From contig NZ_MAIQ01000008.1 of NCBI RefSeq assembly GCF_001678845.1, positions 1 to 64,000 on the forward strand: a stretch of DNA of 64,000 nt. The letters are read 5' to 3'. Each line of letters starts with the position of its first letter. Position 1 is the first letter of the stretch. The DNA is from Christensenella intestinihominis (GTDB lineage: Bacteria; Bacillota; Clostridia; Christensenellales; Christensenellaceae). Positions 1-64,000 of this stretch are shown in pieces. Both the position numbers and the translations under genes were made by a program. The notes beneath the pieces are model-generated. The model was given only the letters and a program-made list of their open reading frames with translations. It made no database searches and was not told the DNA's origin.

Positions 1-198
1 TGGGCGGAAATGGGCGAGGCGCTGCGCGACATCGGATACGAGGGCGCGGTGGTCATGGAGCCGTTCGTGAAGCCGGGTGGCACGGTGGGAAGCGACATCA
101 AGATATGGCGGGACCTCTCGGAGGGTGCAAGTGAAGAACAGATGGACGCGGACATCCGGGAATCGCTGCAATTTGTGAAAAAACAGTTTGTGGAATGA
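1..198 (+). CDS. Sugar epimerase/isomerase, TIM-barrel, C-terminal fragment
   Basis: Only the last 65 residues are present; the reading frame is open to the left edge. The segment GYEGAVVMEPFVKPGG followed by a conserved W-R-D-L stretch resembles the C-terminus of the D-tagatose/D-psicose 3-epimerase group of xylose-isomerase-like TIM barrels, where the Glu in MEPF is usually a metal ligand. The family interconverts ketoses at C3 using a divalent metal. The exact substrate cannot be read from this fragment. It ends in a terminator at about 280-314, so it is the last gene of its operon. Family assignment is fairly safe; the specific activity is inference. Confidence 0.65.
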   Translation, partial: WAEMGEALRDIGYEGAVVMEPFVKPGGTVGSDIKIWRDLSEGASEEQMDADIRESLQFVKKQFVE

Positions 199-279
199 GT
201 ACGGCGGCGCTTTCCTCCTACGAAAGACAGAATCGCTCATAACACTCTCTCATCATAACAGGGAAATATTAGTGTTTCC

Positions 280-314
280 AAAAGAAAACGGGCCTTCGGG
301 CCTTTTTTCTTTTA
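280..314 (+). terminator. Intrinsic terminator after epimerase
   Basis: A GGCC-TTCG-GGCC tetraloop hairpin flanked by an A-rich 5' side and followed by TTTTTTCTTTT. It closes the operon of the epimerase fragment and separates it from rpiB. Confidence 0.8.
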
Positions 315-343
315 AACAGGTGGTAATCCATGACAAAATATTG

Positions 344-349
344 TATAAT
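344..349 (+). promoter_or_regulatory. Candidate -10 box for rpiB
   Basis: A perfect TATAAT lies 62 bases before the rpiB start. No good -35 hexamer sits 16-18 bases upstream, so the promoter assignment is tentative. Confidence 0.4.
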
Positions 350-411
350 TTAATATCGGGAAAGCGTTGTAAACAGCGCGATATCAAATTAAAAAACGGG
401 AGTCGGGGAAA

Positions 412-864
412 ATGAAAGTAGCATTTGGCTGTGATCACGGCGGATTCGTTTTAAGGGCCGAGATCATCGATTATTTGGAAAAAAACGGACATGAAATCAT
501 AGATTTCGGGGTGGATGGCGACCATTCGGTGGATTATCCGGATTACGGCCTTCCCGTCGCGGAATGCGTAAGCGCGGGAGAGGCGGACCTCGGGATCGTC
601 GCCTGCGGAACGGGAATCGGCATCTCCATCACGGCAAACAAGGTTCCGGGCATCCGCTGCGCGCTCCTGTCGGATACGTTCTCCGCGCACGCGACGCGCG
701 AGCATAACGACGCGAACGTCATGGCCCTCGGCGGCAGGACCATCGGCCCCGGCCTGGCGGTTGACATTGTGGACGTATTCCTGAATACGCCTTTTTCGGG
801 AGACGCCCGCCACCAGAGGAGAATTGACAAAATAACGGCAGTTGAAAAAAAATATTCTAAATAA
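412..864 (+). CDS. rpiB: Ribose-5-phosphate isomerase B
   Basis: The 150-residue product has the length and layout of RpiB, which interconverts ribose 5-phosphate and ribulose 5-phosphate in the cytosolic pentose phosphate pathway. Visible signatures are the N-terminal FGCDHGG, the catalytic cysteine motif [14 protein letters not shown] near residues 64-77, and the [12 protein letters not shown] segment around residue 98 that carries the phosphate-binding His and Arg. The ATG at 412 is preceded by a purine-rich GGGGAAA. The next gene, upp, starts 16 bases downstream, so the two are probably co-transcribed and link pentose phosphate supply to nucleotide salvage. RpiB/LacAB relatives can act on other aldose phosphates, but the context supports the housekeeping role. 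Confidence 0.93.
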
Positions 865-880
865 TTCGGAGGAGAGAAAA

Positions 881-1510
881 ATGGCGTCAGCACATGTATT
901 GGATCATCCGCTCCTGCAGCATAAGGTGTCGATGATTCGCGACAAAAACACAGGGACAAAGGAATTCCGGGAGCTCGTCAAGGAAATTGCCATGCTGATG
1001 GTGTACGAGGTCACGCGCGATATGCCGCTGAAGGAGGTAGAGGTGGAAACCCCTATCACAATGGCGCGCACGAAGGTGATTGCAGGCAAGATGGTCGGCA
1101 TCGTCCCGGTCCTGCGCGCGGGGCTCGGAATGGTGGAAGGCGTGCTGAACCTCATCCCCGGCGCCAAGGTCGGCCATATCGGCCTTTACCGCGATCCGGA
1201 TACGTTCGAGCCTGTGGAATACTATTGCAAGCTGCCTGTGGATGCGCAGGAACGCGAGCTGATCGTGCTCGACCCGATGCTGGCGACGGGCGGAAGCGCC
1301 TCCGACGCGATCGCGCTGATTAAAAAGCGCGGCTGCAATAACATCAAGCTGGTAAATATCATCGCATCCCCGGAAGGAATCGAGACGGTCCGCAAGGCCC
1401 ATCCCGATGTGGACGTATATGTGGCGGCCGTGGACGAAGGCCTCAACGACCACGCGTATATCGTGCCGGGCCTCGGGGACGCGGGCGACCGGCTGTTCGG
1501 CACCAAATAA
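881..1510 (+). CDS. upp: Uracil phosphoribosyltransferase
   Basis: A 209-residue protein matching Upp in length and sequence. It converts uracil and PRPP to UMP in pyrimidine salvage. The PRPP-binding loop is [15 protein letters not shown] at about residues 128-142, and the uracil-binding C-terminus [17 protein letters not shown] is intact. I chose the ATG at 881 because GGAGGAG at 868-874 is ideally placed; an in-frame TTG at 842 lies inside the end of rpiB and would add residues not seen in the family. A terminator at 1565-1594 ends the rpiB-upp unit. Confidence 0.95.
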
Positions 1511-1564
1511 TTATTCGGCCTGCCCTTGCCAAACAGGCGCGCGGCAGCCAATAAACGGAAAAGA

Positions 1565-1594
1565 CAGGCGGCATTTATTGTATGCCGCCTTTTC
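1565..1594 (+). terminator. Intrinsic terminator after upp
   Basis: AGGCGGCA and TGCCGCCT arms flank a short AT-rich loop, followed by TTTTCT. The hairpin ends just before the ribosome site of the next gene, so an ATG at 1582 inside it is not a credible start. Confidence 0.75.
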
Positions 1595-1611
1595 TGAAAA
1601 GAGGAAACTGT

Positions 1612-2895
1612 ATGCCCGATAAACGGGACTGGTACCGCCTCGATACGGCGGCAAAAATTTATCCGTCCATTTCCCAGACGCATAACAATACGACGTTCCG
1701 GCTCGAACTCGAGCTTGACGCGCCGGTAAAACAGGAAAAACTACAGGAAGCGCTTGTCAAAATCATGCCGCGCTTTCCCACCTTCGCGGTCACGCTGCGG
1801 CGGGGAATGTTCTGGTATTATTTCGAGCCCAACCCGGCGATTCCCGTGGTAAAAGAGGAAAACGGGTTCCCGTGCAAACGCCTCAAGGATTTCATCAACA
1901 ACGGGTTCCTGTTCAATATCATGTACTACAAAAAAAATGTCATCATGGAATGCTTCCACGGCCTTGCGGACGGCGCGGGCGCCATCGAGTTTTTCAAGAC
2001 CCTGATGTACGAATATTTTAAGCTGTGCGGCTATGATATGGACGCGGAGGGCATGGTGCTGGACGCGGAGGGAAAGGTTCCCGCGGAAGAACTGGAGAAC
2101 AGCTTCAACGCGTATTACGACGCCAAAGGGGAGGCGAACAAGCTGCGCGTTCCCAAGGCCTTCCACATTATGGGCACGCCCAATACGGACGGGGGCATTT
2201 TCCTGACGCACGGCATCATCGACCTTAATGAATTCCTGGCCAAGGTAAAGGCGCGCGGGGTAACGGTGTCGGCCTATGTGGCGGCGCTGCTCATTGCGTG
2301 TACGGCGAAGGAGCAGGGGCTCGAATATAAAAAGGACAAACGCCCCATTATTATTTCCGTGCCTATGGACCTGCGGGGAATGTTCCCCTCCCATACGCTC
2401 CGCAACTTCATTTCCTTTGCGAACGTCGGCACGGTAATCGACGGGAAGATCGATTTTGACCGCATCCTCGCGGATGTGTCCGCCCAGCTCAAAGCGGGGC
2501 TTTCAAAAGAAAATATTTCCGCGATGATTAACAAAAACGTCGGTTTTGAGAAAAATCCGTTTATCCGCATGACGCCGCTGTTTGTAAAAAACCTCGTGGT
2601 GTCGGCAAGCTATAAAAATTACGGGGAGGGCGGCTACACGATGGTGCTGTCCAACCTGCGCACCGCGCAATTCCCCAAAACCATGCAGGCCCATATCAGG
2701 CAGGTCTACTATGCGCTGGGGGTAAGCGATATGAACCCCATGAACTGCGTCGTGGTTTCCTATCAGGATAAAATGGTAATCACCCTTGCGCGCGGCATCA
2801 AGGAAACGGGCATCGTGCGCTACTTCTTCGAGCATTTTTCCAAAGAGCTCGGGATGCGCGTTGAAATACGCGGGAATGAATGGAGCGGGCAATGA
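1612..2895 (+). CDS. Condensation-fold (CoA-dependent) acyltransferase-like protein, copy 1
   Basis: A 427-residue protein of the chloramphenicol-acetyltransferase/condensation superfamily. The active-site motif HxxxDG appears as CFHGLADGAGAIEF near residue 115, with the expected catalytic His. A second conserved element, ISVPMDLRGMFPSHTLRNF, lies near residues 245-263 and corresponds to the DFGWG-side region of the fold. Fungal alcohol acetyltransferases and wax-ester or condensation proteins share this architecture, but substrate and acyl donor cannot be deduced. The start at 1612 follows GAGG at 1600. Its stop overlaps the next gene by four bases (ATGA), so the two are translationally coupled. 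A paralogous pair lies at 13305-15231, with the same order and an overlapping junction. Confidence 0.8.
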   Translation: MPDKRDWYRLDTAAKIYPSISQTHNNTTFRLELELDAPVKQEKLQEALVKIMPRFPTFAVTLRRGMFWYYFEPNPAIPVVKEENGFPCKRLKDFINNGFLFNIMYYKKNVIMECFHGLADGAGAIEFFKTLMYEYFKLCGYDMDAEGMVLDAEGKVPAEELENSFNAYYDAKGEANKLRVPKAFHIMGTPNTDGGIFLTHGIIDLNEFLAKVKARGVTVSAYVAALLIACTAKEQGLEYKKDKRPIIISVPMDLRGMFPSHTLRNFISFANVGTVIDGKIDFDRILADVSAQLKAGLSKENISAMINKNVGFEKNPFIRMTPLFVKNLVVSASYKNYGEGGYTMVLSNLRTAQFPKTMQAHIRQVYYALGVSDMNPMNCVVVSYQDKMVITLARGIKETGIVRYFFEHFSKELGMRVEIRGNEWSGQ

Positions 2896-3563
2896 TGAAT
2901 TACTGTGACGATTGCAAGGTATATGTGGATGCATGCCTGAAATTTTGTCCGCTGTGCGGGAAACGGCTCACGGAGCATCCGCTGGAAAATGAGCTGTACC
3001 CGCACGTGACGAAGAAAAAATTTGTGGACAGGCACAGCCTCACGATGGAATATATGTCCTTTGCAACATTCGTGGTTATCTGCCTGTGCATTGTGGTAAA
3101 CCTGTTCACGTGGGACGGGCATCCGTGGTTCCTCGCGGTGGCGGCGCCCGTGCTGTACACCTGGGTGCTCGTTTATATTACGATCCTGTCCGATATGTCC
3201 GCGGGCCTCAAAACCCTGCTGCAGGTGGTCACGCTCACCGCCATGTTTATCGCCTTCGACTATGTGGGCGGGGGCCTCGGGTGGTCCTACGAGGTAATGA
3301 TGCCGCTGCTCCTTGCCCTTGGCATTGCGTATATCGATCTCTATTCCTATTACCATAAATCCTACTGGAGGGACAACCTGCTCTTTGCCTTCCTGCTGCT
3401 CCTGCTCGGCTTTATCCCGCTGATCCTGCACCTGTCCGGGATACGGATCGCGCTCATCCCGCTGGTCCTGTCCACCTTTGCAAGCGCAATCACGGTTCTT
3501 GGAATCCTGCGTTTTGCCTTCCGCCAGCTGAAATCCGAAATGCAGCGGCGGTTCCACATGTGA
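2892..3563 (+). CDS. DUF6320-like zinc-ribbon polytopic membrane protein, copy 1
   Basis: The 223-residue product begins with a zinc ribbon, YCDDCKVYV...FCPLCGKRL, with two CxxC pairs in the first 30 residues. It continues with about six hydrophobic helices from roughly residue 55 to 210 and ends in a short basic tail. I recognise it as DUF6320-like; no biochemical function is known to me. The N-terminal ribbon probably faces the cytosol. The start at 2892 overlaps the acyltransferase stop; an adjacent ATG at 2895 is equally possible. Always pairing with the acyltransferase (see 14566-15231) suggests a membrane partner, possibly moving or presenting a lipid substrate, which is inference. Confidence 0.75.
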   Translation: MMNYCDDCKVYVDACLKFCPLCGKRLTEHPLENELYPHVTKKKFVDRHSLTMEYMSFATFVVICLCIVVNLFTWDGHPWFLAVAAPVLYTWVLVYITILSDMSAGLKTLLQVVTLTAMFIAFDYVGGGLGWSYEVMMPLLLALGIAYIDLYSYYHKSYWRDNLLFAFLLLLLGFIPLILHLSGIRIALIPLVLSTFASAITVLGILRFAFRQLKSEMQRRFHM

Positions 3564-3583
3564 TTTTTGAAAGGAAGGAAACA

Positions 3584-3886
3584 ATGGTCCGTCATATTAT
3601 TTTATGGAATATCAAAGAAGAAATTGCGGACGGGGAACGCGTGCGCGTAAAGGAAAACATGAAGCGGGAGCTGGAGGCGCTCCGGGGAAAAATAGAAGGC
3701 CTCCTCGAGATGGAGGTCGTGACCTGCCCGCTTCCCTCCTGCAACGCGGACGTTATGCTGAAAAGCGCGTTTGCGGATGCGCAGGCCCTTGCGGCCTATA
3801 TCGTCCATCCCGAGCATAAACGGGTGGGGCGGGATTTTGTCCGCCCGTTCGTGTGCAACCGTATGTGCATGGATTATGAAGACTAA
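3584..3886 (+). CDS. Dabb (stress-responsive alpha/beta barrel) domain protein
   Basis: A 100-residue single-domain protein with the Dabb/EthD-like hallmarks: MVRHIILWNIKEE at the start, and a C-terminal YIVHPEHKRVGRDFVRPFV segment containing the conserved H-P-x-H. Members form dimeric ferredoxin-like barrels; some plant and bacterial relatives act as small cyclases or cofactor-binding proteins, but most are of unknown role. The start at 3584 follows GGAAGGA at 3572. It is the last gene before a strong terminator at 3901-3930 and probably shares a transcript with the acyltransferase pair. Confidence 0.8.
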   Translation: MVRHIILWNIKEEIADGERVRVKENMKRELEALRGKIEGLLEMEVVTCPLPSCNADVMLKSAFADAQALAAYIVHPEHKRVGRDFVRPFVCNRMCMDYED

Positions 3887-3900
3887 AAAAAACCGCAATA

Positions 3901-3930
3901 AAAAATCCGGCGCGCGGCCGGATTTTTTCG
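3901..3930 (+). terminator. Intrinsic terminator after Dabb gene
   Basis: AATCCGGC and GCCGGATT arms are separated by a short GC loop and flanked by A5 and T6, so it may act in both directions and also end the leftward lipoprotein gene at 3939. Confidence 0.85.
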
Positions 3931-3938
3931 TTTCCCTT

Positions 3939-4358
3939 TTATTTTTTCAGCGCAACGGGTGAAAAAGCGCTCCCGCCAAGGCTGAATTCCTTGCCGCCGG
4001 CCGCCCAGCCGGAAGGAACCTCAAACAAGAGCACGGCCTGCACGTCGGTGCCGTTCGATTCAAACGCAAGCCTGGCGCACGGATATTGCCCGCTGCCGTC
4101 CGTCACATAGCATGGCTCGCCGTCCACCGGCATGAACGAGCTTTGCGCGTCGTCAAGGTCCCGGTCAGAGGTTGCGAGCGTGACCGTAAGGAGCGTGTTC
4201 CCGCTTCCCGCCGTGCGGTCCAGCGCCTGTTCGGCCGTCTTAATTGCCGCAACTTCATATCCTGCGCCAGAGGTTTGGAAAGTAACCGCCGGCGCACATG
4301 CGCACAAGGCGGCGGTTAATACCAGCAGGGTGCATACAATGGAAATAAATTTCTTCAT
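3939..4358 (-). CDS. Small putative lipoprotein
   Basis: A 139-residue product with a lipoprotein signal: MKKF, a hydrophobic stretch ISIVCTLLVLTAA, then LCAC as lipobox, giving a predicted lipidated Cys near residue 21. The mature part is Ala/Gly/Asp-rich, and a late segment reads as ordinary beta-rich sequence (VQAVLLFEVPSGW, FSLGGSAFSPVALKK), similar in feel to DUF4352/immunoglobulin-like extracytoplasmic domains. I do not recognise a specific family. The start at 4358 puts the signal at the N-terminus; nine extra residues upstream are possible but not signal-like. It is a single gene, convergent with the Dabb gene. Confidence 0.6.
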   Translation of the reverse strand: MKKFISIVCTLLVLTAALCACAPAVTFQTSGAGYEVAAIKTAEQALDRTAGSGNTLLTVTLATSDRDLDDAQSSFMPVDGEPCYVTDGSGQYPCARLAFESNGTDVQAVLLFEVPSGWAAGGKEFSLGGSAFSPVALKK

Positions 4359-4516
4359 GGGTCCTCCGAAACCATATATCGGCAACGATATACGAAATGT
4401 TGTAATATCTTTATGATATTACGAAAAGGAAAGAATTGCAACCTTGATTCAGCGGGTAAAGATGGAATCCGCGGCAGGAGGGCGGCATGCCGCGCCGCGG
4501 AAATATTGAAAAAAAG

Positions 4517-4545
4517 TTGACGGGCAGGAAGCGATTTGTTAATAT
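4517..4545 (+). promoter_or_regulatory. purA promoter
   Basis: TTGACG at 4517-4522, a 17-base spacer, and TAATAT at 4540-4545. Transcription would begin near 4552, about 90 bases before the purA ATG. Confidence 0.7.
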
Positions 4546-4558
4546 AAGGTAGGATATT

Positions 4559-4593
4559 GCCGTGGAATGTGCGAATGTTCCATGGCTTTTTTA
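4559..4593 (+). terminator. Terminator-like hairpin in purA leader (candidate attenuator)
   Basis: GCCGTGGAA at 4559-4567 pairs with TTCCATGGC at 4578-4586 (one G-U pair) and is followed by TTTTTT. It sits a few bases after the predicted start of transcription and about 50 bases before the purA start, so it would stop most transcripts unless antiterminated. No alternative antiterminator was worked out by eye. Confidence 0.55.
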
Positions 4594-4644
4594 TGTTTTT
4601 CGTGGAAAATCCCGAAATATTGAAACATGTTAGGAGTGAACGAA

Positions 4645-5922
4645 ATGTCCGGTATCGTGGTGTTCGGCGCCCAGTGGGGCGACGAAGGGAAGGGCAGGTT
4701 TGTAGATTATCTGGCCTCCAAGGCAGATGTGGTGGTTCGTTACCAGGGGGGGAACAACGCGGGTCATACCGTCGTTGCGGACGGAGTGACGTATAAGCTC
4801 CACCTGATTCCTTCCGGCATCCTTTCCAAAGGGAAAGCCTGCGTAATTGCCAACGGCGTGGTCATCGACCCGTCGGCGCTGAAAAAGGAAATTGATTACC
4901 TTGCGGAGCGCGGCGTATCGGTGGATAATCTCTATATCAGCGATAGGGCGCATATGATTATGCCTTACCACCGGGAGCTTGACGCGCTGAACGAGAAAAA
5001 GCTGGGGGACTTCAAAATCGGCACCACGGGCAACGGCATTGGTCCCTGCTATAAGGATAAGGTTGGGCGCACCGGCCTTCGCATGTGCGACCTGCTGGAC
5101 GAGGAATCTTTTCCGGAAAAACTCAAAAAGTGCATAGAGGATAAAAACGAGATCATCACCAAGGTATATGGCGGCGATCCGCTCGATTACGAAGCGATCC
5201 TTGAAGAGTTCAGGGCGCACGCAAAATATTTCCGGCCGTTCGTGTGCGATACGGTCTCCATGCTGCAGGAATATAAGGAAGCGGGCAAGACGATGCTTTT
5301 TGAAGGCGCGCAGGGCATGCTTCTCGATATCGATTTCGGCACATACCCCTACGTTACGTCCTCCCATCCGAATACGGGCGGCGTATGCGCGGGCGCGGGC
5401 GTGGGGCCCCAGGTCATCACGGACGTGATCGGCGTGGTTAAGGCCTATACGACGCGCGTGGGCGAGGGCCCGTTCGTGACGGAGCTCTTCGACGCGACGG
5501 GCGACGCAATCCGCGAAAAGGGCCATGAATACGGAACGACGACGGGGCGGCCCCGCCGCTGCGGCTGGCTCGATCTCGTAATCGTCGATTTTGCGGCAAA
5601 AACAAGCGGTATCACGGGCTTTGCTGTGTCCCGCATGGATACGCTCGGCGGTCTTGACAAAGTTTATGTTTGCACTGGATACGACATTGATGGTAAAATA
5701 GTGAATACATATCCGGCGTCGCTCGAAACGCTTGCGAAGGCGAAGCCGGTTTATAAAGAGTTCGAGGGCTGGAGCTCCGATCTTTCCAGCATCCGCAAAT
5801 ATGAAGATTTGCCGGATGCGGCCAAAACCTACATCGAGTTCATCGAACAGCAGACCGGCGTTCCGGTTGTGATGATCGGCGTGGGCGCGGGACGCGAAGA
5901 GTGTATCTATCGCGGCCTGTAA
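4645..5922 (+). CDS. purA: Adenylosuccinate synthetase
   Basis: The 425-residue protein is full length for PurA, which makes adenylosuccinate from IMP, aspartate and GTP in the first committed step to AMP. Signatures are the GTP-binding loop GAQWGDEGKGR at residues 8-18, the catalytic Asp and QGGNNAGHTV segment near 36-46, the IMP-binding GTTGNGIGPCYKDK around 128, and GTTTGRPRRCGWLD near 297-310. The start at 4645 follows TTAGGAG. It has its own promoter and a terminator-like leader hairpin, suggesting attenuation. The SRP RNA gene begins 23 bases after the stop. Confidence 0.96.
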   Translation: MSGIVVFGAQWGDEGKGRFVDYLASKADVVVRYQGGNNAGHTVVADGVTYKLHLIPSGILSKGKACVIANGVVIDPSALKKEIDYLAERGVSVDNLYISDRAHMIMPYHRELDALNEKKLGDFKIGTTGNGIGPCYKDKVGRTGLRMCDLLDEESFPEKLKKCIEDKNEIITKVYGGDPLDYEAILEEFRAHAKYFRPFVCDTVSMLQEYKEAGKTMLFEGAQGMLLDIDFGTYPYVTSSHPNTGGVCAGAGVGPQVITDVIGVVKAYTTRVGEGPFVTELFDATGDAIREKGHEYGTTTGRPRRCGWLDLVIVDFAAKTSGITGFAVSRMDTLGGLDKVYVCTGYDIDGKIVNTYPASLETLAKAKPVYKEFEGWSSDLSSIRKYEDLPDAAKTYIEFIEQQTGVPVVMIGVGAGREECIYRGL

Positions 5923-5945
5923 ACTAAATATTGTGTTCAAAGTTT

Positions 5946-6214
5946 GCCGTACTAGACGGGGAGTTAGCGGTGTCCTGTAACCCGCAAGCCGCTATAGCGG
6001 GGTTGAATTCCGCGCGGAGGGTCTTCCCGGCAAGGTATGGAGTATGTTAATCGGTGTTGATGGATGGGTCCTGTGCAATGCTGCGCTGTGAACCCTGTCA
6101 GGTCCTGACGGAAGCAGCAGTAAGCAGATTGCAGTGTGTGCCGCAGGTTCGCCTGTTCTGAGCCGATGGCGTAATTTCCTCTTGTGGGGTAAGATTCGAT
6201 GCGCGGTGTACGGC
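5946..6214 (+). ncRNA. ffs: Signal recognition particle RNA, long Bacillus/Clostridium type
   Basis: The S-domain hallmark GTCAGGTCCTGACGGAAGCA is present near 6097-6116, and the Alu-domain segment with CGGGGAGTTAGCGGTGTCCT appears near the 5' end, as in Bacillus scRNA. The ends pair exactly: GCCGTAC at 5946-5952 with GTACGGC at 6208-6214, giving a length of about 269 bases. It scaffolds the Ffh GTPase for co-translational protein targeting to the membrane. End positions follow the terminal helix and could be off by a few bases before processing. Confidence 0.93.
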
Positions 6215-6223
6215 TTCTGGTTT

Positions 6224-6258
6224 TAAAAAGAAAGGCACGTCAGGTGCCTTTCTTTTTT
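6224..6258. terminator. Terminator of SRP RNA, probably bidirectional
   Basis: AAAGAAAGGCAC and GTGCCTTTCTTT arms around a short loop, with T-rich tails on both strands. It closes the SRP RNA and also lies at the 3' end of the leftward HxlR gene. Confidence 0.85.
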
Positions 6259-6595
6259 ATCGTGGCAGGCGGTTCCGGTCGCCCCATTCACACATGGAAT
6301 CGAGGATTGGGATAAGGGATTTTCCACGTTCCGTAAGGCTGTATTCCACCTTGGGCGGTATTTGCGGATATTCCTCGCGGTGCACAAGACCGTCCGCTTC
6401 CAGCTCCTTTAAAGACAGGCTCAGGGTTTTGTAGGAAATCGTGCCGATATATTTTTTCATTTCGTTGAATCGCACTACGCCAAATTCCATAAGCGTATAT
6501 AAAATCGTCATCTTATATTTCCCGCTGATGAGGGACAGGGTATAGCTGAATCCGGTTTCTCCGAGGCTCGCGTTTGCAATGCAGTCAAGGCTCAT
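6257..6595 (-). CDS. HxlR-family winged-helix transcriptional regulator
   Basis: The 112-residue protein has the HxlR layout: an N-terminal Cys (Cys5), the LISGKYKMTILYTLMEFGVVRFNEMKK wing-helix region (positions about 22-48), then YKTLSLSLKELEADGLVHRE, the conserved YSLTERGKSL motif and a short C-terminus. HxlR proteins bind DNA as dimers and many sense electrophiles or redox change through the N-terminal Cys. It is divergent from a flavodoxin-fold reductase at 6728, the usual arrangement for a regulator and its target. AAAGGAGAG precedes the start at 6595. Confidence 0.9.
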   Translation of the reverse strand: MSLDCIANASLGETGFSYTLSLISGKYKMTILYTLMEFGVVRFNEMKKYIGTISYKTLSLSLKELEADGLVHREEYPQIPPKVEYSLTERGKSLIPILDSMCEWGDRNRLPR

Positions 6596-6727
6596 TATTC
6601 ACTCTCCTTTTGGTTAGTATAACACCTGAATGTGCGTACTTGATTTATTTCACTATTGCACTAAAATTGTAAATAAAGGTTTCGCCGGTGTCAACAGATT
6701 TTGTACAATAAAAAAGGAGAATGGGAA

Positions 6728-7276
6728 ATGAATAAAAAAATTGCAATACTGAACGGAAGCCCGCGGCGGAAAGGAAACACCTCCACCCTGGTGCAAGCAT
6801 TTACCAAGGGGGCCGAGGCGTCCGGAAATACGGTTAGGGAATTCTTTTTGGATAAGATGGATATCCGCGGATGCAAAGGCTGCTTTGGCGGGGGGAAAAA
6901 CGCGGACAGCCCGTGCGTGCAGAAAGACGATATGGATCAGGTTTACCCGGCCTACAGGGACGCAGATATTGTCGTACTGGCGACTCCGCTCTATTTTTGG
7001 ACGGTCAGCGGCCAGCTCAAATGCGCGATCGACCGTCTGTTTGCGGTGGCGGAGGGCAACCCGGGTTATCGTAATCCGGAAAAGGAGAGCATCCTGCTTA
7101 TGGCGGCGGAGGGAAACGGCTTTGAGGAAACCGTTTATTGGTATGACCGCCTGATGGATCATCTGCAATGGAAAAGCATCGGAAAAGTTCTTTGCGGCGG
7201 CGTTACAGGGCTCGGCGATATCGCGGGAAGGGAAGAACTGGAAGAAGCCCGGAAATTGGGAGTATCGATCCGGTAA
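6728..7276 (+). CDS. Flavodoxin-fold NADPH-dependent FMN reductase
   Basis: A 182-residue flavoprotein with the FMN-binding loop LNGSPRRKGNTSTL at residues 6-19 and the CKGCFGGG...PCVQKDDM cysteine-bearing insert near residues 48-66, typical of iron-sulfur-flavoprotein/FMN-reductase relatives in anaerobes. PLYFWTVSGQLKCAIDR near 96-112 is the second conserved FMN-side element. Members reduce quinones, azo or nitro compounds, or serve as electron carriers. The start at 6728 follows AAAAGGAGA; an upstream in-frame start lacks such a site. It is divergent from HxlR and followed 35 bases later by a second member, so both are likely HxlR-controlled. Confidence 0.85.
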   Translation: MNKKIAILNGSPRRKGNTSTLVQAFTKGAEASGNTVREFFLDKMDIRGCKGCFGGGKNADSPCVQKDDMDQVYPAYRDADIVVLATPLYFWTVSGQLKCAIDRLFAVAEGNPGYRNPEKESILLMAAEGNGFEETVYWYDRLMDHLQWKSIGKVLCGGVTGLGDIAGREELEEARKLGVSIR

Positions 7277-7311
7277 AAGAAAGGGTATAATGAAACCCAG
7301 AGGTGATTTTG

Positions 7312-7935
7312 ATGAAGGTTTTGTTCATAAACGGAAGTCCGAATGAACGCGGCTGTACCTATACGGCCCTGCATGAAGTGGAAAAGACGCTCCGCGTGCA
7401 TGGAATTGAAACGGAAATCCTCTATCTGGGGAAAAAGTCGGTTGCAGGCTGTATCGACTGTTCCGCCTGCGCGCAAACGGGAAAATGTGTGTTTGACGAC
7501 CAGGTAAACGCCGTCATCGCGCGCATCGATACCATCGACGCGCTCATCGTCGGCTCTCCCGTCTATTATTCCGGGCCCACAGGGCAGGTAACGGCGTTCC
7601 TCGACCGCCTGTTCCATGCCGCGGGGGAGCGGAAAATGAAAGGTAAACCCGGCGCGGCAGTTGTTTCCTGCCGCCGCGGCGGCGCGACTGCCGCGTTTGA
7701 CCGGCTGAATAAATATTTCAGCATCAGCAGCATGCCCATCGTAACGTCGCAGTATTGGAATCAGGTGCACGGATTCACGCCGGAGGATGTAATGCGTGAC
7801 GAGGAGGGCCTGCAAACCATGCGTACGCTCGGGGAAAATATGGCATGGCTGCTCCGGTGTATCGAAGCGGGCCGGAAAGAGGGCGTTCCTGCGCCGCAGT
7901 ATGAACCGCGCGTTATGACAAACTATATCCGCTGA
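7312..7935 (+). CDS. Flavodoxin-fold FMN reductase / NAD(P)H oxidoreductase
   Basis: A 207-residue paralog-like protein of the same fold: FINGSPNERGCTYTAL at residues 4-19, a Cys cluster CIDCSACAQTGKCVF near 47-61, then PVYYSGPTGQVTAFLDRLF near 84-102. The CxxC and further Cys in the insert match the small iron-sulfur flavoprotein-like reductases common in Clostridia. An in-frame GTG at 7303 is less likely because AGAGGTGA fits the ATG at 7312. The hairpin region 7950-7990 downstream lacks a T-tract. Function is a low-potential flavin reductase of unknown substrate. Confidence 0.85.
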   Translation: MKVLFINGSPNERGCTYTALHEVEKTLRVHGIETEILYLGKKSVAGCIDCSACAQTGKCVFDDQVNAVIARIDTIDALIVGSPVYYSGPTGQVTAFLDRLFHAAGERKMKGKPGAAVVSCRRGGATAAFDRLNKYFSISSMPIVTSQYWNQVHGFTPEDVMRDEEGLQTMRTLGENMAWLLRCIEAGRKEGVPAPQYEPRVMTNYIR

Positions 7936-8010
7936 CCGTGCGCTTTGCCCGGTATAACAAACGCCCCGAAGCCATAGGGGCGCTGCGTTTGGCGTCAGTG
8001 AATGCTTAAA

Positions 8011-8046
8011 ACAAAGAGGCCGTCCCCCCAAAGGGACGGCCTCTTC
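8011..8046. terminator. Terminator for leftward methyltransferase operon
   Basis: AGAGGCCGTCCC and GGGACGGCCTCT form a perfect 12-base stem. The T-rich side (TTTGTTTT) is on the minus strand, so it mainly ends the gene at 8049. Confidence 0.8.
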
Positions 8047-8048
8047 CG

Positions 8049-8780
8049 TTACTTTTTCCGCGCCGACACCAGCAGCATCATGGGCCGCCGCAGCTCGTCC
8101 TTCATGCCGGGAATGCCAAGCATTTCCCTGTCCGGCTCCGGTTCCACAAGGCCCGTAAGCAAAAAGCCCGTTTCAAGAAGCGTATTCACGTAAGTCGTAA
8201 GCGTCCTGTGGTATTTGAGGACCTGCTCGCCCAGGAAATTCGCGTCGCGTTTTCCCTCGGTGAAATAGCTGTCCACCGGCCAGTGCAGGATATTCCCATT
8301 TTCGTCGTAATACCAGTCCTCCGTTCCCTGCGCCGTAAATACGGGATGCTCCACCGAAAAAACGAACGCGCCGTGCGGCGCAAGCATCCGGTGGACCCTT
8401 GTGCATATGTCGCCGAAGGATTCCACATAGTGGAACGCAAGAGAGCTTAAAACCACGTCAAAGGAAGCAGGCGGGAACTCCGCGTCCTCGATGGGCATGC
8501 AAAGGTAGGTAATTTTCTCCGAAGCGTTTTCCCGGCGCGCCCGCGCCAGCATATTTTCGGAAATATCGATCCCCACAACGGCTGCCGCGCCGTGTCCGGC
8601 CGCGTATGCGCAGTGCCAGCCAAAGCCGCAGCCAAGGTCAAGCACCCGTTTTCCTTCAAAGGAAGGCAGCATTTTTTTAAGCGCGTGCCATTCCCCCGCG
8701 CCCGCAAGTCCCTTCACGGAACGGTCCATCTGGCTGTATTTATCAAAAAAGGTTTTGTCGTCGTATTTGTTTTCTTTCAT
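8049..8780 (-). CDS. Class I SAM-dependent methyltransferase
   Basis: The 243-residue protein carries motif I VLDLGCGFGWHCAYAA (about residues 46-61), the acidic end of beta2 in VVGIDISENML, and the post-motif FDVVLSSLAFHYVES, all typical of Methyltransf_11/25-type small-molecule methyltransferases. The C-terminal half, with FSVEHPVFT and LLETGFLLTGLVEPEP, resembles the widespread YcgJ/UbiE-like uncharacterised subgroup. The substrate is unknown. It is the last gene of a leftward series after the MFS and FUSC genes, with 63 bases between it and FUSC. Confidence 0.85.
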   Translation of the reverse strand: MKENKYDDKTFFDKYSQMDRSVKGLAGAGEWHALKKMLPSFEGKRVLDLGCGFGWHCAYAAGHGAAAVVGIDISENMLARARRENASEKITYLCMPIEDAEFPPASFDVVLSSLAFHYVESFGDICTRVHRMLAPHGAFVFSVEHPVFTAQGTEDWYYDENGNILHWPVDSYFTEGKRDANFLGEQVLKYHRTLTTYVNTLLETGFLLTGLVEPEPDREMLGIPGMKDELRRPMMLLVSARKK

Positions 8781-8843
8781 GCCTGCAATTCCTCCGGTTC
8801 TATGCCTGCTATTGTACCCGCAGCCGGGAAAGAAAACAATCCC

Positions 8844-9359
8844 TTATTTTTCGGGTGGGCAGGCGGTCTCTTTTTGTTTCGGGTTAAAAAAGAAGCGGTT
8901 CACCGGCAGCGCGATCAGCACGCCGATAATTGTCTCGAGCATACGCTCGAATACATAGGGCAGCGTGTCCAGCGTAGAGCCCGCGTGCAGGAATACGATC
9001 ACGGAAAAAATGACGCAGCTCGGTGCGACGGAATCCTTGATGCGCAGCACATTGCACACGAAGATCAGCGCCAGCATCAGCAGGGGAAAAATAATCACAA
9101 ACCAGAACTCGCGGTAATTGGGGATCACCTCGGCAAGCTCGAGCGCGATGAAGCTGAAAACAGAGCCCATGACCGTGCCGAGGATGCGGTGCAAGCCGAT
9201 CTGCTTGGATTTGTCATAGGTCGGCTGGATACACAAAACCGCCGCGATTACCGCATAAAGCGCGGTTGGCCGCTGTGTGACGAAGCCAAGCAGCAGGCAG
9301 AAAAAAACCGCAATCACGGTTTTGAGGGCGCGCTGCCCGGGACGGTAGGTTAAATCCAT
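8844..9359 (-). CDS. FUSC-family (aromatic acid exporter-like) membrane protein
   Basis: The 171-residue protein has four to five hydrophobic helices and the N-terminal half-domain pattern of the FUSC/ArAE superfamily: RPTALYAVIAAVLCIQPT near residue 29-46 and the RILGTVMGSVFSFIAL element near 58-73. Family members export aromatic carboxylates, but this short single-domain type is uncharacterised. I chose ATG at 9359 because GAGGTG lies nine bases upstream; a GTG at 9371 is the alternative. It follows the MFS gene by 62 bases and likely shares its transcript. Confidence 0.75.
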   Translation of the reverse strand: MDLTYRPGQRALKTVIAVFFCLLLGFVTQRPTALYAVIAAVLCIQPTYDKSKQIGLHRILGTVMGSVFSFIALELAEVIPNYREFWFVIIFPLLMLALIFVCNVLRIKDSVAPSCVIFSVIVFLHAGSTLDTLPYVFERMLETIIGVLIALPVNRFFFNPKQKETACPPEK

Positions 9360-9421
9360 TTTATCAATCACCTCGAATCACAGCCTTTCGCGGGCCTGTG
9401 CAATATTATTAAACAGGGGAT

Positions 9422-10669
9422 TCAACCGGTAATCAGCCCGCTTTTGAAATGCTTGTTGAAGAATATGGCCACGCCCACGATTGCCCCGCATATCCCGGTA
9501 ACCAGCATCAGGGTCTCGATACGCACCTGGTCTGCGAGCGGCCCGAAAAAGACCATGCCCAGAGGCATCATGGAGGTCATGATAATCTGCGTCAGGCTGA
9601 ATACGCGCCCCTGCATGTTGGTGTCCACCTGCTCCTGCAGCAGCACCATCGAAGGCGTGGTAAAAAGCGGAACCGTGCTCCCGGTAAGCACCATCAGCAC
9701 AAGGAATGTGATGAACCCGGGCAGGATGCCGACGAGCGCCGTCAGGATGCCGAAGAGAATGCAGCACAGCGCAATGGTGTACATGCGGTTCTTAAAACCG
9801 CCCCATGCGGAGATGACGATCCCGCCGATCACGCCGCCCACGGAAAAGGCGATCTCCGTGGCCGACAGCCGCCAGTATTCATCCCCGAAGGTGCGCGACA
9901 CCATCAGCGGCGTCAGCTGCGCCGCCGGGACGATCAGGAAGAAAAACAGCGCGTAAAAGAGGAAATACGAGCGGAAAAAGCCGCTTCCCCACACATATGT
10001 GAGCCCGGCCTTAAGGTCATCGAGGTATCCGCCCTTCTGTTTAAGCTTTGCCTTTTCATGGACCGGGACCTTTAAAAGGATCATAATCACAATGGCGACA
10101 GCCGCTGTGGAAACGTCCACAAAAAACGTGTATTCCAGCCGCGTGAAAGAAAGCATTGCGCCCGCCGCGGCGGGTGAGAGGATAAACATCACGGATTGCA
10201 GGCTCCCGAAGATGCCGCCCACCCGCGTCAGCCTGTCCGTAGGAACGATCTGCGGTAGCATCGCGTTCACCGCCGGGGTCTGGATGCCCGAGCCGAGCGA
10301 GCGGATGCCGGAGACGAGGAACACCATCCACAGGTCGTTGTGGCCGGAGAGGAAAAAGAGCGCCAGAATAAACGTCGCCGAAGCGACGAGCGCGTCCGCG
10401 CCGATAATGAGCAGCTTGCGGTTCACGCGGTCGGCCCATACGCCCGAAAACAGCGAAATCACCACCTGCGGCGCAAAGCCGCATACCGAGGCGATGGTCA
10501 TCATCCCGCCCGACTGTGTCGAAAGGGTAATGTACCAGATGATCGCAAACTGCACGAGCGAGGAGCCGAACAGCGATACCGTCTGCCCGGATAAGAACAG
10601 GACTGTTTTACGTTTCCAGTGACGGAAATCATCCGCAGGCAGTCCCTGCGCCATTTTTTGTTCGTCCAT
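9422..10669 (-). CDS. MFS transporter (drug-efflux-like)
   Basis: A 415-residue, 12-helix major facilitator protein. FLSGQTVSLFGSSLVQFAIIWYI is helix 1, and GVWADRVNRKLLIIGAD is the loop 2-3 signature, matching the MFS_3/macrolide-efflux-like group. VRIETLMLVTGICGAIVGVA forms a late helix. The start at 10669 follows GGAGGG; longer forms extend into the promoter. On the minus strand TTGACT and TATATT lie 19 bases apart, with a C/G palindrome between them, a spacing seen in MerR-type promoters; no MerR gene is nearby. Substrate unknown, probably a toxic small molecule. Confidence 0.85.
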   Translation of the reverse strand: MDEQKMAQGLPADDFRHWKRKTVLFLSGQTVSLFGSSLVQFAIIWYITLSTQSGGMMTIASVCGFAPQVVISLFSGVWADRVNRKLLIIGADALVASATFILALFFLSGHNDLWMVFLVSGIRSLGSGIQTPAVNAMLPQIVPTDRLTRVGGIFGSLQSVMFILSPAAAGAMLSFTRLEYTFFVDVSTAAVAIVIMILLKVPVHEKAKLKQKGGYLDDLKAGLTYVWGSGFFRSYFLFYALFFFLIVPAAQLTPLMVSRTFGDEYWRLSATEIAFSVGGVIGGIVISAWGGFKNRMYTIALCCILFGILTALVGILPGFITFLVLMVLTGSTVPLFTTPSMVLLQEQVDTNMQGRVFSLTQIIMTSMMPLGMVFFGPLADQVRIETLMLVTGICGAIVGVAIFFNKHFKSGLITG

Positions 10670-10769
10670 ACAACCCTCCCAATCCGTTGTTTTTTTGTAA
10701 GTCCTACCAATATACCACATTCCCCCGGGGGGAAGTCAAGGAAAAAGTATATCAGTTTTGAAATATACA

Positions 10770-10798
10770 TTGACAGACGAGGTATATGATAATATAAT
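10770..10798 (+). promoter_or_regulatory. Consensus promoter of padR operon
   Basis: TTGACA at 10770-10775, 17 bases, then TATAAT at 10793-10798: a perfect sigma-70/sigmaA promoter, 43 bases upstream of the padR ATG. Such a strong core fits repression by PadR. Confidence 0.85.
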
Positions 10799-10840
10799 GT
10801 AAATTGTTAAACGAGATAAATTGAAGAAGGGAGATATCTT

Positions 10841-11161
10841 ATGTCACTTACTTCCGACCTGATCCGCGGCCATACGGAAACGATTATCCTGGCGCAGCTT
10901 CTAAAAAAGGACAGCTATGGATATGAGATCAACAAGTCGATCCAGCAAACGACGCACGGCGAATACGAGCTCAAGGAGGCGACGCTCTATTCCGCCTTCC
11001 GCAGGCTGGAAAACGCGGAAATGATCGAATCCTACTGGGGCGACGAGACCACGGGCGCGCGCAGGCGCTATTACCGCATCACGCCGCTCGGGCGCGCGAT
11101 GTACGAAAAAAACAAGGAAGACTGGGAGCGCACCAAGAAGCTCATCGATCATTTGATATGA
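10841..11161 (+). CDS. PadR-family transcriptional regulator
   Basis: The 106-residue protein is a minimal PadR: winged helix in ETIILAQLLKKDSYGYEINKSIQ (residues 12-34), then LKEATLYSAFRRLENAEMIESYW and the RRYYRITPLGRAMYE motif before the short C-terminal dimerisation helix. PadR repressors usually autoregulate the operon that they head. It is followed by a HAAS-domain membrane protein, a small duplicated membrane protein and DUF4097, a layout known from envelope-stress or daptomycin-response systems in Firmicutes. GGGAGATATCTT precedes the ATG. Confidence 0.92.
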   Translation: MSLTSDLIRGHTETIILAQLLKKDSYGYEINKSIQQTTHGEYELKEATLYSAFRRLENAEMIESYWGDETTGARRRYYRITPLGRAMYEKNKEDWERTKKLIDHLI

Positions 11162-11183
11162 AATATATTTGGAGGGTATCATA

Positions 11184-11828
11184 ATGGAAGAAAGGTTACG
11201 GCAATACGTGGAACATCTTTTTGCGGACGCCCCAAAAACCAGGAAAATGCTGGAGCTGCGTGAAGAGATATTCATGAACTTGAAAGAAAAATATAACGAC
11301 CTCCTGGCAACGGGCGCGTCGGAGGAAGAGGCGTACGAGATCGTAAAAGGCAGCGTCGGCGACGTTGACGAGCTTATCAGCAGCGCGAACGATCCGTATA
11401 CGGTTCCCGGCCCGTCCGAAAAGGAACGGAAGCAGTATGCGCGCCTCACGGCGGTGGCGGTGATGCTGTATATCCTGTCCCCGGTGTTCATCATCGTGCT
11501 TGGCAGCATGAGGCAGGAAATCCTCGGCCTTACATTCATGTTCGTGCTGATCGCGATCGCGACGGGGCTGCTCGTTTACCGCAGCTCGCTTCGCCCGGGG
11601 TATCAATACGAAAAAGAGGACGATTCCATGGTGGAAGAGTTCAAACAATGGCATGTGGAAAATAAGCAGAAAAAGGAGAAACAGAACGCGTATGTCGGTG
11701 CAATCTGGCCGATCATCGTGGCGCTCTATTTCATCATCAGCTTCACAACGGGCGCTTGGGGCATCACATGGATCATCTTTATTATCGGCGCCGCGGTTCA
11801 CCAAATCATAAAGGCTGCTTTGAAATAG
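11184..11828 (+). CDS. HAAS/permease-prefix domain membrane protein
   Basis: The 214-residue protein starts with a helical HAAS (DUF1700-like) domain, about residues 1-75, recognisable by REEIFMNLKEKYNDLLATGAS and GSVGDVDELISSAND. Two helices follow near 88-130, then a charged linker around 140-170, and a final helix pair, IIVALYFIISFTTGAWGITW plus IIFIIGAAV. That final hairpin is repeated twice in the next gene. The HAAS domain is typically the partner of PadR regulators. The start at 11184 has TTTGGAGGG eight bases upstream; an in-frame start at 11169 is less likely. Confidence 0.82.
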   Translation: MEERLRQYVEHLFADAPKTRKMLELREEIFMNLKEKYNDLLATGASEEEAYEIVKGSVGDVDELISSANDPYTVPGPSEKERKQYARLTAVAVMLYILSPVFIIVLGSMRQEILGLTFMFVLIAIATGLLVYRSSLRPGYQYEKEDDSMVEEFKQWHVENKQKKEKQNAYVGAIWPIIVALYFIISFTTGAWGITWIIFIIGAAVHQIIKAALK

Positions 11829-11837
11829 GAGGACGGT

Positions 11838-12191
11838 ATGGAACAGTACGAGAAATACAGGGAATATAAAAAGGCGATGTGGCTGATCGTGGTGGCGCTG
11901 TTTTTCCTCATCAGCTTCACAACGGGCGCATGGAGGTTTTCCTGGCTGATTTTCCTTGTCGGCGCGGCGGTCGGACAGCTTTTGAAGGCGGTCCTGTTGC
12001 AGGATGACGATTATGCGCAGCCGGAAATGCGCCTGGAAGAGCGCCGCAGGGCATGGACCTCCGCGCTTTGGCTTACGGTTGTGATACTCTATTTTGTCAT
12101 CAGCTTCGCGACGGGCGCCTGGTATGTCACATGGGTCATTTTCCTCATTGGCGCGGCAGTAAATCCAATCGTAAGGGTCAATATTAAGTAA
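11838..12191 (+). CDS. Duplicated two-helix membrane protein
   Basis: The 117-residue product is a tandem of two about-40-residue helical hairpins. First: MWLIVVALFFLISFTTGAW then SWLIFLVGAAVGQ (about residues 14-46). Second: LWLTVVILYFVISFATGAW then TWVIFLIGAAVNP (about 73-105). Both match the C-terminal hairpin of the preceding gene, so three copies of one module lie in two adjacent genes. GGAGGACGGT precedes its ATG. I know no function; the invariant ISF(T/A)TGAW suggests a structural or signal-sensing role with the HAAS protein. Confidence 0.75.
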   Translation: MEQYEKYREYKKAMWLIVVALFFLISFTTGAWRFSWLIFLVGAAVGQLLKAVLLQDDDYAQPEMRLEERRRAWTSALWLTVVILYFVISFATGAWYVTWVIFLIGAAVNPIVRVNIK

Positions 12192-12223
12192 ACGCTAACG
12201 GAATTTCCGGCAGAGGTGAAATT

Positions 12224-13204
12224 ATGAATAAAACAGGTAAGATTATTTTATGGTCCGTGATCGCGGCAGTGCTCGTGGGCGTTCTTGTATGGGGCATTGC
12301 GGGCGGTTCGTCCTTTGGAAACACATGGGGCAATTTTATCAAAAATATCCGCGTGGACGATTTTGTGGATAAGCTGCCCGACGACGCGGAGGTAAGCGAG
12401 CAGTTCGAGAAGGACGCCGGTGAAATCCGGGAGCTTTCCATGCGCTTTGTCGATGAGAATATCACCGTCGTCCCGACGGATGAAACCGTAATCCGGGTCG
12501 AGGAAAGCAGCAGCCGTGCAATCAAGAGCGAAGACGTCATGCATTACGGCATAAAAAATGGGGAATTGGTGGTGCAGAGCGGTAAGGCCGGGCGTGTGTT
12601 CGGCTGGACGAGCAACTACCAGATTGATGTGAAGGTCATGATTCCGCGTTCGTTTACCGGGACCATTGACATCGAGACGGTTTCCGGCGTGCTCAGCGCG
12701 GGGGAAACAAATGCGGCGTCCGCGCTGTACGGGACGACCTCCGGCGATATTTCGGTGGACGGCGGTACGCATAAAGAACTGCGTACAGACAGCGTCTCCG
12801 GGAAAATTGTCATTGAAAATGTGCAGGCGTCCAAACTGCGTGCGGATACGATGTCCGGAAATATTGAAGTGGAAGGAACGTTCAGCGAGCTGAATGTGGA
12901 CACCACCTCGGGAAATATGCGGATCGATGCGGCAGGCGCGCGCGATATTGATATGGATACCACCAGCGGGGAGATCGACGTGAAATGCGGGGATGTCAAA
13001 AATCTTGAAAAAATATCGGCGGATTCCGTTTCGGGCAATGTCGGAATCGAATTGCCGGAGGAAAGCGGCTTTACGCTCAGCTTTGATACGGTTTCCGGCT
13101 CACAGGATAACGACTTCGCAATGCGCAACAATGTTTGCGGGGACGGAAAAATTGAGATCAAGGTAGATACGGTTTCCGGCGGCCTGCGTCTTGCGCAGAA
13201 GTAA
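12224..13204 (+). CDS. DUF4097-family beta-strand repeat protein, membrane-anchored
   Basis: The 326-residue product has an N-terminal signal anchor (IILWSVIAAVLVGVLVWGIAG, about residues 6-26), a charged linker, and from about residue 100 a right-handed beta-roll of DUF4097 repeats such as TVSGVLSAGET, TTSGDISVDGG, DTMSGNIEVEG and DTTSGEIDVKCG. The repeats lie outside the cell or at the membrane face. In Enterococcus, LiaX-type proteins of this family sense envelope stress, so a similar role is plausible. It ends the padR operon; a terminator follows at 13251-13278. Confidence 0.87.
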   Translation: MNKTGKIILWSVIAAVLVGVLVWGIAGGSSFGNTWGNFIKNIRVDDFVDKLPDDAEVSEQFEKDAGEIRELSMRFVDENITVVPTDETVIRVEESSSRAIKSEDVMHYGIKNGELVVQSGKAGRVFGWTSNYQIDVKVMIPRSFTGTIDIETVSGVLSAGETNAASALYGTTSGDISVDGGTHKELRTDSVSGKIVIENVQASKLRADTMSGNIEVEGTFSELNVDTTSGNMRIDAAGARDIDMDTTSGEIDVKCGDVKNLEKISADSVSGNVGIELPEESGFTLSFDTVSGSQDNDFAMRNNVCGDGKIEIKVDTVSGGLRLAQK

Positions 13205-13250
13205 GATTCATAATTAATTAAGAAACAGGCGGCCTGATCTTTGGTATAAT

Positions 13251-13278
13251 AAAGGCGGGGAAATTTCCCCGCCTTTGT
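13251..13278 (+). terminator. Terminator after DUF4097 gene
   Basis: A 26-base perfect palindrome built on AAAGGCGGGGAAA and its complement, followed by GTTG; the T-tract lies within the 3' arm. It ends close to the start of the next gene. Confidence 0.65.
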
Positions 13279-13304
13279 TGCGGGGCGGTCTATTTGGGAG
13301 GTCT

Positions 13305-14579
13305 ATGCAAAAGATACGCGAAACATATCCGGTCGATACCGCGGCAAAGCTGTTTCCGCCAACCGCGCGGCCGACGAACACCTCGGTGTTCCGCCTGTCG
13401 GTGCTCCTCAAAGAGGCGGTAAACCAGGAAGCGCTGCAGAAGGCGGCGGAAAAGACCTTGGAACGTTATCCCTATATGGCGGTAACGCTCGGGAAGGACG
13501 GCTTTGAAACGGCGCGCACTCCCTTCTTGGTCAGGGAAGAAAAGGGAACGCCGTGCGCTCCGCTTGATCTTAAGAAAGGCGGTTTTTTGCTTCGGATTCT
13601 GTGGTACGGAAAACGCATTTCGGTTGAAATGTTCCATGCCCTTGCCGACGGCGCGGGCGGCCTTGCGTTTTTGAAAACGCTGCTTTACTGCTATCTTACG
13701 GCTTTGGGCGCGGAAATCAATCCCGAAGGCAAGCTGCTGCTTCCTGGGGAAACGCCGCAAAGCGGGGAATACGAAGACAGCTTCCTGAAATATTATGACG
13801 GCAGGAAGGCGCCGGTGCAAAAAATGCCTCCTGCCTTTAAAATCAAGGGCGAGCCCCTCCCGGAGGGCGGACGGAATGTGCTGCACGGCGTCATTGGCGT
13901 GGAAGGGCTGAAAAAAGCGGCCCGGCGGCAGGAAGCGACGATAACGGAATACCTGTGCGCGCTGATGGTGTATTCGATCTACCGGGAATGCGTCGATGAA
14001 AACGTGGACGACGAACCGATCGTACTGTCGGTGCCCGTCAACCTGCGGGGGACGCTTCCCTCGCAGACGGTACGGAATTTTTTCAGCATTATCAACGTGT
14101 CCGTGCCGCCTGAATACGCGAAGACCTTTGGCGGGGCGCTTCAGGCCATAAAAACGGAGCTGCGGGAAAAGACGCGGGCGGAAAGCCTGATGGATGCGCT
14201 GGCGCAAAGCTGCGGGGTCATGGAACATCCGGTGGTAAAGGCGGTTCCGCAGTTCATGCGGGACGCGGGGATGCGGTTCGTATTTGCGTTTTTCAGTGAA
14301 GACGTAAAAACGATGACCGTATCAAATGTGGGCATGATCGACCTCCCGGCCGATATGCAGCCGTATGTAGAGCATGCGGAATCGGTTATTTACCCGACGG
14401 AGCGCAGCCCCATTAACTGCTGTTTGTGCTCTGTGAACGGAAAATTAACGGTTTCCTTTATCCGGACGATAAAGGAAACGGGACTTATGCGTTTCTTCTT
14501 CGGTTTCCTCACGCGGGAAACGGGCGAAGAAGTGACGGTGTACGCGAACGAATGGGGGACTTCGGATGGGCAAGTGTGA
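13305..14579 (+). CDS. Condensation-fold (CoA-dependent) acyltransferase-like protein, copy 2
   Basis: A 424-residue paralog of the protein at 1612-2895. It keeps the start YPVDTAAKLFPP, the catalytic MFHALADGAGGLAFLKTL near residue 110, and the SVPVNLRGTLPSQTVRNFF block near 243. The ending SFIRTIKETGLMRFFFGFL matches TLARGIKETGIVRYFFEHF of copy 1. Acyl donor and acceptor are unknown. The start at 13305 follows GGGAGG. It overlaps the next gene by 14 bases, again a zinc-ribbon membrane protein, so the cassette is duplicated with the same coupling. Confidence 0.8.
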   Translation: MQKIRETYPVDTAAKLFPPTARPTNTSVFRLSVLLKEAVNQEALQKAAEKTLERYPYMAVTLGKDGFETARTPFLVREEKGTPCAPLDLKKGGFLLRILWYGKRISVEMFHALADGAGGLAFLKTLLYCYLTALGAEINPEGKLLLPGETPQSGEYEDSFLKYYDGRKAPVQKMPPAFKIKGEPLPEGGRNVLHGVIGVEGLKKAARRQEATITEYLCALMVYSIYRECVDENVDDEPIVLSVPVNLRGTLPSQTVRNFFSIINVSVPPEYAKTFGGALQAIKTELREKTRAESLMDALAQSCGVMEHPVVKAVPQFMRDAGMRFVFAFFSEDVKTMTVSNVGMIDLPADMQPYVEHAESVIYPTERSPINCCLCSVNGKLTVSFIRTIKETGLMRFFFGFLTRETGEEVTVYANEWGTSDGQV

Positions 14580-15231
14580 ATATTGCGGCGTAACGGTGAA
14601 AGGCAGCGAAAGCTGTCCGCTGTGCGGCCGTCCTGTGCAGGGCAAAACGGAAAAAATGTATCCGGCCTGCCCGGCGGATCAAAACGAAATACCGGAAAAA
14701 CGGACGCCGTACTGGCCGGCCGTCGTAACGGCGGGCGTGGTAGGAATCTGCGCGCTGGTTAATCTGGTAACCCGGGGAAGCTCGGGCGGCTATTGGTGCC
14801 TCGATATCGCGGTTATCTTTGCTTACCTGTGGGTGCTTGTGCTCCATACGGTGAAATCCAAAACGCGGGGCAGCTTTAAGCTTATGCTGCAGGCGTGCCT
14901 GATCGTCGCGATGCTGTGCGTGTTCGACTGGAATGCGGGCCGGGGCCTGTGGTCGGTGAACTTTGCGATACCGTTCGCGTGTATCGGGATGATTTTCCTG
15001 GCCACCTACATTGTAATGACCAGGAAAATAAACTGGAGCGGGTACATCGGGTATATGGTGGCGGTGGCGCTTTTCGGGCAGATACCAATCATGGGAATCC
15101 TGCTTGGCCTCACGCATTTTGTCTGGCCGAGCTTTGCGGCGGCTGGCTATGCGGTGTTCACCTTCCTGATGATGCTGATGTTCGCCAACGGCAGGTATAA
15201 GGACGCGCAAACGCGCAGGTTCCGTTTCTAG
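14566..15231 (+). CDS. DUF6320-like zinc-ribbon polytopic membrane protein, copy 2
   Basis: The 221-residue protein begins with the zinc ribbon CEYCGVTVKGSESCPLCGRPV (two CxxC pairs, residues 4-24), then a charged linker and about six hydrophobic helices (from about 46 to 210), ending in a basic tail RFRF much like the RRFHM tail of copy 1. It is a paralog of 2892-3563. The role is unknown; the fixed pairing with the acyltransferase argues for a joint membrane process. The start overlaps the preceding gene. Confidence 0.75.
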   Translation: MGKCEYCGVTVKGSESCPLCGRPVQGKTEKMYPACPADQNEIPEKRTPYWPAVVTAGVVGICALVNLVTRGSSGGYWCLDIAVIFAYLWVLVLHTVKSKTRGSFKLMLQACLIVAMLCVFDWNAGRGLWSVNFAIPFACIGMIFLATYIVMTRKINWSGYIGYMVAVALFGQIPIMGILLGLTHFVWPSFAAAGYAVFTFLMMLMFANGRYKDAQTRRFRF

Positions 15232-15241
15232 CGGGGTGTGT

Positions 15242-15742
15242 ATGGAGTTTCGGATGGGGCCGCTGGTGGCGGCGATGATGGAATATGAACGGGGCGTCCC
15301 GCAGCGGATTAACCATTTTTTAAAGGTCTATTCCTTTGCCAAGCTGATTGGAGAGCAGGAGAACCTTCCGGCCGCCGTGCAGGAAACCCTTGAAGCGGCG
15401 GCGGTTGTGCATGATATCGGCATTCGTCCCAGCCTTGTGAAATACCAGTCCTCCGGCGGGAATTTCCAGGAAATCGAAGGGCCGCCCATCGCGCGGGAGC
15501 TTCTTGCCCGGCTGGCGTTCCCGGAAGACAGGATAGAGCGTATCTGCTTCCTGGTGGGGCATCACCATACCTACCAGGATATCGACGGGGACGATTACCG
15601 GATTTTGGTGGAGGCCGATTTCCTCGTGAACCTGTATGAGGAAAAGACGGACAAGCAGTCGGTCTTAAAGGTCAGGAAAAATATTTTCCGCACAAAAGCG
15701 GGAACAAAGGCGCTGAACGATTTGTTTGCCCTGCCTGAATGA
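15242..15742 (+). CDS. HD-domain metal-dependent phosphohydrolase-like protein
   Basis: A 166-residue protein with HD-superfamily ligands: a first His in QRINHFLKVYSFAK (about 26), the AAAVVHDIGIRPS His-Asp near residue 59-60, a GHHHTYQDIDG His pair near 108-110, and a final Asp in LVEADFLVNLYEE near 128. Members hydrolyse phosphate esters or nucleotides; this short type is common after housekeeping operons in Clostridia but uncharacterised. I use ATG 15242; an upstream GTG at 15236 is possible. It is four bases or so after copy 2 of the zinc-ribbon gene and abuts GNAT. Confidence 0.8.
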   Translation: MEFRMGPLVAAMMEYERGVPQRINHFLKVYSFAKLIGEQENLPAAVQETLEAAAVVHDIGIRPSLVKYQSSGGNFQEIEGPPIARELLARLAFPEDRIERICFLVGHHHTYQDIDGDDYRILVEADFLVNLYEEKTDKQSVLKVRKNIFRTKAGTKALNDLFALPE

Positions 15743-15743
15743 T

Positions 15744-16199
15744 ATGAAGATAATAAAGCGGGCGGAGCCCGGAAAAAAAGAATATCTGGAACTGCTGCTC
15801 GAAGCGGACCCCTCGGAAAAGATGCTTGACCGGTATCTTGAAGACGGGACGCTTTTTGTATGGGAAGAAAAAGGAACGCCTGTGGCGGTTGCCGTAGTCG
15901 TCCCGGTTCCGGGAGGCGCGTGCGAGCTCAAAAACCTTGCCGTCGCGGAAGCGGCGCGGGGCAGGGGTTATGGAAAAAGAATGGTGGAATACCTGTTTAG
16001 GTTCTACCACGGAAAATATCCCGAAATGTATGTGGGAACGGCGGATATTTCCTGCGGCTGCAAAGGATTTTACCAAAAGCTCGGGTTCCGGTATACGCAT
16101 ACGGTATCCGGCTTTTTTACGGAAAATTACCCGGAGCCAATCTATGAAAACGGCGCCTTAATTGAAGACATGGCATATTTTGTGAAGGAGCTTAAGTAA
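15744..16199 (+). CDS. GNAT-family N-acetyltransferase
   Basis: A 151-residue GNAT protein. Motif A, the acetyl-CoA pyrophosphate loop, is LKNLAVAEAARGRGYGKRMVEYLF near residues 63-86, and the late FYQKLGFRYTHTVSGFF near 110-126 is motif B. Family proteins transfer acetyl groups to amines of proteins or small molecules; no specific substrate is visible. The ATG is one base after the HD gene stop, and the stop overlaps the next gene by one base, so this is a tightly packed operon (13305 to 16924). Confidence 0.87.
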   Translation: MKIIKRAEPGKKEYLELLLEADPSEKMLDRYLEDGTLFVWEEKGTPVAVAVVVPVPGGACELKNLAVAEAARGRGYGKRMVEYLFRFYHGKYPEMYVGTADISCGCKGFYQKLGFRYTHTVSGFFTENYPEPIYENGALIEDMAYFVKELK

Positions 16200-16924
16200 T
16201 GGAGCTGTTCGACATAACGGGAAAACGTGCGCTCGTGACGGGTGGGAGCCGGGGCATCGGCCTCGCGCTTGCCCGGATGCTGAAAGAGGCCGGGGCCAGG
16301 GTCGCGGTGTTCTACCACGGAACCCCGGTAAAAGAGGAAGGCTTCATCCCGGTAAAGTGCGACCTGCTGGATGCGGCGGATACGCGCCGTGCGTTTGCGG
16401 AAGCAAAGGAAGCGCTTGGCGGGATCGATATCCTTATTAATGCGGCAGGGCTGCATAAAAAGGACGATGCGGAACATTTCCCGGCGGAAGAGTGGGAAGA
16501 AATCCTCCGGGTCAATGTGGTCGCCGCTTTCCGTGTCAGCCAGCTTGCCGGGCGGGAAATGATTGCGCAGGGCGGCGGGAAAATTGTCAATATCTGTTCG
16601 GTGCGTTCCGTACTCGCGGGAGACCGCAGCTCGGCATACAGCGCAAGCAAGGCGGCGCTCCTGCAAATGACAAAAGCGCTCGCGAAGGAGTGGGGAAAAC
16701 ACCATATTAATGTCAACGGCCTTGCGCCGGGGTATATCCTGACCGATATGACGGCACCGTCCATGAACGATCCCGAAACAGGCGGGCGGCTCCTTTCCCA
16801 TACGCCGCTCGGGCGCTTTGGGGAAATGGAGGACCTTAAGGGTGCTTTGCTCTTCCTGTGCTCCCGCGCGTCGGATTATGTCACGGGCATCCTTTTGCCT
16901 GTGGACGGCGGTTTTTTATGCTGA
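16199..16924 (+). CDS. SDR-family oxidoreductase
   Basis: A 241-residue classical short-chain dehydrogenase. It has the cofactor motif VTGGSRGIGLAL (residues 14-25), INAAG near 80, the catalytic Ser in NICSVRS, and Tyr-x3-Lys in YSASK around residue 145-149. The C-terminal LPVDGGFL matches classical SDRs such as KduD-like 2-deoxy-gluconate dehydrogenases and FabG homologs. The substrate is unknown; it is separate from the fatty-acid operon. It shares one base with the GNAT gene. Confidence 0.87.
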   Translation: MELFDITGKRALVTGGSRGIGLALARMLKEAGARVAVFYHGTPVKEEGFIPVKCDLLDAADTRRAFAEAKEALGGIDILINAAGLHKKDDAEHFPAEEWEEILRVNVVAAFRVSQLAGREMIAQGGGKIVNICSVRSVLAGDRSSAYSASKAALLQMTKALAKEWGKHHINVNGLAPGYILTDMTAPSMNDPETGGRLLSHTPLGRFGEMEDLKGALLFLCSRASDYVTGILLPVDGGFLC

Positions 16925-16948
16925 TTGAAAAAAGTAACAATTAAAAAT

Positions 16949-17197
16949 TTACTCGTGCGGCTTAATCCCCTTAAAGAATTCGGCAAAGTCCACATTATAA
17001 ACTTGCTGGAGTGCAACCAAATCCGTCACCTTTATGTTGCGCGTTCCAAGTTCTATTTTTGTATAAGTATTTCGATCAATCGTACTTCCCAATAGATTCA
17101 TCTTCGATGTTAATTCTCTTTGGGATAATCCTGCGGCAGCCCGTAGTCTCCTCAAATTTGTTTGCAAACTTACATTCTGTAATATTAAACCTTTCAT
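16949..17197 (-). CDS. XRE-family HTH regulator, module copy 1
   Basis: The 82-residue protein has an XRE helix-turn-helix: NLRRLRAAAGLSQRELTSKM (residues 14-33), an interrupted turn, then YTKIELGTRNIKVTDLVALQ. Its last 29 residues, from NIKVTDL to PHE, are identical to the paralog at 17392, while the front half differs. It is divergent from a truncated small ORF at 17317. A 9-base inverted repeat (CGTTAGCAC at 17224, GTGCTAACG at 17273) lies between them and is a candidate operator. It probably autoregulates. It belongs to the AT-rich duplicated patch. Confidence 0.8.
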   Translation of the reverse strand: MKGLILQNVSLQTNLRRLRAAAGLSQRELTSKMNLLGSTIDRNTYTKIELGTRNIKVTDLVALQQVYNVDFAEFFKGIKPHE

Positions 17198-17223
17198 AGA
17201 ATTCTCCCTTGAAAAAAGTGACT

Positions 17224-17281
17224 CGTTAGCACATATTTATCTTGATTATATTCCTAAAAAAGGATACAATAGGTGCTAACG
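17224..17281. promoter_or_regulatory. Inverted-repeat operator candidate, XRE copy 1
   Basis: CGTTAGCAC at 17224-17232 and its exact complement GTGCTAACG at 17273-17281 flank the divergent promoter region between the XRE gene and the small ORF remnant. Two half-sites 40 bases apart would suit a dimeric XRE repressor. Confidence 0.45.
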
Positions 17282-17316
17282 GGTAACCTATATATTTTTA
17301 GTTAAGGAGTGTAACG

Positions 17317-17385
17317 ATGTCAAATAAAAAAGTATTGGAATGTTTGGAGCAGAATGTAGAGGGATTGGAAAAATCTAAAATCTGA
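17317..17385 (+). pseudogene. Truncated copy of the small ORF at 17758
   Basis: The first 19 codons match the start of the 118-residue gene at 17758 exactly (MSNKKVLECLEQNVEGLEK). One A is lost in the following A-run (AAAAA against AAAAAA), the frame ends three codons later, and similarity stops at TGATGA where the second module begins. GTTAAGGAG still precedes the ATG. It is the damaged end of a tandem duplication. Confidence 0.7.
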
Positions 17386-17391
17386 TGACAA

Positions 17392-17640
17392 TTATTCATG
17401 CGGCTTAATCCCCTTAAAGAATTCGGCAAAGTCCACGTTATAAACTTGCTGCAACGCGACCAAATCCGTCACTTTGATGTTGCGTTTTCCAAGTTCAATT
17501 TTTGAATAAGCGCTTCTCTCGAGAAGACTTCCAAGCAAATTGATTTTAGCGGTAAGCGCCTCTTGAGATAAGCCGGATTCTTTGCGCAGACGTTTCAAAT
17601 TTACAGATAAACTCACATTTTGGACAATCATATTTCTCAT
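17392..17640 (-). CDS. XRE-family HTH regulator, module copy 2
   Basis: An 82-residue paralog of 16949-17197: NLKRLRKESGLSQEALTAKI carries the helix-turn-helix and YSKIELGKRNIKVTDLVAL the rest. The C-terminal 29 residues are identical to copy 1, but codons differ, for example CACGTTATAAAC against CACATTATAAAC, so the copies are not brand new. It is divergent from the intact small ORF at 17758; the palindrome TGGGAC-GTATTA-GTCCCA at about 17713-17730 is a candidate operator. Regulator class is clear, target unknown. Confidence 0.82.
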   Translation of the reverse strand: MRNMIVQNVSLSVNLKRLRKESGLSQEALTAKINLLGSLLERSAYSKIELGKRNIKVTDLVALQQVYNVDFAEFFKGIKPHE

Positions 17641-17757
17641 AATTGACTCCTCAAAAAACGAGACTACTGGGTCACATTTTTACTTGATTATATAATGACT
17701 TTAATGGTATAATTGGGACGTATTAGTCCCATTGCGTTTTGAAAAGGAGAAATAGTC

Positions 17758-18114
17758 ATGTCAAATAAAAAAGTATTGGAATGTTTGGAGCAGAATGTGG
17801 AGGGATTGGAAAAAATCCAGAACCTGATGATGTTTGAAGACCCGCTCGTATATAGTGATCTCATGTTGGAAATCAGTATAGATCATTTCCGTGGGTATGA
17901 ATCGCTTTTACCTGTTATGTTATTATCGACAGACGACCCGGTTATTGAACGAACAGGCAAACGGCTTTTGCTCCAACTATATAGCGAGAAGCTGCAGGAA
18001 ATCGGCGGACGGCAGATCGTTGACCGCGTGACAGATATTTTGACCGAAGAAAAAGACAGATGGGATAAAAGAATTAAGCGTTTACGCAAACTGAAAAAAC
18101 AAAATAAATTGTAA
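17758..18114 (+). CDS. Conserved small protein of unknown function (XRE partner)
   Basis: The 118-residue product is helical and charged: MSNKKVLECLEQNVEG at the start, LEISIDHFRGYESLLPVMLL in the middle and a Lys-rich end KRIKRLRKLKKQNK. I see no known motif or membrane segment. AAAAGGAG precedes the ATG. It is divergently paired with an XRE regulator, and a broken copy of it sits in the neighbouring module. The pairing resembles small regulator/effector modules of accessory DNA; a toxin-antitoxin function is possible but not shown by sequence. Confidence 0.65.
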   Translation: MSNKKVLECLEQNVEGLEKIQNLMMFEDPLVYSDLMLEISIDHFRGYESLLPVMLLSTDDPVIERTGKRLLLQLYSEKLQEIGGRQIVDRVTDILTEEKDRWDKRIKRLRKLKKQNKL

Positions 18115-18206
18115 ACATTTCTGAAAAAGGTTCACTTTTGGGTGTTTTGCGGCGTGTCAGTAGTGGGAGGCATGGCTCCCGTCACCATGATGTGCCCAAT
18201 AAAAAA

Positions 18207-18250
18207 GTTAGACACATCACTTGTATTTTTGCACAAATGATGTGTCTAAC
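18207..18250. repeat. Stem-loop with 17-base inverted arms
   Basis: GTTAGACACATCACTTG at 18207-18223 pairs with CAAATGATGTGTCTAAC at 18234-18250 with one G-U-type mismatch and a 10-base loop. The flanking CAATAAAAAAGTTAGACACA recalls terminal repeats of IS3-family elements, so it may be a remnant of head-to-head ends. No transposase is present. Confidence 0.5.
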
Positions 18251-18281
18251 CAAAATCGTAACTAAAAAATCTTTTTCGCTA

Positions 18282-18304
18282 ACGAAAAACGGCTTAAAGA
18301 AGCC
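18282..18304 (-). terminator. Terminator of GGGtGRT operon
   Basis: On the minus strand GGCTT-CTTT-AAGCC is followed by GTTTTTCG, directly after the stop codon of the gene at 18305. Confidence 0.75.
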
Positions 18305-19303
18305 TTATTTCATCGCTTCTTCCACCGCAACCGCCACCGCGACGGAAGCGCCGACCATCGGGTTATTCCCCATGCCGATCAGGCCCATCATTTCCACGTG
18401 AGCCGGAACGGAGGAACTGCCCGCAAACTGCGCGTCGCCGTGCATACGGCCCATCGTGTCGGTCATGCCGTATGAAGCCGGACCGGCCGCCATGTTGTCG
18501 GGATGCAGCGTCCTGCCCGTGCCGCCGCCCGAAGCAACGGAGAAGTATTTCTTGCCGTTCTCGATCGCCCATTTTTTGTAGGTGCCCGCAACCGGGTGCT
18601 GGAAGCGCGTCGGGTTGGTGGAGTTTCCGGTAATGGAAACGTCTACGCTCTCGTGCCGCATGATCGCCACACCCTCGTTTACGTCATCCGCGCCGTAGCA
18701 GCGAACCTTTGCCCGGTCGCCTTCCGAATATTTGGTTTCGGAAACGATATTGAGCTTGCCGGTGGCATAGTCATAATCCGTCTCAACATAGGTAAAGCCG
18801 TTGATGCGAGAAATAATCTGCGCCGCGTCCTTGCCAAGGCCGTTGAGGATAACCTGCAGGTTCTCCTTGCGTACCTTGTTCGCCGTCTTGGCGATACCGA
18901 TTGCGCCTTCCGCCGCCGCAAAGGATTCGTGCCCCGCGAGGAAGCAGAAGCATCTTGTTTTTTCCTCGAGCAGCATCGCCGCGAGGTTGCCGTGCCCAAG
19001 GCCGACAAGGCGCTGTTCCGCAACAGAGCCGGGGATGCAGAACGCCTGCAAACCAATGCCGATTGCTTCCGCCGCTTCCGAAGCTTTCCTGCAGCCCTTC
19101 TTGAGTGCGATGGCCGCGCCCAGCGTGTACGCCCAGATTGCGTTTTCAAAAGCGATGGGCTGGATGCCGCGCACGATGCCGTCCACGTCGATTCCCTTGT
19201 CCACCGTATACTGTTTCACTTCCTCGAGGGAACCAAAACCGTATTCCTTCATGCATTTTTCAATTTGGGCAATTCTTCTTTCATAACCTTCAAATGTAAC
19301 CAT
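18305..19303 (-). CDS. GGGtGRT protein
   Basis: The 332-residue product matches the family named after its motif, seen here as ASGGGTGRTLHPDNMAAGPA (about residues 249-268). Other conserved blocks are SVAEQRLVGLGHGNLAAMLL (about 94-113), CFCFLAGHESFAAAEGAIG and the C-terminal MMGLIGMGNNPMVGASVAVA. No enzymatic activity is established to my knowledge. It is consistently adjacent to a NifU-like scaffold protein, as here (14 bases upstream), so a role in metal-cluster or cofactor handling is a reasonable inference. The operon is leftward and ends at 18282-18304. Confidence 0.9.
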   Translation of the reverse strand: MVTFEGYERRIAQIEKCMKEYGFGSLEEVKQYTVDKGIDVDGIVRGIQPIAFENAIWAYTLGAAIALKKGCRKASEAAEAIGIGLQAFCIPGSVAEQRLVGLGHGNLAAMLLEEKTRCFCFLAGHESFAAAEGAIGIAKTANKVRKENLQVILNGLGKDAAQIISRINGFTYVETDYDYATGKLNIVSETKYSEGDRAKVRCYGADDVNEGVAIMRHESVDVSITGNSTNPTRFQHPVAGTYKKWAIENGKKYFSVASGGGTGRTLHPDNMAAGPASYGMTDTMGRMHGDAQFAGSSSVPAHVEMMGLIGMGNNPMVGASVAVAVAVEEAMK

Positions 19304-19317
19304 GTTAATCGCCCTCC

Positions 19318-20010
19318 TTATTCTTTACGCGGGTCAATGTACTTAACCGCGTCGTCGTATCTGCCGTACGTGCCGATGTTTTTCTCATAAGCCTCTTTCG
19401 GCTCTACGCCGTTCCTGATGTCTTCCATCATCTTGCCGAGGCGTACGAACTTGTAGCCGATCACTTCATCGTTCTTGTCAAGGCCCATCTCGAGGATATA
19501 GCCTTCCGCAAGCTCGAGGTAGCGAACGCCCTTTTTGTTGGTGGAGAAAATCGTGCCGACCTGCGAACGAAGCCCCTTGCCGAGGTCCTCGAGGCCCGCG
19601 CCGATCGGAAGGCCGCCTTCGGAAAATGCCGTCTGCGTCCTGCCGTAGGCAATCTGCAGGAACAGCTCGCGCATCGCGGTGTTGATCGCGTCGCACACAA
19701 GGTCCGTGTTAAGCGCTTCGAGAAGCGTCTTGCCGACGATCGCTTCACCCGCCATCGCGGCCGAATGCGTCATGCCCGAGCACCCGCTCGTCTCGATCAG
19801 GGCCTCCTCGATGATGCCGTCCTTCACGTTCAGCGTCAGCTTGCACATACCCTGCTGGGGGGCGCACCAGCCTACGCCGTGCGTGAGGCCGGAGATGTCT
19901 GTGATCTGTTTGGATTTTACCCATTTGCCTTCTTCAGGTATCGGAGCCGGGCCGTGGTGCGGTCCCTTTTTCACGCATACCATTTCTTCTACTTCTTTTG
20001 AGTATTGCAT
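19318..20010 (-). CDS. NifU-like iron-sulfur cluster assembly scaffold protein
   Basis: The 230-residue protein carries the U-type scaffold region: HGVGWCAPQQGMCKLTLNVKDG (Cys near 43 and 50) and IETSGCSGMTHSAAMAGEAIVGKTL (Cys near 73), which together give the three scaffold cysteines, followed by ALNTDLVCDAINTAMRELF. The remainder, with GGLPIGAGLEDLGKGLRSQVGT and the C-terminal KYIDPR, is specific to the form that travels with GGGtGRT proteins. It likely binds Fe or a transient cluster. The full N-terminus MQYSKEVEEM is kept because homologs I know begin likewise. TATAAT on the minus strand near 20075-20080 is a candidate -10. Confidence 0.85.
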   Translation of the reverse strand: MQYSKEVEEMVCVKKGPHHGPAPIPEEGKWVKSKQITDISGLTHGVGWCAPQQGMCKLTLNVKDGIIEEALIETSGCSGMTHSAAMAGEAIVGKTLLEALNTDLVCDAINTAMRELFLQIAYGRTQTAFSEGGLPIGAGLEDLGKGLRSQVGTIFSTNKKGVRYLELAEGYILEMGLDKNDEVIGYKFVRLGKMMEDIRNGVEPKEAYEKNIGTYGRYDDAVKYIDPRKE

Positions 20011-20219
20011 GGGATTTTTTGACCTCCTTGAAAATTTATTGCTTTCATATGAAATACTAAGCCATACATAAAATATTATAGCATATCCGGGGAAAGGTAG
20101 TCATTATATTTTTAAGATTATTTCCCGCCGCGCCCCCATCCGGGAAAAGAGCCCGTTTTTTGGTTGAACAAAAGGAAAATGAGTGATATCCTTAAGCAGG
20201 GGAAAACGGAGGAAATGCT

Positions 20220-21173
20220 ATGCTGTGGATTCCAATTGTAATCGTCGCCGTCGTCGTTTTATTCCTGGTTGTGGTTCTCGTGGCCGCAAATAAAATATTC
20301 GACGTCGCGGTGAATGCAAAAAAAACCAAGGAAAAAGTGCTCAAAACAAATGCGAATAAAAGTGCGGACGGCACGCCGGGCGAACAGACGGAAAAGCAGC
20401 GTGCCAACGAATGGCTGCGCGGGCAGGAATTCGTAATGCACAGCCAGCGCTCCGGGGACGGCCTTCTCCTTGCCGCGCGCGAGCTTCCCGCGCGGGAGCC
20501 GTCGCACCTGTGGGCGGTCTGCATCCACGGCTTTTCAGGAAGCGGCCTTAGCCTCGGCCTTGCGGCAAAGCATTGGCACGGGCGGGGATGGAACGTGCTC
20601 CTGCCCGATTTGCGGGGCAGCGGCGACAGCGAGGGGGATTATTACGGCATGGGCTGGCTTGACCGCCACGATGTCATCCGGTGGGTCAGGGAAACGATCC
20701 TCGCAAAAGACCCGGATGCGCAAATCGTCCTGCACGGGGTCTCCATGGGCGCGGCGACGGTCATGATGACCACGGGCGAACCGCTTCCCGCAAACGTACG
20801 CGCCGCCGTTGAAGACTGCGGCTATACGGACGTGTGGCAGGAATTCACCATCCAGCTCAAAAAGGTGTTCGGCCTTCCGCAGTTTCCCATCATGCATATT
20901 GCAAACGGAATGGCGAAGCGCCGCGCAGGCTATTCCTTTAAGGAAGCCTCGTCCGTCGCGCAGGTGAAAAAATCCAAAACGCCGACGCTTTTCATCCACG
21001 GCGACGCCGATACCTTCGTCCCGTTTTTCATGCTTGGCGAGGTATACGAAGCCGCGGCATGCGAAAAGGAAAAAATGGTGGTGCACGGCGCCCAGCACGG
21101 CGAATCAGGCCAGCTCGAGCCGGAGCGCTACTGGAATACCGTGCATGCGTTTGTTGGAAAATATCTTGATTAA
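20220..21173 (+). CDS. Membrane-anchored alpha/beta hydrolase
   Basis: The 317-residue protein has an N-terminal helix (IPIVIVAVVVLFLVVVLVAA, about residues 4-23), a charged linker and an alpha/beta hydrolase domain. WAVCIHGFSGSG is the oxyanion-loop strand, DLRGSGDSEG precedes the nucleophile elbow HGVSMGAAT (Ser near residue 176), the acid is Asp in FIHGDADTFVP and the catalytic His is in HGAQHGES. The layout matches YfhR/BEM46-like hydrolases, with unknown ester or peptide substrate. TTGAAC-N17-TATCCT at 20164-20192 is a plausible promoter. GGAGGAA precedes the ATG. Confidence 0.85.
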   Translation: MLWIPIVIVAVVVLFLVVVLVAANKIFDVAVNAKKTKEKVLKTNANKSADGTPGEQTEKQRANEWLRGQEFVMHSQRSGDGLLLAARELPAREPSHLWAVCIHGFSGSGLSLGLAAKHWHGRGWNVLLPDLRGSGDSEGDYYGMGWLDRHDVIRWVRETILAKDPDAQIVLHGVSMGAATVMMTTGEPLPANVRAAVEDCGYTDVWQEFTIQLKKVFGLPQFPIMHIANGMAKRRAGYSFKEASSVAQVKKSKTPTLFIHGDADTFVPFFMLGEVYEAAACEKEKMVVHGAQHGESGQLEPERYWNTVHAFVGKYLD

Positions 21174-21186
21174 AGAGGAGAATATA

Positions 21187-21399
21187 ATGGAAAGAGTACA
21201 GTATATCTGCCCCAAATGCGGTTGTACGCAATATGAAAGCGACCAGTTCCAGGCCACCGGGGGGAACTTTTCCAAGCTGTTTGATGTGCAGAATAAAAAG
21301 TTCATTACAATCAGCTGCGCAAAGTGCGGCTATACGGAGCTGTATAAAGGGCAGACCTCGGACGGCTGGAATATCCTTGATTTCCTGATCGGCCGCTGA
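21187..21399 (+). CDS. Small zinc-ribbon protein
   Basis: The 70-residue protein has two knuckles, YICPKCGCTQYES and ISCAKCGYTELYKG, giving the four Cys of a zinc ribbon, and ends WNILDFLIGR. This matches the small nucleic-acid-binding Zn-ribbon family (zinc_ribbon_13 type). An in-frame ATG at 21034 would lie inside the hydrolase gene, so I chose 21187 with AAAGAGGAG just upstream. It likely shares the hydrolase transcript; terminator at 21428-21467. Confidence 0.82.
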   Translation: MERVQYICPKCGCTQYESDQFQATGGNFSKLFDVQNKKFITISCAKCGYTELYKGQTSDGWNILDFLIGR

Positions 21400-21427
21400 A
21401 GCAAAAATGAATAAATTGTTAAAAATG

Positions 21428-21467
21428 AAATCCGCGCCCCCTGAGCTTGCAGGGAACGCGGATTTTT
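21428..21467 (+). terminator. Terminator after zinc-ribbon gene
   Basis: AAATCCGCG and CGCGGATTT arms around a CCCCTGAGC/TTGCAGGG inner part, then TTTT. Confidence 0.82.
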
Positions 21468-21469
21468 GC

Positions 21470-21498
21470 TTGTATTTGCAATTCATTGAAAGTATAAT
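21470..21498 (+). promoter_or_regulatory. Promoter of aminotransferase-tyrS operon
   Basis: TTGTAT at 21470-21475, 17 bases, TATAAT at 21493-21498, 34 bases before the start codon. Confidence 0.75.
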
Positions 21499-21532
21499 AT
21501 AATGCGTATAATTATTTACATAAGAAGGGCAG

Positions 21533-22723
21533 ATGGAAACGATGTACCGATTTGCAGAACGTTTTGACGGTGTGGGCGGAAGCGAAATCCGCAAGATTTT
21601 TGGGCTCCTCGGGGTTCCGGGAATGATCTCTTTTGCGGGCGGAAATCCTTCCCCCGACCTTTTCCCGGCGGATACGCTCGCAGACATCAGCGAACAGGTA
21701 ATTGTGGACGACGGCAGGTCCGTGCTCCAGTACGGGGGGACGATGGGCGTCGCGCATTTTATCGACGTGCTGAAGGAAAAAAACAAAGATATCATGAAAG
21801 AGGACGACGACCTCATCGTGCTTTCCGGCTCGTCCCAGGGAATCGATTTCTTTTCCCATACCATGATCGAAAAAGGCGATGTAATCCTTGCGGAATCCCC
21901 GTCGTTTTTGGGCGCGCTCCAAACCTTCCGGCTCGCGGACGCCGACATTAAAACGGTGGACCTTCAGGAAGACGGCCCGGATACGGAGATGCTCGAGGCG
22001 AAGATCAGGGAATATAATCCGAAGTTTTTCTATACGATCCCGACGTTCCAGAATCCGTCGGGCATCACCATGAGCACGGAAAAACGGCAGAGGGTGTACG
22101 ACATCTGCAAACAGCACGGCGTGCTGATCCTGGAAGACGATCCCTATGCGGAGCTCCGCTATGAGGGCGAACCCCTCCCGAGCATCAAGGCGCTCGACGA
22201 CTGCGGGCTCGTGTGCAGGCTTTCCAGCTTCTCCAAGACGATTTCCCCCGGCCTGCGCGTCGGTTACGCAATCGCCAACCGCGAGATCATCGCGAAATTC
22301 AACCTTTTAAAGCAGGGAGCGGACGTGCACACCTCCAACCTTTCGCAGACGCTCGTGATGAAATTCATTGAGCGCGGGCTCTACGAAGAACACGTCAGGA
22401 TGCTGTGCGAAACCTACCAGGAGCACCGGGACGCGATGCTGCAGGCAATCGATATCTATTTCCCCGACGGGGTCAGCCATACCAAACCGGAGGGCGGCCT
22501 GTTCGTGTGGGTGACGCTTCCGGAATGGATGGACGCGCGCAAGCTGTTCGACGCCTGCGTGATGGAAAAAGTGGCCTTTGTGGCGGGAAGTCCCTTTTTT
22601 GCGGAGGGCGGCCATAACAATACGCTGCGTATGAATTTCTCCATGCCGTCCCTGGACCAGATCGAAACGGGTGTGGACCGCATGAGCAGGGTCATCCGCC
22701 AATACGAATTTTTGACGAAATAA
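21533..22723 (+). CDS. PLP-dependent class I/II aminotransferase (2-aminoadipate/LysN type)
   Basis: The 396-residue fold-type I aminotransferase has the PLP Lys in SSFSKTISPGLRVGYA (about residue 232), the cofactor-contact segment LSGSSQGIDFFSHTM, and the YTIPTFQNPSGITMS block typical of the MocR/LysN/2-aminoadipate group. It likely exchanges amino groups between an alpha-amino acid (aromatic, branched or aminoadipate) and 2-oxoglutarate. AAGGGCAG precedes the ATG. It stands 33 bases ahead of tyrS; an aromatic substrate would fit that context, but this is inference. Confidence 0.87.
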   Translation: METMYRFAERFDGVGGSEIRKIFGLLGVPGMISFAGGNPSPDLFPADTLADISEQVIVDDGRSVLQYGGTMGVAHFIDVLKEKNKDIMKEDDDLIVLSGSSQGIDFFSHTMIEKGDVILAESPSFLGALQTFRLADADIKTVDLQEDGPDTEMLEAKIREYNPKFFYTIPTFQNPSGITMSTEKRQRVYDICKQHGVLILEDDPYAELRYEGEPLPSIKALDDCGLVCRLSSFSKTISPGLRVGYAIANREIIAKFNLLKQGADVHTSNLSQTLVMKFIERGLYEEHVRMLCETYQEHRDAMLQAIDIYFPDGVSHTKPEGGLFVWVTLPEWMDARKLFDACVMEKVAFVAGSPFFAEGGHNNTLRMNFSMPSLDQIETGVDRMSRVIRQYEFLTK

Positions 22724-22756
22724 CCGAACGGATCAAGCAGAGGAGTTTTTGAATCG

Positions 22757-23986
22757 ATGGCAGAAAACGTTTTTGATACATTACAGGAAAGAGGCTTTGT
22801 CAAGCAGACGACCCACGAAGGCCTGAAGGAAATGCTCGGCCGGGATAAAGTGAAGTTTTATGTCGGCTTTGACGCGACGGCGGACAGCCTCCACGTCGGC
22901 CATTTTGTACAGCTGATGGCTATGGCGCATATGCAGCGCGCAGGCCATACGCCGATCATTCTCGTGGGCGGTGGAACAACGATGATCGGCGACCCGAGCG
23001 GAAAATCCGATATGCGTAAGATGATGACCCGCGAGGTGATCGCGCACAATGCGGAGATATTTAAAAAGCAAATCGGCAGCTTCCTCGACGTTTCCGAGGG
23101 AAAAGCCATCATGGTGGATAATGCAGACTGGCTTTTAGACCTCAATTATGTGGAATTCCTGCGGGAAATCGGCACCTGCTTCTCCGTAAACAGGATGCTG
23201 ACGGCGGAATGCTATAAACAGCGCCTTGAAAAAGGCCTCACATTCTTTGAGTTCAACTATATGCTGATGCAGGCGTACGACTTTCTGGTCTTAAACCGGA
23301 AATACGGCTGCACGCTCGAGATGGGCGGGGACGACCAATGGTCGAATATCCTCGCGGGGGCGGACCTCATCCGCCGGAAAGAGCGGAAGGAGGCGTACGG
23401 CCTCACGATCACCCTGCTCCTGAAGAGCGACGGCAAAAAGATGGGAAAGACGGAGTCGGGCGCCGTATGGCTCGATCCGGAAAAGACTTCCCCCTACGAT
23501 TTTTACCAGTATTGGAGGAACGTTGCGGATGCGGACGTGCGGACGTGCCTGTCCCTGCTCACCTTCCTGCCGATGGACGAGGTAGAGCGCCTTTCGGCCC
23601 TCAAAGACAATGAGATCAACGATGCAAAAAAGATACTTGCGTTTGAGATAACAAAACAGGTGCACGGCGACAAGGCCGCGCATGAAGCGCAGAAGGCGGC
23701 GGAAGCGCTGTTTTCAGGCGGCGGCGAAGGGGGCAGCATCCCCACGACGGAGCTGACGGAAGCGCAGTGGAAAGAAAAACCGCAGCTCATCGACGTAATG
23801 GCCGTTTGCGGGCTCACGAAATCGCGCGGCGAAGGACGGCGCCTGATTACGCAGGGCGGCGTGCTCCTCAACGGGGAAAAGGTCACGGATGAATTCAGGG
23901 AACTGACGGAGGCGGACTTTGCGGACGGCGAAGCGATGATTAAAAAAGGCAAAAAGGTGTTCCACAGGGTCCTGATTCGTGGGTAA
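22757..23986 (+). CDS. tyrS: Tyrosyl-tRNA synthetase
   Basis: A full-length 409-residue TyrRS of the TyrRS_2 (TyrZ-like) type. It charges tRNA-Tyr with tyrosine in the cytosol. HIGH appears as [10 protein letters not shown] (residue about 38), KMSKS as KKMGKTESG near residue 230, and an S4-like RNA-binding domain ends the protein ([19 protein letters not shown]). The catalytic [10 protein letters not shown]-like [10 protein letters not shown] sits in the N-terminal Rossmann fold. There is no T-box leader between it and the aminotransferase gene, so it depends on the upstream promoter at 21470. GAGGAGTTT precedes the ATG. Confidence 0.95.
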
Positions 23987-23989
23987 ATT

Positions 23990-24640
23990 ATGGAAAAACC
24001 GTATGTTTGCCTCTCCGGGGAAGCCGCAAGCGAGCTTGTAATCAAAAAATCGAGGTTTTTGTGCAGGCTTGTTCCCGTAGAGACGGAGCGGCAGGCGGCC
24101 GAAGTCCTCGGAGCGGTCAGGAAAGAGCATTATAACGCGCGGCATAATTGCTTTGCCATGATCCTCGGCCCGGCCCGGAATTTCGAGAAAAGCTCGGACG
24201 ACGGGGAGCCGCAGGGCACGGCGGGCGTACCCATGCTGGAGGTGCTGCGGAAAAGCGGCCTCACCAACATCCTTGCGGTAGTCACGCGGTATTTCGGCGG
24301 GACGCTGCTCGGGGCGGGCGGCCTTGTGCGCGCCTACGGCGGGGCGGTATCGGCGGCGCTTCGCACGGCAAAGCGGGAAATGCATATCCCGGCGGTATCA
24401 TTGCGGTTCCGGATCGATTATGCGGATTACGGAAAGCTGCAAAGCGTCGCTGCGGAATACGGCGCGAAGGTGGAAGCGGATTTCGGCGAAAAAGTCGAGG
24501 CGTGCGCGGTGTTCCGGCAGTCGGATTATCCCGCTGTGGCAAAAAAAATCACGGAAGCGTTTCTCGGCGCGGACGTATACGAAAAAGACGGCGAATGCTG
24601 TTTAACGGAACCGGTTACACAGCAGCAGCCGACGGAATAA
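23990..24640 (+). CDS. YigZ/IMPACT-family protein
   Basis: The 216-residue protein matches the UPF0029/YigZ family: ASELVIKKSRFLCRLVPVET at the start, SSDDGEPQGTAGVPMLEVL (about residues 65-83), and the VTRYFGGTLLGAGGLVRAYGG block (about 97-117), which is the family's most conserved part. The C-terminal DUF1949-like domain is present. In other organisms it is linked to translation control or nucleic-acid binding; no reaction is established. It follows tyrS by three bases. Confidence 0.9.
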   Translation: MEKPYVCLSGEAASELVIKKSRFLCRLVPVETERQAAEVLGAVRKEHYNARHNCFAMILGPARNFEKSSDDGEPQGTAGVPMLEVLRKSGLTNILAVVTRYFGGTLLGAGGLVRAYGGAVSAALRTAKREMHIPAVSLRFRIDYADYGKLQSVAAEYGAKVEADFGEKVEACAVFRQSDYPAVAKKITEAFLGADVYEKDGECCLTEPVTQQQPTE

Positions 24641-24669
24641 ATATCTTAATACGATTGGGGAATTTGGGT

Positions 24670-25734
24670 ATGGAAATCAAATTTTTAGAGACAAGCGAGC
24701 TGAAGAAAAAACCTGAGGACGAAAGCAAGCTTGGTTTTGGGACGATTTTTTCGGATTATATGTTTCTTATGAAGTACACCGAGGGGCAGGGCTGGCATGA
24801 TGCGGAAATCAAAAAATACGAGGATTTCAAGGTGTCGCCCGCCGCGACCGTTTTCCATTACGGGCAGGAGGTATTCGAGGGCCTGAAAGCATACCGCCAG
24901 GTAAACGGCGATATCGCGCTTTTCCGTGCGAAGGATAATTTCCGTCGGCTGAATAATTCGGCCAGGCGTCTTGCAATGCCGCAGATCGACGAAGATTTTG
25001 CACATCAGGCGCTGCGCGAGCTTGTAAAAATCGAGCAGGACTGGGTTCCGCATGAAAAGGGAACCTCCCTGTATATCCGCCCGAATTATATGGGCATGGA
25101 CCCGTTTATCGGCGTTTCAGCCGCAAAGGAATATGTGTTTTATATCATGACAGGCCCGGTTGGCGCTTATTACGCGCACGGCCTCGCGCCGGTCAGGATT
25201 TTAATTGAAAAGGAGTATGTACGCGCTGCCAGGGGCGGCATGGGCTTTGCCAAAACGGCGGGCAATTATGCGGCCAGCCTCATTGCGGGGGTGGAAGCGC
25301 ACGAAAAAGGCTGCGACCAGGTGCTGTGGCTGGACGCGGAGGAACGTAAATATGTGGAAGAAGTCGGTTCCATGAACATGATGTTTGTGATCGACGGCAA
25401 ACTGGTAACACCCGATCTCGACGGAAGTATCCTGCCCGGGATCACGCGCTCGAGCGTAATTGCCATCGCGCGCGATATGGGCATCACCGTGGAAGAACGC
25501 AGGATTTCGATCGACGAAGTGATCGAAACGGCGAAATCCGGCGCGATGAGCGAAGCGTTCGGCACGGGAACGGCGGCGGTGGTAAGCCCCGTCGGGGAAT
25601 TTGTATACGGGGAAGAAACAGTCACGGTTTCCGGTGGAAAGATGGGAAAACTCGCCCTCGAGTTTTACGACATCCTGACCGGCATCCAGTATGGGGAAAT
25701 CGAAGACAAGTTCGGGTGGACGGAAAAAATCTAA
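24670..25734 (+). CDS. ilvE: Branched-chain amino acid aminotransferase
   Basis: The 354-residue fold-type IV aminotransferase carries YGQEVFEGLKAYR (about residues 62-74), the PLP lysine in GFAKTAGNYAAS (about 197), and EVGSMNMMFVI plus GSILPGITRSSV, typical of eukaryote-like/BCAT type IlvE. It catalyses the final transamination to leucine, isoleucine and valine, with glutamate. I choose ATG 24670, because the longer frame back to 24148 only overlaps the YigZ gene in another frame. About 30 bases after YigZ, it is likely co-transcribed. Confidence 0.93.
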   Translation: MEIKFLETSELKKKPEDESKLGFGTIFSDYMFLMKYTEGQGWHDAEIKKYEDFKVSPAATVFHYGQEVFEGLKAYRQVNGDIALFRAKDNFRRLNNSARRLAMPQIDEDFAHQALRELVKIEQDWVPHEKGTSLYIRPNYMGMDPFIGVSAAKEYVFYIMTGPVGAYYAHGLAPVRILIEKEYVRAARGGMGFAKTAGNYAASLIAGVEAHEKGCDQVLWLDAEERKYVEEVGSMNMMFVIDGKLVTPDLDGSILPGITRSSVIAIARDMGITVEERRISIDEVIETAKSGAMSEAFGTGTAAVVSPVGEFVYGEETVTVSGGKMGKLALEFYDILTGIQYGEIEDKFGWTEKI

Positions 25735-25763
25735 ATCCCCGTTCATTTTGGAGGTAATTTGGT

Positions 25764-27476
25764 TTGAAGAAAATAGTATCGATTCTACTCGCCGCCATCG
25801 TAGCGGTTACCCTGTGCATTTCCATGAGCGCCACGGCGCTTGCGGAAGGCAGCGTAAAGATTACGGCCAGCGTCAGCCCCAGCTCCCTCACAGGGGCGGG
25901 GACAGTATCCGTCAAGGTGACGGTGCAAAACGACACGGATTCCGAAATCAACGATGTTACGGTCGTTTTCCCGGGGGACGATTCCGAAAATATCGGGAGC
26001 ATTCCGGCCGGGGATTCAAAGACGCGTTCCGACAGCGAGTGGAATGTGTCCGAGGATATGCTGGATACGGAGCTGGCCTTTTCGGCGACCTTTACGGACG
26101 CGAATGGAGACAGCCAGACGGTGAACACAAAAACGCTCACAATCTCGAAAAAAGAATCGACCGTTGCGGCGACCGCGACGGCGAGCGTTACCAAGGATGC
26201 AATCGAAAAAGGTGAAACAGTAAAGTTTACCTTCAAGTTAAAAAACGAAGGCAATGTGACGCTCGAGGATGCGTCGCTCAAAGCGCCGCCCCTCTCCGGC
26301 GGGGACCAGCTCGGGAAAACATTCTCCCTCGCGCCGGGCGAAACCAAAATCATGACGTGGGAAACCGCGCTCAGTGAAAGCGTCGACGTGAAACCCGTAT
26401 TCAGTTATACGGCAAACGGCGATGAGGAAACCGCTAAGGCGGGGACGGTCTCCGTCACGGTTGGCGGGGAAGCGCAGGCAAGCGCGACTCCCGCGGCGGA
26501 TTCGCTCGAGGTCGTCGCGACGGCAAACAATACGCAGGTGAAGGCGGGCGACAAGGTTTCCTTCGAGGTTACGGTGCGCAACCACGGGTCGCAGGACCTT
26601 AAGAACCTGAAAGTAACCGATGCAAACGGCAATAAGGTCACCTTCACGGGCACGCAGCTCAACGCGGGCAGCGCGGCGAAAGGAACGGCGGAGGTTACCG
26701 TACAGGAAACGGCAAGCTTTGTGTTCACCGCAACCGCGGAAGACGCGGACGGAAACAGCGTCAGGGCGGCCTCCGACCCGGTTAGCATCACGGTGGACTC
26801 CGCAGACCTCAGCAATGCCCTCACGATGGACGTTGCGTTCATTCCCGAGGTCAGCAAAGCCGGCCCCGTGGATTTCACGTTTAAGGTAAAGAACAACACC
26901 GGGCAGGAACTTAAGAACGTTGTCATAACGGAAGCGACGCTCGGCGAGATCGCGTCGATTCCCTCGATGACGGGGGCGGAACAGGATATCACGCAGCCGG
27001 TCCAGGTCGACCAGACGACCAGCTTCGTATTTACGATCTCCGGCGAGCTGCCCGACGGCACCCGCCTTGAATCACAGACGCAGCAGCCCGCCACGGTCAC
27101 GGTGAAACAGTCCTTTGGCGGCATGAGCACCATGCTGATCCTGCTCCTGGTCGTAATCATCGCCATTGCGGCGGTTGCAATCGCGCTCGGCGTATTTATC
27201 CATAAAAACAAGAAAGCGGGCTATACCGCGTTTGGCAAACGCAGGGACGGCGGCACGGAGCCGCAGCAGCATCCGCGGCAGGGCGGCGGGAACCGTCCGG
27301 CCGGGCAGGGCGCAGGGCGCCAGCAGCGTCCGCCGCAGGTGAGCCAGCAGCGCCCGCGCAGCCAGATGCCGCGTGAAGAAATCGAGCCGCGTCGGCAGGC
27401 TCCGCGGCAGAGACAGCAAAAGCCCCCGGCGCCGAAAAAGGGCGGCAAGGGCTACAGCGACAGGAATAAGTTCTAA
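25764..27476 (+). CDS. Secreted/membrane-anchored CARDB-like repeat protein with basic tail
   Basis: The 570-residue protein starts at TTG (GAGGTAATTT upstream). It has a signal peptide ending about SATALA-EG (residue 28), then about four CARDB/Ig-like beta-sandwich repeats to about residue 450, recognisable by ITASVSPSSLTGAGTVSVKV, TVQNDTDSEINDVTV and similar. One helix (LILLLVVIIAIAAVAIALGVF, about 457-477) anchors it. After KKNKKAGY, a roughly 85-residue tail rich in Gln, Arg and Pro (QQRPPQVSQQ, QAPRQRQQKPP) is presumably cytosolic and disordered. A cell-surface adhesion or sensing protein is likely. The tail is unusual for this family. Terminator follows. Confidence 0.8.
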   Translation: MKKIVSILLAAIVAVTLCISMSATALAEGSVKITASVSPSSLTGAGTVSVKVTVQNDTDSEINDVTVVFPGDDSENIGSIPAGDSKTRSDSEWNVSEDMLDTELAFSATFTDANGDSQTVNTKTLTISKKESTVAATATASVTKDAIEKGETVKFTFKLKNEGNVTLEDASLKAPPLSGGDQLGKTFSLAPGETKIMTWETALSESVDVKPVFSYTANGDEETAKAGTVSVTVGGEAQASATPAADSLEVVATANNTQVKAGDKVSFEVTVRNHGSQDLKNLKVTDANGNKVTFTGTQLNAGSAAKGTAEVTVQETASFVFTATAEDADGNSVRAASDPVSITVDSADLSNALTMDVAFIPEVSKAGPVDFTFKVKNNTGQELKNVVITEATLGEIASIPSMTGAEQDITQPVQVDQTTSFVFTISGELPDGTRLESQTQQPATVTVKQSFGGMSTMLILLLVVIIAIAAVAIALGVFIHKNKKAGYTAFGKRRDGGTEPQQHPRQGGGNRPAGQGAGRQQRPPQVSQQRPRSQMPREEIEPRRQAPRQRQQKPPAPKKGGKGYSDRNKF

Positions 27477-27482
27477 ACGATA

Positions 27483-27517
27483 GAAAAAGACGCACCCGGC
27501 GCGGTGCGTCTTTTTTG
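27483..27517 (+). terminator. Terminator after CARDB-like gene
   Basis: AAAAAGACGCACC and GGTGCGTCTTTTTT arms, then TTTTTTG. The same hairpin can end the leftward gene at 27556. Confidence 0.85.
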
Positions 27518-27555
27518 TATCGGTAATCCTTCGGCCGGGGCCGCAGGGCGGCATG

Positions 27556-27825
27556 CTATTTACCGTCGGAATCGAGGATTTGTATTTCAAACTTATCGTA
27601 CGGGAACTGGTCCACAAAATCATCCGGCCTGAAGGTTGCCTTGCGGAACAGGCCCAATTGTTTGGTGTGGTTGGTGTGCCACATCGGCACCTCGATATCA
27701 AATTCCTTGGCGAAATGCTCGATGCATTCAAGGATAGCCGCGGACATATCGTGCTTATCGCTTGAAAATGTATCCGCCTTGATTGTTTTACCGTTTTTAT
27801 AGAGCTTTCCCCATAATGTCAGCAT
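27556..27825 (-). CDS. Conserved hypothetical protein
   Basis: The 89-residue protein begins MLTLWGKLYKNGKTIKADTF and has a mid region HTNHTKQLGLFRKATFRPDDF. It looks like a small soluble beta-rich protein with no signal peptide. I do not know its family or function. The start at 27825 has AAAGGACGGG upstream; the longer form from 27888 starts without such a site. It is convergent with the CARDB-like gene and divergent from aconitase. Confidence 0.6.
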   Translation of the reverse strand: MLTLWGKLYKNGKTIKADTFSSDKHDMSAAILECIEHFAKEFDIEVPMWHTNHTKQLGLFRKATFRPDDFVDQFPYDKFEIQILDSDGK

Positions 27826-27965
27826 ATTGTCCCGTCCTTTCCCGTCTTTCGTGCCGTCCCGGCGAAGCCCCTGTCCCTTGCCTTCCAAACGGCCCGGGTG
27901 CCTGCCGGTGCAAACGGCGCCCTTCCATTATATCGGATCGGGCGGCAAAAAGAAAGGCGCGGCAC

Positions 27966-27994
27966 TTGAAAAAACTGCGCCAAACGTATAAAAT
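27966..27994 (+). promoter_or_regulatory. Aconitase promoter
   Basis: TTGAAA at 27966-27971, 17-base spacer, TAAAAT at 27989-27994, 42 bases before the start codon. Confidence 0.7.
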
Positions 27995-28036
27995 AAACAC
28001 CATATCATTAAGTATTCAGTATGGAGGATCAGGAGA

Positions 28037-29974
28037 ATGGGAAAACCACTGGCATATAAGATTTTGAAAAACCATCTCGTTTCGGGGGAAATGGTTCCCG
28101 GAAACGAAATTTCCATCCGCATCGACTACACGCTTACGCAGGATTCCACGGGCACGATGGCCTACCTGCAGTTTGAAGCAATGGGCATCGACCGGGTGAA
28201 GACGAAACGCTCGGTCGCGTATATCGACCACAACACCCTGCAAAGCGGCTTTGAGAACGCGGACGACCACAATTATATCATGAGCGTGGCGAAGAAGCAC
28301 GGCATTTACGCGTCCCGTCCCGGAAACGGCATTTGCCACCAGGTCAACCTGGAACGCTTCGGCGTGCCGGGGGCGACGCTGCTTGGCTCAGACAGCCACA
28401 CGCCGACGGGCGGCGGCATCGGGATGATCGCCATCGGCGCGGGCGGCCTCGACGTTGCGGTCGCCATGGGCGGCGGCGCCTACTACCTGAATTGCCCGAA
28501 ATTCGTTAATGTGGAACTCAAGGGCGAACTTCAGCCCGGCGTATCGGCAAAGGACGTGATCCTTGAAGTGCTGCGCGTCATGAGCGTAAAGGGCGGCGTA
28601 GGCAAAATCATCGAATATACCGGCGAAGGGGTCAAAACCCTTTCCGTTCCGGAGCGCGCAACCATCACCAATATGGGCGCGGAGCTCGGCGCGACCACCT
28701 CCATTTTCCCGAGCGACGAGGTGACGGAGGAATTCCTCGCGGCACAGGGCCGTGAAGCGGATTTCATCCCCCTTGCGGCGGATGCGGACGCGGAATACGA
28801 CGAACATATCGTAATCGACCTGTCGGCGCTTACGCCGATGGCGGCCATGCCGCACAGCCCCGACAACGTAAAGACCATCGATGAAATCGGGAAAATCAAA
28901 GTGGACCAGGTGTGCATCGGAAGCTGCACCAACGCTTCCTACCGCGACCTGATGCGCGTGGCGGCTATCCTGAAAGGCAAAACGGTGAACCCGCATACCA
29001 GCCTCACAATTTCACCCGGCTCCAAGCAGGTCATGAATATGCTTGCGAAAAACGGAGCGCTTGCCGACATGATCGACGCGGGCGCGCGTATCCTTGAATG
29101 CGCGTGCGGGCCGTGCATCGGCATGGGCCAGTCCCCGGCGACGGACGCGGTGTCCGTGCGCACCTTCAACCGTAATTTCTTTGGGCGCAGCGGGACGAAG
29201 AGCGCAAGCGTATACCTCGTCAGCCCCGAAACTGCGGCGGTTACGGCAATTAACGGTTATCTTTCCGACGCGCGCAAGCTTGCGGACCTGTCCATCCTGG
29301 ATGTGGAAATGCCCGCGAAATTTGAAGTGAACGACAATATGATTATCCCGCCCGCAGAGTGCGCCGCGGAGGTAGAGGTCATTCGCGGGCCCAACATCAA
29401 GCCGTTCCCGAAGCACGAGCCCCTCGCGGATGAAATTGAGGCGGAGGTGCTGCTCAAGATGGAAGACAACATCACCACAGACCATATTATGCCTTCCAAC
29501 GCGAAGCTGCTTCCCTACCGCTCCAACATTCCGTATCTCGCGGATTACTGCCTCGCGCCGGTAGACGAAACGTTCCCCGCGCGTGCAAAAGAGGCCGGGA
29601 AATCGATCCTCGTCGCAGGCCAGAATTATGGGCAGGGTTCCTCGCGCGAACATGCCGCGCTTGCGCCGCTGTACCTTGGGGTCAAGGCGGTCATCGCCAA
29701 GAGTTTTGCGCGTATCCATATGGCCAACCTCATCAACAACGGCATTCTTCCGCTGACATTTGCCAATGAAGCGGATTACGACCGGATCGACAAGGGCGAC
29801 GTGCTGAAGCTTACGGATGTGCGCGACAGCGTGGAAGGAAAAGAACGCTTCAATGTGGAGGACGAAACCAAGGGCCTGAGCTTTGAGGTGGTGCTCGACG
29901 CTTCCCCGCGCCTGCGTGACATGCTGCTTGCGGGCGGCCTCCTCAATTATACGAAAAATGCCAGCCAGTCATAA
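28037..29974 (+). CDS. Aconitate hydratase (Clostridial type)
   Basis: The 645-residue protein is a compact aconitase/homoaconitase-type 4Fe-4S hydratase: DSHTPTGGGIGMIAIGAGG (about residues 117-135), the cluster Cys in IGSCTNASYRDL (about 295) and ECACGPCIGMGQSP (about 355-361), and the C-terminal swivel domain with GQNYGQGSSREHAALAP (about 533). It isomerises citrate to isocitrate; short forms in Clostridia belong to the putative aconitase subgroup. Its position alone, between a hypothetical gene and the fatty-acid operon, adds no pathway link. GGAGGATCAGGAG lies upstream. Confidence 0.92.
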   Translation: MGKPLAYKILKNHLVSGEMVPGNEISIRIDYTLTQDSTGTMAYLQFEAMGIDRVKTKRSVAYIDHNTLQSGFENADDHNYIMSVAKKHGIYASRPGNGICHQVNLERFGVPGATLLGSDSHTPTGGGIGMIAIGAGGLDVAVAMGGGAYYLNCPKFVNVELKGELQPGVSAKDVILEVLRVMSVKGGVGKIIEYTGEGVKTLSVPERATITNMGAELGATTSIFPSDEVTEEFLAAQGREADFIPLAADADAEYDEHIVIDLSALTPMAAMPHSPDNVKTIDEIGKIKVDQVCIGSCTNASYRDLMRVAAILKGKTVNPHTSLTISPGSKQVMNMLAKNGALADMIDAGARILECACGPCIGMGQSPATDAVSVRTFNRNFFGRSGTKSASVYLVSPETAAVTAINGYLSDARKLADLSILDVEMPAKFEVNDNMIIPPAECAAEVEVIRGPNIKPFPKHEPLADEIEAEVLLKMEDNITTDHIMPSNAKLLPYRSNIPYLADYCLAPVDETFPARAKEAGKSILVAGQNYGQGSSREHAALAPLYLGVKAVIAKSFARIHMANLINNGILPLTFANEADYDRIDKGDVLKLTDVRDSVEGKERFNVEDETKGLSFEVVLDASPRLRDMLLAGGLLNYTKNASQS

Positions 29975-29982
29975 AAGGGGCG

Positions 29983-30017
29983 AAGGAAGGGGCGCTCTGC
30001 GCTCCCTTCCTTTTTAT
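29983..30017 (+). terminator. Terminator after aconitase
   Basis: AAGGAAGGG and CCCTTCCTT arms around a GC loop, then TTTTT. The fatty-acid operon promoter begins right at its tail. Confidence 0.85.
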
Positions 30018-30045
30018 TGACATTTACTTGAGATTAGAATATCAT
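30017..30045 (+). promoter_or_regulatory. Fatty-acid operon promoter
   Basis: TTGACA at 30017-30022, 17 bases, TATCAT at 30040-30045. I see no FapR palindrome or FabT box close to it by eye; the ATTAG...CTTAAT words near 30033-30058 are too far apart for a FapR site. Confidence 0.7.
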
Positions 30046-30112
30046 TATACTGTCTTAATTTTGCTTACTATATTGCATCAGGGTCAGGCAGCATAGAATA
30101 TCTGGAGGAGTT

Positions 30113-31063
30113 ATGAGTATACACATCATGGGTACGGGCAGCTATCTGCCCGAAAAAGTGATGACCAATGAAGACTTTGAAAAAATCATAGATACGTCGG
30201 ACGAGTGGATCACCAAGCGCACGGGCATCAAGCGTCGGCATTATGTTGAAAACGGCATGTGGAACAAGGACATGTGCGTTATTGCGGCAAACATCGCGAT
30301 GAAAGAGGCGGGAATCACAAAGGACGACCTCGGCGGCATTATCGTCGCGTCCGTCACGAACGAAATGGGCGTTCCGTCCGTTGCCAGCCAAATCCAGCGC
30401 GAGCTTGGAATTCCCGAGGCAATCTGTTTCGACGTCAATTCCGCGTGCACGGGCTTCCTGTTTGCCCTGAAAGCGGCGGAAGGCCTTCTCCGTCCGGGCG
30501 GGAAACCGTTCCTCGTGTGCGGAAGCGAAACGCTGTCCCGTTTTATGAACATGGACGACCGCGCAAGCTGTATCCTTTTTGGGGACGGCGCGGGCGCAGT
30601 CGTTATTGAATACGGCGACAACATGGAATATTTCGAGGTATACTCCAAGCCGGATACGGACGGCCTTATCACGATTAACGGCATGAATACGCTCAAAGAC
30701 GGGGTGGTGCAGCCTTCCTATGCGGGGCTCAAGGGCCGCGAGGTATACGTCTTTGCAACGCGCGAAGCGGAACGTGTCATCCGCGTGGCGCTCGAAAAAA
30801 CCGGCAAACAGCCGGAGGAAATCGATTGGTTCCTGATGCACCAGTCAAATTACCGCATTACAAAAACGATCGCCCAACGGCTCGGTATGCCGATGGATAA
30901 GTTCTATTCCAATATAGACGATACGTCCAACACATCGGCGGCCAGTATTCCGATTGCGCTCGACCAGATGAATCAAAAGGGAATGCTGAAGAAGGGCGAT
31001 AAGCTCGTCATCGCGGGCTTCGGAGGGGGGCTCTCTTCCGGGTGCGCGGTCTATGAATGGTAA
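30113..31063 (+). CDS. fabH: Beta-ketoacyl-ACP synthase III
   Basis: The 316-residue condensing enzyme starts fatty-acid elongation by joining acetyl-CoA (or branched acyl-CoA) to malonyl-ACP. The catalytic Cys is in FDVNSACTGFLFALK (about residue 110), His in LMHQSNYRI (about 243) and Asn in NTSAASIPIA (about 273), giving a complete triad. GGAGGAG precedes the ATG. It opens the operon that ends with accA at 38895. Confidence 0.95.
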   Translation: MSIHIMGTGSYLPEKVMTNEDFEKIIDTSDEWITKRTGIKRRHYVENGMWNKDMCVIAANIAMKEAGITKDDLGGIIVASVTNEMGVPSVASQIQRELGIPEAICFDVNSACTGFLFALKAAEGLLRPGGKPFLVCGSETLSRFMNMDDRASCILFGDGAGAVVIEYGDNMEYFEVYSKPDTDGLITINGMNTLKDGVVQPSYAGLKGREVYVFATREAERVIRVALEKTGKQPEEIDWFLMHQSNYRITKTIAQRLGMPMDKFYSNIDDTSNTSAASIPIALDQMNQKGMLKKGDKLVIAGFGGGLSSGCAVYEW

Positions 31064-31116
31064 CAGCGCGAAAGCGTAACATAAAAATAAATTGTTTTCT
31101 TATGGAGGAAAATGAA

Positions 31117-31335
31117 ATGATCTACGAAAAAATTGCCGAAATTATCAGCGACAAAATGGACATCGACGCAGACGAAATCACAATGGATTCCACGTTCGAG
31201 AGCCTCAAAATTGATTCCCTCGACATGGTGGAAATCGTGATGGACATCGAAGAAGAATTCGACGTTTCCGTTGAGGATGCGGAGAACCTGAAAAGCGTCG
31301 CGGACCTTGTAAAATACATCGAGGACAACAAATAA
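31117..31335 (+). CDS. acpP: Acyl carrier protein
   Basis: A 72-residue acidic ACP with the 4'-phosphopantetheine Ser in KIDSLDMVEIVMDIEEEF (about residue 35). It carries acyl chains between the Fab enzymes. ATG 31117 is preceded by GGAGGAAAATG; a longer in-frame start at 31057 would overlap fabH. A perfect 10-base hairpin lies after it at 31362-31384. In most Clostridia the next gene would be fabK; it is absent here. Confidence 0.95.
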   Translation: MIYEKIAEIISDKMDIDADEITMDSTFESLKIDSLDMVEIVMDIEEEFDVSVEDAENLKSVADLVKYIEDNK

Positions 31336-31361
31336 GAATGAGATAAACGGATGAGGAGGCG

Positions 31362-31384
31362 GACGCAAAATTTGATTTTGCGTC
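31362..31384 (+). other. Intercistronic hairpin, acpP-fabD
   Basis: GACGCAAAAT, TTG loop, ATTTTGCGTC: a perfect 10-base stem with a 3-base loop. There is no T-tract. It may set differential expression of acpP, which is needed in far greater amount than the enzymes downstream. Confidence 0.6.
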
Positions 31385-31413
31385 TGTCTGCTATCTTTTG
31401 GAGGAACGGAATT

Positions 31414-32337
31414 TTGGGTAAATTAGCGGTGCTCTTTGCGGGGCAGGGAGCGCAAAAGACCGGAATGGGTAAAAGCCTGTACGATAACGTAAGCGCGGCG
31501 CGGGATGTTTTTGACCGGGCCGAGGCGGTCTGCCCCGGCATTGCGGAGCTGTGTTTTACGGGCGATCAGGATGAGCTCAACCAAACCATCAACACCCAGC
31601 CTGCCGTATTCACGGTGGATTTTGCCGCATGGGCGGCGCTTGCCGCCGCGGGCGTAAAGCCGGATATGGGCGCGGGTTTTTCCCTCGGGGAATACGCGGC
31701 GGTTGCCGCGGCGGGCGTGCTTTCGTTTGAAGACGCGCTGAGGCTGGTCCTCCTGCGTGCGGAGTGGATGCAGGAAGCGGCGGAAGAGCATAGCGGCGCT
31801 ATGGCGGCTGTGCTTGGGAAAACCGCGGATGAAGTGGAAGCGCTTGCGGCGCAGCTGCGGATCGACGGCGTGCTTCTCCCCGTAAACTATAATTGCCCGG
31901 GCCAGACGGTCGTCGCGGGCGATACGGACCGGATCGAAGCCATGATGGCCTATTGTAAAGAGAATAAAATCAAATGCAGGAAGCTCCCGGTAAACGGGGC
32001 GTTCCATTCGCCGCATATGCGGCAGGCGGCACAGAATATTTACGAAGAGATCAAAGACGCGGATTTTGCCGCCCCGCAGTTTACGCTGTATGCGAACCGG
32101 ACGGGCAGGCCCTACGATCCCGCCGGTATGAAAACCACGATGGCCGAACAAACCGCAAATCCGGTGCTGTTCGAGCAATCTGTCCGTCTTATGCTTGAGG
32201 CGGGCGCGGATACCTTTGTAGAGGTCGGGCCGGGCAAAACCCTTGCGGGCTTTGTATCGCGCATCGGCAAAGAAGCCGCGGTTTATAATATTAATGATTT
32301 TGAATCTTACGAAAAAACAGTGGACGCGTTGAAATGA
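31414..32337 (+). CDS. fabD: Malonyl-CoA:ACP transacylase
   Basis: The 307-residue transacylase loads malonyl groups on ACP. The start I propose is TTG 31414 (GGAGGA eight bases upstream), giving MGKLAVLFAGQGAQKTGMGK, the normal FabD N-terminus; upstream codons to 31351 do not fit the family. The nucleophile elbow is GFSLGEYAAV with Ser90, where most bacterial enzymes have GHSLG. Other catalytic elements, NGAFHSPHM with His near 199, and the Arg in LRAEWMQ, are present. About 190 bases separate it from fabG. Confidence 0.92.
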   Translation: MGKLAVLFAGQGAQKTGMGKSLYDNVSAARDVFDRAEAVCPGIAELCFTGDQDELNQTINTQPAVFTVDFAAWAALAAAGVKPDMGAGFSLGEYAAVAAAGVLSFEDALRLVLLRAEWMQEAAEEHSGAMAAVLGKTADEVEALAAQLRIDGVLLPVNYNCPGQTVVAGDTDRIEAMMAYCKENKIKCRKLPVNGAFHSPHMRQAAQNIYEEIKDADFAAPQFTLYANRTGRPYDPAGMKTTMAEQTANPVLFEQSVRLMLEAGADTFVEVGPGKTLAGFVSRIGKEAAVYNINDFESYEKTVDALK

Positions 32338-32531
32338 CCTAACCGTTTACGGAACGAAAAAATAGAATTACTGAAAAATCATCCTTTTTTAAAGGGTGTC
32401 GTCAGGAATTAATCCATTTCATGAGCGGGAACGCGAAATGAAATAACCTATAGCAGGGGATCGTCGGGAAGGGGGCGCAGCCTCCGTCCCGAAGCACCAT
32501 AAGGTGCGTTATGGAAAGGGAGGATAGAGAC
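32338..32531 (+). other. Structured spacer fabD-fabG
   Basis: This 194-base gap holds several hairpins, including TCGGGAAGGGGG...CCTCCGTCCCGA at about 32461-32493 and GCACC-ATAA-GGTGC at about 32494-32507. No ORF is convincing. It could be an attenuator, a processing site or an inserted palindromic repeat. Confidence 0.4.
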
Positions 32532-33263
32532 ATGAGCACAGCACTCGTTACGGGCGCTTCGCGCGGCATCGGCAGGGAGCTTGCCCTGCGCCTTGCGGAA
32601 GAAGGCTACGACATCGTAGTCAACTACCTGTTTGAGGAAGAAGATTACGCGGGTACGGTTGCCGAAATCGAAAAAAAAGGTGTAAAAGCCGTTGCGGTCA
32701 AAGCCGACGTAAGCAAATTCAGCGAAGTCGAAGCGATGATGAAAAAAACGGTCGAGACGTTCGGAACCATCGACGTACTTGTCAATAACGCGGGAATCAC
32801 GCGCGACGGGCTTCTTGCCCGCATGAAGGAAGAGGATTTTGACGCGGTCATAAACGTCAACCTCAAAAGCGTATTCAACTGCTGCCGTCATGCGGTGCCC
32901 TATATGATGAAGCAAAAGCACGGCAGGATTATCAATATGGCTTCGGTGGTCGGGCTTTGCGGCCAGGGCGGGCAGACGAACTACTCCGCTTCCAAGGCGG
33001 GGATGATCGGCTTCACAAAATCCCTCGCAAAGGAAATCGGCTCGCGCAACATTACGGTCAACGCGGTTGCCCCCGGCTTTGTGGAAACGCCGATGACAGA
33101 CGCGATGCCGGAAAAGGCCCGCAATGAAATCCTCGGCAGCATCCCGCTGCGGCGCGGCGGTACGGTAAACGATATCGCGGATGCGGTGGCGTTCCTTGCG
33201 AGCGATCAGTCGGGGTATATCACGGGGCATGTGTTATCCGTGAACGGCGGCATGTACATGTAA
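32532..33263 (+). CDS. fabG: 3-oxoacyl-ACP reductase
   Basis: A 243-residue SDR reductase that reduces 3-oxoacyl-ACP with NADPH. It has VTGASRGIGRELA (residues 6-18), NNAG near 83, catalytic Ser in NMASVVG and Tyr-x3-Lys in YSASK (about 150-154), plus LSVNGGMYM at the end. The start at 32532 follows GGGAGGA; upstream codons to 32511 lack a site. Position between fabD and fabF confirms the role. Confidence 0.94.
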   Translation: MSTALVTGASRGIGRELALRLAEEGYDIVVNYLFEEEDYAGTVAEIEKKGVKAVAVKADVSKFSEVEAMMKKTVETFGTIDVLVNNAGITRDGLLARMKEEDFDAVINVNLKSVFNCCRHAVPYMMKQKHGRIINMASVVGLCGQGGQTNYSASKAGMIGFTKSLAKEIGSRNITVNAVAPGFVETPMTDAMPEKARNEILGSIPLRRGGTVNDIADAVAFLASDQSGYITGHVLSVNGGMYM

Positions 33264-33473
33264 TTCCGCGCATTCGGCTGCGGCGCATATCGGCGCTTAG
33301 CGGCGACTCGCCTTGTGCGGCGCACGTTTATGTGCGCCTCCGCGTCTCGCTTGCTGCATCGCCAATCTGCATCCGCCCCGAATACGCTCGGTATAAGCAG
33401 GCAGGATGCTTCTTTGAGACGAAAGGGGCAATATAATCCACTGGGAAACAATCGACTTGAAAGGGAACCTTTT
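33264..33473 (+). other. GC-rich spacer fabG-fabF
   Basis: This 210-base gap holds several inverted repeats, such as GGCGCAC-GTTTAT-GTGCGCC at 33319-33338. It does not look like a gene. It may be an inserted palindromic repeat or a regulatory spacer; no second copy was found in the window. Confidence 0.4.
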
Positions 33474-34718
33474 ATGGCAAGACGGGTAGTTGTAACGGGC
33501 CTCGGAATCCTTTCCCCGAACGGGAATTCGGTAGCGGAGGCATGGGAAAATACAAAGAACGGGGTAAACGGCATCGGGCCGTTGACCAAGGCGGGCGCGG
33601 AAGGCCTGCCCGTTCATTTTGCGGGCGAGCTCAAGAACCTTGACGTGCTCGACCATCTGGAGAAGAAAGAAGCGCGCCGTCTCGACGAGTACGCGCAGTT
33701 TGGCGTGATCGCGGGCGACCAGGCCATGGCGGATGCGGGCTTTGAGATCGGAAAGGAAATTCCTTACGATCCTTACCGTTTCGGGGTGCTGGTCGGCAGT
33801 GGGATCGGCGGCCTTGACACGATGGAAAAGGAAGTGACCAAGCTTAACGAAAAGGGCTTCAAACGCGTCAATCCGCTCCTTATCCCCATGATGATCGGCA
33901 ATATGGCGTCCGGGCAGCTTGCCATCAAGCATAAACTGCACGGCTATAACACGACGATTACGACGGCGTGCGCTTCCGGCACGCACTCCATCGGCGACGC
34001 ATACCGGCTGATCCGCGACGGGTATATGGACGCGATGGTTGCGGGCGGTTCGGAGTCCCCCATCAAGATGCTTGCCATCTCGGGCTTCCTTGGCCTGCAT
34101 GCGGTCACAACGACGGAAGAGCTTGACCGGGCCTCCATTCCCTTTGATGCGGAGCGCAGCGGCTTTGTCATTGCGGAGGGCGCGGGCGTCATCGTGCTCG
34201 AGGAATATGAAGCGGCGAAAAGGCGCGACGCGCATATTTATGCCGAAATCAGCGGCTATGGCGCAACGAGCGACGCGTACCACATGACGGCGCCCGAGCC
34301 AACCGGCGCGGCGCTCGCGAAGGCAATGCAGTTTGCGCTCGACGAGGCGCACCTCAAGCCGTCGGAAATTTCCTATATCAATGCGCACGGAACGTCGACG
34401 GAGCTCAACGATAAAACGGAAACCATGTCAATCAAGAGCGTGTTCGGGGAGGAAGCGTATAAAGTAGCGGTTTCCTCCACGAAATCCATGACAGGGCACG
34501 CCCTCGGGGCAATCGGCGGCATTGAAGCGGTATATACCGTCAAGGCGATTGAAGAGGGCTTTATCCCGCCGACAATCAACTATAAGGTGCCCGATCCGGA
34601 ATGTGACCTCGATTATACGCCGAATGTAGGCAGGAAAGCGGATATTCAGGCTGCAATTTCCGATTCCCTTGGCTTTGGCGGACACAATGCGGTGCTTGTG
34701 TTCAAAAAAGCGGAATAA
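33474..34718 (+). CDS. fabF: Beta-ketoacyl-ACP synthase II
   Basis: The 414-residue condensing enzyme extends acyl-ACP by two carbons. The triad is visible: Cys in TTACASGTHSIGDAYR (about 165), His in NAHGTSTELNDKTE (about 305) and His in KSMTGHALGAIGG (about 341). ATG 33474 follows AAAGGGA; a longer frame reaching back into the spacer lacks family similarity. It precedes accB by 24 bases. Confidence 0.95.
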   Translation: MARRVVVTGLGILSPNGNSVAEAWENTKNGVNGIGPLTKAGAEGLPVHFAGELKNLDVLDHLEKKEARRLDEYAQFGVIAGDQAMADAGFEIGKEIPYDPYRFGVLVGSGIGGLDTMEKEVTKLNEKGFKRVNPLLIPMMIGNMASGQLAIKHKLHGYNTTITTACASGTHSIGDAYRLIRDGYMDAMVAGGSESPIKMLAISGFLGLHAVTTTEELDRASIPFDAERSGFVIAEGAGVIVLEEYEAAKRRDAHIYAEISGYGATSDAYHMTAPEPTGAALAKAMQFALDEAHLKPSEISYINAHGTSTELNDKTETMSIKSVFGEEAYKVAVSSTKSMTGHALGAIGGIEAVYTVKAIEEGFIPPTINYKVPDPECDLDYTPNVGRKADIQAAISDSLGFGGHNAVLVFKKAE

Positions 34719-34742
34719 AAGTTTAGATAGGAGACAGGAACA

Positions 34743-35225
34743 GTGGATTTAAAATCGATACTGGAATTGCTGAAGGCCGTAGATAAGACGGGCCTCAATA
34801 AGTTTGAACTGAATGACGGCGATTTTGCCGTAAAAATGGAACGCGGAACGGGTGAGCAGCGAACGGTTTACGTAACGGCGCCCCCGCAGATTTCCGCGCA
34901 GATCGGCTCCGCACCCGTGGCTCCGGCCCCGGCGGAAGCTGCAGCTCCGGCGGAGGCCGCGCCCGCAGCGGCGGAGGAACCGGCCCCGGCGGCAAGCAAA
35001 GGCAAGGAAATTACTTCGCCGCTCGTAGGGGTGTTCCATAACCTTTCCGAGGGCAAGGCAGTGAAAATCGGCGACAAGCTCAAAAAGGGCGACGTCGTAT
35101 GCATGGTGGAAGCCATGAAGCTGATGAATGAAATCACCATGCCCGAAGACGGCGAGATCACATGGGTTGCCTGCGAAGAGGGCGACAGCGTAGAATACGG
35201 ACAGCTGCTGTATAATTACGTGTAA
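34743..35225 (+). CDS. accB: Biotin carboxyl carrier protein of acetyl-CoA carboxylase
   Basis: A 160-residue BCCP with a GTG start (GGAGACAGG upstream). N-terminal helical domain, an Ala/Pro-rich hinge of about 40 residues (PAPAEAAAPAEAAP), then the biotinyl domain with the target Lys in CMVEAMKLMNEI (about residue 126). Biotin here shuttles CO2 between AccC and AccDA. It lies between fabF and fabZ, as usual for Clostridial operons. Confidence 0.95.
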   Translation: MDLKSILELLKAVDKTGLNKFELNDGDFAVKMERGTGEQRTVYVTAPPQISAQIGSAPVAPAPAEAAAPAEAAPAAAEEPAPAASKGKEITSPLVGVFHNLSEGKAVKIGDKLKKGDVVCMVEAMKLMNEITMPEDGEITWVACEEGDSVEYGQLLYNYV

Positions 35226-35271
35226 TAGTCCTGATAGTACAGTTGTTTTTCTTGTCAAAAAAGGAGTTTCT

Positions 35272-35706
35272 ATGGTTTTAAGTCAGGAAGAAATCAAACA
35301 AATTATTCCCCACCGCGACCCGTTCCTGTTTTTGGACGAGGTGCTCGAATGCGAAGTGGCGAAGCGCACCAGGGCGGTGTGGCACATCCGGGAAGACCTG
35401 TTTTGCTTCAAAGGGCACTTTCCCGGCAACCCCATCCTTCCGGGGGTGCTGATTACGGAAGCGCTCGCGCAGGCAGGCGCGGTTGCGATTTTGCAGGATG
35501 AAAAATATAAGGGCCGCCTTGCCGTATTCGGCGGGATCGACGGCGTGCGCTACCGCGGCATGGTAAAGCCGGGCGACGACCTTATGCTCGAAACGGAAAT
35601 CCTGCGCCTGTCGTCCATGGGCGGCAAAGGCAAGGTCAAAGCGACGGTGGATGGGAAAACCGTGTGCGAGGGAGAAATATTGTTTGTGCTTGTAAAGCAG
35701 GATTAG
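35272..35706 (+). CDS. fabZ: 3-hydroxyacyl-ACP dehydratase
   Basis: A 144-residue hot-dog-fold dehydratase making trans-2-enoyl-ACP. Catalytic His and Glu are in FKGHFPGNPILPGVLITEALAQ (residues about 49-70). HRDPFLFLDEV at the start matches the family. AAAAGGAG precedes the ATG. After it comes a dispersed AT-rich repeat before accC. Confidence 0.94.
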   Translation: MVLSQEEIKQIIPHRDPFLFLDEVLECEVAKRTRAVWHIREDLFCFKGHFPGNPILPGVLITEALAQAGAVAILQDEKYKGRLAVFGGIDGVRYRGMVKPGDDLMLETEILRLSSMGGKGKVKATVDGKTVCEGEILFVLVKQD

Positions 35707-35794
35707 AAGGCAGGGAATAAGTAATTAGTAATAAGTTGATCGCCGCGAAGCGGCTCCTTGATTATTACCTGTTCCTTATTCTCTATTACTTCAT
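35707..35794. repeat. Dispersed AT-rich palindromic repeat, copy A
   Basis: A spacer made of AAGTAATTAGTAATAAGT on the left and its rough complement CCTGTTCCTTATTCTCTATTAC on the right, with a CGCCGCGAAGCGG hairpin in the middle. Two related copies lie at about 49050-49120 and 62430-62560. Confidence 0.6.
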
Positions 35795-35812
35795 ATGCAG
35801 AGGAGATTTTCG

Positions 35813-37162
35813 ATGATAAACAAGGTTTTAATTGCTAATCGCGGCGAGATCGCCGTGCGTATCATACGTGCGTGCCGCGAGATGGGGATAGAAACCGTTG
35901 CGGTATATTCTACAGCGGACGCAAACGCGCTCCATACGCAGCTTGCGGATGAAGCATTGTGCATCGGGCCGCCGGCGCCAAAGGACAGCTATCTGAGCGC
36001 GTACAACATTTTGTCCGCCGCCAGCATTTCCGGTGCGGACGCGATTCATCCGGGTTATGGCTTCCTGTCCGAAAACTCGAAGTTCGTCCGTATGTGCAAT
36101 AAGAGCAACGTCACGTTTATCGGTCCGGATGCGGAAGCGATGGAGAAAATGGGCGATAAGCTGATGGCGCGGCGGATTATGACCGAGGCCGAGGTGCCTA
36201 TTATACCGGGCTCCCTTGAAGCGCTCAAAAACGCGAAGGACGCAAAGACAATCGCAAAAAAGGTCGGTTATCCCGTGATGATTAAGGCCGCAAACGGCGG
36301 CGGCGGGCGTGGTATCCGCAAGGTAGACCGCGAAGAAGACATTGAGGAAGCGTTCAATGCGGCTTATAAGGAGGCGCTGGGGGCGTTCGGCGACGGTACG
36401 CTGTATATGGAAAAATGCATTATGGACGCGCGCCATATCGAGGTGCAGATTCTGTGCGATAATTACGGCGGGGCGGTTTATCTCTATGAACGCGAGTGTT
36501 CCCTGCAAAGAAGGAACCAGAAGGTCATGGAGGAAGCGCCCAGCGTGGCGTTCGGCCCGGAAAAGCGTGCCGAAATCGGCGAAGCGGCCGTGCGTGCGGC
36601 CAAGGCGTCCGGTTATAAAAACGCGGGCACCATCGAATTTTTATACGACGAAGCGTCCGGAAATTATTATTTCATGGAACTGAATGCGCGCGTACAGGTC
36701 GAGCATCCGGTCACCGAGATGATTACGGGAATCGATATTGTCCGCGAACAAATCCTGATTGCAAACGGAAGCAAGCTTTCCTACGCGCAGGAGGATATCC
36801 CGCTTATGGGGCACGCGATCGAGTGCCGCATCAACGCGGAAGACCCGATGAAAAACTTCATGCCGTCCATCGGCACCATTGAAGCGCTGCATCTTCCCGG
36901 CGGGCCGGGGGTGCGTTTCGATACGGCGATGTATACGGGGTATAAAATTCCCCCGACTTATGATAGTATGATAGGAAAGCTTATCGTCCACGCGCCTACG
37001 CGTGCGCGGGCCATGGCAAAAATGCGTGCCGCCCTCACAGAGCTTGTTGTGGATGGAGTGGAAACCAATGCGGATTTCCAGCTTGACCTGCTGAATAACG
37101 AAGACGTGATGGAAGGAAGGCTTGATACGGGCCTTGTCGGGCGCATCATGGAGGAAAAGTAA
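35813..37162 (+). CDS. accC: Biotin carboxylase subunit of acetyl-CoA carboxylase
   Basis: A 449-residue ATP-grasp enzyme that carboxylates the biotin on AccB. Signatures: KVLIANRGEIAVRIIRACRE at the start, HPGYGFLSEN near 78-87, the ATP-binding KAANGGGGRGIRKV near 160, and EMNARVQVEHPVTEM near 287-300. ATG 35813 follows GAGGAG; the ATG at 35795 overlaps that site. Four bases separate it from accD. Confidence 0.95.
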   Translation: MINKVLIANRGEIAVRIIRACREMGIETVAVYSTADANALHTQLADEALCIGPPAPKDSYLSAYNILSAASISGADAIHPGYGFLSENSKFVRMCNKSNVTFIGPDAEAMEKMGDKLMARRIMTEAEVPIIPGSLEALKNAKDAKTIAKKVGYPVMIKAANGGGGRGIRKVDREEDIEEAFNAAYKEALGAFGDGTLYMEKCIMDARHIEVQILCDNYGGAVYLYERECSLQRRNQKVMEEAPSVAFGPEKRAEIGEAAVRAAKASGYKNAGTIEFLYDEASGNYYFMELNARVQVEHPVTEMITGIDIVREQILIANGSKLSYAQEDIPLMGHAIECRINAEDPMKNFMPSIGTIEALHLPGGPGVRFDTAMYTGYKIPPTYDSMIGKLIVHAPTRARAMAKMRAALTELVVDGVETNADFQLDLLNNEDVMEGRLDTGLVGRIMEEK

Positions 37163-37165
37163 CAA

Positions 37166-38080
37166 ATGGGTTTATTTTCTAAGAAGCGCAAGGATATTAC
37201 CCTGCGCGTATACCGAACCAACCAGCAGACACAGATGCCTGCCGAGGAGCCGGAAAAAAATCCGGAACCGCTGACCGCGCATGATGAAGAGCAAGTCGAG
37301 GGTATGTGGGAAAAATGCCCGGAGTGCGGCAGCGTCATCTATACGGACGATCTTATCGCCAACCTCAACGTATGCACGAACTGCAGCCATCATTTTCGCT
37401 TATCCGCACGGCAGCGGATTATGTATACGGCAGACGACGGGACATTCGAGGAAAGCAATGAAAACCTGATCGGGACAAACCCGCTCGATTTTCCGGGGTA
37501 CGACAGCAAAATACGCAAAATACGCGGCTATACCAACGAAAAGGAAGCGGTCATTACCGGAAAATGCCGGATCGGCGGCGAACCCGCCGTAATCGCGGTT
37601 ATGGATGGCTTTTTCATGATGGGCTCCATGGGCGCGGCGGTTGGTGAAAAAATTACCCTTGCCATCGAGCAGGCCGTGAATGAGAGACTGCCGTTTGTTG
37701 CGTTTACCGTTTCGGGCGGTGCGCGTATGCAGGAAGGCCTCATATCGCTCATGCAAATGAGCAAAACAAGCGCGGCGCTCGCCAAGCTTGACGAAGCGGG
37801 CTTGCCGTATATTGCGGTTATTACAGACCCAACCACGGGCGGCGTGACCGCGAGCTTTGCGATGCTGGGTGACGTAACGATTGCGGAACCAAGCGCAACC
37901 ATTGGGTTTGCGGGGCGGCGCGTGATTGAGCAAACGGTGAAGCAGACGCTACCCCCCACGTTCCAGACGGCGGAATTCCAGCTCGAAAAGGGTTTTGTAG
38001 ACATGATTGTTCCGCGCGGCGAGCTGAAGGATACGCTTACGAAGCTTTTGAAATTGCATAAAGGAGGGAGCGCGAAATGA
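37166..38080 (+). CDS. accD: Acetyl-CoA carboxylase carboxyltransferase subunit beta
   Basis: The 304-residue protein begins with the AccD zinc ribbon, KCPECGSVIYTDDLIANL...VCTNCSHHFRLS (about residues 51-77, four Cys), then the carboxyltransferase domain with FTVSGGARMQEGLISLMQM and TDPTTGGVTASFAMLGD. With AccA it moves CO2 from biotin to acetyl-CoA, giving malonyl-CoA. It overlaps accA by four bases (ATGA). Confidence 0.95.
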   Translation: MGLFSKKRKDITLRVYRTNQQTQMPAEEPEKNPEPLTAHDEEQVEGMWEKCPECGSVIYTDDLIANLNVCTNCSHHFRLSARQRIMYTADDGTFEESNENLIGTNPLDFPGYDSKIRKIRGYTNEKEAVITGKCRIGGEPAVIAVMDGFFMMGSMGAAVGEKITLAIEQAVNERLPFVAFTVSGGARMQEGLISLMQMSKTSAALAKLDEAGLPYIAVITDPTTGGVTASFAMLGDVTIAEPSATIGFAGRRVIEQTVKQTLPPTFQTAEFQLEKGFVDMIVPRGELKDTLTKLLKLHKGGSAK

Positions 38081-38895
38081 GTGAAAAACGTTCGGCATGG
38101 GACATTGTACAGATAGCGCGCGATCCCAAGCGGATCACCTCTCAATATATCATCAGCAATATCTTTAAGGATTTTCTGGAAATGCACGGCGATAAGCTGT
38201 TCGCGGACGATGCGGCGGTCATCGGCGGGGTCGGTTTTCTGGAAGGGATTCCGGTTACGGTGATTGGACAGGAAAAAGGGGTGGACCTTCGCGATAAGGT
38301 CAACCGTAATTTCGGCTGTTCCAATCCGGAGGGATACCGCAAATCACTGCGCCTTATGCGCCAGGCGGAGAAATTCCACCGCCCGGTCATCTGCATTGTG
38401 GATACGCAGGGCGCGTTCTGCGGGATTGGCGCGGAGGAACGCGGCGTAGCGGAATCCATTGCGCGGAACCTTATGGAGCTTTCAAGGCTTAAAACTCCTG
38501 TGCTCAGCCTTTTCATCGGGGAAGGCGGAAGCGGCGGGGCCATTGCCCTTGCCGTAGCGGATAAGCGCGTGATGCTCGAAAATGCGCTGTATTCCATCCT
38601 GTCGCCGGAGGGCTTCTCCAGCATCCTGTGGAAGGATTCCTCGCGTGCGGCGGAAGCAGCGGAGCTGATGCGTATGACGGCAGCGGAAATCAAGGATATG
38701 GGCCTCATAGACGATGTGCTCCCCGAGCCGGAGGGCGGCGCCCAGGCGGGCGACGGCGGCGCGTTTGCCAGGGAAATTAAAAAATACCTTGCGCAGAGCA
38801 TTAAAGAACTGATGGCCGAGCCCCTTGAAGGCTTGCTCGAAAAGCGGTATGCGAAGCTGCGGTCTTTTGGTCAGGATGCGGTCGTCGAAAAGTAA
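38077..38895 (+). CDS. accA: Acetyl-CoA carboxylase carboxyltransferase subunit alpha
   Basis: A 272-residue crotonase-fold subunit with the AccA core VICIVDTQGAFCGIGAEERG (about residues 104-123) and SLFIGEGGSGGAIALAVAD (about 144-162), then ILSPEGFSSILWKD. It partners AccD. Shorter than E. coli AccA because the N-terminal extension is reduced, as in Gram-positives. It ends the operon; a strong terminator follows. Confidence 0.95.
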   Translation: MSEKRSAWDIVQIARDPKRITSQYIISNIFKDFLEMHGDKLFADDAAVIGGVGFLEGIPVTVIGQEKGVDLRDKVNRNFGCSNPEGYRKSLRLMRQAEKFHRPVICIVDTQGAFCGIGAEERGVAESIARNLMELSRLKTPVLSLFIGEGGSGGAIALAVADKRVMLENALYSILSPEGFSSILWKDSSRAAEAAELMRMTAAEIKDMGLIDDVLPEPEGGAQAGDGGAFAREIKKYLAQSIKELMAEPLEGLLEKRYAKLRSFGQDAVVEK

Positions 38896-38909
38896 AAAGT
38901 AACGAAATT

Positions 38910-38942
38910 AAAAAACGGGAAGGTTTCCTTCCTGTTTTTTTG
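38910..38942 (+). terminator. Terminator of fatty-acid operon
   Basis: AAAACGGGAAGG-TTT-CCTTCCTGTTTT, then T-rich. Confidence 0.87.
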
Positions 38943-39144
38943 TTTAAAGAAACGATAGCGGACGGCAAACGCCTGTTAAAAGAAATCATTGGCACCCTAT
39001 GGGATGGAAAATTTGCCCGGCCGCAACCAGAATGCAATCCGCGGAATGTTTGAATTACAAGGACAAAACAGAATCGGAACAGACGGGGCAGCGATAAAAA
39101 ATTTTCAATATTACAAAAAAAAATGAAAATTTTGAAAAAACGTA

Positions 39145-39173
39145 TTGACAAGAATTAAATTTAACGTTAAACT
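39145..39173 (+). promoter_or_regulatory. Promoter with LacI-type operator O1, ABC operon
   Basis: TTGACA at 39145-39150 and TAAACT at 39168-39173 with a 17-base spacer. The 12-base perfect palindrome TTTAACGTTAAA at 39160-39171 overlaps the spacer and -10, so binding would block RNA polymerase. It matches three other sites in the locus. Confidence 0.7.
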
Positions 39174-39493
39174 TAGAACAAATACAAGATACAACTCAAA
39201 CAGAACGTAGTTAAATAAAAACAACAAACCTGTAATTCTATGATAAAAAATATCTGTGAGGCCAAAGCCTGTGCGCGGAAGGCAAAGTAGGCGTGCAAGG
39301 CCGGAAAATACCCTTTTTAATGCGGAAAACAAGAAAAGGAGGCCGGAAAACCGGTATCATATATTATCCTCACTACTTCGGAAAATCGGCAGCTGTGCCA
39401 ATAGTCCAATCAAGCTGTACTAAAGCAGGAATCCCCAGACAGGAAATAAGAGAATAATTTTGAATGAATCGAGGCGTATTTAATAGCAAATTA

Positions 39494-39509
39494 AGTATAA
39501 CGATAAACT
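39494..39509 (+). promoter_or_regulatory. LacI-type operator O2
   Basis: AGTATAACGATAAACT, 33 bases before the ABC ATPase start and centred 336 bases from O1. Its position within the transcript fits a roadblock or looping auxiliary site. Confidence 0.65.
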
Positions 39510-39541
39510 AAAGCTGTTTTAAGTAATAAGAGGAGGGAAAA

Positions 39542-41017
39542 ATGAGTGTTTTAGAATTCAGGAACGTATCAAAATCGTTCCCAGGGGTAAAAGCGCTGGG
39601 TGATATCAGCTTCGCGGTAGAAAAGCAGGAAGTCCATGTCCTGATTGGCGAAAACGGCGCCGGGAAATCGACCTTAATCAAAATTTTGACCGGTGTAAAC
39701 AGCGCGGACCCGGGAAGTGAAATATGGATTGACAACAAAAAGGCGGAAATCGGTTCCCCGGTGGATGCACTGAACCTTGGAATCGTCGCAATTTATCAGG
39801 ATTTTTCCCTGTTTGACAACCTGAGCGTGGTGGAAAATATTGCGCTTGGATTACAGGTGACCCGGCAGAAAAAGGTTGTGGATTGGAAGGGAATGCGCAA
39901 AAAGGCGGAGCAGGCCATGAAAAAGGTTCGCCTTGAGGCGGACCCGGACGAACTGGTAGCCAATATTTCCGTTGCAAAAAAGCAGCTTGTGGCCATTGCA
40001 CGCGCACTGGTCTACGACGTAAAGGTGCTGATCATGGACGAGCCGACCTCCTGCTTGTCACAGGGAGAAGTGGAACAGCTGTTTGAGATTGTACGCGAAC
40101 TGAAAGCGGACGGCGTTACGATTATTTTTGTCAGCCATAAAATGGAAGAAATTTTCGAGATTGGCGACCAGATCACCGTACTGCGGGACGGGCAGTATAT
40201 CAAAACGGCGTCAAAGGATAATATTACGATCGATGAACTGATCGAGTTGATGGTAGGCCGCAAAGTGACCTATGAAACCTATGGGAAACGAAAAATGAAT
40301 GAACCCGTCCTACGGGTGGAAAACCTCTGCAAAAAGGCAAATTTCAAAGATATCAGCTTTGAACTGAATAAAGGGGAAATTCTTGGCGTGACCGGTCTCG
40401 TCGGCGCGGGGCGGACAGAAATGGTGCAGGCAATTTTTGGCCTCAACAAACCCGATTCCGGCGCGATTTACTTGCACGGAAAAAAAATAACAATCCATTC
40501 GCCTGTCGATGCAATCAAGCATAAATTCGGTTATGTGCCTGAAAACCGCCTGACGGAAGGCCTGGTCCAGACGCAGAGCATCAAGCGGAATTTGAACGTA
40601 GCGATTTTGGAAAAACTGAAAAAGGGGGTATTCCTGAGCGATACGGCGCGGAGCAAATCGGCCGCGAACTGGATGGAGAAATTATCCATTAAACCGGTTC
40701 TTCCCGATATGCCGGTGGGAAAACTCTCCGGGGGAAACCAGCAGCGCGTGGTCATTGCAAAATGGCTGGCGACCGATCCCGAGGTTTTGATTGTAGATGA
40801 ACCGACAGCGGGGATTGACATCGGTGCGAAAGAGGAAATCCACCGTCTGCTTCGGGAATTGTCGGACGGAGGAATGAGCATTATTGTAGTCAGCTCCGAG
40901 CTCCCGGAGGTCATTTCCATTTGCGACAGGATTCTGATTATGAAAAACGGAAGAATTGTCGCGGAAATGGGCGAAGGGGCGACACAGGAAGAAATACTCA
41001 ATAAAGCGGTTCTATAG
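39542..41017 (+). CDS. Sugar ABC transporter ATP-binding protein (RbsA/MglA type)
   Basis: The 491-residue protein has two fused ATPase domains as in the ribose/galactoside class. First: Walker A GENGAGKSTLIKIL (about residues 36-49), signature NISVAKKQLVAIA, Walker B VLIMDEPTSCL (about 160). Second: degenerate GLVGAGRTEMV in place of Walker A, signature LSGGNQQRV (about 396), Walker B VLIVDEPTAG. It powers import through the two permeases that follow. AGGAGGG precedes the ATG, under LacI-type operators. Confidence 0.93.
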   Translation: MSVLEFRNVSKSFPGVKALGDISFAVEKQEVHVLIGENGAGKSTLIKILTGVNSADPGSEIWIDNKKAEIGSPVDALNLGIVAIYQDFSLFDNLSVVENIALGLQVTRQKKVVDWKGMRKKAEQAMKKVRLEADPDELVANISVAKKQLVAIARALVYDVKVLIMDEPTSCLSQGEVEQLFEIVRELKADGVTIIFVSHKMEEIFEIGDQITVLRDGQYIKTASKDNITIDELIELMVGRKVTYETYGKRKMNEPVLRVENLCKKANFKDISFELNKGEILGVTGLVGAGRTEMVQAIFGLNKPDSGAIYLHGKKITIHSPVDAIKHKFGYVPENRLTEGLVQTQSIKRNLNVAILEKLKKGVFLSDTARSKSAANWMEKLSIKPVLPDMPVGKLSGGNQQRVVIAKWLATDPEVLIVDEPTAGIDIGAKEEIHRLLRELSDGGMSIIVVSSELPEVISICDRILIMKNGRIVAEMGEGATQEEILNKAVL

Positions 41018-41030
41018 TGGGGGAAGAAGC

Positions 41031-42038
41031 ATGGAAAGAGTGCGTAACTTATTTAAGAAAAAAGAAGCGGGAATTATCACAATATTCATTATTGTGATGA
41101 TAATCATTACAATCGGGAACAACGCATTCCTCAGCCCGGCCAACATCATGAACATATTGACCACCAATATTGTCATGGGGATCGCCGCGCTCGGCATGCT
41201 GCTCGTTATTATTACGGGCGGGATCGATGTGTCAATCGGATGGGTAATTACCATTGTAACCGTTGTGATCGGCGAATTTTCGACGAAGGTGGGCGGGAAC
41301 CTGTTCATACTGATTCTGGTTGCATGCGCGACAGGCGCCGCGTTCGGGCTGGCAAATGGAATTTTGGTAGCCCACCTGAAACTGCCTGCGATCGTTGCGA
41401 CGCTGGGCACGATGAGCATCATCAACGGCCTGGTGCTGCTGGTGACAAACGGGAAATATATCCGGGAACTGCCGGACTATATCTCCGGGCTGGGCCAGCA
41501 GTATTTATTCAAGGTTGAAATGGCGGAAGGAGGCTTTTATGGCTTCCCGGTGATCTGGCTCTTCTGGATCGGCGCGATTGTCCTCACGTGGTTTGTGCTG
41601 CGCCATACGCTCGTCGGCCGCGGAATTTATGCGGTCGGCGGAAATGTGGAATCGGCGGAGCGGGTGGGCTACCGCCCCAAACGGGTGCTGACATTCGCAT
41701 ATGTTTATACCGGAATTATGGCCGGCCTCGCGGCTGTTGTGCATACGGGCATCGTAAGGATTGTGGACCCGCTTGCGTTCAAAGGGTTTGAAATGCAGGT
41801 CATCGCCGCGGTTGTTGTCGGTGGGGCGAACGTGCTCGGGGGCTACGGCACGGTGCTTGGGACGACGATCGGCGTGATTTTTATGGGCGTAATCAACAAC
41901 GGTATGGTATTGATGCATATCCCGACGTTCTATCAGAAAATTGCAGTCGGACTGATTATTTTGATCGCTGTTTCGATTGATGTCGTGCAACAGACCATGA
42001 AGGAACGCAGGATGGTCAAAGTCGACATCAAGGATTGA
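41031..42038 (+). CDS. Sugar ABC transporter permease 1
   Basis: A 335-residue inner-membrane permease of the RbsC family with about nine to ten helices. IVMGIAALGMLLVIITGGIDVSIGW (about residues 46-70) is the conserved family block, and VVVGGANVLGGYGTVLGTTIGV (about 262-283) the EAA-like loop. It pairs with the permease at 42052 as a heterodimer. The ATG at 41031 has GGGGGAAG upstream. Confidence 0.92.
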   Translation: MERVRNLFKKKEAGIITIFIIVMIIITIGNNAFLSPANIMNILTTNIVMGIAALGMLLVIITGGIDVSIGWVITIVTVVIGEFSTKVGGNLFILILVACATGAAFGLANGILVAHLKLPAIVATLGTMSIINGLVLLVTNGKYIRELPDYISGLGQQYLFKVEMAEGGFYGFPVIWLFWIGAIVLTWFVLRHTLVGRGIYAVGGNVESAERVGYRPKRVLTFAYVYTGIMAGLAAVVHTGIVRIVDPLAFKGFEMQVIAAVVVGGANVLGGYGTVLGTTIGVIFMGVINNGMVLMHIPTFYQKIAVGLIILIAVSIDVVQQTMKERRMVKVDIKD

Positions 42039-42051
42039 GGAGGAGCAGGAA

Positions 42052-43038
42052 ATGAAAAAGATAAAGGCAAAGTCGAGTGAGGTTTACGTATTACTGGGGG
42101 TTTTGGCCGCGATCATTATCCTGTTCGGGGTAGCGTCCGGCGGCGCGTTGTTCAGCGGAAATATCCTGCAGACATTTGCATTCCAGTTTCCTGAGTTCGG
42201 GTTGCTTGCCCTTGGCATGATGGTGGCGATCCTGACGGGCGGAATCAATATGTCGTTGGTATCCACAGCCGCTTTGGCAGGAATCCTTGGCGCGATGGTG
42301 CTCTCCAATCCGGCGCTTGACGAAACGACGGCAATCACCCTTGGAATCGTGGTCTGCGTGGGCAGCGCGTGCCTGATGGGCGCCCTCAACGGCGCGATTA
42401 TCGCATGCCTGAATGTGCCGCCAATGCTCGTTACGATTGGAACCATGACCCTGTTTGAAGGAATCAGCCTGAACCTGACGGAGGGCGGGGCGATATCCGG
42501 TTTCCCGGAAACATTTTTCCAGGTCGGTTCCGGAAGCATCCTCGGGATTCCCATCCCGCTGCTGCTGTTCATCATTATGGCGGTGATCCTGTTCCTGCTG
42601 CTGGAAAAAACCCCGTGGGGCGAAAAAGTGTATATGCTGGGCAGCAACCCGAAGGTCACGCGTTATTCCGGCATCAATAATACGGCGGTGTTGTTCAGGG
42701 TATACGTTTTATCGGGGCTGATGTGCGGCCTGGCGGCGCTGATAATGATCTCCCGGTATAATTCGACGAAGGTGGATTACGGCGCGTCCTACCTGCTGCA
42801 GACGGTATCTGCGGTTGTGCTTGGCGGCACAAGCATCAGCGGAGGCTATGGAAAGGTAGCGGGAACGGTGATTGCCATTCTGGTCATCCAGATGATTACA
42901 ACCGGCTTCAACCTGCTGGGGATCAACAAGCTGTTCACCGATATCTGTGTTGGAGCGGTGCTGATTGCGGTCCTTGCCGCAAACTCGCTCAAGGAATCCG
43001 GTAAATTAAATTTCTCGAAAAAGAGAAATCTTGCTTAA
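42052..43038 (+). CDS. Sugar ABC transporter permease 2
   Basis: The 328-residue second permease of the same family: FGLLALGMMVAILTGGINMSLV (about residues 48-69) and VVLGGTSISGGYGKVAGTVIAI (about 258-279). Two different permeases with one fused ATPase is the arrangement of rhamnose- and AI-2-type importers. GGAGGAGCAGG precedes the ATG. Confidence 0.92.
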   Translation: MKKIKAKSSEVYVLLGVLAAIIILFGVASGGALFSGNILQTFAFQFPEFGLLALGMMVAILTGGINMSLVSTAALAGILGAMVLSNPALDETTAITLGIVVCVGSACLMGALNGAIIACLNVPPMLVTIGTMTLFEGISLNLTEGGAISGFPETFFQVGSGSILGIPIPLLLFIIMAVILFLLLEKTPWGEKVYMLGSNPKVTRYSGINNTAVLFRVYVLSGLMCGLAALIMISRYNSTKVDYGASYLLQTVSAVVLGGTSISGGYGKVAGTVIAILVIQMITTGFNLLGINKLFTDICVGAVLIAVLAANSLKESGKLNFSKKRNLA

Positions 43039-43082
43039 TGGGTAAAACCATAATAAAAGGGCAAAGAAACGAGGAGGTAAAA

Positions 43083-44174
43083 ATGAAGAAAAGATTGTTG
43101 GCAGTATTGATGGTGGTTCTGGCTGTGGCGCTTGTATTTACAGGCTGCGGAACACCGGCGGCAAATTCATCCGAAAGCGCCGAGGCATCGGCCCCGGCAG
43201 CGGAAGAGTCGTCGGAAGCATCAACGGCGGACTCGCCGGAGCCGGCGGGCGATGCGGCGGAGGACGGCGAATTTACCGCACTTGTTCTTCCTAAAATGAT
43301 CGGCATACCGATTTTTGACGCATTCGAGGCAGGCGCTGTAAAAGCGATGGAAGATTATGGCATCAACGTGATCTATACCGGCCCGACTACGGCGGACGCG
43401 GTAGAACAGGTCAAAATCCTGGAAGACTACCTCAACAAAGGGATTGACTGCGTAGTAGTGGCGCCGAACGACCCGGCGGCGTTTACACCGGTTCTGAAAA
43501 AGGCAAAAGAGCAGGGCGTAACCGTGGTAGACTGGGACTCCTATGCGGAAGAAGGCATCGCGGACCTGTCTTGCAGGCAGCTGAACGATGAGGAATTCGG
43601 CAAGGCGATTTGGGACGGCCTTGCGGAAGCTATGGGAGAAGAAGGAGAATATGCGATTATTACGGGCGGCCTTTCCGCAGAGAACCTGAACACATGGATT
43701 GCGGCGGGAACGACGTATGCGGAAGAAAAATATCCGAACCTCAAGCTGGTGACGGACCCGGTTCCCTGCGATGAGAAACAGCAGCAGGCTTACACGAAGG
43801 CGCAGGAGCTGATCCAGGCGTATCCGGACCTGAAGGGAATCGTGGGAATCAGCACGCCGGCGCCCATCGGCGCGGCGCAGGCGGTTCAGGAAAAAGGGCT
43901 GCAGGATAAAATTGCGGTTGTCGGGACGGTTTGCCCGAACGACGCAAAGCCCTTCCTGGAAGATGGTTCGCTGGACAGCGGCTACCTGTACGACCCGACG
44001 GGCTTCATGAACGCAACGGTTTACCTTGCGTGGCAGAAGGCTCTCGGAAAAGAAATCACCGATCAAATGGAAATCCCGAATACGGGGGAAAAGGTGACGG
44101 TTGAGGGTTCGGACGTAACCTATGCGCCGCCGCTCAAATTCACGAAGGACAATGTAAACGACTATAATTTCTAA
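43083..44174 (+). CDS. Sugar ABC transporter substrate-binding lipoprotein
   Basis: The 363-residue periplasmic-binding-protein-1 lipoprotein has a signal with lipobox FTGC (lipidated Cys about residue 22), an acidic Ser/Ala/Glu linker to about residue 60, then a LsrB/RhaS-like fold: LVLPKMIGIPIFDAFEAG, GPTTADAVEQVKILEDYL and VVDWDSYAEEG. The AI-2-contact pair of LsrB, Asp-Gln before Asn-x-Trp, is replaced (NLNTW), so a sugar-like ligand is more probable. GAGGAGGT precedes ATG 43083. A strong hairpin follows the gene. Confidence 0.9.
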   Translation: MKKRLLAVLMVVLAVALVFTGCGTPAANSSESAEASAPAAEESSEASTADSPEPAGDAAEDGEFTALVLPKMIGIPIFDAFEAGAVKAMEDYGINVIYTGPTTADAVEQVKILEDYLNKGIDCVVVAPNDPAAFTPVLKKAKEQGVTVVDWDSYAEEGIADLSCRQLNDEEFGKAIWDGLAEAMGEEGEYAIITGGLSAENLNTWIAAGTTYAEEKYPNLKLVTDPVPCDEKQQQAYTKAQELIQAYPDLKGIVGISTPAPIGAAQAVQEKGLQDKIAVVGTVCPNDAKPFLEDGSLDSGYLYDPTGFMNATVYLAWQKALGKEITDQMEIPNTGEKVTVEGSDVTYAPPLKFTKDNVNDYNF

Positions 44175-44182
44175 GATGGAGC

Positions 44183-44214
44183 GGTATCTCCCGGGCATTT
44201 GCCCGGGAGATACC
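44183..44214 (+). other. Intercistronic hairpin after binding-protein gene
   Basis: GGTATCTCCCGGGC pairs perfectly with GCCCGGGAGATACC around an ATTT loop. No T-tract, so it probably stabilises the 3' end of the abundant binding-protein mRNA rather than ending transcription fully. Confidence 0.7.
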
Positions 44215-44248
44215 CATTGCCTGAAATCAGCAAAGGAGCCTGAAGAAT

Positions 44249-45226
44249 ATGAAATTTAACCTGGATTGCCATTTGTTTTGTTTCGGAACGTTCAGCGAGC
44301 GTTACGTGCCGGACGGGTATTATGATGATGTAGACGTCAAAAAAGCGTTTGAAACGATCGCTTCCACCCCGGTAAAGGGATTTATGAATACATGGAAACC
44401 GGCGCTTCTTCCGGAAGACCCGGAAAAGAACAAAAAATTCCTGGCGGAATATGGATTGGTGCCCTCGCTGGTGCTGATCGATAATTTTGGGGACAGGATG
44501 TTTCGGCATGGGGCGTACTCCACCTCGCAAAAGGATATACAAAAGGAGAATATGAAGCTGTGCAAGGACGGGATTGATTTTGCGAAGGCCCTCGGGGTGC
44601 ACAGCGTATTGCTTTGGCCCGCGCATGACGGAATGGACTATCCGTTCTCGGTGGATTACCGTGCGACCTGGGACCGCATGGTGGACAATTTTATCGAAAT
44701 CGCGGAATATGCGGGCGATATGAAGCTCGCCATCGAACCGAAACCGCAGGACCCGCGCCAGAAAATGCTGGTCAACAGCACGGGCAAGGCGATGATGCTG
44801 GTAAACGACATCGGCAGGGATAACGTGGGGCTGGCGCTTGACGTGGGGCATTCCTTTGCCGCGGCGGAAAATCCGGCGGAAGCCTGCGTCGTCATGGACC
44901 GGCATAATAAGCTGTTCCAGGTGCATTTGAATGATAATTATAAAAATGCGGACCCGGACATGATCTTCGGAACGGTTAATTTCTGGGAAAATCTTGAATT
45001 TATGTATTATCTCCTGCAAACTGATTTTGACGGCTGGTGCTCGGTGGATATCATTGCAAACCGGGAAAACAGGGAGGATTCCTTCAAGGCATGCGTCGGG
45101 CTGATTGAAAAATATTACGAGCTGGCAAGCAGGCTGGTGGAAAAGAAGGACGTGCTGCAGGCGAATATGGAGGATTACCGTTTCAGCAAGAACATCGAGC
45201 TCATCAGCAGCATTATTTTCAAATAA
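44249..45226 (+). CDS. Sugar isomerase/epimerase, xylose-isomerase-like TIM barrel
   Basis: The 325-residue protein has metal-site signatures of the AP-endonuclease-2/xylose-isomerase superfamily: LAIEPKPQDPR (Glu about 163), LALDVGHSFAA (Asp/His about 194), FQVHLND (His about 225) and VDIIAN near the end. SVLLWPAHDGMDYPFSVDYRATWDRM resembles the xylose-isomerase GGREG-region. It likely isomerises or epimerises the imported sugar or its derivative; the exact reaction is unknown. It is third-function gene in the LacI-controlled importer operon. Confidence 0.8.
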   Translation: MKFNLDCHLFCFGTFSERYVPDGYYDDVDVKKAFETIASTPVKGFMNTWKPALLPEDPEKNKKFLAEYGLVPSLVLIDNFGDRMFRHGAYSTSQKDIQKENMKLCKDGIDFAKALGVHSVLLWPAHDGMDYPFSVDYRATWDRMVDNFIEIAEYAGDMKLAIEPKPQDPRQKMLVNSTGKAMMLVNDIGRDNVGLALDVGHSFAAAENPAEACVVMDRHNKLFQVHLNDNYKNADPDMIFGTVNFWENLEFMYYLLQTDFDGWCSVDIIANRENREDSFKACVGLIEKYYELASRLVEKKDVLQANMEDYRFSKNIELISSIIFK

Positions 45227-45273
45227 TCCTGCGGGGCAGCCTGCACATAGAATGACAATGGGGAGAACGGACT

Positions 45274-46068
45274 ATGACGAAAAAACTGGAACATAAGGTA
45301 GCGTGGGTAAGCGGCGCAAACAAGGGGATCGGCGCGGGAGTCGCGCGGCTGTTTGCAGAGGAAGGCGCAAAGGTGGCGATGATCGGACGCACACCCCGCG
45401 AAGGCGAAGCGCTGGCAAAAGAAATTTGCAATGCCGGGGGTGAAGCGTTTTTCTTCCGCTGCGACGTATCGAAGGAAAACGAGGTGAAGGCCTCGATAGA
45501 AGAAACGGTCAAGCGTTATGGAACGGTGGATATCCTCGTGAATAATGCCGGAATTGTCGACGTTAAAATGCTGCACGACTATACGTCCGAGGAATGGGAC
45601 CGCGTAATGGGAATCAATGTAAAATCCATGTTTTTTTCTTTCAAATATGCGTTTCCCTATTTAAAGGAACACGATATGAGCTATGTGGTCAACGTTGGAT
45701 CGATTTCAAGCTTTGTCGGCCAGGATTGCACGCCGGTTTACACCACGTCCAAGGGCGCGGTGCTGAACCTTTCCAAATCAATCGGGCTTGATTACGCGCG
45801 CTTCGGAATCCGCTGCAACTGCGTATGCCCGGGCATTACGGATACGCCGATGCTCCATACGCACCTGGATACGGAGAAAGACCCGGAAGCGCATTATAAG
45901 AACCGCCTGCGCCGTGTGCCGATCAACCGGCCGCTGTGGCCGGATGACGTCGCCAAGGCGTGCCTGTTTTTCGCCTGCGAGGATTCCTCCGGAATTACCG
46001 CAACGTCGCTGACGGTAGACGGGGGATATCTTGCGTGCGCCGAGTGGGACGCTGCAAAACACGAATAG
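45274..46068 (+). CDS. SDR-family sugar dehydrogenase-like protein
   Basis: A 264-residue classical SDR: SGANKGIGAGVARLF (residues 14-28), VNNAG near 88, catalytic Ser in NVGSISSF, and Tyr-x3-Lys in YTTSK near 155-159. It probably oxidises a hydroxyl of the sugar or polyol with NAD(P)+. A second SDR lies 20 bases on, so two successive oxidations or one oxidation/reduction pair are likely. Substrate unknown. Confidence 0.85.
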   Translation: MTKKLEHKVAWVSGANKGIGAGVARLFAEEGAKVAMIGRTPREGEALAKEICNAGGEAFFFRCDVSKENEVKASIEETVKRYGTVDILVNNAGIVDVKMLHDYTSEEWDRVMGINVKSMFFSFKYAFPYLKEHDMSYVVNVGSISSFVGQDCTPVYTTSKGAVLNLSKSIGLDYARFGIRCNCVCPGITDTPMLHTHLDTEKDPEAHYKNRLRRVPINRPLWPDDVAKACLFFACEDSSGITATSLTVDGGYLACAEWDAAKHE

Positions 46069-46087
46069 GCGGAAACGGAGGCGGAAA

Positions 46088-46834
46088 ATGGATTTTACAG
46101 GCAAGACAGCTATTGTTACCGGCGCTGCCAAGGGGATTGGGCGCGGCTGTGCGGAGATTCTCGCCAGGAACGGCGCGAATGTGGTTCTGGCGGATATAAA
46201 CCTTGAAATGGCCGTGGAAACGGAGCAGGCTTTCAAGAAGGAAGGCCTGCAGGCAAAAGCGGTGCAGGTCAATGTGAAATCGGTTGCGGATATTGAAAAA
46301 ATGGTGCAGTCGGCGGTCCGTTCGTTTGGCACGGTGGATATCCTGGTCAATAATGCGGGGATATTCCACGCAACGCCCATTGAGGAAATTACCGAACAAG
46401 AGTGGGACAATATCGTGGATATAAACCTGAAAAGCGTGTTTTTTGCCACGCAAAAGGTCCTGCCCTACATGAAGGAAAAGAAAAGCGGAAAAATTGTGAA
46501 TCTTTCCTCGCTGGCCGGGCGCAACGGAGGATTCACGAACGGGATGGGCTACTCGGCGACGAAGGCGGGAATTATAGGCCTGACACGCGGCTTTGCGGCG
46601 CGGCTGGCGCAATATGGCATCAACATAAACGCGGTCGCCCCCGGGTCAACGGACACGGGGATACTTGACGGGCTGGGCGAAAGTGAAATCAGGAGCCTGA
46701 CGGAAAAAATCCCGCTCGGCCGGTTTGGGAAGACGGCGGAAATCGCCTCCGTTGTGGCGTTCCTGTGCTCGGATGAAGCGGCGTTTATGACGGGTGCCGT
46801 GGTGGACGTCAACGGCGGCATGTATTTTGGATAA
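46088..46834 (+). CDS. SDR-family dehydrogenase, second
   Basis: A 248-residue SDR with VTGAAKGIGRGCAEIL (about residues 10-25), VNNAG near 84, Ser in LSSLAGR and Tyr-x3-Lys YSATK near 152-156. The C-terminal VVDVNGGMYFG matches FabG/KduD-like enzymes. Together with the first SDR it acts on intermediates of the locus; the exact order is unknown. GGAGGCGG precedes ATG 46088. Confidence 0.85.
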   Translation: MDFTGKTAIVTGAAKGIGRGCAEILARNGANVVLADINLEMAVETEQAFKKEGLQAKAVQVNVKSVADIEKMVQSAVRSFGTVDILVNNAGIFHATPIEEITEQEWDNIVDINLKSVFFATQKVLPYMKEKKSGKIVNLSSLAGRNGGFTNGMGYSATKAGIIGLTRGFAARLAQYGININAVAPGSTDTGILDGLGESEIRSLTEKIPLGRFGKTAEIASVVAFLCSDEAAFMTGAVVDVNGGMYFG

Positions 46835-46943
46835 GCGGGACAGGGGGAAACCGTCCTGCGCCGGGCGGCTTTCTTACCCTGTGGAACGGGCAAAAGGAAC
46901 AGATTATGGAATGCCGTAAAAAGAGCCCTGTTATCGTCATTTA

Positions 46944-46972
46944 TTGACTTGAATGGGATTCGATGATATGAT
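46944..46972 (+). promoter_or_regulatory. Promoter of the LacI-type regulator gene
   Basis: TTGACT at 46944-46949, 17 bases, TATGAT at 46967-46972. A degenerate match to the operator (GTTATCGTCA) at about 46930-46939 precedes it, so weak autoregulation is possible. Confidence 0.65.
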
Positions 46973-47019
46973 TCAACTAATAGGGCAGGTTCATTAAAAG
47001 CCCGGTCAGGAGAGATACG

Positions 47020-48027
47020 TTGGCAGCAAAGAAGCCGGTCACACTTAAGAAAATTGGGGAACAATTGAATATTTCCGCAATGGCAGTTTCCAAAGCGTTG
47101 CGCGGCGACCCAAGCATCAGCAAAGAGACGATTCAAAAAGTAAAGCAGCTGGCGGAAGAATGGAATTACAGGCCGAATTCCATCGCGAAAAGCCTGCGCA
47201 CCAACGAAACCAAGACGCTTGGGCTGGTAATTGCGGATTCCACGCTTTCCCTGTTCGCCCCGGTAATCGAGGGGATCGAGGAAGTCGCCTCTGAAAACGG
47301 ATACAATATTATTCTGTGCCATGCACACTCCAATAAGGAGAAGGAAAAAGAGGCCATCCGTACGCTGATCGACAAGCGGATCGACGGCTTTATGCTTGCG
47401 GCGTCCACGCTGACGGCGAAAAAATACAAGGGATTTCTGGATTCGTTTGGCGTGCCGTATGTATTTTTGGTACGCCGGTGTGAATACGAAACCGGGAACT
47501 ATGTGGTAAACGATAATGTTTATGGGACAACCCAGATGATCAGTTACCTCATCAAAACGGGCAGCAAAAGAATCCACTTCATAAACCTGTCCAAGGATAT
47601 CGTAACGGCGGGAGAGCGCGAAGAAGGTTACTGCCGGGCCCTGCGGGAAAACGGGATTGCGCCCGATCCGGAAATTATTTATAATGTTGCCCCGACGTTT
47701 GACGGCGGCTACGCCCAGATGGCGCAGCTGCTGCATTCAAAGGAAAAAGTGGAAACCGTATTCTGCGGCTGCGACATGATTGCCGTAGGCACGATGGAGA
47801 GCATCCTAGAAAATGGACTTAAAATCCCGGAGGATATCCGTCTCGCTTCATACGATGATATTGAATTTGCAAAATACCTGCGGATACCGCTGACCACGGT
47901 ACGCCAGCCCAAATACCGGATAGGGGAACAAGGGGCGCGGATGCTGATTGAAATGATCGGCGAAAAGCAGGGCAATTGCTCGCATATTATGCTCAAACCA
48001 GAGCTGATCTTAAGGGAATCCACCTGA
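47020..48027 (+). CDS. LacI/GalR-family transcriptional regulator
   Basis: The 335-residue protein has the LacI N-terminal helix-turn-helix, VTLKKIGEQLNISAMAVSKAL (residues about 7-27), the hinge region RPNSIAKSLRTNET, and a PBP1-like sensor domain containing TLGLVIADSTLSLFAPVIEGI. It starts at TTG 47020 with CAGGAGAGA upstream. It likely represses the importer operon to the left and the catabolic operon to the right through the four AACGATAAA sites. The sensor ligand should be the locus's sugar or an intermediate. Confidence 0.9.
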   Translation: MAAKKPVTLKKIGEQLNISAMAVSKALRGDPSISKETIQKVKQLAEEWNYRPNSIAKSLRTNETKTLGLVIADSTLSLFAPVIEGIEEVASENGYNIILCHAHSNKEKEKEAIRTLIDKRIDGFMLAASTLTAKKYKGFLDSFGVPYVFLVRRCEYETGNYVVNDNVYGTTQMISYLIKTGSKRIHFINLSKDIVTAGEREEGYCRALRENGIAPDPEIIYNVAPTFDGGYAQMAQLLHSKEKVETVFCGCDMIAVGTMESILENGLKIPEDIRLASYDDIEFAKYLRIPLTTVRQPKYRIGEQGARMLIEMIGEKQGNCSHIMLKPELILREST

Positions 48028-48062
48028 TTGTTGTTTTTTAATAAAAATTTTGAACTTTTTGA

Positions 48063-48108
48063 TTGACATTCCGGATAGAAAGTTTTACACTTAATTTAAC
48101 GATAAACT
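48063..48108 (+). promoter_or_regulatory. Promoter with LacI-type operator O3, catabolic operon
   Basis: TTGACA at 48063-48068 and TACACT at 48086-48091 with 17-base spacing. The operator AATTTAACGATAAACT covers 48093-48108, at the expected start of transcription. Confidence 0.7.
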
Positions 48109-48243
48109 AGATGACGCAAATTCAACCACACATTTTTTCAAGACTGACAGGACGGTAGAATGAAATAGTGAAAAGCACAAAAATGTGCTGAAAAGTGTAC
48201 AAAAGCGGACCCTGATTACGCCGGCATATTGATATGAAAATTT

Positions 48244-48259
48244 AGTTTAACGATAAATT
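48244..48259 (+). promoter_or_regulatory. LacI-type operator O4
   Basis: AGTTTAACGATAAATT, 33 bases before the MBL gene ATG, the same distance as O2 from its gene, and centred 151 bases from O3. Confidence 0.65.
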
Positions 48260-48291
48260 TAAACTGGCGGAGACGGAAAGGAAGGAAAAAA

Positions 48292-49065
48292 ATGAATCGG
48301 TTTCAATTTCTAGGATTTGCAAGTTTTTTAATCACAACGGATACAGGGGTAACTATTTTAATCGATCCTTACCTCGACGATAACCCGAAAGCCCCGGTAA
48401 AGAGCGGCGACCTGCCAAAAATCGATTTGATCCTGGTGAGCCACGGAGCGTTCGACCATATGAAGGACACGCCCAAGATTGCAAAACGCGACGGCAGCAA
48501 AATTATTTGCGGCGGCGAAACCATGAACCTGCTCATTGACCAGGGGGTGCCAAAAGAGCAAATCACCAACAGCGTATGGGGACTCACGGTGGAAGAATGC
48601 GGCATCCGGGTAAGACCGGTGGTAAGCATGCACCGTTCCTCCGTCAGGCTGTCGGACGGTACGGCAATGGACGGGTTTGCGCTTGGCTTCATCATTTACC
48701 TGCCGGACGGCACAAGGGTATATAACGCAAGCGATACGGCACTGTTCAGCGATATGAAACTGATCGGGGAGCTTCACAGGCCGCATATCGGCCTGATGAA
48801 CGTAACCATTGAAAACTGCTTTGATTTCCTGCCTGAATTCCTGACCGGGGAAATGACGCCGTATGAAGCGGCGCTCGCCTGCCAGTGGCTGAACCTCGAC
48901 TATGCGGTGGCCTGCCACTATGCGGATAAGGATAACAGCGACGTACGCGAATTCGAGCAGCTTTTGAACCTGATGAGGGACCAGAACGGGGAGGAAGCGC
49001 CCAAGCCTGTGGTGCTGGACCCGGGCGGGGTGTTTGAATACCCGGTGAAAACAAGTAATAAGTAA
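48292..49065 (+). CDS. MBL-fold hydrolase, lactonase-like (UlaG/YtkL-related), altered metal site
   Basis: The 257-residue protein has the metallo-beta-lactamase fold with a DPYL strand near the start. Its first metal motif reads HGAFDH (residues 51-56), so the second His of HxHxDH is Ala53. Later ligands appear present: SMHRSS, ASDTAL (Asp near 147) and ACHYAD (His near 207). UlaG-type relatives open phosphorylated sugar lactones; others are of unknown role. First gene of the operon, after operator O4, so a lactone step is likely. GGAAGGAA precedes the ATG. Confidence 0.78.
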   Translation: MNRFQFLGFASFLITTDTGVTILIDPYLDDNPKAPVKSGDLPKIDLILVSHGAFDHMKDTPKIAKRDGSKIICGGETMNLLIDQGVPKEQITNSVWGLTVEECGIRVRPVVSMHRSSVRLSDGTAMDGFALGFIIYLPDGTRVYNASDTALFSDMKLIGELHRPHIGLMNVTIENCFDFLPEFLTGEMTPYEAALACQWLNLDYAVACHYADKDNSDVREFEQLLNLMRDQNGEEAPKPVVLDPGGVFEYPVKTSNK

Positions 49066-49120
49066 TGGGGAACAGAGAATAGAAAAGGAGCTTCCTTATT
49101 CCTTATTACCTGTTGATTGC
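49050..49120. repeat. Dispersed AT-rich palindromic repeat, copy B
   Basis: AAGTAATAAGTAATGGGGAACAG on the left and TTCCTTATTCCTTATTACC on the right, forming an imperfect hairpin. Same words as copies at 35707-35794 and 62430-62560; its left end overlaps the MBL gene's last codons. Confidence 0.55.
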
Positions 49121-49176
49121 AGTACGGAATCCTCGCAATAAATGAGAATATATTTATGTATACGGAGGGAATTATT

Positions 49177-50067
49177 ATGGCAAAGGTCGGATTTATCGGA
49201 CTGGGAATTATGGGAAAACCCATGGCAAAAAATTTGGTAAAAGCGGGCTACGAGCTTGTTGTCTATGATATTGTAGACGCTGCGGTAAAGGAACTGGAGG
49301 AAGCGGGCGCGCAAGCGGCATCTTCGATTGCAGGAGTCGCGCAGGCGGCGGATGTGATCGTCACAATGCTCCCCAATTCCCCGCACGTAAAGGAAGTCGT
49401 GCTCGGGGCGGAGGGCGTGCTGGAACATGCAAAAGAGGGGACGATTATCGTAGATATGAGCTCTATTTCGCCCATCGCGTCCCGGGAAATCGCCGCGGAA
49501 TGCGAAAAAAGGGGCGTGACGCTTCTCGATGCGCCGGTGTCCGGCGGGGAACCGAAAGCCATCGACGGAACGCTCGCGATCATGGCAGGCGGCGACGAGG
49601 CGGCGTTTAAAAAGGTTGAGGAAATGCTTCTCAAAATGGGGTCGTCCGCGGTGCTGGTAGGCGCGGTCGGCAGCGGAAACGTAACCAAACTGGCGAACCA
49701 GGTCATTGTGGCGCTGAATATTGCGGCAATGAGCGAGGCGATGGTGCTGGCCACGAAAAACGGGGTCGACCCGGAAAAGGTCTATAATGCGATCCGCGGC
49801 GGCCTTGCGGGTTCCACGGTTCTTGATGCAAAAATGCCGATGGTTTTGGACGGGAATTTCAATCCGGGCTTCCGCATCGAGCTGCACATCAAGGACCTGC
49901 AAAACGCGCTCGACTGCGCCCATTCGGTAAACTCTCCCATACCGCTTACGGCTGAAGTAATGGAAATTATGCAGGGCCTCAAAGCTATGGGTATGGAGAA
50001 AAGCGATCACGATGCGATTATCCGCCACTATGAAAGGCTGGCGGGCGTGGAAGTAAGAAGAGATTAA
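49177..50067 (+). CDS. garR: 2-Hydroxy-3-oxopropionate (tartronate semialdehyde) reductase
   Basis: A 296-residue beta-hydroxyacid dehydrogenase: N-terminal VGFIGLGIMGKPMAKNLVKAG (residues 3-23), DAPVSGGEPKAIDGTLAIMAGG (about 116-137) with the substrate-binding block, and catalytic Lys in GSGNVTKLANQ (about 171). It matches GarR/GlxR, which reduces tartronate semialdehyde to D-glycerate. The later glycerate kinase fits that role. GGAGGGAATT precedes ATG 49177. Confidence 0.9.
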   Translation: MAKVGFIGLGIMGKPMAKNLVKAGYELVVYDIVDAAVKELEEAGAQAASSIAGVAQAADVIVTMLPNSPHVKEVVLGAEGVLEHAKEGTIIVDMSSISPIASREIAAECEKRGVTLLDAPVSGGEPKAIDGTLAIMAGGDEAAFKKVEEMLLKMGSSAVLVGAVGSGNVTKLANQVIVALNIAAMSEAMVLATKNGVDPEKVYNAIRGGLAGSTVLDAKMPMVLDGNFNPGFRIELHIKDLQNALDCAHSVNSPIPLTAEVMEIMQGLKAMGMEKSDHDAIIRHYERLAGVEVRRD

Positions 50068-50085
50068 AGCAGAAGGGGAAATATC

Positions 50086-51132
50086 ATGGATAAAAAAACA
50101 CAGGCTTATGTAAAACAGACATTGCCGGCGCTCAAGGAGCTGAAAGCGCCCGAGGGGATGCCGCTTGACGAACAGAAACGGATATACCGCCAGATGTGCC
50201 TTATCCGGGAATTTGACTCCCAGGTTAAAACACTGTGGATGAAAAATGAAATTTACGGCCTCGCGCATTCCTATGTGGGCGCGGAAGCAATTGCGGTCGG
50301 CGCGTGTGAAAACCTTACAAAGGACGATTTTATCACCTCGACCCACCGCGGGCATGGACACACCATTGCCAAAGGCGCAAATACCCGCGCAATGATGGCG
50401 GAGCTCCACGGGAAATACGAGGGCCTCAACCGCGGCAAGGGCGGGTCGATGCATATTGCCGACGTTGATATCGGCATGCTCGGCGCGACGGGGATCGTCG
50501 GCAGCGGAATGCCGATTGCAATCGGCAGCGCGATTTCCGCAAAGGTGCTGAAAAACGACCGCGTTACCATTTGCTTCCACGGCGACGGCGGCACGAACCA
50601 GGGCGTATGGCACGAATCCATCAACATGGCGGCCGCGTGGAACCTCCCGGCGATTTTCTTGATTGAAAATAACCAGTATGCAATCGCGACGAAGATCGGC
50701 TGGGTCGCAAAGGAAACGGACCTTTATAAGCGCGCGGTGGGCTATGGAATCGAAGGCGTGCAAATCGACGGATTCAATGTGTTCGACGTATACAACGCGG
50801 TGAAGAAGGCCGTGGAAAAAGCGCGGAGCGGCGGCGGCCCGACGCTCATCGAGGCGCGTTATATCCGCTTGCTCGGCCATTTCGTGGCGGACGACCAGTG
50901 GTACAGGGATTTAAAGGCGGACGAAATATTTTGGGAATACGAGCCCATCAAGCGCATGAAAGAATATTTCATCAGCAATAAACTCCTGAGCGGGAAAGAA
51001 GTGGATGCAATCCGGCAGGATGCAATCGACGAGATTACAGACGCAATTCACTATGCGCAGAACGAATGCACGGAACCGCCGGCAGATACGCTTTATGACG
51101 ATATCTACGCGGACGGCGAGATCATCTACTAA
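50086..51132 (+). CDS. 2-Oxo-acid dehydrogenase E1 alpha subunit (pyruvate/acetoin type)
   Basis: The 348-residue TPP enzyme subunit has the family's GKGGSMHIADVDIGMLGATG block (about residues 119-138) and the TPP/Mg motif CFHGDGGTNQGVWHESINMA...IENNQYA (GDG about 165-167, NN about 193). It decarboxylates a 2-oxo acid and passes the acyl to E2 lipoyl domains, with E1 beta. The acetoin dehydrogenase alpha subunit is the closest well-known type, but no acetoin regulator is present and the gene lies among sugar-acid enzymes. Confidence 0.88.
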   Translation: MDKKTQAYVKQTLPALKELKAPEGMPLDEQKRIYRQMCLIREFDSQVKTLWMKNEIYGLAHSYVGAEAIAVGACENLTKDDFITSTHRGHGHTIAKGANTRAMMAELHGKYEGLNRGKGGSMHIADVDIGMLGATGIVGSGMPIAIGSAISAKVLKNDRVTICFHGDGGTNQGVWHESINMAAAWNLPAIFLIENNQYAIATKIGWVAKETDLYKRAVGYGIEGVQIDGFNVFDVYNAVKKAVEKARSGGGPTLIEARYIRLLGHFVADDQWYRDLKADEIFWEYEPIKRMKEYFISNKLLSGKEVDAIRQDAIDEITDAIHYAQNECTEPPADTLYDDIYADGEIIY

Positions 51133-51150
51133 GGTTGGGAGGAACGAAAT

Positions 51151-52143
51151 ATGGCAGTCATAACCGTAAGACAGGCACTCAATGATGCCTTTAAAGAAGA
51201 AATGAAAATAGACCCCACGATTATTATGATGGGGTGCGACATCGGCGTGCGCGGCGGCCCGTTCGGCATTACGCTCGACCTGATGAACCTGTATGGAAAA
51301 GACCGCGTCATCGATACGCCGATTTCCGAGCCTGCGTTCGTCGGCGCGTGCGTGGGCGCGGCGGCGACGGGCCTCCGCCCGGTCGCGGAGGTCCTGTATT
51401 CGGACTGGATCACCCTTGGCATGGACCAGCTCGTCAATATGGCGGCAAAAATGCGCTATATGTTCGGCGGCAAGGTGCATATGCCCCTCGTGGTGCGCGC
51501 CCCGTTCGGCGCGGGCGGCGGCATCGCGGCTCAGCATTCCCAGTCGTTCGAGGCATGGTTCAACCACGTGCCGGGCTTCAAGGTAGTCGCGCCCATCGAG
51601 CCCTACGACGTAAAGGGCATGATGAAAACAGCGCTCCGGGACGACAACCCGGTCATTTTCTTTGAGCATAAAAGAAGCTACCAGCTCAAGGGGGAAGTCC
51701 CCGAGGGCGAAGAGGGCGAAACCTACACGGTGCCGTTCGGCAAGGCGGCGGTGCGCCGCGAGGGCACGGACGTGACGATTGTCGCCTATTCCATGATGGC
51801 GATCCGCGCGAAAAAAGCGGCGGAAGAGCTTGCGAAGGAGGGCATCTCCTGCGAGGTGATCGACCTGATTTCCCTGCTGCCCCTCGACTACGAAACGGTC
51901 ATGAACTCCGTCGGGAAAACCAGCCGCGTCGTTGTCTGCCAGGAGGCGAACCTCCGCGGCGGTATGGCGGGCGATATTGTTTCCGAAATTATCGACCGGG
52001 GCTTTGACCTCCTTGACGCGCCTCCGGTGCGCGTGGGCGCGCTGAATGTTCCGATGCCGTACAACAAGGGCCTTGAAGATTTGTGCATCCCGGACGAGCA
52101 GAAAATCAAGGATGCGGTATATAAGGTTCTCGACAACAAATAA
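51151..52143 (+). CDS. 2-Oxo-acid dehydrogenase E1 beta subunit
   Basis: The 330-residue E1 beta has VITVRQALNDAFKEEM at the start, DTPISEPAFVGACVGAAATGLRP (about residues 53-75), VVRAPFGAGGGIAAQHSQSFEAWF and the C-terminal transketolase-C part EVIDLISLLPLDYETV. It completes the TPP active site with E1 alpha. GGGAGGAACG precedes the ATG. Together with 50086, 52159 and 53686 it gives a complete complex within one operon. Confidence 0.9.
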   Translation: MAVITVRQALNDAFKEEMKIDPTIIMMGCDIGVRGGPFGITLDLMNLYGKDRVIDTPISEPAFVGACVGAAATGLRPVAEVLYSDWITLGMDQLVNMAAKMRYMFGGKVHMPLVVRAPFGAGGGIAAQHSQSFEAWFNHVPGFKVVAPIEPYDVKGMMKTALRDDNPVIFFEHKRSYQLKGEVPEGEEGETYTVPFGKAAVRREGTDVTIVAYSMMAIRAKKAAEELAKEGISCEVIDLISLLPLDYETVMNSVGKTSRVVVCQEANLRGGMAGDIVSEIIDRGFDLLDAPPVRVGALNVPMPYNKGLEDLCIPDEQKIKDAVYKVLDNK

Positions 52144-52158
52144 ACAGAGGGTAGGATT

Positions 52159-53673
52159 ATGGCAAGAAAAATGGCTTTGCCTAAAATAGGCGTAAATATG
52201 ACGGAGGCCGTTATCGCGAAGTGGCTCGTAGGGCCGGGCGACAAGGTAAACGAGGGCGACCCGATCATAGAGGCGGAGACGGACAAGTCGACGCAGGAAA
52301 TCTATGCGACGGAGAGCGGAATCGTCGCGAAGCTCCTCGCAGATGAGGGCGAAACGGTGCAGTGCTATTCGGACATCATGGTATTGGTGGACGAAGGCGA
52401 AGAATACCACGGGGAAGCGGCGGAAAAGCCGGAGCAGGCGGGGCAGCCCGCCGCGCCCGGGGCGGGCATACGCAGGATGCAGCTTCCTAAAATAGGCGTG
52501 AACATGACGGAAGCCGTTATCGCAAAATGGCTCGTGGGGCCGGGCGACAAGGTAAACGAGGGCGATCCGATCATAGAGGCGGAGACGGACAAGTCGACGC
52601 AGGAAATCTATGCGACGGAGAGCGGAATCGTCGCGAAGCTCCTCGCAGATGAGGGCGAAACGGTGCAGTGCTATTCGGATATTATGGTTCTCACGGACGA
52701 GGGCGTGGAATACGACGAAGCGGAAGACGCCGCCCCCGCAGAAACGGAAGGGCCAAAGGCGCGGGAAGCGACTCCTCCTGAAACTCCTGCGCCGGTCCGG
52801 CCCGCGGTTCCGGCTGCCGTGCCGGGGACGCGCGTGAGGATTTCGCCCCTCGCAAAAAAGATTGCGAAGGAAAACGGGATCGATTTTCGTCTGGTTCCAC
52901 CGGCGGTGCCGGGCGGACGCATCGTAAAGGCGGACGTCCTGCGTTTCCTGCAAAACGGCGGCCCGGCGGTCCCCACAGCGGCATATGAGGACGCGGCGCT
53001 GCCGAACATCCGCAAGGTGATTGCGAAGTCCATGCATGCGTCCCTCTCCGAAATGGCGCAGCTGACGCACTCCTTCTCCTTCGACGCGACACAGGTTATG
53101 GCGTACCGCAAAATCGTCAAGGAAAACGCGGAGAAGCTCGGCCTTGCGAATATTACCTTCAACGATATTATCCTCTTCGCGGTTTCGCGCGTAATCCTGA
53201 ACCATAGGGACCTCAACGCGCATTTCCTCGGGGATAAGATGCGGTATTTCACGGACGTGAACCTCGGCATGGCGGTGGATACGCCGCGGGGGCTCCTCGT
53301 CCCGACGATTTTCGGGGCGAACAAAATGTCGCTCAACGAAATCGCGGTTGCGGCGAAGGACCTTGCGAAACAGGCGCAGGAAGGAACGATCTCCCCGGAC
53401 CTGTTGTCGGGCGCGTCCTTTACGGTCTCGAACCTGGGAACGTTCGGGGTAGAACACTTCACGCCGGTGATAAACCCGCCGCAGACGGGCATCCTCGGTG
53501 TAAACAACATCCAGACGAAGCTGAAGATGGTGGACGGGGAAGCGGTTCCGTACCAGGCGATGGGAATATCGTTGACGTATGACCACAGGGCGCTCGACGG
53601 CGCGCCGGCGTCGCGTTTCGCGCAGGAGCTGTGCAGGACGCTGGAAAACTTCATGGCGCTTTTGGCCAGGTAA
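52159..53673 (+). CDS. Dihydrolipoamide acyltransferase (E2) with two lipoyl domains
   Basis: The 504-residue E2 has two lipoyl domains (about residues 1-78 and 108-182), each with the target Lys in ETDKSTQEIY. The domains are separated by 102 codons, and 113 bases (52261-52373 and 52567-52679) are identical. An Ala/Pro linker, a peripheral subunit-binding domain (RISPLAKKIAKENGIDF...RIVKADVLRFLQ, about 227-262) and a catalytic core ending YDHRALDGAPASRFAQEL (His/Asp) follow. It accepts the acyl from E1 and forms acyl-CoA. Confidence 0.9.
   Translation: MARKMALPKIGVNMTEAVIAKWLVGPGDKVNEGDPIIEAETDKSTQEIYATESGIVAKLLADEGETVQCYSDIMVLVDEGEEYHGEAAEKPEQAGQPAAPGAGIRRMQLPKIGVNMTEAVIAKWLVGPGDKVNEGDPIIEAETDKSTQEIYATESGIVAKLLADEGETVQCYSDIMVLTDEGVEYDEAEDAAPAETEGPKAREATPPETPAPVRPAVPAAVPGTRVRISPLAKKIAKENGIDFRLVPPAVPGGRIVKADVLRFLQNGGPAVPTAAYEDAALPNIRKVIAKSMHASLSEMAQLTHSFSFDATQVMAYRKIVKENAEKLGLANITFNDIILFAVSRVILNHRDLNAHFLGDKMRYFTDVNLGMAVDTPRGLLVPTIFGANKMSLNEIAVAAKDLAKQAQEGTISPDLLSGASFTVSNLGTFGVEHFTPVINPPQTGILGVNNIQTKLKMVDGEAVPYQAMGISLTYDHRALDGAPASRFAQELCRTLENFMALLAR
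52261..52679 (+). repeat. Direct repeat within E2 gene (lipoyl domains)
   Basis: Positions 52261-52373 are identical to 52567-52679 (offset 306 bases, in frame). Flanking parts of the domains differ at synonymous positions. This is an internal duplication, probably kept alike by recombination. Confidence 0.88.
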
Positions 53674-53685
53674 GGGGTGCTGATG

Positions 53686-55071
53686 ATGGCAAGCTATGAC
53701 GTAATCGTAATCGGCGGCGGCCCGAGCGGCTATGTGGCCGCGATCAAAGCGGCGCTCGGCGGCAGAAAAACGGCGCTGGTAGAGAAGGAGCACCTCGGGG
53801 GCGTGTGCCTGAACTGGGGCTGTATTCCCACAAAGTCCCTGCTGCGGAATGCCGAAATTGTGCGCGGCCTTTCCGAAGGGGAGCGGTTCGGGTTTTCTGT
53901 CGGGGAAATCAAGGCGGACTATGCGGCCGCGCAGAAACGCAGCCGTGAGGTCAGCGCGCGGCTTGTCCGCGGTATCGAATACCTGATGAAAAAAAATAAA
54001 ATTACGGTATACAAAGAAAGCGCGCGCTTTACGGGCGCAAAGGAACTTACGCTTGCTCCCTCGGGCGGAAAGCTCGCCGCAGAAAATATTATCATTGCGA
54101 CGGGCAGCAAGCCGTTCGCGCTGCCCATGCTGGATTATTCGCTCGATAACGTGCTCGATTCCAAAAAAGCGTTGCAGATGACGCGAATCCCGAAAAGTAT
54201 TATAATTATAGGCGCGGGGGCGATTGGCATGGAGTTTGCAACGGTGTTCCGTTCCTATGGGGCGGAAGTGCACATCGTGGAAATGCTGCCCCGCGTACTG
54301 CCGAATGAAGACGCGGAGGTTTCCGTGCTCGTCGAAAAGGAATTCAGGAAAAGGGGCTTTGACGTACACACCGGGACAAGGCTCACCGGCGCCGCCAACG
54401 ATGGAAAAACGGTCAAAGCGCAATTTGAAAAGGACGGGAAACCGTTTGCCATAGAGGGTGAATGCATCCTCGCGGCAACGGGCGTGCGGCCGAATACGGA
54501 AGAGCTCAGCTTAAAAAGCTTTGGCATCAAAACGGACCGGCGCGGCTGCATTGAAGTGGACGCGGATATGCGCACCAGCGTCCCCGGCGTATATGCCATT
54601 GGCGACGTAACGGGCAGGCTGGCCCTCGCCCATACGGCGAGCGCGCAGGGAATGCGTGCGGTAAGCCATATTTGCGGCGAACCTGCCGAACCGCTCAATT
54701 ACAATAATATCCCCAAATGCACCTATGCCGTGCCCGAGGTGGCAAGCGCGGGGCTCACGGAGGCGAAAGCAAGGGAAGAGGGCTACGACGTAGGCGCGGC
54801 GGTGTTCCCGCTTTCCGCCAATGGGAAGGCAATTTCCTATGGCGACGATACAGGCTTTGTGAAGCTGGTCTATGATAAAAAATACGGCCAGCTCCTGGGG
54901 ATGCACATGGCGGGCGTCCACGTTACGGAAATGATATGGGGAGCCGTCGGCTACCTTGGCATGGAAATGACGGTCGAAGAAATGGCGGGGGTGGTACATC
55001 CCCATCCAACAGTCAGTGAAGCCATTATGGAGGCGGCGCACATGGCGAATGGACAGCCCATTCATATTTGA
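53686..55071 (+). CDS. lpdA: Dihydrolipoyl dehydrogenase (E3)
   Basis: A 461-residue pyridine nucleotide-disulfide oxidoreductase: VIVIGGGPSGYVAAIKAA (FAD, about residues 6-23), redox pair GGVCLNWGCIPTKSL (Cys about 39 and 44), NAD motif IIIGAGAIGMEFATVF (about 172-187), and C-terminal HPHPTVSEAIMEAAHMA with the catalytic His-Glu. It reoxidises E2 lipoyl groups. No lipoyl domain is fused. I use ATG 53686; an adjacent ATG at 53683 is equally possible. It ends in a strong hairpin at 55094. Confidence 0.93.
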   Translation: MASYDVIVIGGGPSGYVAAIKAALGGRKTALVEKEHLGGVCLNWGCIPTKSLLRNAEIVRGLSEGERFGFSVGEIKADYAAAQKRSREVSARLVRGIEYLMKKNKITVYKESARFTGAKELTLAPSGGKLAAENIIIATGSKPFALPMLDYSLDNVLDSKKALQMTRIPKSIIIIGAGAIGMEFATVFRSYGAEVHIVEMLPRVLPNEDAEVSVLVEKEFRKRGFDVHTGTRLTGAANDGKTVKAQFEKDGKPFAIEGECILAATGVRPNTEELSLKSFGIKTDRRGCIEVDADMRTSVPGVYAIGDVTGRLALAHTASAQGMRAVSHICGEPAEPLNYNNIPKCTYAVPEVASAGLTEAKAREEGYDVGAAVFPLSANGKAISYGDDTGFVKLVYDKKYGQLLGMHMAGVHVTEMIWGAVGYLGMEMTVEEMAGVVHPHPTVSEAIMEAAHMANGQPIHI

Positions 55072-55093
55072 TCGGCCACTGAATAATCCTCAT

Positions 55094-55129
55094 GCGCTGT
55101 CGCTGTTCCCGGGGGAACAGCGACAGTGC
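55094..55129 (+). other. Long hairpin after E3 gene
   Basis: GCGCTGTCGCTGTTCCC and GGGAACAGCGACAGTGC pair over 17 bases with one mismatch around a two-base centre. There is no T-tract. It may reduce read-through or protect the upstream mRNA. Confidence 0.7.
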
Positions 55130-55153
55130 CATATATGGGAAAGGCGGAATAAA

Positions 55154-55300
55154 ATGGAACGAAAACCGGAATGCAGTGAAATTTGCCCGGTATGCGGGTT
55201 TCGGCTGGTATTTGAAGAGGGCATATGTTATTGCCCGTGCGAATACTGCGGGTATAAATGCGACAAATGCAAGAAGGAAGAGGAAGAAAAGCAACAATAA
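55154..55300 (+). CDS. Small Cys-rich zinc-ribbon-like protein
   Basis: The 48-residue protein has CPVCGFRL (CxxC), then CYCPCEYCGYKCDKC, with nine Cys in all, enough for one or two zinc sites. Reading frames further upstream exist but lie in the hairpin and lpdA. It starts at ATG 55154 with GGCGGA upstream. Function unknown; a zinc-binding adaptor or rubredoxin-like protein is possible. Confidence 0.55.
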   Translation: MERKPECSEICPVCGFRLVFEEGICYCPCEYCGYKCDKCKKEEEEKQQ

Positions 55301-55319
55301 AGGATAAGGAGGTGGCAAA

Positions 55320-56180
55320 ATGGCATATCGGTATGCATGCGCGGATTTCACGTTTCCTTTGCTTCCCCACGGGGATGTATTGAAACTGATTGGGATGATG
55401 GGGTTTGACGGGGTCGACGTGGGATTGTTTGAAGAACGTTCACACCTGCGGCCCTCCGGGGAATTTTGCGCCCCGGCGTCAAGCGGCGCGGAGCTTAAAA
55501 AAAAGGCAGGCGACGCGGGAATTGTGGTGGCGGACGCTTTCCTGCAAAGCGCGTTTGATTTTTCAGTGCGCGCGGCGAACCATCCCTCAAAAGCGATACG
55601 GGAAGAGGAACGAATCCGGTTCCGCAAGCTGATGGAGTATGCGTCCGCGGCGGGAAGCGGGCACATTACATGCCTGCCCGGCGTGGCGTTTGAAGGAGAG
55701 GCATATGAAACCTCCTATGGCCGCGCGTTGGAAGAATTGGCATGGCGTGTGGAACAGGCCAGGGAAGCGGGATTGGTGTTTGCGGTGGAAGCGCATTTGG
55801 GTTCGATTGCGGATACGCCGGACAGGGCCGGACAGCTTGTAGCCGATGTGCCGGGGCTGACCCTGACGCTGGATTACACCCATTTTACCAGGATTGGCAT
55901 CGCGGATGAGGAGATTGCGCCGCTGATAAAATATGCCTCGCATTTCCATGCGCGCGGCGCGGCGGAAGGAAGACTGCAAACGGTGGTTTCCGAAAACGCA
56001 ATCAATTACGACGCAGTGGTTGCGGAAATGGTCAAAACCGGATATCATGGATTTGTCGGGGTCGAATATACCTGGCAGGAATGGGAAGGCTGTAACAAAA
56101 CGGATAATGTTTCGGAGAGCATCCTGCTCATGAGGCAATTGAAGGATGCCGAGCGCAAAGCGCAGGGAATGGAAGAATGA
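55320..56180 (+). CDS. Hydroxypyruvate-isomerase-like TIM-barrel protein
   Basis: The 286-residue protein belongs to the xylose-isomerase-like TIM-barrel superfamily with candidate metal ligands in FAVEAHLGS (Glu about 157), LTLDYTHFTR (Asp about 183), SHFHARGAAEG (His about 211) and GVEYTWQEW (Glu about 243). Between tartronate-semialdehyde reductase and glycerate kinase, a hydroxypyruvate or related ketose isomerase is the simplest guess, but sequence alone supports only isomerase/epimerase. GGATAAGGAGGTGG precedes the ATG, and its end overlaps glycerate kinase by four bases. Confidence 0.75.
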   Translation: MAYRYACADFTFPLLPHGDVLKLIGMMGFDGVDVGLFEERSHLRPSGEFCAPASSGAELKKKAGDAGIVVADAFLQSAFDFSVRAANHPSKAIREEERIRFRKLMEYASAAGSGHITCLPGVAFEGEAYETSYGRALEELAWRVEQAREAGLVFAVEAHLGSIADTPDRAGQLVADVPGLTLTLDYTHFTRIGIADEEIAPLIKYASHFHARGAAEGRLQTVVSENAINYDAVVAEMVKTGYHGFVGVEYTWQEWEGCNKTDNVSESILLMRQLKDAERKAQGMEE

Positions 56181-57301
56181 AAATTGTAATTGCCCCGGAT
56201 TCTTTTAAAGGAACCATAACGTCAGGAGAGATATGCGATATTGTCGCGAAGGCGGTTATGCGCTATTTTCCGGAGGCGGACGTCGTAAAAATACCCGTTT
56301 CCGACGGCGGTGAAGGCATGGTGGATGCGCTGCTCGAAGGCGCGGGCGGCGAACGGGTAACGCTCGAAGTAACCGGGCCGGACTTTACCGTCGAACGGGC
56401 GGTCTATGGAATCCTGCCGGATGGCACGGCCGTGATCGAGATGGCCGAGGCCAGCGGGATTATGCTGGCGAAAATCCCCAGGCGGCCGATGGACGCGACC
56501 TCCCGCGGGACGGGACAAATGATCCGCGACGCGGCAAAGCGCGGATGCCGAAAGATAATCCTGGGAATCGGCGGCAGCGCGACAATGGACGCGGGGCTTG
56601 GGATGGCCGCGGCGATGGGCGTCCGGTTCCTGGACGGCAGCGGAGGGGAAGTGGAACCGACCGCGCGGGGGCTTGGCAAAATCGCACGCATCGACGCATC
56701 GGAAATCCCACAGGAGCTGCACGAGGCCGAGATACTGATTGCGAGCGATGTGAAGAACCCGGCGTGCGGGGAAATGGGCTCGGCCCATGTGTTTGGGAAA
56801 CAAAAGGGAGCGTCGCAGCAGGACATCATGGAAATCGACGGATGGATCGGCCGGTTTTGCGGGCTGGTCCGCGAGGCGACGGGCAAAGACCTGCTCCATA
56901 CGCCCGGAACGGGCGCGGCGGGCGGAATGGCGATTCCATTGCTCGCGTTTTTCGGGGCGAATATCGTGCCGGGAATCGACCTTGTCCTGGATGCGGCCGG
57001 TTTTGATGAAAAAATCTGCGGAGCGAACATGATTATTACCGGCGAGGGAATGCTGGACGGACAAAGCATGGAAGGAAAGGTGCCCGTCGGGGTCGCCCGG
57101 CGTGCAAAAAAAGAAGGGATTCCGGTCGTTGCGCTGGTGGGGGATATCGGGCCTGGTTATGCGCGTGCATACGGGGAAGGAATTACGGCGATTTTTTCCA
57201 CCAATAAAGCGGCGGTGCCCTTTGAGATTGCGAAGCGGACGAGCAAGGAAGACCTTGCGCTGCTTGCGGAATCGTTGTTTTCTTTCAAGGCAATCCGGTA
57301 G
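56177..57301 (+). CDS. Glycerate kinase, type I
   Basis: The 374-residue protein matches the GarK/GlxK family: MKIVIAPDSFKGTITSGEICD at the start, KIPVSDGGEGMVDALLEG (about residues 37-54), ILGIGGSATMDAGLGMAAAMG (about 127-147) and TPGTGAAGGMAIPLLAFFG. Class I enzymes phosphorylate D-glycerate, usually to 2-phosphoglycerate. With the reductase it makes a complete tartronate semialdehyde-to-glycolysis path. It shares ATGA with the isomerase gene. Confidence 0.93.
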   Translation: MKIVIAPDSFKGTITSGEICDIVAKAVMRYFPEADVVKIPVSDGGEGMVDALLEGAGGERVTLEVTGPDFTVERAVYGILPDGTAVIEMAEASGIMLAKIPRRPMDATSRGTGQMIRDAAKRGCRKIILGIGGSATMDAGLGMAAAMGVRFLDGSGGEVEPTARGLGKIARIDASEIPQELHEAEILIASDVKNPACGEMGSAHVFGKQKGASQQDIMEIDGWIGRFCGLVREATGKDLLHTPGTGAAGGMAIPLLAFFGANIVPGIDLVLDAAGFDEKICGANMIITGEGMLDGQSMEGKVPVGVARRAKKEGIPVVALVGDIGPGYARAYGEGITAIFSTNKAAVPFEIAKRTSKEDLALLAESLFSFKAIR

Positions 57302-57330
57302 GGACGGCCGGTAAACAGGAGGAATTCGTA

Positions 57331-58083
57331 TTGAAATTAGCGAGAATAAAAACAGAAAAGGGAGTTTTTTATGCGGAGGTACGGGGCGAAAAAGCCCTGC
57401 TGCTGCGCGAAGCCCCCTATGAAAAAATAGAATACAGCGGCGAAGAACTGCCGCTTGCGCAATGCACGCTGGCAGTGCCCAGCGAACCCGGGAACATTGT
57501 GGCGGTAGGCCTCAATTACCGGAGCCATGCCGAGGAAATCAAAATGGAGCTGAGGGAGGAACCGCTGATTTTTTCCAAATGGATCAGCTCGATCCTCGAC
57601 CCGGAAGGGACGATTATTAAACCGGACGTCTGCAAACAGCTGGATTACGAGGCAGAGCTGGCTTTTGTCGTGAAAAGGAAATGCAGGAAAATCAGGCGCG
57701 GGGATGCGGCGGACTATATTCTTGGCTATACCTGCCTGAACGATGTGACGGCGCGCGACCTGCAGGTGCCGGGCGATCAATGGGCGCGGTGTAAGGGCTT
57801 TGATACCTTCTGCCCGTTCGGGCCGTGGGTCGAAACGGAATTCGACCCGGAAAATGCGCATATCCGGGCAATCCTCAACGGGAAGGTCGTGCAGGACGGG
57901 AACACAAAGGATTTTATTTTCAATGTGTACGAGCTGCTGGAATATATCAGCGGATTCATGACGCTGTACCCGGGGGACGTTGTGACCACCGGGACGACGG
58001 GGGGCATTGGCCCGATGGAGCCGGGAGACGAGATATGCGTCGCGATAGACGGAATCGGAACGCTGAAAAACCGTATCGGGTAA
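57331..58083 (+). CDS. FAH-family hydrolase/decarboxylase
   Basis: The 250-residue fumarylacetoacetate-hydrolase-fold protein starts at TTG (AGGAGG eight bases before). It has the metal ligands in QLDYEAELAFVV (Glu-x-Glu) and LNDVTARDLQ (Asp), plus GFDTFCPFGPWV and TTGTTGGIGPMEPGD near the end. Relatives hydrolyse C-C bonds in acylpyruvates, such as 2,4-diketo-3-deoxy sugar acids to pyruvate plus a hydroxyacid. That reaction would fit a sugar-acid pathway, but the substrate is unknown. Last gene of the operon. Confidence 0.87.
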   Translation: MKLARIKTEKGVFYAEVRGEKALLLREAPYEKIEYSGEELPLAQCTLAVPSEPGNIVAVGLNYRSHAEEIKMELREEPLIFSKWISSILDPEGTIIKPDVCKQLDYEAELAFVVKRKCRKIRRGDAADYILGYTCLNDVTARDLQVPGDQWARCKGFDTFCPFGPWVETEFDPENAHIRAILNGKVVQDGNTKDFIFNVYELLEYISGFMTLYPGDVVTTGTTGGIGPMEPGDEICVAIDGIGTLKNRIG

Positions 58084-58164
58084 GAAAAGGGCGCAGGACG
58101 TGTGCCGTATGGAAAAAGGATGGACAGCCGGGTTCAAAATCCGGGCATACGGCAGGATTACGAA

Positions 58165-58198
58165 ATAAAAACACCGCGAAACTTCGCGGTGTTTTTTG
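58165..58198 (+). terminator. Terminator of catabolic operon
   Basis: AAAACACCGCGA-AACT-TCGCGGTGTTTT, then TTTG. Confidence 0.87.
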
Positions 58199-58251
58199 TC
58201 CGTTGCCGTCCATTGGTTTTTCCGGAAAGCATTCCGGGCGCGTTTGCACGC

Positions 58252-60666
58252 TCATGCAATCCGCATTTGCTCTACCTTGTCCTGAAGCTTTTCCGCGCGG
58301 GTCTTGAATGCGATGGAAAGCCCGAGGAATATGCCGAAGAAAATCGCCAGGATGCCGATACACTGCCAGATCAACAGAATATCGCTTCCCGAAATTGCCT
58401 CCCGCAGCGCGGTTACGCAATAGGTAAAAGGCATGAACGGGTTCAGCACCCGGAAGAAATTCGGCACCAGCTCGAGCGGGAAGGTGCCCGCGTCCGACGT
58501 CAGCTGAAGGATCAGGAGCACAATGGCGATCAACCGTCCCGCGTCTCCAAACAGCGAAATCAGCATCTGTACAATGGCAATGGAGACAAGCGACATCACC
58601 ACGATCGTAAAGAAATACATCCCGGCGTTGTTCGGCACGAGCCCGAGCGCCAGCACCACCGCCCCCACCAGTACGGCCTGCAGCACGCCCACGAATGCGT
58701 ACGAAAGGAATTTACCGATTACGGCCTGTGCGCTGTTCGCCGCAAAACGCGGATCGGCCTTGGGTGAAATAATGAAGAACATCAGGATTGCGCCCACCCA
58801 CAGGGAAAGCGGGATAAAGTAAGGCGCAAACCCGGTCCCATAATCGGGCACGGGGTTGATGGGCTGGCTGGATATAGCCACCGGATCGCTGATATAATCC
58901 GCCATCGCCCCGCTCGAATTCACAAGGTTTCCGTCGATATATGAAACGCCGTCCGCAAGCTTTTCAGAAAGTTCCTGCGACCCGTCGTTTAATTGCGCAA
59001 CCCCATCCGTAAGGGCGGGCAGCTGGCCGTTCATCGTTTTGATTCCGTCGGCGAGCGTTACGGAGCCATTGTAAAGCTGCCGCGTTCCGGACGCCGCCTG
59101 GCGGGCGCCCGCTTCCAGCGCGTCACCGCCGTTTTTTAGCTGTGCAACGCCGTCCGCGAGGGCGGGCGTTTTTTCCGACAGCTGCCGCGCCCCGTCCGAA
59201 AGCGCCGCCGCCCCGTCCGAAAGCGTTTCGATTCCTTCGGCAAGCGCAGGGATATTGCCGGAAAGCTCGCTCATTCCGGCGCTTAATGTGCCGGAGCCCT
59301 CTCCGAGCTTTGCGGCCGCGTCCGCCGCTGCGTTTACGCCTGCTGAAAGCTGCGAAACGCCTGCCGCAAAGGCGGGGGAGCCGTCGGGCATGGCGGAATT
59401 GGCCGGATCGAGCGTATAGGAAAGGCCGCTAAGGCCGGAGGCCACATCGCCGAGGCCGCTTTTGGCCGCCTCAAGGCCTCCTGTAAGCGTGTCGAGGCTC
59501 GTGTGGTAAGAGGCTTGCAGCTGGCCGAGCGCCGCGTTGATATCGTCCGCGGAAGCCCCGCCCGCCGCCAGGGCCTTGATGCCGTCGATTGCGTCGTCGA
59601 AATCCGAGGTAGAGGAGGCCTCCGCGATCATCATATCGAGGCCGTCCGAAACATGCCCGGTTCCCGCGGCCAATTGGTCGACTGAGGATTTCAGCGTTCC
59701 CGTTCCACTCTGTACGGCCTGCGCGCCGTCGACAAGCGCGGGCATTTTCCCGTTCAAGGCCGCCAGTCCGTCGTTCAATTCGTTTGCGCCGGTTTCAAGG
59801 CGGGTTATGCCGCCGGCGAGCGCGCCGCTTTTTTCCGCAAGCGTGTCGATCCCGCCGGACACCCGGTCCGCGCCGTCCGCCAGCTGTGTGCTGCCGTCCG
59901 TAAGCGCCGGAAGCTGGCCCTGCAGGCTCCTGAGGCCGTCCGCCAGCTGTGCGCTGCCGCCCGTAAGGGCGGGCATATTGCTGTTTAAGGAACCAAGGCC
60001 GTTTTCCAGCGCGCCCGCGCCATCCGCAAGCTGCGTAACGCCTGCCGAAAGTTCGGGAATTTTGCCGTTCAGCGTGAGGATGCCGCCGTGAAGCCGGTCC
60101 GCGCCGTCCGCAGCCTCAGACAGCCCGTCCTTCGCGTCATAGAGTCCGTCAAACGCGCCCAGCGCATATTCCTTTGTAACCGAAGCGGATACCTTTTCCT
60201 TCAATTGCGTTTCCACATTGCCGCCGATCTGCGAGGCAAGGAAGTTTTTCGCCTGGTTCGAGGTATAGATAATTTCCGCCGTGGTGGGCGCGCCCGTTTT
60301 AGCGTTCACGACCTTCTGCGAAAAATCCTCGGGAATCGTGAACAGCGAATAATATTTCGTGTTTTCGAGCCCGTCCGCAAGGTCGTCCTGTGAAACAAAC
60401 GACCATCCCACCTCGTTGTTGCCCTTAAGGTCGTCTGTCACCTGGCTGCCGTAATTCACATCTTCACCATTGAGCTTCGCTCCCTTGTCGAGGTTCAGCA
60501 CCGCAACGGGAAGGTCGCTAAGCCGTCCGTACGGATTCCAGAACGCCGCGAGGTAGCACAGGCTGTAGAGCATCGGCACAATCAGTATCGCCACTACGGA
60601 AACGCGGATGAACCGGTTCCTGAAAATCCCGGATATATCGTTTCCGGCGATCTTTGCAAATTTCAA
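58252..60666 (-). CDS. YhgE/Pip-domain ABC-2-type membrane protein
   Basis: The 804-residue protein has one N-terminal helix (about residues 20-40), a long extracytoplasmic middle with many repeats like LADGVAQLKNGGDALEAGA and ALSDGARQLSEKTPALADGV (about 190-600), and at the end about five helices of the ABC-2/YhgE type. The family includes phage infection protein Pip and ESX/type VII-linked proteins. TTG at 60666 gives good spacing from AAGGAG; GTG at 60675 is too close to it. Its promoter carries a TetR palindrome, so TetR at 60921 probably represses it. Confidence 0.85.
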   Translation of the reverse strand: MKFAKIAGNDISGIFRNRFIRVSVVAILIVPMLYSLCYLAAFWNPYGRLSDLPVAVLNLDKGAKLNGEDVNYGSQVTDDLKGNNEVGWSFVSQDDLADGLENTKYYSLFTIPEDFSQKVVNAKTGAPTTAEIIYTSNQAKNFLASQIGGNVETQLKEKVSASVTKEYALGAFDGLYDAKDGLSEAADGADRLHGGILTLNGKIPELSAGVTQLADGAGALENGLGSLNSNMPALTGGSAQLADGLRSLQGQLPALTDGSTQLADGADRVSGGIDTLAEKSGALAGGITRLETGANELNDGLAALNGKMPALVDGAQAVQSGTGTLKSSVDQLAAGTGHVSDGLDMMIAEASSTSDFDDAIDGIKALAAGGASADDINAALGQLQASYHTSLDTLTGGLEAAKSGLGDVASGLSGLSYTLDPANSAMPDGSPAFAAGVSQLSAGVNAAADAAAKLGEGSGTLSAGMSELSGNIPALAEGIETLSDGAAALSDGARQLSEKTPALADGVAQLKNGGDALEAGARQAASGTRQLYNGSVTLADGIKTMNGQLPALTDGVAQLNDGSQELSEKLADGVSYIDGNLVNSSGAMADYISDPVAISSQPINPVPDYGTGFAPYFIPLSLWVGAILMFFIISPKADPRFAANSAQAVIGKFLSYAFVGVLQAVLVGAVVLALGLVPNNAGMYFFTIVVMSLVSIAIVQMLISLFGDAGRLIAIVLLILQLTSDAGTFPLELVPNFFRVLNPFMPFTYCVTALREAISGSDILLIWQCIGILAIFFGIFLGLSIAFKTRAEKLQDKVEQMRIA

Positions 60667-60690
60667 CGCAAACACACTCCTTTTAAAATA

Positions 60691-60710
60691 TGTACTGACT
60701 AGTCAGTACA
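60691..60710 (-). promoter_or_regulatory. TetR operator at yhgE-like promoter
   Basis: TGTACTGACTAGTCAGTACA, a 20-base perfect palindrome directly after the -10 box on the minus strand. It resembles the site at 61501-61518. Confidence 0.8.
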
Positions 60711-60739
60711 ATAATATTGCTTTATGTACTATTTGTCAA
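60711..60739 (-). promoter_or_regulatory. Promoter of yhgE-like gene
   Basis: On the minus strand, TTGACA (60739-60734), 17 bases, TATTAT (60716-60711). Confidence 0.77.
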
Positions 60740-60805
60740 CATATTTTTAGCGCCAAAACACGGAGAAAATTAAAATCAGGGAAGGAACTTTCAGGGGGAG
60801 TCCGC

Positions 60806-60836
60806 AAATAAAAAATGCGCGGGACCGCGCATTAAA
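60806..60836 (-). terminator. Terminator of tetR gene
   Basis: On the minus strand, AATGCGCG-GTCC-CGCGCATT followed by TTTTATTT. Confidence 0.75.
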
Positions 60837-60920
60837 AGGAAAAATAGTATGGAAAAAGCAAGGGAGGAACACGCGGCGCGCATCTGTAATGACCGGCGAA
60901 GCCGGGTTCTTTCCGGCTAC

Positions 60921-61481
60921 TTATTTGTTCAGGATTCCATGCAGGTAATTTTGAATCAGCAGGCCGGAAATATCTTTTTTTTGCGATCCGGCCATCGCGC
61001 TGTAAACGGCGGCGGATACCATCGTGCCGAGGAAGCCGAACACCGCGGCGGCGGTCTCCTTTTCCGTCCGCTGTCCGGTTCCAAGGGTGCTGATGCATTC
61101 GCTGATCAGCTCCGCGTATTCGCTCAATTTGCCGCGCAGCAGGCGCTGGCGCTCTTCCTGGCCAAAGAGCTGGCTTAAAATCACCTTGACAAAATTTTCG
61201 TTTTTGCGTACGACGCGCAGCTGGGATTTGCACAACTCGGCAATTTTGTCCTCAGGGGAAAGCGGCCGTTCCAGTACTTTTTTCGCATCGTCGATCATAT
61301 GCCCGAGCCCCGTCTGCATCACAAACAGGAACAGCTCTTCCTTGCTCTTGAAATGGTAATACAGCGTGCCCTTGGCCACCTTTGCCCGTTCCGCAATTTC
61401 GTCCATGGCCGCGCCGGTATAGCCCGATTGTGAAAATACGTCCACCGACGCCGCATAAATCGCATCCTTTGTTTTGTTCAT
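60921..61481 (-). CDS. TetR-family regulator
   Basis: The 186-residue protein has the TetR N-terminal HTH: AIYAASVDVFSQSGYTGAAM then IAERAKVAKGTLYYHFKSKEEL (residues about 25-46), followed by a helical ligand-binding domain. It starts at ATG 61481 with GGGGTGG upstream. The palindromes TGTACTGACTAGTCAGTACA (60691) and a near match at 61501-61518 flank the gene, so it likely represses itself and the yhgE-like gene. Ligand unknown. Confidence 0.9.
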   Translation of the reverse strand: MNKTKDAIYAASVDVFSQSGYTGAAMDEIAERAKVAKGTLYYHFKSKEELFLFVMQTGLGHMIDDAKKVLERPLSPEDKIAELCKSQLRVVRKNENFVKVILSQLFGQEERQRLLRGKLSEYAELISECISTLGTGQRTEKETAAAVFGFLGTMVSAAVYSAMAGSQKKDISGLLIQNYLHGILNK

Positions 61482-61500
61482 GAAAACCACCCCGAAATTA

Positions 61501-61518
61501 ATATTGACCGGTCAGTAT
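61501..61518 (-). promoter_or_regulatory. TetR operator at tetR promoter
   Basis: ATATTGACCGGTCAGTAT, palindromic with a single mismatched pair, overlaps a TATACT -10 box of the leftward tetR gene. Both TetR sites fit TAYTGACYRGTCAGTA. Confidence 0.72.
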
Positions 61519-61632
61519 AATTTCTTTATACCCCATCCGCGTAAAAATAGCAAGGAAAAAAGAATAGGATTGAAAAATATGGAAAAGAGGTATACAATGA
61601 TTGGTATTGGAACAGACAGAAAGGCACAATAT

Positions 61633-62427
61633 ATGGAGCTGAAAATCGCCCCGCTGTTCAGCGGCTCGAAGGGGAACTGCATTTACATCGGCACGGAAAA
61701 ATCCAAGGTTCTTGTGGACGCGGGTTATTCGTGTACGAAGATCGTGTCGGAGCTCAAAAAGGTCGATACCCATATGGAGGATATCGACGGAATCCTCGTG
61801 ACGCATGAACACAGCGACCATATCGCGGGCGTGGGCGTAATTTCCCGCAAGTTCGATATCCCGGTCTACGCGAACGAACAGACGTGGTGCGAGATGGAAA
61901 AGCGCCTCGGCGACGTACAGGGAAAAAACATCCGGGTGATCGACGAAGAGGATTTTTATGTGGGGGAGTTGTGCGTCCAGCCGTACGAAATATCGCACGA
62001 CGCGGTGCGCCCCTTTGGCTACAGCCTGACTGCGGGCGGGAAAAAGGTCAGTATCATGACCGACCTTGGCAGGGTCACCGAAAAAATACTGGCGCAGGTG
62101 GCGGGTTCGTCCATTGTGCTTCTGGAATCCAACCACGATGTTGAAATGCTGAAATGCGGGCCGTATCCTTATTACCTGAAACGCCGTATCCTTTCCACAC
62201 ACGGACACCTGTCGAACGACGACGCGGCTGAAACGGCAATGCGTCTCGCGGCGGCGGGGGTGCGCGGCATACTGCTCGGCCATCTTTCCGAAAAAAACAA
62301 TTTTTACGAGCTTGCCTATGAAACGGTGTGCGGCTTTTTGCGGCAAAACGGCGTCGTAATCGGCAAGCATGTCGCGGTTGCTATGGCGAAGCGCGAAGGA
62401 GTCACCGGCATTTACGCCGCGGTATAA
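61633..62427 (+). CDS. MBL-fold metallo-hydrolase (YycJ/WalJ type)
   Basis: The 264-residue protein has an intact MBL site: FSGSKGNCIYIGT near the start, VTHEHSDHIAG (about residues 56-66), YEISHDAVRPFGY (His about 119), and ESNHDVEMLKCGPYP plus ILSTHGHLSNDDAA. This matches YycJ/WalJ, which in Firmicutes sits near the WalKR operon and has exonuclease-like activity. Here rlmH follows, as in many Firmicutes. ATG 61633 is used; upstream in-frame ATGs at 61579 and 61597 are weaker, as family proteins start near MxxxFxPLFSGS. Confidence 0.88.
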   Translation: MELKIAPLFSGSKGNCIYIGTEKSKVLVDAGYSCTKIVSELKKVDTHMEDIDGILVTHEHSDHIAGVGVISRKFDIPVYANEQTWCEMEKRLGDVQGKNIRVIDEEDFYVGELCVQPYEISHDAVRPFGYSLTAGGKKVSIMTDLGRVTEKILAQVAGSSIVLLESNHDVEMLKCGPYPYYLKRRILSTHGHLSNDDAAETAMRLAAAGVRGILLGHLSEKNNFYELAYETVCGFLRQNGVVIGKHVAVAMAKREGVTGIYAAV

Positions 62428-62429
62428 AA

Positions 62430-62560
62430 TCAGGTAATTCAGGTAATAAGGAATAGTGAACAGGTAATAGGCGCTGAATCGGCTCCGCCGATGATCCCTG
62501 ATAATGCGCGCGGCGCATTCCTTCTCTATTACCTATTCTTTATTACTTATTATTTAGTTA
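62430..62560. repeat. Dispersed AT-rich palindromic repeat, copy C
   Basis: AGGTAATAAGGAATAGTGAAC on the left and its rough inverted complement CTATTACCTATTCTTTATTAC on the right, with CCGCCG/GCGCGCGGCGC hairpins between. It is the longest of the three copies and ends at the ribosome site of rlmH. Confidence 0.6.
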
Positions 62561-62575
62561 AAGGGGAGCAGGACC

Positions 62576-63049
62576 ATCAAAATCAGGATCGTATGCGTCG
62601 GAAAGCTGAAGGAAGATTTTTATGAAAAGGCACAGGCGGAGTATGTAAAAATGCTCGGCCGTTTTTGTAATGTCGTAATTGACGAGCTGCCGGACGAACC
62701 CCTTACGAATGTGAAGGGGGAGAAGGCGGAGCAGGCTGTGAAGGCTGCGGAGGGGGAACGTATCCTTAAAAAATGCGAGGGCTATGTAATCGCCTGCGAT
62801 GTGCGCGGGAAGCAGATGCCTTCCGAAACTTTCGCGGAAAAAATCGGCGGCCTGATGTCGGACGGAAACAGTACGCTTACCTTTGTGATCGGCGGATCGC
62901 TCGGGCTTTCGCCGGATGTGCTCGCCCGGGCGGACCTGCGGCTGTCCGTGTCACAGATGACGCTTCCGCACCGGCTCTTCCGCATCGTGCTTTTGGAACA
63001 GGTATTCCGCGCATTTAAAATCGTGAACCACGAAACCTATCACAAATAA
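62576..63049 (+). CDS. rlmH: 23S rRNA pseudouridine-1915 N3-methyltransferase, apparent ATC start
   Basis: The 157-residue product matches RlmH (SPOUT/YbeA family), which methylates pseudouridine 1915 of 23S rRNA. Its N-terminus is KIRIVCVGKLKEDFYEKAQ and the SAM knot is FVIGGSLGLSPDVLARA, near residues 100-116. The only codon in the Met position is ATC at 62576, with GGGGAG seven bases before it; an in-frame stop (TAG at 62555) and no ATG, GTG or TTG lie between. Starting at ATG 62651 would remove the first 25 residues and the first strand. Either an ATC start, or a sequencing or mutational change, is implied. Confidence 0.85.
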   Translation: MKIRIVCVGKLKEDFYEKAQAEYVKMLGRFCNVVIDELPDEPLTNVKGEKAEQAVKAAEGERILKKCEGYVIACDVRGKQMPSETFAEKIGGLMSDGNSTLTFVIGGSLGLSPDVLARADLRLSVSQMTLPHRLFRIVLLEQVFRAFKIVNHETYHK

Positions 63050-63080
63050 ATAATTTGTGTTTTCCGGCGTCCTTTTTTGG

Positions 63081-63108
63081 TTGAAAAAAATCCGATCTGT
63101 GTTACCAT
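63081..63108 (+). promoter_or_regulatory. Candidate promoter of FGGY kinase
   Basis: TTGAAA at 63081-63086, 16 bases, TACCAT at 63103-63108. This would leave a leader of about 210 bases; nothing else recognised in it except the palindrome at 63284. Confidence 0.5.
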
Positions 63109-63283
63109 AGAAGGGAAGCCGCTATCCCCAAATAAACGGCGTACCGGGACGGCAAAAGTACCCGCGGCATAAAAGCAATTAAGTTTTCCGCACGTCCGGA
63201 CCCCCGGGCGGCGGAACCTGTCATAAAGAGGCATCGGTAAAATTAAGTAACGGCCATGTGGAAAGCTATTTTGTCACCACAAA

Positions 63284-63299
63284 ATGTATACGTGTACAT
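63284..63299 (+). promoter_or_regulatory. 16-base palindrome before kinase gene
   Basis: ATGTATACGTGTACAT, one mismatched pair from perfect symmetry, 24 bases before the ATG. It looks like a GntR- or LacI-type operator. Confidence 0.6.
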
Positions 63300-63322
63300 G
63301 ACGGCCGGGAAAGAGGGAACCA

Positions 63323-64000
63323 ATGGGAAAATATCTTTTGGCGCACGACCTCGGGACGACGGGCGATAAGGCCGTGCTTTTCTCGGAAGACGGCACGCTT
63401 GTGCGTGCGGTTACGGCGGAATATAAAACGCATTACCTCGGCCACGGGTTCGTGGAGCAGGACCCGGACGACTGGTGGCGCGCGGTGTGCGGTTCCTCGG
63501 CCGAGCTGCTGAAATCCGTAAATCCGAAGGACGTTGCGGCGGTGTCCTTCAGTGGGCAGATGATGGGCTGCCTGTGCGTCGACAGGCATGGAAAGCCGCT
63601 GCGTCCGTCCATCATCTGGGCGGATACGCGTTCGGTGCGCGAAGCGGACGCCTTGGGCAAGGCATATGGAAAAACCGCATTCTACCGCACTTCCGGGCAC
63701 CGTATTAGTTCATCTCATACAGTTACAAAGCTGATGTGGATAAAGGAAAATGAGCCGGAAATTTACCGGCAGGCCTATAAAATCCTGTGCGCTAAGGATT
63801 ACATCGTTTTAAAGCTCACCGGGCGATTCGTCACAGACTATTCTGACGCGTCGGGCACGCTCGCGTACAACATCTGCGGGCATATGTGGGCGGAAGACAT
63901 CATGCAGGCGGCGGGGGTGGACCGGGAAAAATTCCCCGATATCCTCGCCGCGGCCACCGTGGTGGGCGAGGTCGGCGAAAAAGCGGCGCGGGAAAGCGGG
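63323..64000 (+). CDS. FGGY carbohydrate kinase (xylulokinase-like), 5' part
   Basis: 226 residues are present and the frame is open at the right edge. LLAHDLGTTGDKAVLFSEDG (residues 5-24) is the N-terminal ATP/Mg motif of the FGGY fold, VSFSGQMMGCLCVDRHGKPLRPSIIWADTR (about residues 75-104) matches xylulokinase-like substrate contacts, and DYSDASGTLAYNICGHMW follows near 172-189. It phosphorylates a pentose, ketose or polyol, with xylulose plausible. AGAGGGAACC precedes the ATG. Confidence 0.87.
   Translation, partial: MGKYLLAHDLGTTGDKAVLFSEDGTLVRAVTAEYKTHYLGHGFVEQDPDDWWRAVCGSSAELLKSVNPKDVAAVSFSGQMMGCLCVDRHGKPLRPSIIWADTRSVREADALGKAYGKTAFYRTSGHRISSSHTVTKLMWIKENEPEIYRQAYKILCAKDYIVLKLTGRFVTDYSDASGTLAYNICGHMWAEDIMQAAGVDREKFPDILAAATVVGEVGEKAARESG

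Follow-up and report, generated by a model that had tools for sequence, protein, structure and literature searches.

Enzyme complexes of the E1-E2-E3 type are familiar for pyruvate, branched-chain acids and acetoin. In the window analysed here, a stretch of 64,000 nucleotides from the human-gut bacterium Christensenella intestinihominis, the genes for such a complex stand among genes for the import and oxidation of a sugar, which raises the question of whether the two groups work together and, if so, what the complex would do in a sugar pathway. Our reading, to which we give a probability of about 0.4, is that they form a LacI-controlled regulon in which an acetoin-type E1-E2-E3 complex would split a 4-keto aldonate, with a tartronate semialdehyde reductase (GarR) and a glycerate kinase (GK) acting afterwards.

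Gene content of the locus

A family scan of 17 proteins places the sugar and E1-E2-E3 genes on the same strand, all at 39542-58083 (Table 1). Every component named in the initial annotation was found there in the same orientation, and the LacI-family regulator is a further member of the set. The substrate-binding protein is present as described, its gene beginning at 43038 and not at 43083. The absence of a dehydratase and an aldolase also stands, neither family being listed for the 17 proteins scanned; as to the proposal that the route is "incomplete or novel", an acetoin-type E1 could itself cleave a C-C bond, and the missing enzymes need not mean an incomplete route.

Table 1. Features of the locus, in window coordinates
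Feature	Position	Strand	Basis or remark
Sigma-70-type promoter, TTGACA-17-TAAACT, importer operon	39145..39173	+	consensus match only; operator 1 overlaps
LacI-type operator 1, AAATTTAACGTTAAACTT, predicted	39157..39174	.	motif match
LacI-type operator 2, predicted	39493..39510	.	1 mismatch to pattern
Sugar ABC transporter ATPase, two ABC domains	39542..41017	+	family scan
Permease 1, BPD_transp_2	41031..42038	+	start uncertain, ORF from 40956
Permease 2, BPD_transp_2	42052..43038	+	
Substrate-binding protein, Peripla_BP_4	43038..44174	+	top family RhaS, then LsrB
TIM1, xylose-isomerase-like TIM barrel, AP_endonuc_2	44249..45226	+	
SDR1 dehydrogenase	45274..46068	+	
SDR2 dehydrogenase	46088..46834	+	start uncertain, ORF from 46031
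LacI-family regulator, probable repressor of regulon	47020..48027	+	
Promoter TTGACA-17-TACACT, MBL-E1-E2-E3 operon	48063..48091	+	consensus match only
LacI-type operator 3, predicted	48092..48109	.	immediately 3' of -10 box
LacI-type operator 4, predicted	48243..48260	.	
MBL-fold hydrolase, UPF0173-like, predicted lactonase	48292..49065	+	HxAxDH replaces HxHxDH
GarR, tartronate semialdehyde reductase	49117..50067	+	homology from residue 21, probable start ~49177
E1 alpha, acetoin-dehydrogenase-like	50086..51132	+	
E1 beta	51151..52143	+	
E2 acyltransferase	52159..53673	+	two near-identical lipoyl domains, E3-binding domain, catalytic domain
E3 dihydrolipoyl dehydrogenase	53677..55071	+	
TIM2, AP_endonuc_2 TIM barrel	55320..56180	+	reaction unassigned
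Glycerate kinase	56177..57301	+	
FAH-family hydrolase	57331..58083	+	

A shared operator and a conserved gene set

The LacI-type operator TTTAACGWTAAAY is found without mismatch at just three sites in the 3.03 Mb draft genome, all within the window, where its pattern gives four exact matches at the three sites against 0.02 expected (100 shuffles). Operator sites precede both the importer-TIM1-SDR1-SDR2 genes and the MBL-GarR-E1-E2-E3 genes. They occupy the same places in C. minuta, and in C. massiliensis they stand ahead of MBL, of the importer and of an SDR2-GK-FAH-RhaM group. Among the eight loci with both MBL and E1, which were selected for having E1, seven contain a relative of the LacI regulator, the exception being the Desulfobacterales locus.

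In the fully readable Christensenella loci, SDR1, SDR2, MBL, GarR, E1-E2-E3, TIM2, GK, FAH and the importer occur together, the importer of C. massiliensis coming from another lineage. The MBL/E1/E2 core with an SDR is also found in Spirochaetes and Desulfobacterales MAGs, so that a conserved, unnamed gene set spans three phyla. The common operator and the presence of the core in other phyla indicate that the association of sugar genes and complex goes beyond chance, and the importer and oxidation genes look like one jointly controlled set with E1-E2-E3. The earlier suggestion that the sugar genes are joined to a dedicated complex is thus borne out by the operator and by gene content across relatives, in which the two are not always apart.

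The set is rare. E1beta of the MBL-locus type (E <= 1e-150) was detected in 2/392 genomes of the Spirochaetes group, 1/395 of the Desulfobacterales group and 6/396 of the order, and a search with the MBL alignment matched 7/391 genomes of the class, three of them Christensenella. In two genomes with this E1beta (G432 and G039), no MBL gene was present in the ~36 kb read. UROD-family genes adjoin the locus in four relatives; they were rejected as part of the pathway, being absent from the window and having no operator before them in C. massiliensis. Acetoin-like complexes related to this one are also numerous in Christensenella genomes, accompanied by other sugar importers and kinases.

Identity of the complex

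In the E1alpha tree, the eight MBL-locus sequences form one clade (100/100), which groups with three AcoA sequences with a support of 84/90 (not starred) and on a long separate stem (0.8); for two of these AcoA sequences the operon also encodes an acetoin or butanediol dehydrogenase, and the third is identified by its gene name, acoA. A Sphingobium sequence annotated as acetoin oxidoreductase (TomMM7A) falls outside this grouping. E3 exceeds the TIGR01350 cut-off (556 vs 408.8 bits).

That the complex might take hydroxypyruvate, or another ordinary 2-oxo acid delivered by the sugar genes, and form glycolyl-CoA or a similar product plus CO2 in the manner of classical 2-oxo-acid dehydrogenases, is suggested by the fold and cofactor set common to all such complexes and by the top E1alpha family, the pyruvate dehydrogenase model TIGR03182. 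The score on that model (326.1 bits) is, however, below the equivalog cut-off of 393.85, and two PdhA and one BkdA lie across a 100/97 branch from the E1alpha/AcoA side. We rejected pyruvate dehydrogenase on these two grounds; judged by tree and score, the E1 is not pyruvate-type, and we consider an ordinary 2-oxo acid substrate quite improbable.

The locus resembles the acetoin dehydrogenase complex AcoABCL in its E1-E2-E3 gene set and, at a support of 84/90, in the apparent position of its E1alpha clade next to AcoA, but differs in the sugar importer, SDRs, MBL, GarR and GK that surround the complex, and its control is by LacI, in contrast to the sigma-54 regulator of the Enterococcus acetoin operon. 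Neither a sigma-54 activator nor a Zn butanediol dehydrogenase is among the 17 proteins, and the SDRs score 205.9 and 205.4 bits on the butanediol dehydrogenase BudC, under its cut-off of 270 and amid other SDR families.

Tartronate semialdehyde and glycerate

The labels tartronate semialdehyde reductase and glycerate kinase were both upheld. GarR exceeds two NCBIfam equivalog cut-offs, NF008592 (488.9 vs 397 bits) and TIGR01505 (409.6 vs 340.75 bits), and its best solved match is the tartronate semialdehyde reductase 1vpd (393 bits; next 243.4). Its gene is immediately 5' of E1alpha in seven of the eight MBL+E1 loci; four Christensenella that have the locus encode a single copy of it (E <= 1e-20), and two that lack the locus (G002 and G004) encode none. 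The kinase passes the TIGR00045 subfamily cut-off (405.4 vs 168.45 bits). PF02595, the one glycerate kinase family sought, was found neither in the Spirochaetes and Desulfobacterales genomes nor in C. minuta, where the stretch is masked; as it is present in two Christensenella without the locus, glycerate kinase is not locus-specific.

The glycerate branch of glyoxylate and galactarate breakdown in E. coli uses GarR, Hyi and GarK. The present locus is similar in GarR and glycerate kinase, but its genome has neither glyoxylate carboligase (Gcl) nor an HpcH/HpaI-type aldolase over cut-off. Gcl was rejected as the source of tartronate semialdehyde: 0/10 genomes pass the cut-off, all ten having matches below it, compared with 1/14 controls. 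HpcH/HpaI, the only aldolase family searched genome-wide beyond the 17 proteins, is over cut-off in 6/10 genomes (not in G000, G001, G002 or G425); the match in C. minuta is weak (29.7 bits, cut-off 25), and that in C. hongkongensis, which has the locus, is strong (157.7 bits) and counts against our scheme.

A predicted lactonase

The MBL protein matches the UPF0173 fold and then 2wyl/2wym, which we take to be the UlaG lactonase. It scores 20.8 bits on the UlaG model (cut-off 306) and 137.1 on PRK00685 (UPF0173; cut-off 144), so the label "lactonase-like" is weaker than proposed and reflects a similarity of fold. The HxHxDH metal motif of UPF0173/UlaG metallo-hydrolases is replaced by HxAxDH in its subfamily (12 of 84 loci aligned), here as HGAFDH at residues 51-56. 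E1 is nearby in 7/12 HxAxDH loci vs 0/72 HxHxDH loci, a contrast biased in sampling, because the pattern used in the contig scan included HGAFDH and 80 of 578 relatives were kept; the two groups also differ in E limit (1e-20 and 1e-30) and have unequal locus lengths. We predict that the protein is a lactonase.

Nature of the substrate

Of eight families, the binding protein matches the L-rhamnose protein RhaS best (TIGR02637, 181.9 bits, under the cut-off of 342.25). LsrB comes second, and LsrB structures are among the top matches, which together with the use of such compounds by acetoin-type E1 enzymes could point to AI-2 or a similar methylated diketone. We rejected AI-2, as the LsrB match is the weaker one (117.3 bits, also under cut-off); such a substrate would leave no role for two SDRs, GarR and glycerate kinase, and is extremely improbable.

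The mutarotase RhaM is encoded in 7/8 genomes with the locus and in 0/2 Christensenella without it, and is linked to the locus in C. massiliensis, in genome G038 and in the Spirochaetes MAG. Such linkage of rhamnose genes to the locus, seen in three relatives, hints at a 6-deoxyhexose; the substrate would be an imported aldose, probably a deoxy sugar. L-rhamnose itself is disfavoured by C. hongkongensis, which has a complete locus and whose utilised sugars, as listed in Table 1 of PMC8289216, do not include rhamnose.

Two dehydrogenases, a hydrolase and TIM barrels would also suit a cyclitol. In the Thermotoga inositol pathway the cyclitol is oxidised to a diketone and the ring hydrolysed; by analogy, the two SDRs would make a diketone and MBL would open its ring. 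On a Mesorhizobium plasmid that has MBL but no E1, and that also encodes FAH, a 3-oxo-tetronate kinase, a sugar importer and two dehydrogenases, the dehydrogenases match IolG (113.8 vs 355 bits) and, not as best hit, IolM (165 vs 450 bits), both far under cut-off; for IolN, the diketo-inositol hydrolase of the Thermotoga pathway, our literature search returned no paper. Ring hydrolysis would, however, be expected to give a 5-keto acid and not tartronate semialdehyde, and the presence of a mutarotase in the C. massiliensis regulon speaks for a reducing sugar. PMC7937921 describes the strain as L-rhamnose-positive and inositol-negative, and on the latter ground inositol was rejected. We regard a cyclitol as very unlikely.

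TIM2, FAH and a hydrolytic alternative

Alternatively, the two SDRs could make a 2,4-diketo aldonate with no dehydration, which FAH would cleave to a carboxylic acid and hydroxypyruvate; TIM2 would convert the latter to tartronate semialdehyde for GarR and GK, and E1-E2-E3 would oxidise pyruvate or another 2-oxo acid formed downstream. FAH does resemble 2,4-didehydro-3-deoxy-L-rhamnonate hydrolase (176.1 bits, cut-off 500; 8gsr, 152.4 bits), although it scores higher on HpaG and other isomerase/hydrolase models; in C. massiliensis FAH, GK and SDR2 share one operon under one operator, and the Mesorhizobium plasmid pairs MBL with FAH in the absence of E1. Against this, no FAH gene appeared in the parts read of three of the eight MBL+E1 loci (termite, Spirochaetes and Desulfobacterales MAGs; L020, L021/L179 and L022), so that FAH is not needed with the E1 set in these loci, picked for E1; the C. 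minuta stretch is masked at FAH and gives no reading. TIM2 belongs to the fold family of hydroxypyruvate isomerase, but at 28.2 bits on TIGR03234 (cut-off 353.45) the earlier label "hydroxypyruvate-isomerase-like" is supported at the level of the fold family only, and the tree sets the E1 apart from the pyruvate type. We view the hydrolytic route as unlikely. As for the pathway first proposed for this locus, the joining of import and oxidation to the complex stands, whereas cleavage by FAH to pyruvate and a hydroxyacid is not supported as its core step.

Proposed pathway and its relation to known routes

In the scheme that we favour, one SDR would oxidise C1 of the aldose to a lactone, the MBL protein would open it to the aldonate, and the other SDR would yield a 4-keto aldonate, R-CO-CHOH-CHOH-COO-, an acyloin as acetoin is. 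The acetoin-type E1 would cut its C3-C4 bond, freeing tartronate semialdehyde, and the acyl group would pass to the lipoamide of E2 and then to CoA, with E3 restoring lipoamide with NAD+. Tartronate semialdehyde would then be reduced by GarR, and the resulting glycerate phosphorylated to 2-phosphoglycerate by glycerate kinase. The acyl-CoA would be lactoyl-CoA from a 6-deoxyhexose, acetyl-CoA from a 5-deoxypentose, glycolyl-CoA from a pentose and glyceryl-CoA from a hexose; neither aldolase nor dehydratase would be required. Several observations count against the scheme: it assigns no step to TIM1, TIM2 or FAH, no gene using an acyl-CoA other than acetyl-CoA was seen at 39542-58083, the Desulfobacterales locus lacks GarR and has one SDR, and the distribution of PF02595 and the 84/90 support of the E1-AcoA grouping, which the Sphingobium sequence does not join, weigh in the same direction.

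A precedent for the order sugar, lactone, acid, keto acid and acyl-CoA, with a glycerate kinase, is the oxidative deoxyribose/deoxyribonate pathway (PMC6365646). It shares with the present locus sugar oxidation, a lactonase, an SDR and acyl-CoA-forming cleavage; the locus differs in its lipoamide complex and tartronate semialdehyde reductase, and the beta-keto acid cleavage enzyme or thiolase that marks that pathway is not listed for the 17 proteins. The non-phosphorylated L-rhamnose pathways, described in PMC3870299, follow the same logic of sugar dehydrogenase and lactonase, and further likenesses are the relation of FAH to the diketo-deoxy-rhamnonate hydrolase and RhaM in relatives. Here, in contrast, dehydratase and aldolase are absent, the complex and GarR being found instead; the L-rhamnonate dehydratase of those pathways, which acts with an aldolase or with a 4-dehydrogenase and hydrolase, has no counterpart among the 17 proteins. 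In the literature searched (titles and the beginnings of abstracts, most subscription journals lying outside it), no earlier account was found of a sugar being cleaved by a lipoamide complex.

In more general terms, we tentatively suggest that a lipoamide E1-E2-E3 complex may replace the aldolase, splitting a keto-aldonate oxidatively into acyl-CoA and tartronate semialdehyde, and that the system may be one of a family, because of the many related complexes beside sugar importers and kinases in Christensenella. If so, sugars would be broken down here in a way not yet described: the enzyme class that acts on pyruvate, branched-chain acids and acetoin would also cleave sugars, and the energy released when the C-C bond is cut would be kept in a thioester. 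A metallo-hydrolase subfamily to which we could assign no function would then gain one as well. In the case of Christensenella, a genus whose member C. minuta is described in PMC12692188 as associated with leanness, the scheme would explain why these anaerobes carry so many such complexes, and it would provide a testable class of substrates for the conserved gene set.

Joint control and conservation of the locus

The initial annotation proposed that a sugar pathway is joined here to a full 2-oxo-acid dehydrogenase complex, and this proposal is borne out by an exact operator common to both and by conserved gene content, so that we regard a single joined system as well supported (probability about 0.93). 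All the genes it named are present among 17 co-directional genes (Table); the labels hydroxypyruvate isomerase and lactonase are weaker than stated. The upstream neighbours are unrelated to this set.

Palindrome scans of intergenic gaps place a LacI-type operator before both the importer operon and the MBL operon. The sequence TTTAACGWTAAAY has four exact matches at three sites in the window, against 0.02 expected, and no exact match outside it in the whole draft genome (3,026,655 bases, 29 contigs). A genome search likewise confines the exact sites of C. minuta to this locus; C. massiliensis has three, 5' of the importer, of MBL and of a third operon, SDR2-GK-FAH-RhaM, and of the three in C. 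hongkongensis, two lie in the locus and the third lies outside it at C50:930. As the pattern was derived from these very sites, their presence is no independent evidence; such evidence lies in their exclusiveness and their position over consensus promoters. Matches with one mismatch in the draft genome (10 and 10) were close in number to those of the reversed control (7 and 8), and exact sites alone were therefore used. Gap scans of the window found no operator 5' of TIM2-GK-FAH, which may be transcribed by read-through from E3.

Features of the window
Feature	Position	Remarks
Large signal recognition particle RNA, bacterial	5947-6213	194.6 bits
Fatty-acid synthesis and acetyl-CoA carboxylase genes	31414-38895	upstream neighbours
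Consensus promoters under operator sites	39145-39173; 48063-48091	
Gene set, first part	39542-58083 (whole set)	importer (ATPase, two permeases, RhaS/LsrB-like binding protein), TIM1 (TIM-barrel protein), SDR1, SDR2 (dehydrogenases), LacI regulator
Gene set, rest		MBL-fold hydrolase, GarR, E1alpha, E1beta, E2, E3, TIM2, glycerate kinase (GK), FAH-family hydrolase
E2	52159-53673	two lipoyl domains
Gap before TIM2	55072-55319	
Strong hairpin in this gap	about 55097-55126	read from sequence
Cysteine-rich ORF in this gap	55154-55300	48 residues

Gene content was compared across eight loci, picked for having MBL and E1 genes together: the window, C. minuta (L142, rest masked), C. massiliensis (L018, L141, L233), C. 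hongkongensis (L019), a termite-gut Clostridiales MAG (L020), G038 of the same order (L005, L165), a Spirochaetes MAG (L021/L179) and a Desulfobacterales MAG (L022). GarR lies immediately 5' of E1alpha in seven of the eight, the exception being L022. SDR2 occurs in all eight, the C. massiliensis copy in the third operon, and SDR1 in six (none seen in L020 or L022). FAH is present in the window, C. massiliensis, C. hongkongensis and G038; it was not seen in the stretches read of L020, L021/L179 and L022 (C. minuta being masked), nor was E3 in those of L020 and L165 (L142 being masked there). The importer of C. massiliensis is of another lineage, and the stretch read there lacks a TIM1 orthologue. 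E1beta is 98, 94, 84, 76 and 74% identical to the window copy in five relatives, compared with 40-51% in 25 paralogues.

Type of E1 and proposed cleavage

A maximum-likelihood tree built from 42 E1alpha rows groups the eight from the MBL loci in one clade (100/100, stem 0.8). This clade adjoins three AcoA rows (84/90): those of Enterococcus and Acinetobacter belong to operons that also encode butanediol or acetoin dehydrogenase, and that of Sphingobium is identified by gene name alone. A 100/97 branch separates the clade from two PdhA rows and a BkdA row. A Rhizobium row and one with an acetoin oxidoreductase annotation received no placement. An E1 of the acetoin type splits an acyloin, releasing an aldehyde and handing the acyl group to CoA.

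The aldehyde may be tartronate semialdehyde, which most likely arises within this pathway, since GarR is tied to the locus and the usual sources are lacking. GarR exceeds both tartronate-semialdehyde-reductase cut-offs, and its closest solved relative is, by a wide margin, that enzyme; at E <= 1e-20 it is single and in this locus in the four Christensenella with the locus, compared with none in the two without it. Glyoxylate carboligase passes its cut-off in none of 10 genomes (and in one of 14 controls). HpcH/HpaI aldolases are over cut-off in 6 of 10 genomes, C. hongkongensis included, and none passes it in C. intestinihominis or C. massiliensis. A 4-keto aldonate would be an acyloin whose cleavage frees tartronate semialdehyde; were E1 to cleave it, neither dehydratase nor aldolase would be needed. 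We put forward this specific chemistry as a proposal, at slightly less than even odds.

Between the two lipoyl domains of the window E2, 75 of 78 residues agree, as do 212 of 234 bases. The window E2 shares 48% identity with its counterpart in the same operon of C. hongkongensis, compared with 69% for an E2 from another part of its own genome (L136) that adjoins an E1-like protein of 823 residues; this pattern suggests replacement by a paralogue.

The closest described logic, as excerpted from PMC6365646, is the oxidative deoxyribose pathway (deoxyribose to deoxyribonate, ketodeoxyribonate, then acetyl-CoA plus glyceryl-CoA), which includes a lactonase, an SDR and glycerate kinase but differs in its cleavage enzyme. 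The rhamnose pathways in the portion of PMC3870299 concerned use a dehydratase and aldolase, or a phosphorylated route.

Candidate substrates

RhaM and other rhamnose genes provide leads to a rhamnose-like 6-deoxyhexose. The RhaM-family mutarotase (PF05336) belongs to the operator-bearing third operon in C. massiliensis, adjoins the locus in G038 and the Spirochaetes MAG, and is unlinked to it in C. intestinihominis, C. minuta, C. hongkongensis and the termite MAG; it occurs in seven of eight genomes with the locus, compared with neither of two Christensenella without. The C. massiliensis surroundings also hold RhaA (over cut-off) and RhaB-like and RhaI-like genes (both under cut-off), with relatives in G038. 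According to PMC7937921, the C. intestinihominis strain utilises L-rhamnose and D-fucose but neither inositol nor L-fucose. C. hongkongensis has the full locus and rhamnose is missing from its printed list of sugars utilised (PMC8289216, in part), which speaks against L-rhamnose itself. A 5-deoxypentose would yield acetyl-CoA directly, which fits the presence of no further acyl-CoA genes.

Four relatives carry genes of the uroporphyrinogen-decarboxylase family next to the locus, as many as four at one locus (L018, L020, L165, L166, L179); in two of these relatives rhamnose isomerase and kinase genes are there as well. Speculatively, the uroporphyrinogen-decarboxylase-family genes may serve O-methylated sugars.

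Further acetoin-like complexes

Christensenella genomes hold many more acetoin-like E1 sets (L134-L173), often adjoining sugar importers, FGGY kinases and SorC or DeoR regulators, with aldolases in some. C. hongkongensis has eight E1beta-like matches at E <= 1e-100, counting this locus, and in one run (L151:4497-10367) its E1alpha/E1beta genes are accompanied by those for a RuBisCO-like protein, a sugar importer, an FGGY kinase and a 2-hydroxyacid dehydrogenase. In the tree, the 25 paralogous E1alpha rows (drawn from stretches of 10 genomes) all group on the acetoin side, away from PdhA/BkdA. On a Rhizobium sp. B230/85 plasmid (L226:1-10221), E1alpha/E1beta/E2 stand with a sorbitol-type PTS and a sugar-binding regulator, together with an NAD(P)H oxidoreductase of 441 residues that matches no NCBIfam model. 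If this oxidoreductase is a DXR-like (DRL) enzyme, the complex could cleave deoxyxylulose phosphate. A wider role of acetoin-like complexes in sugar breakdown seems likely.
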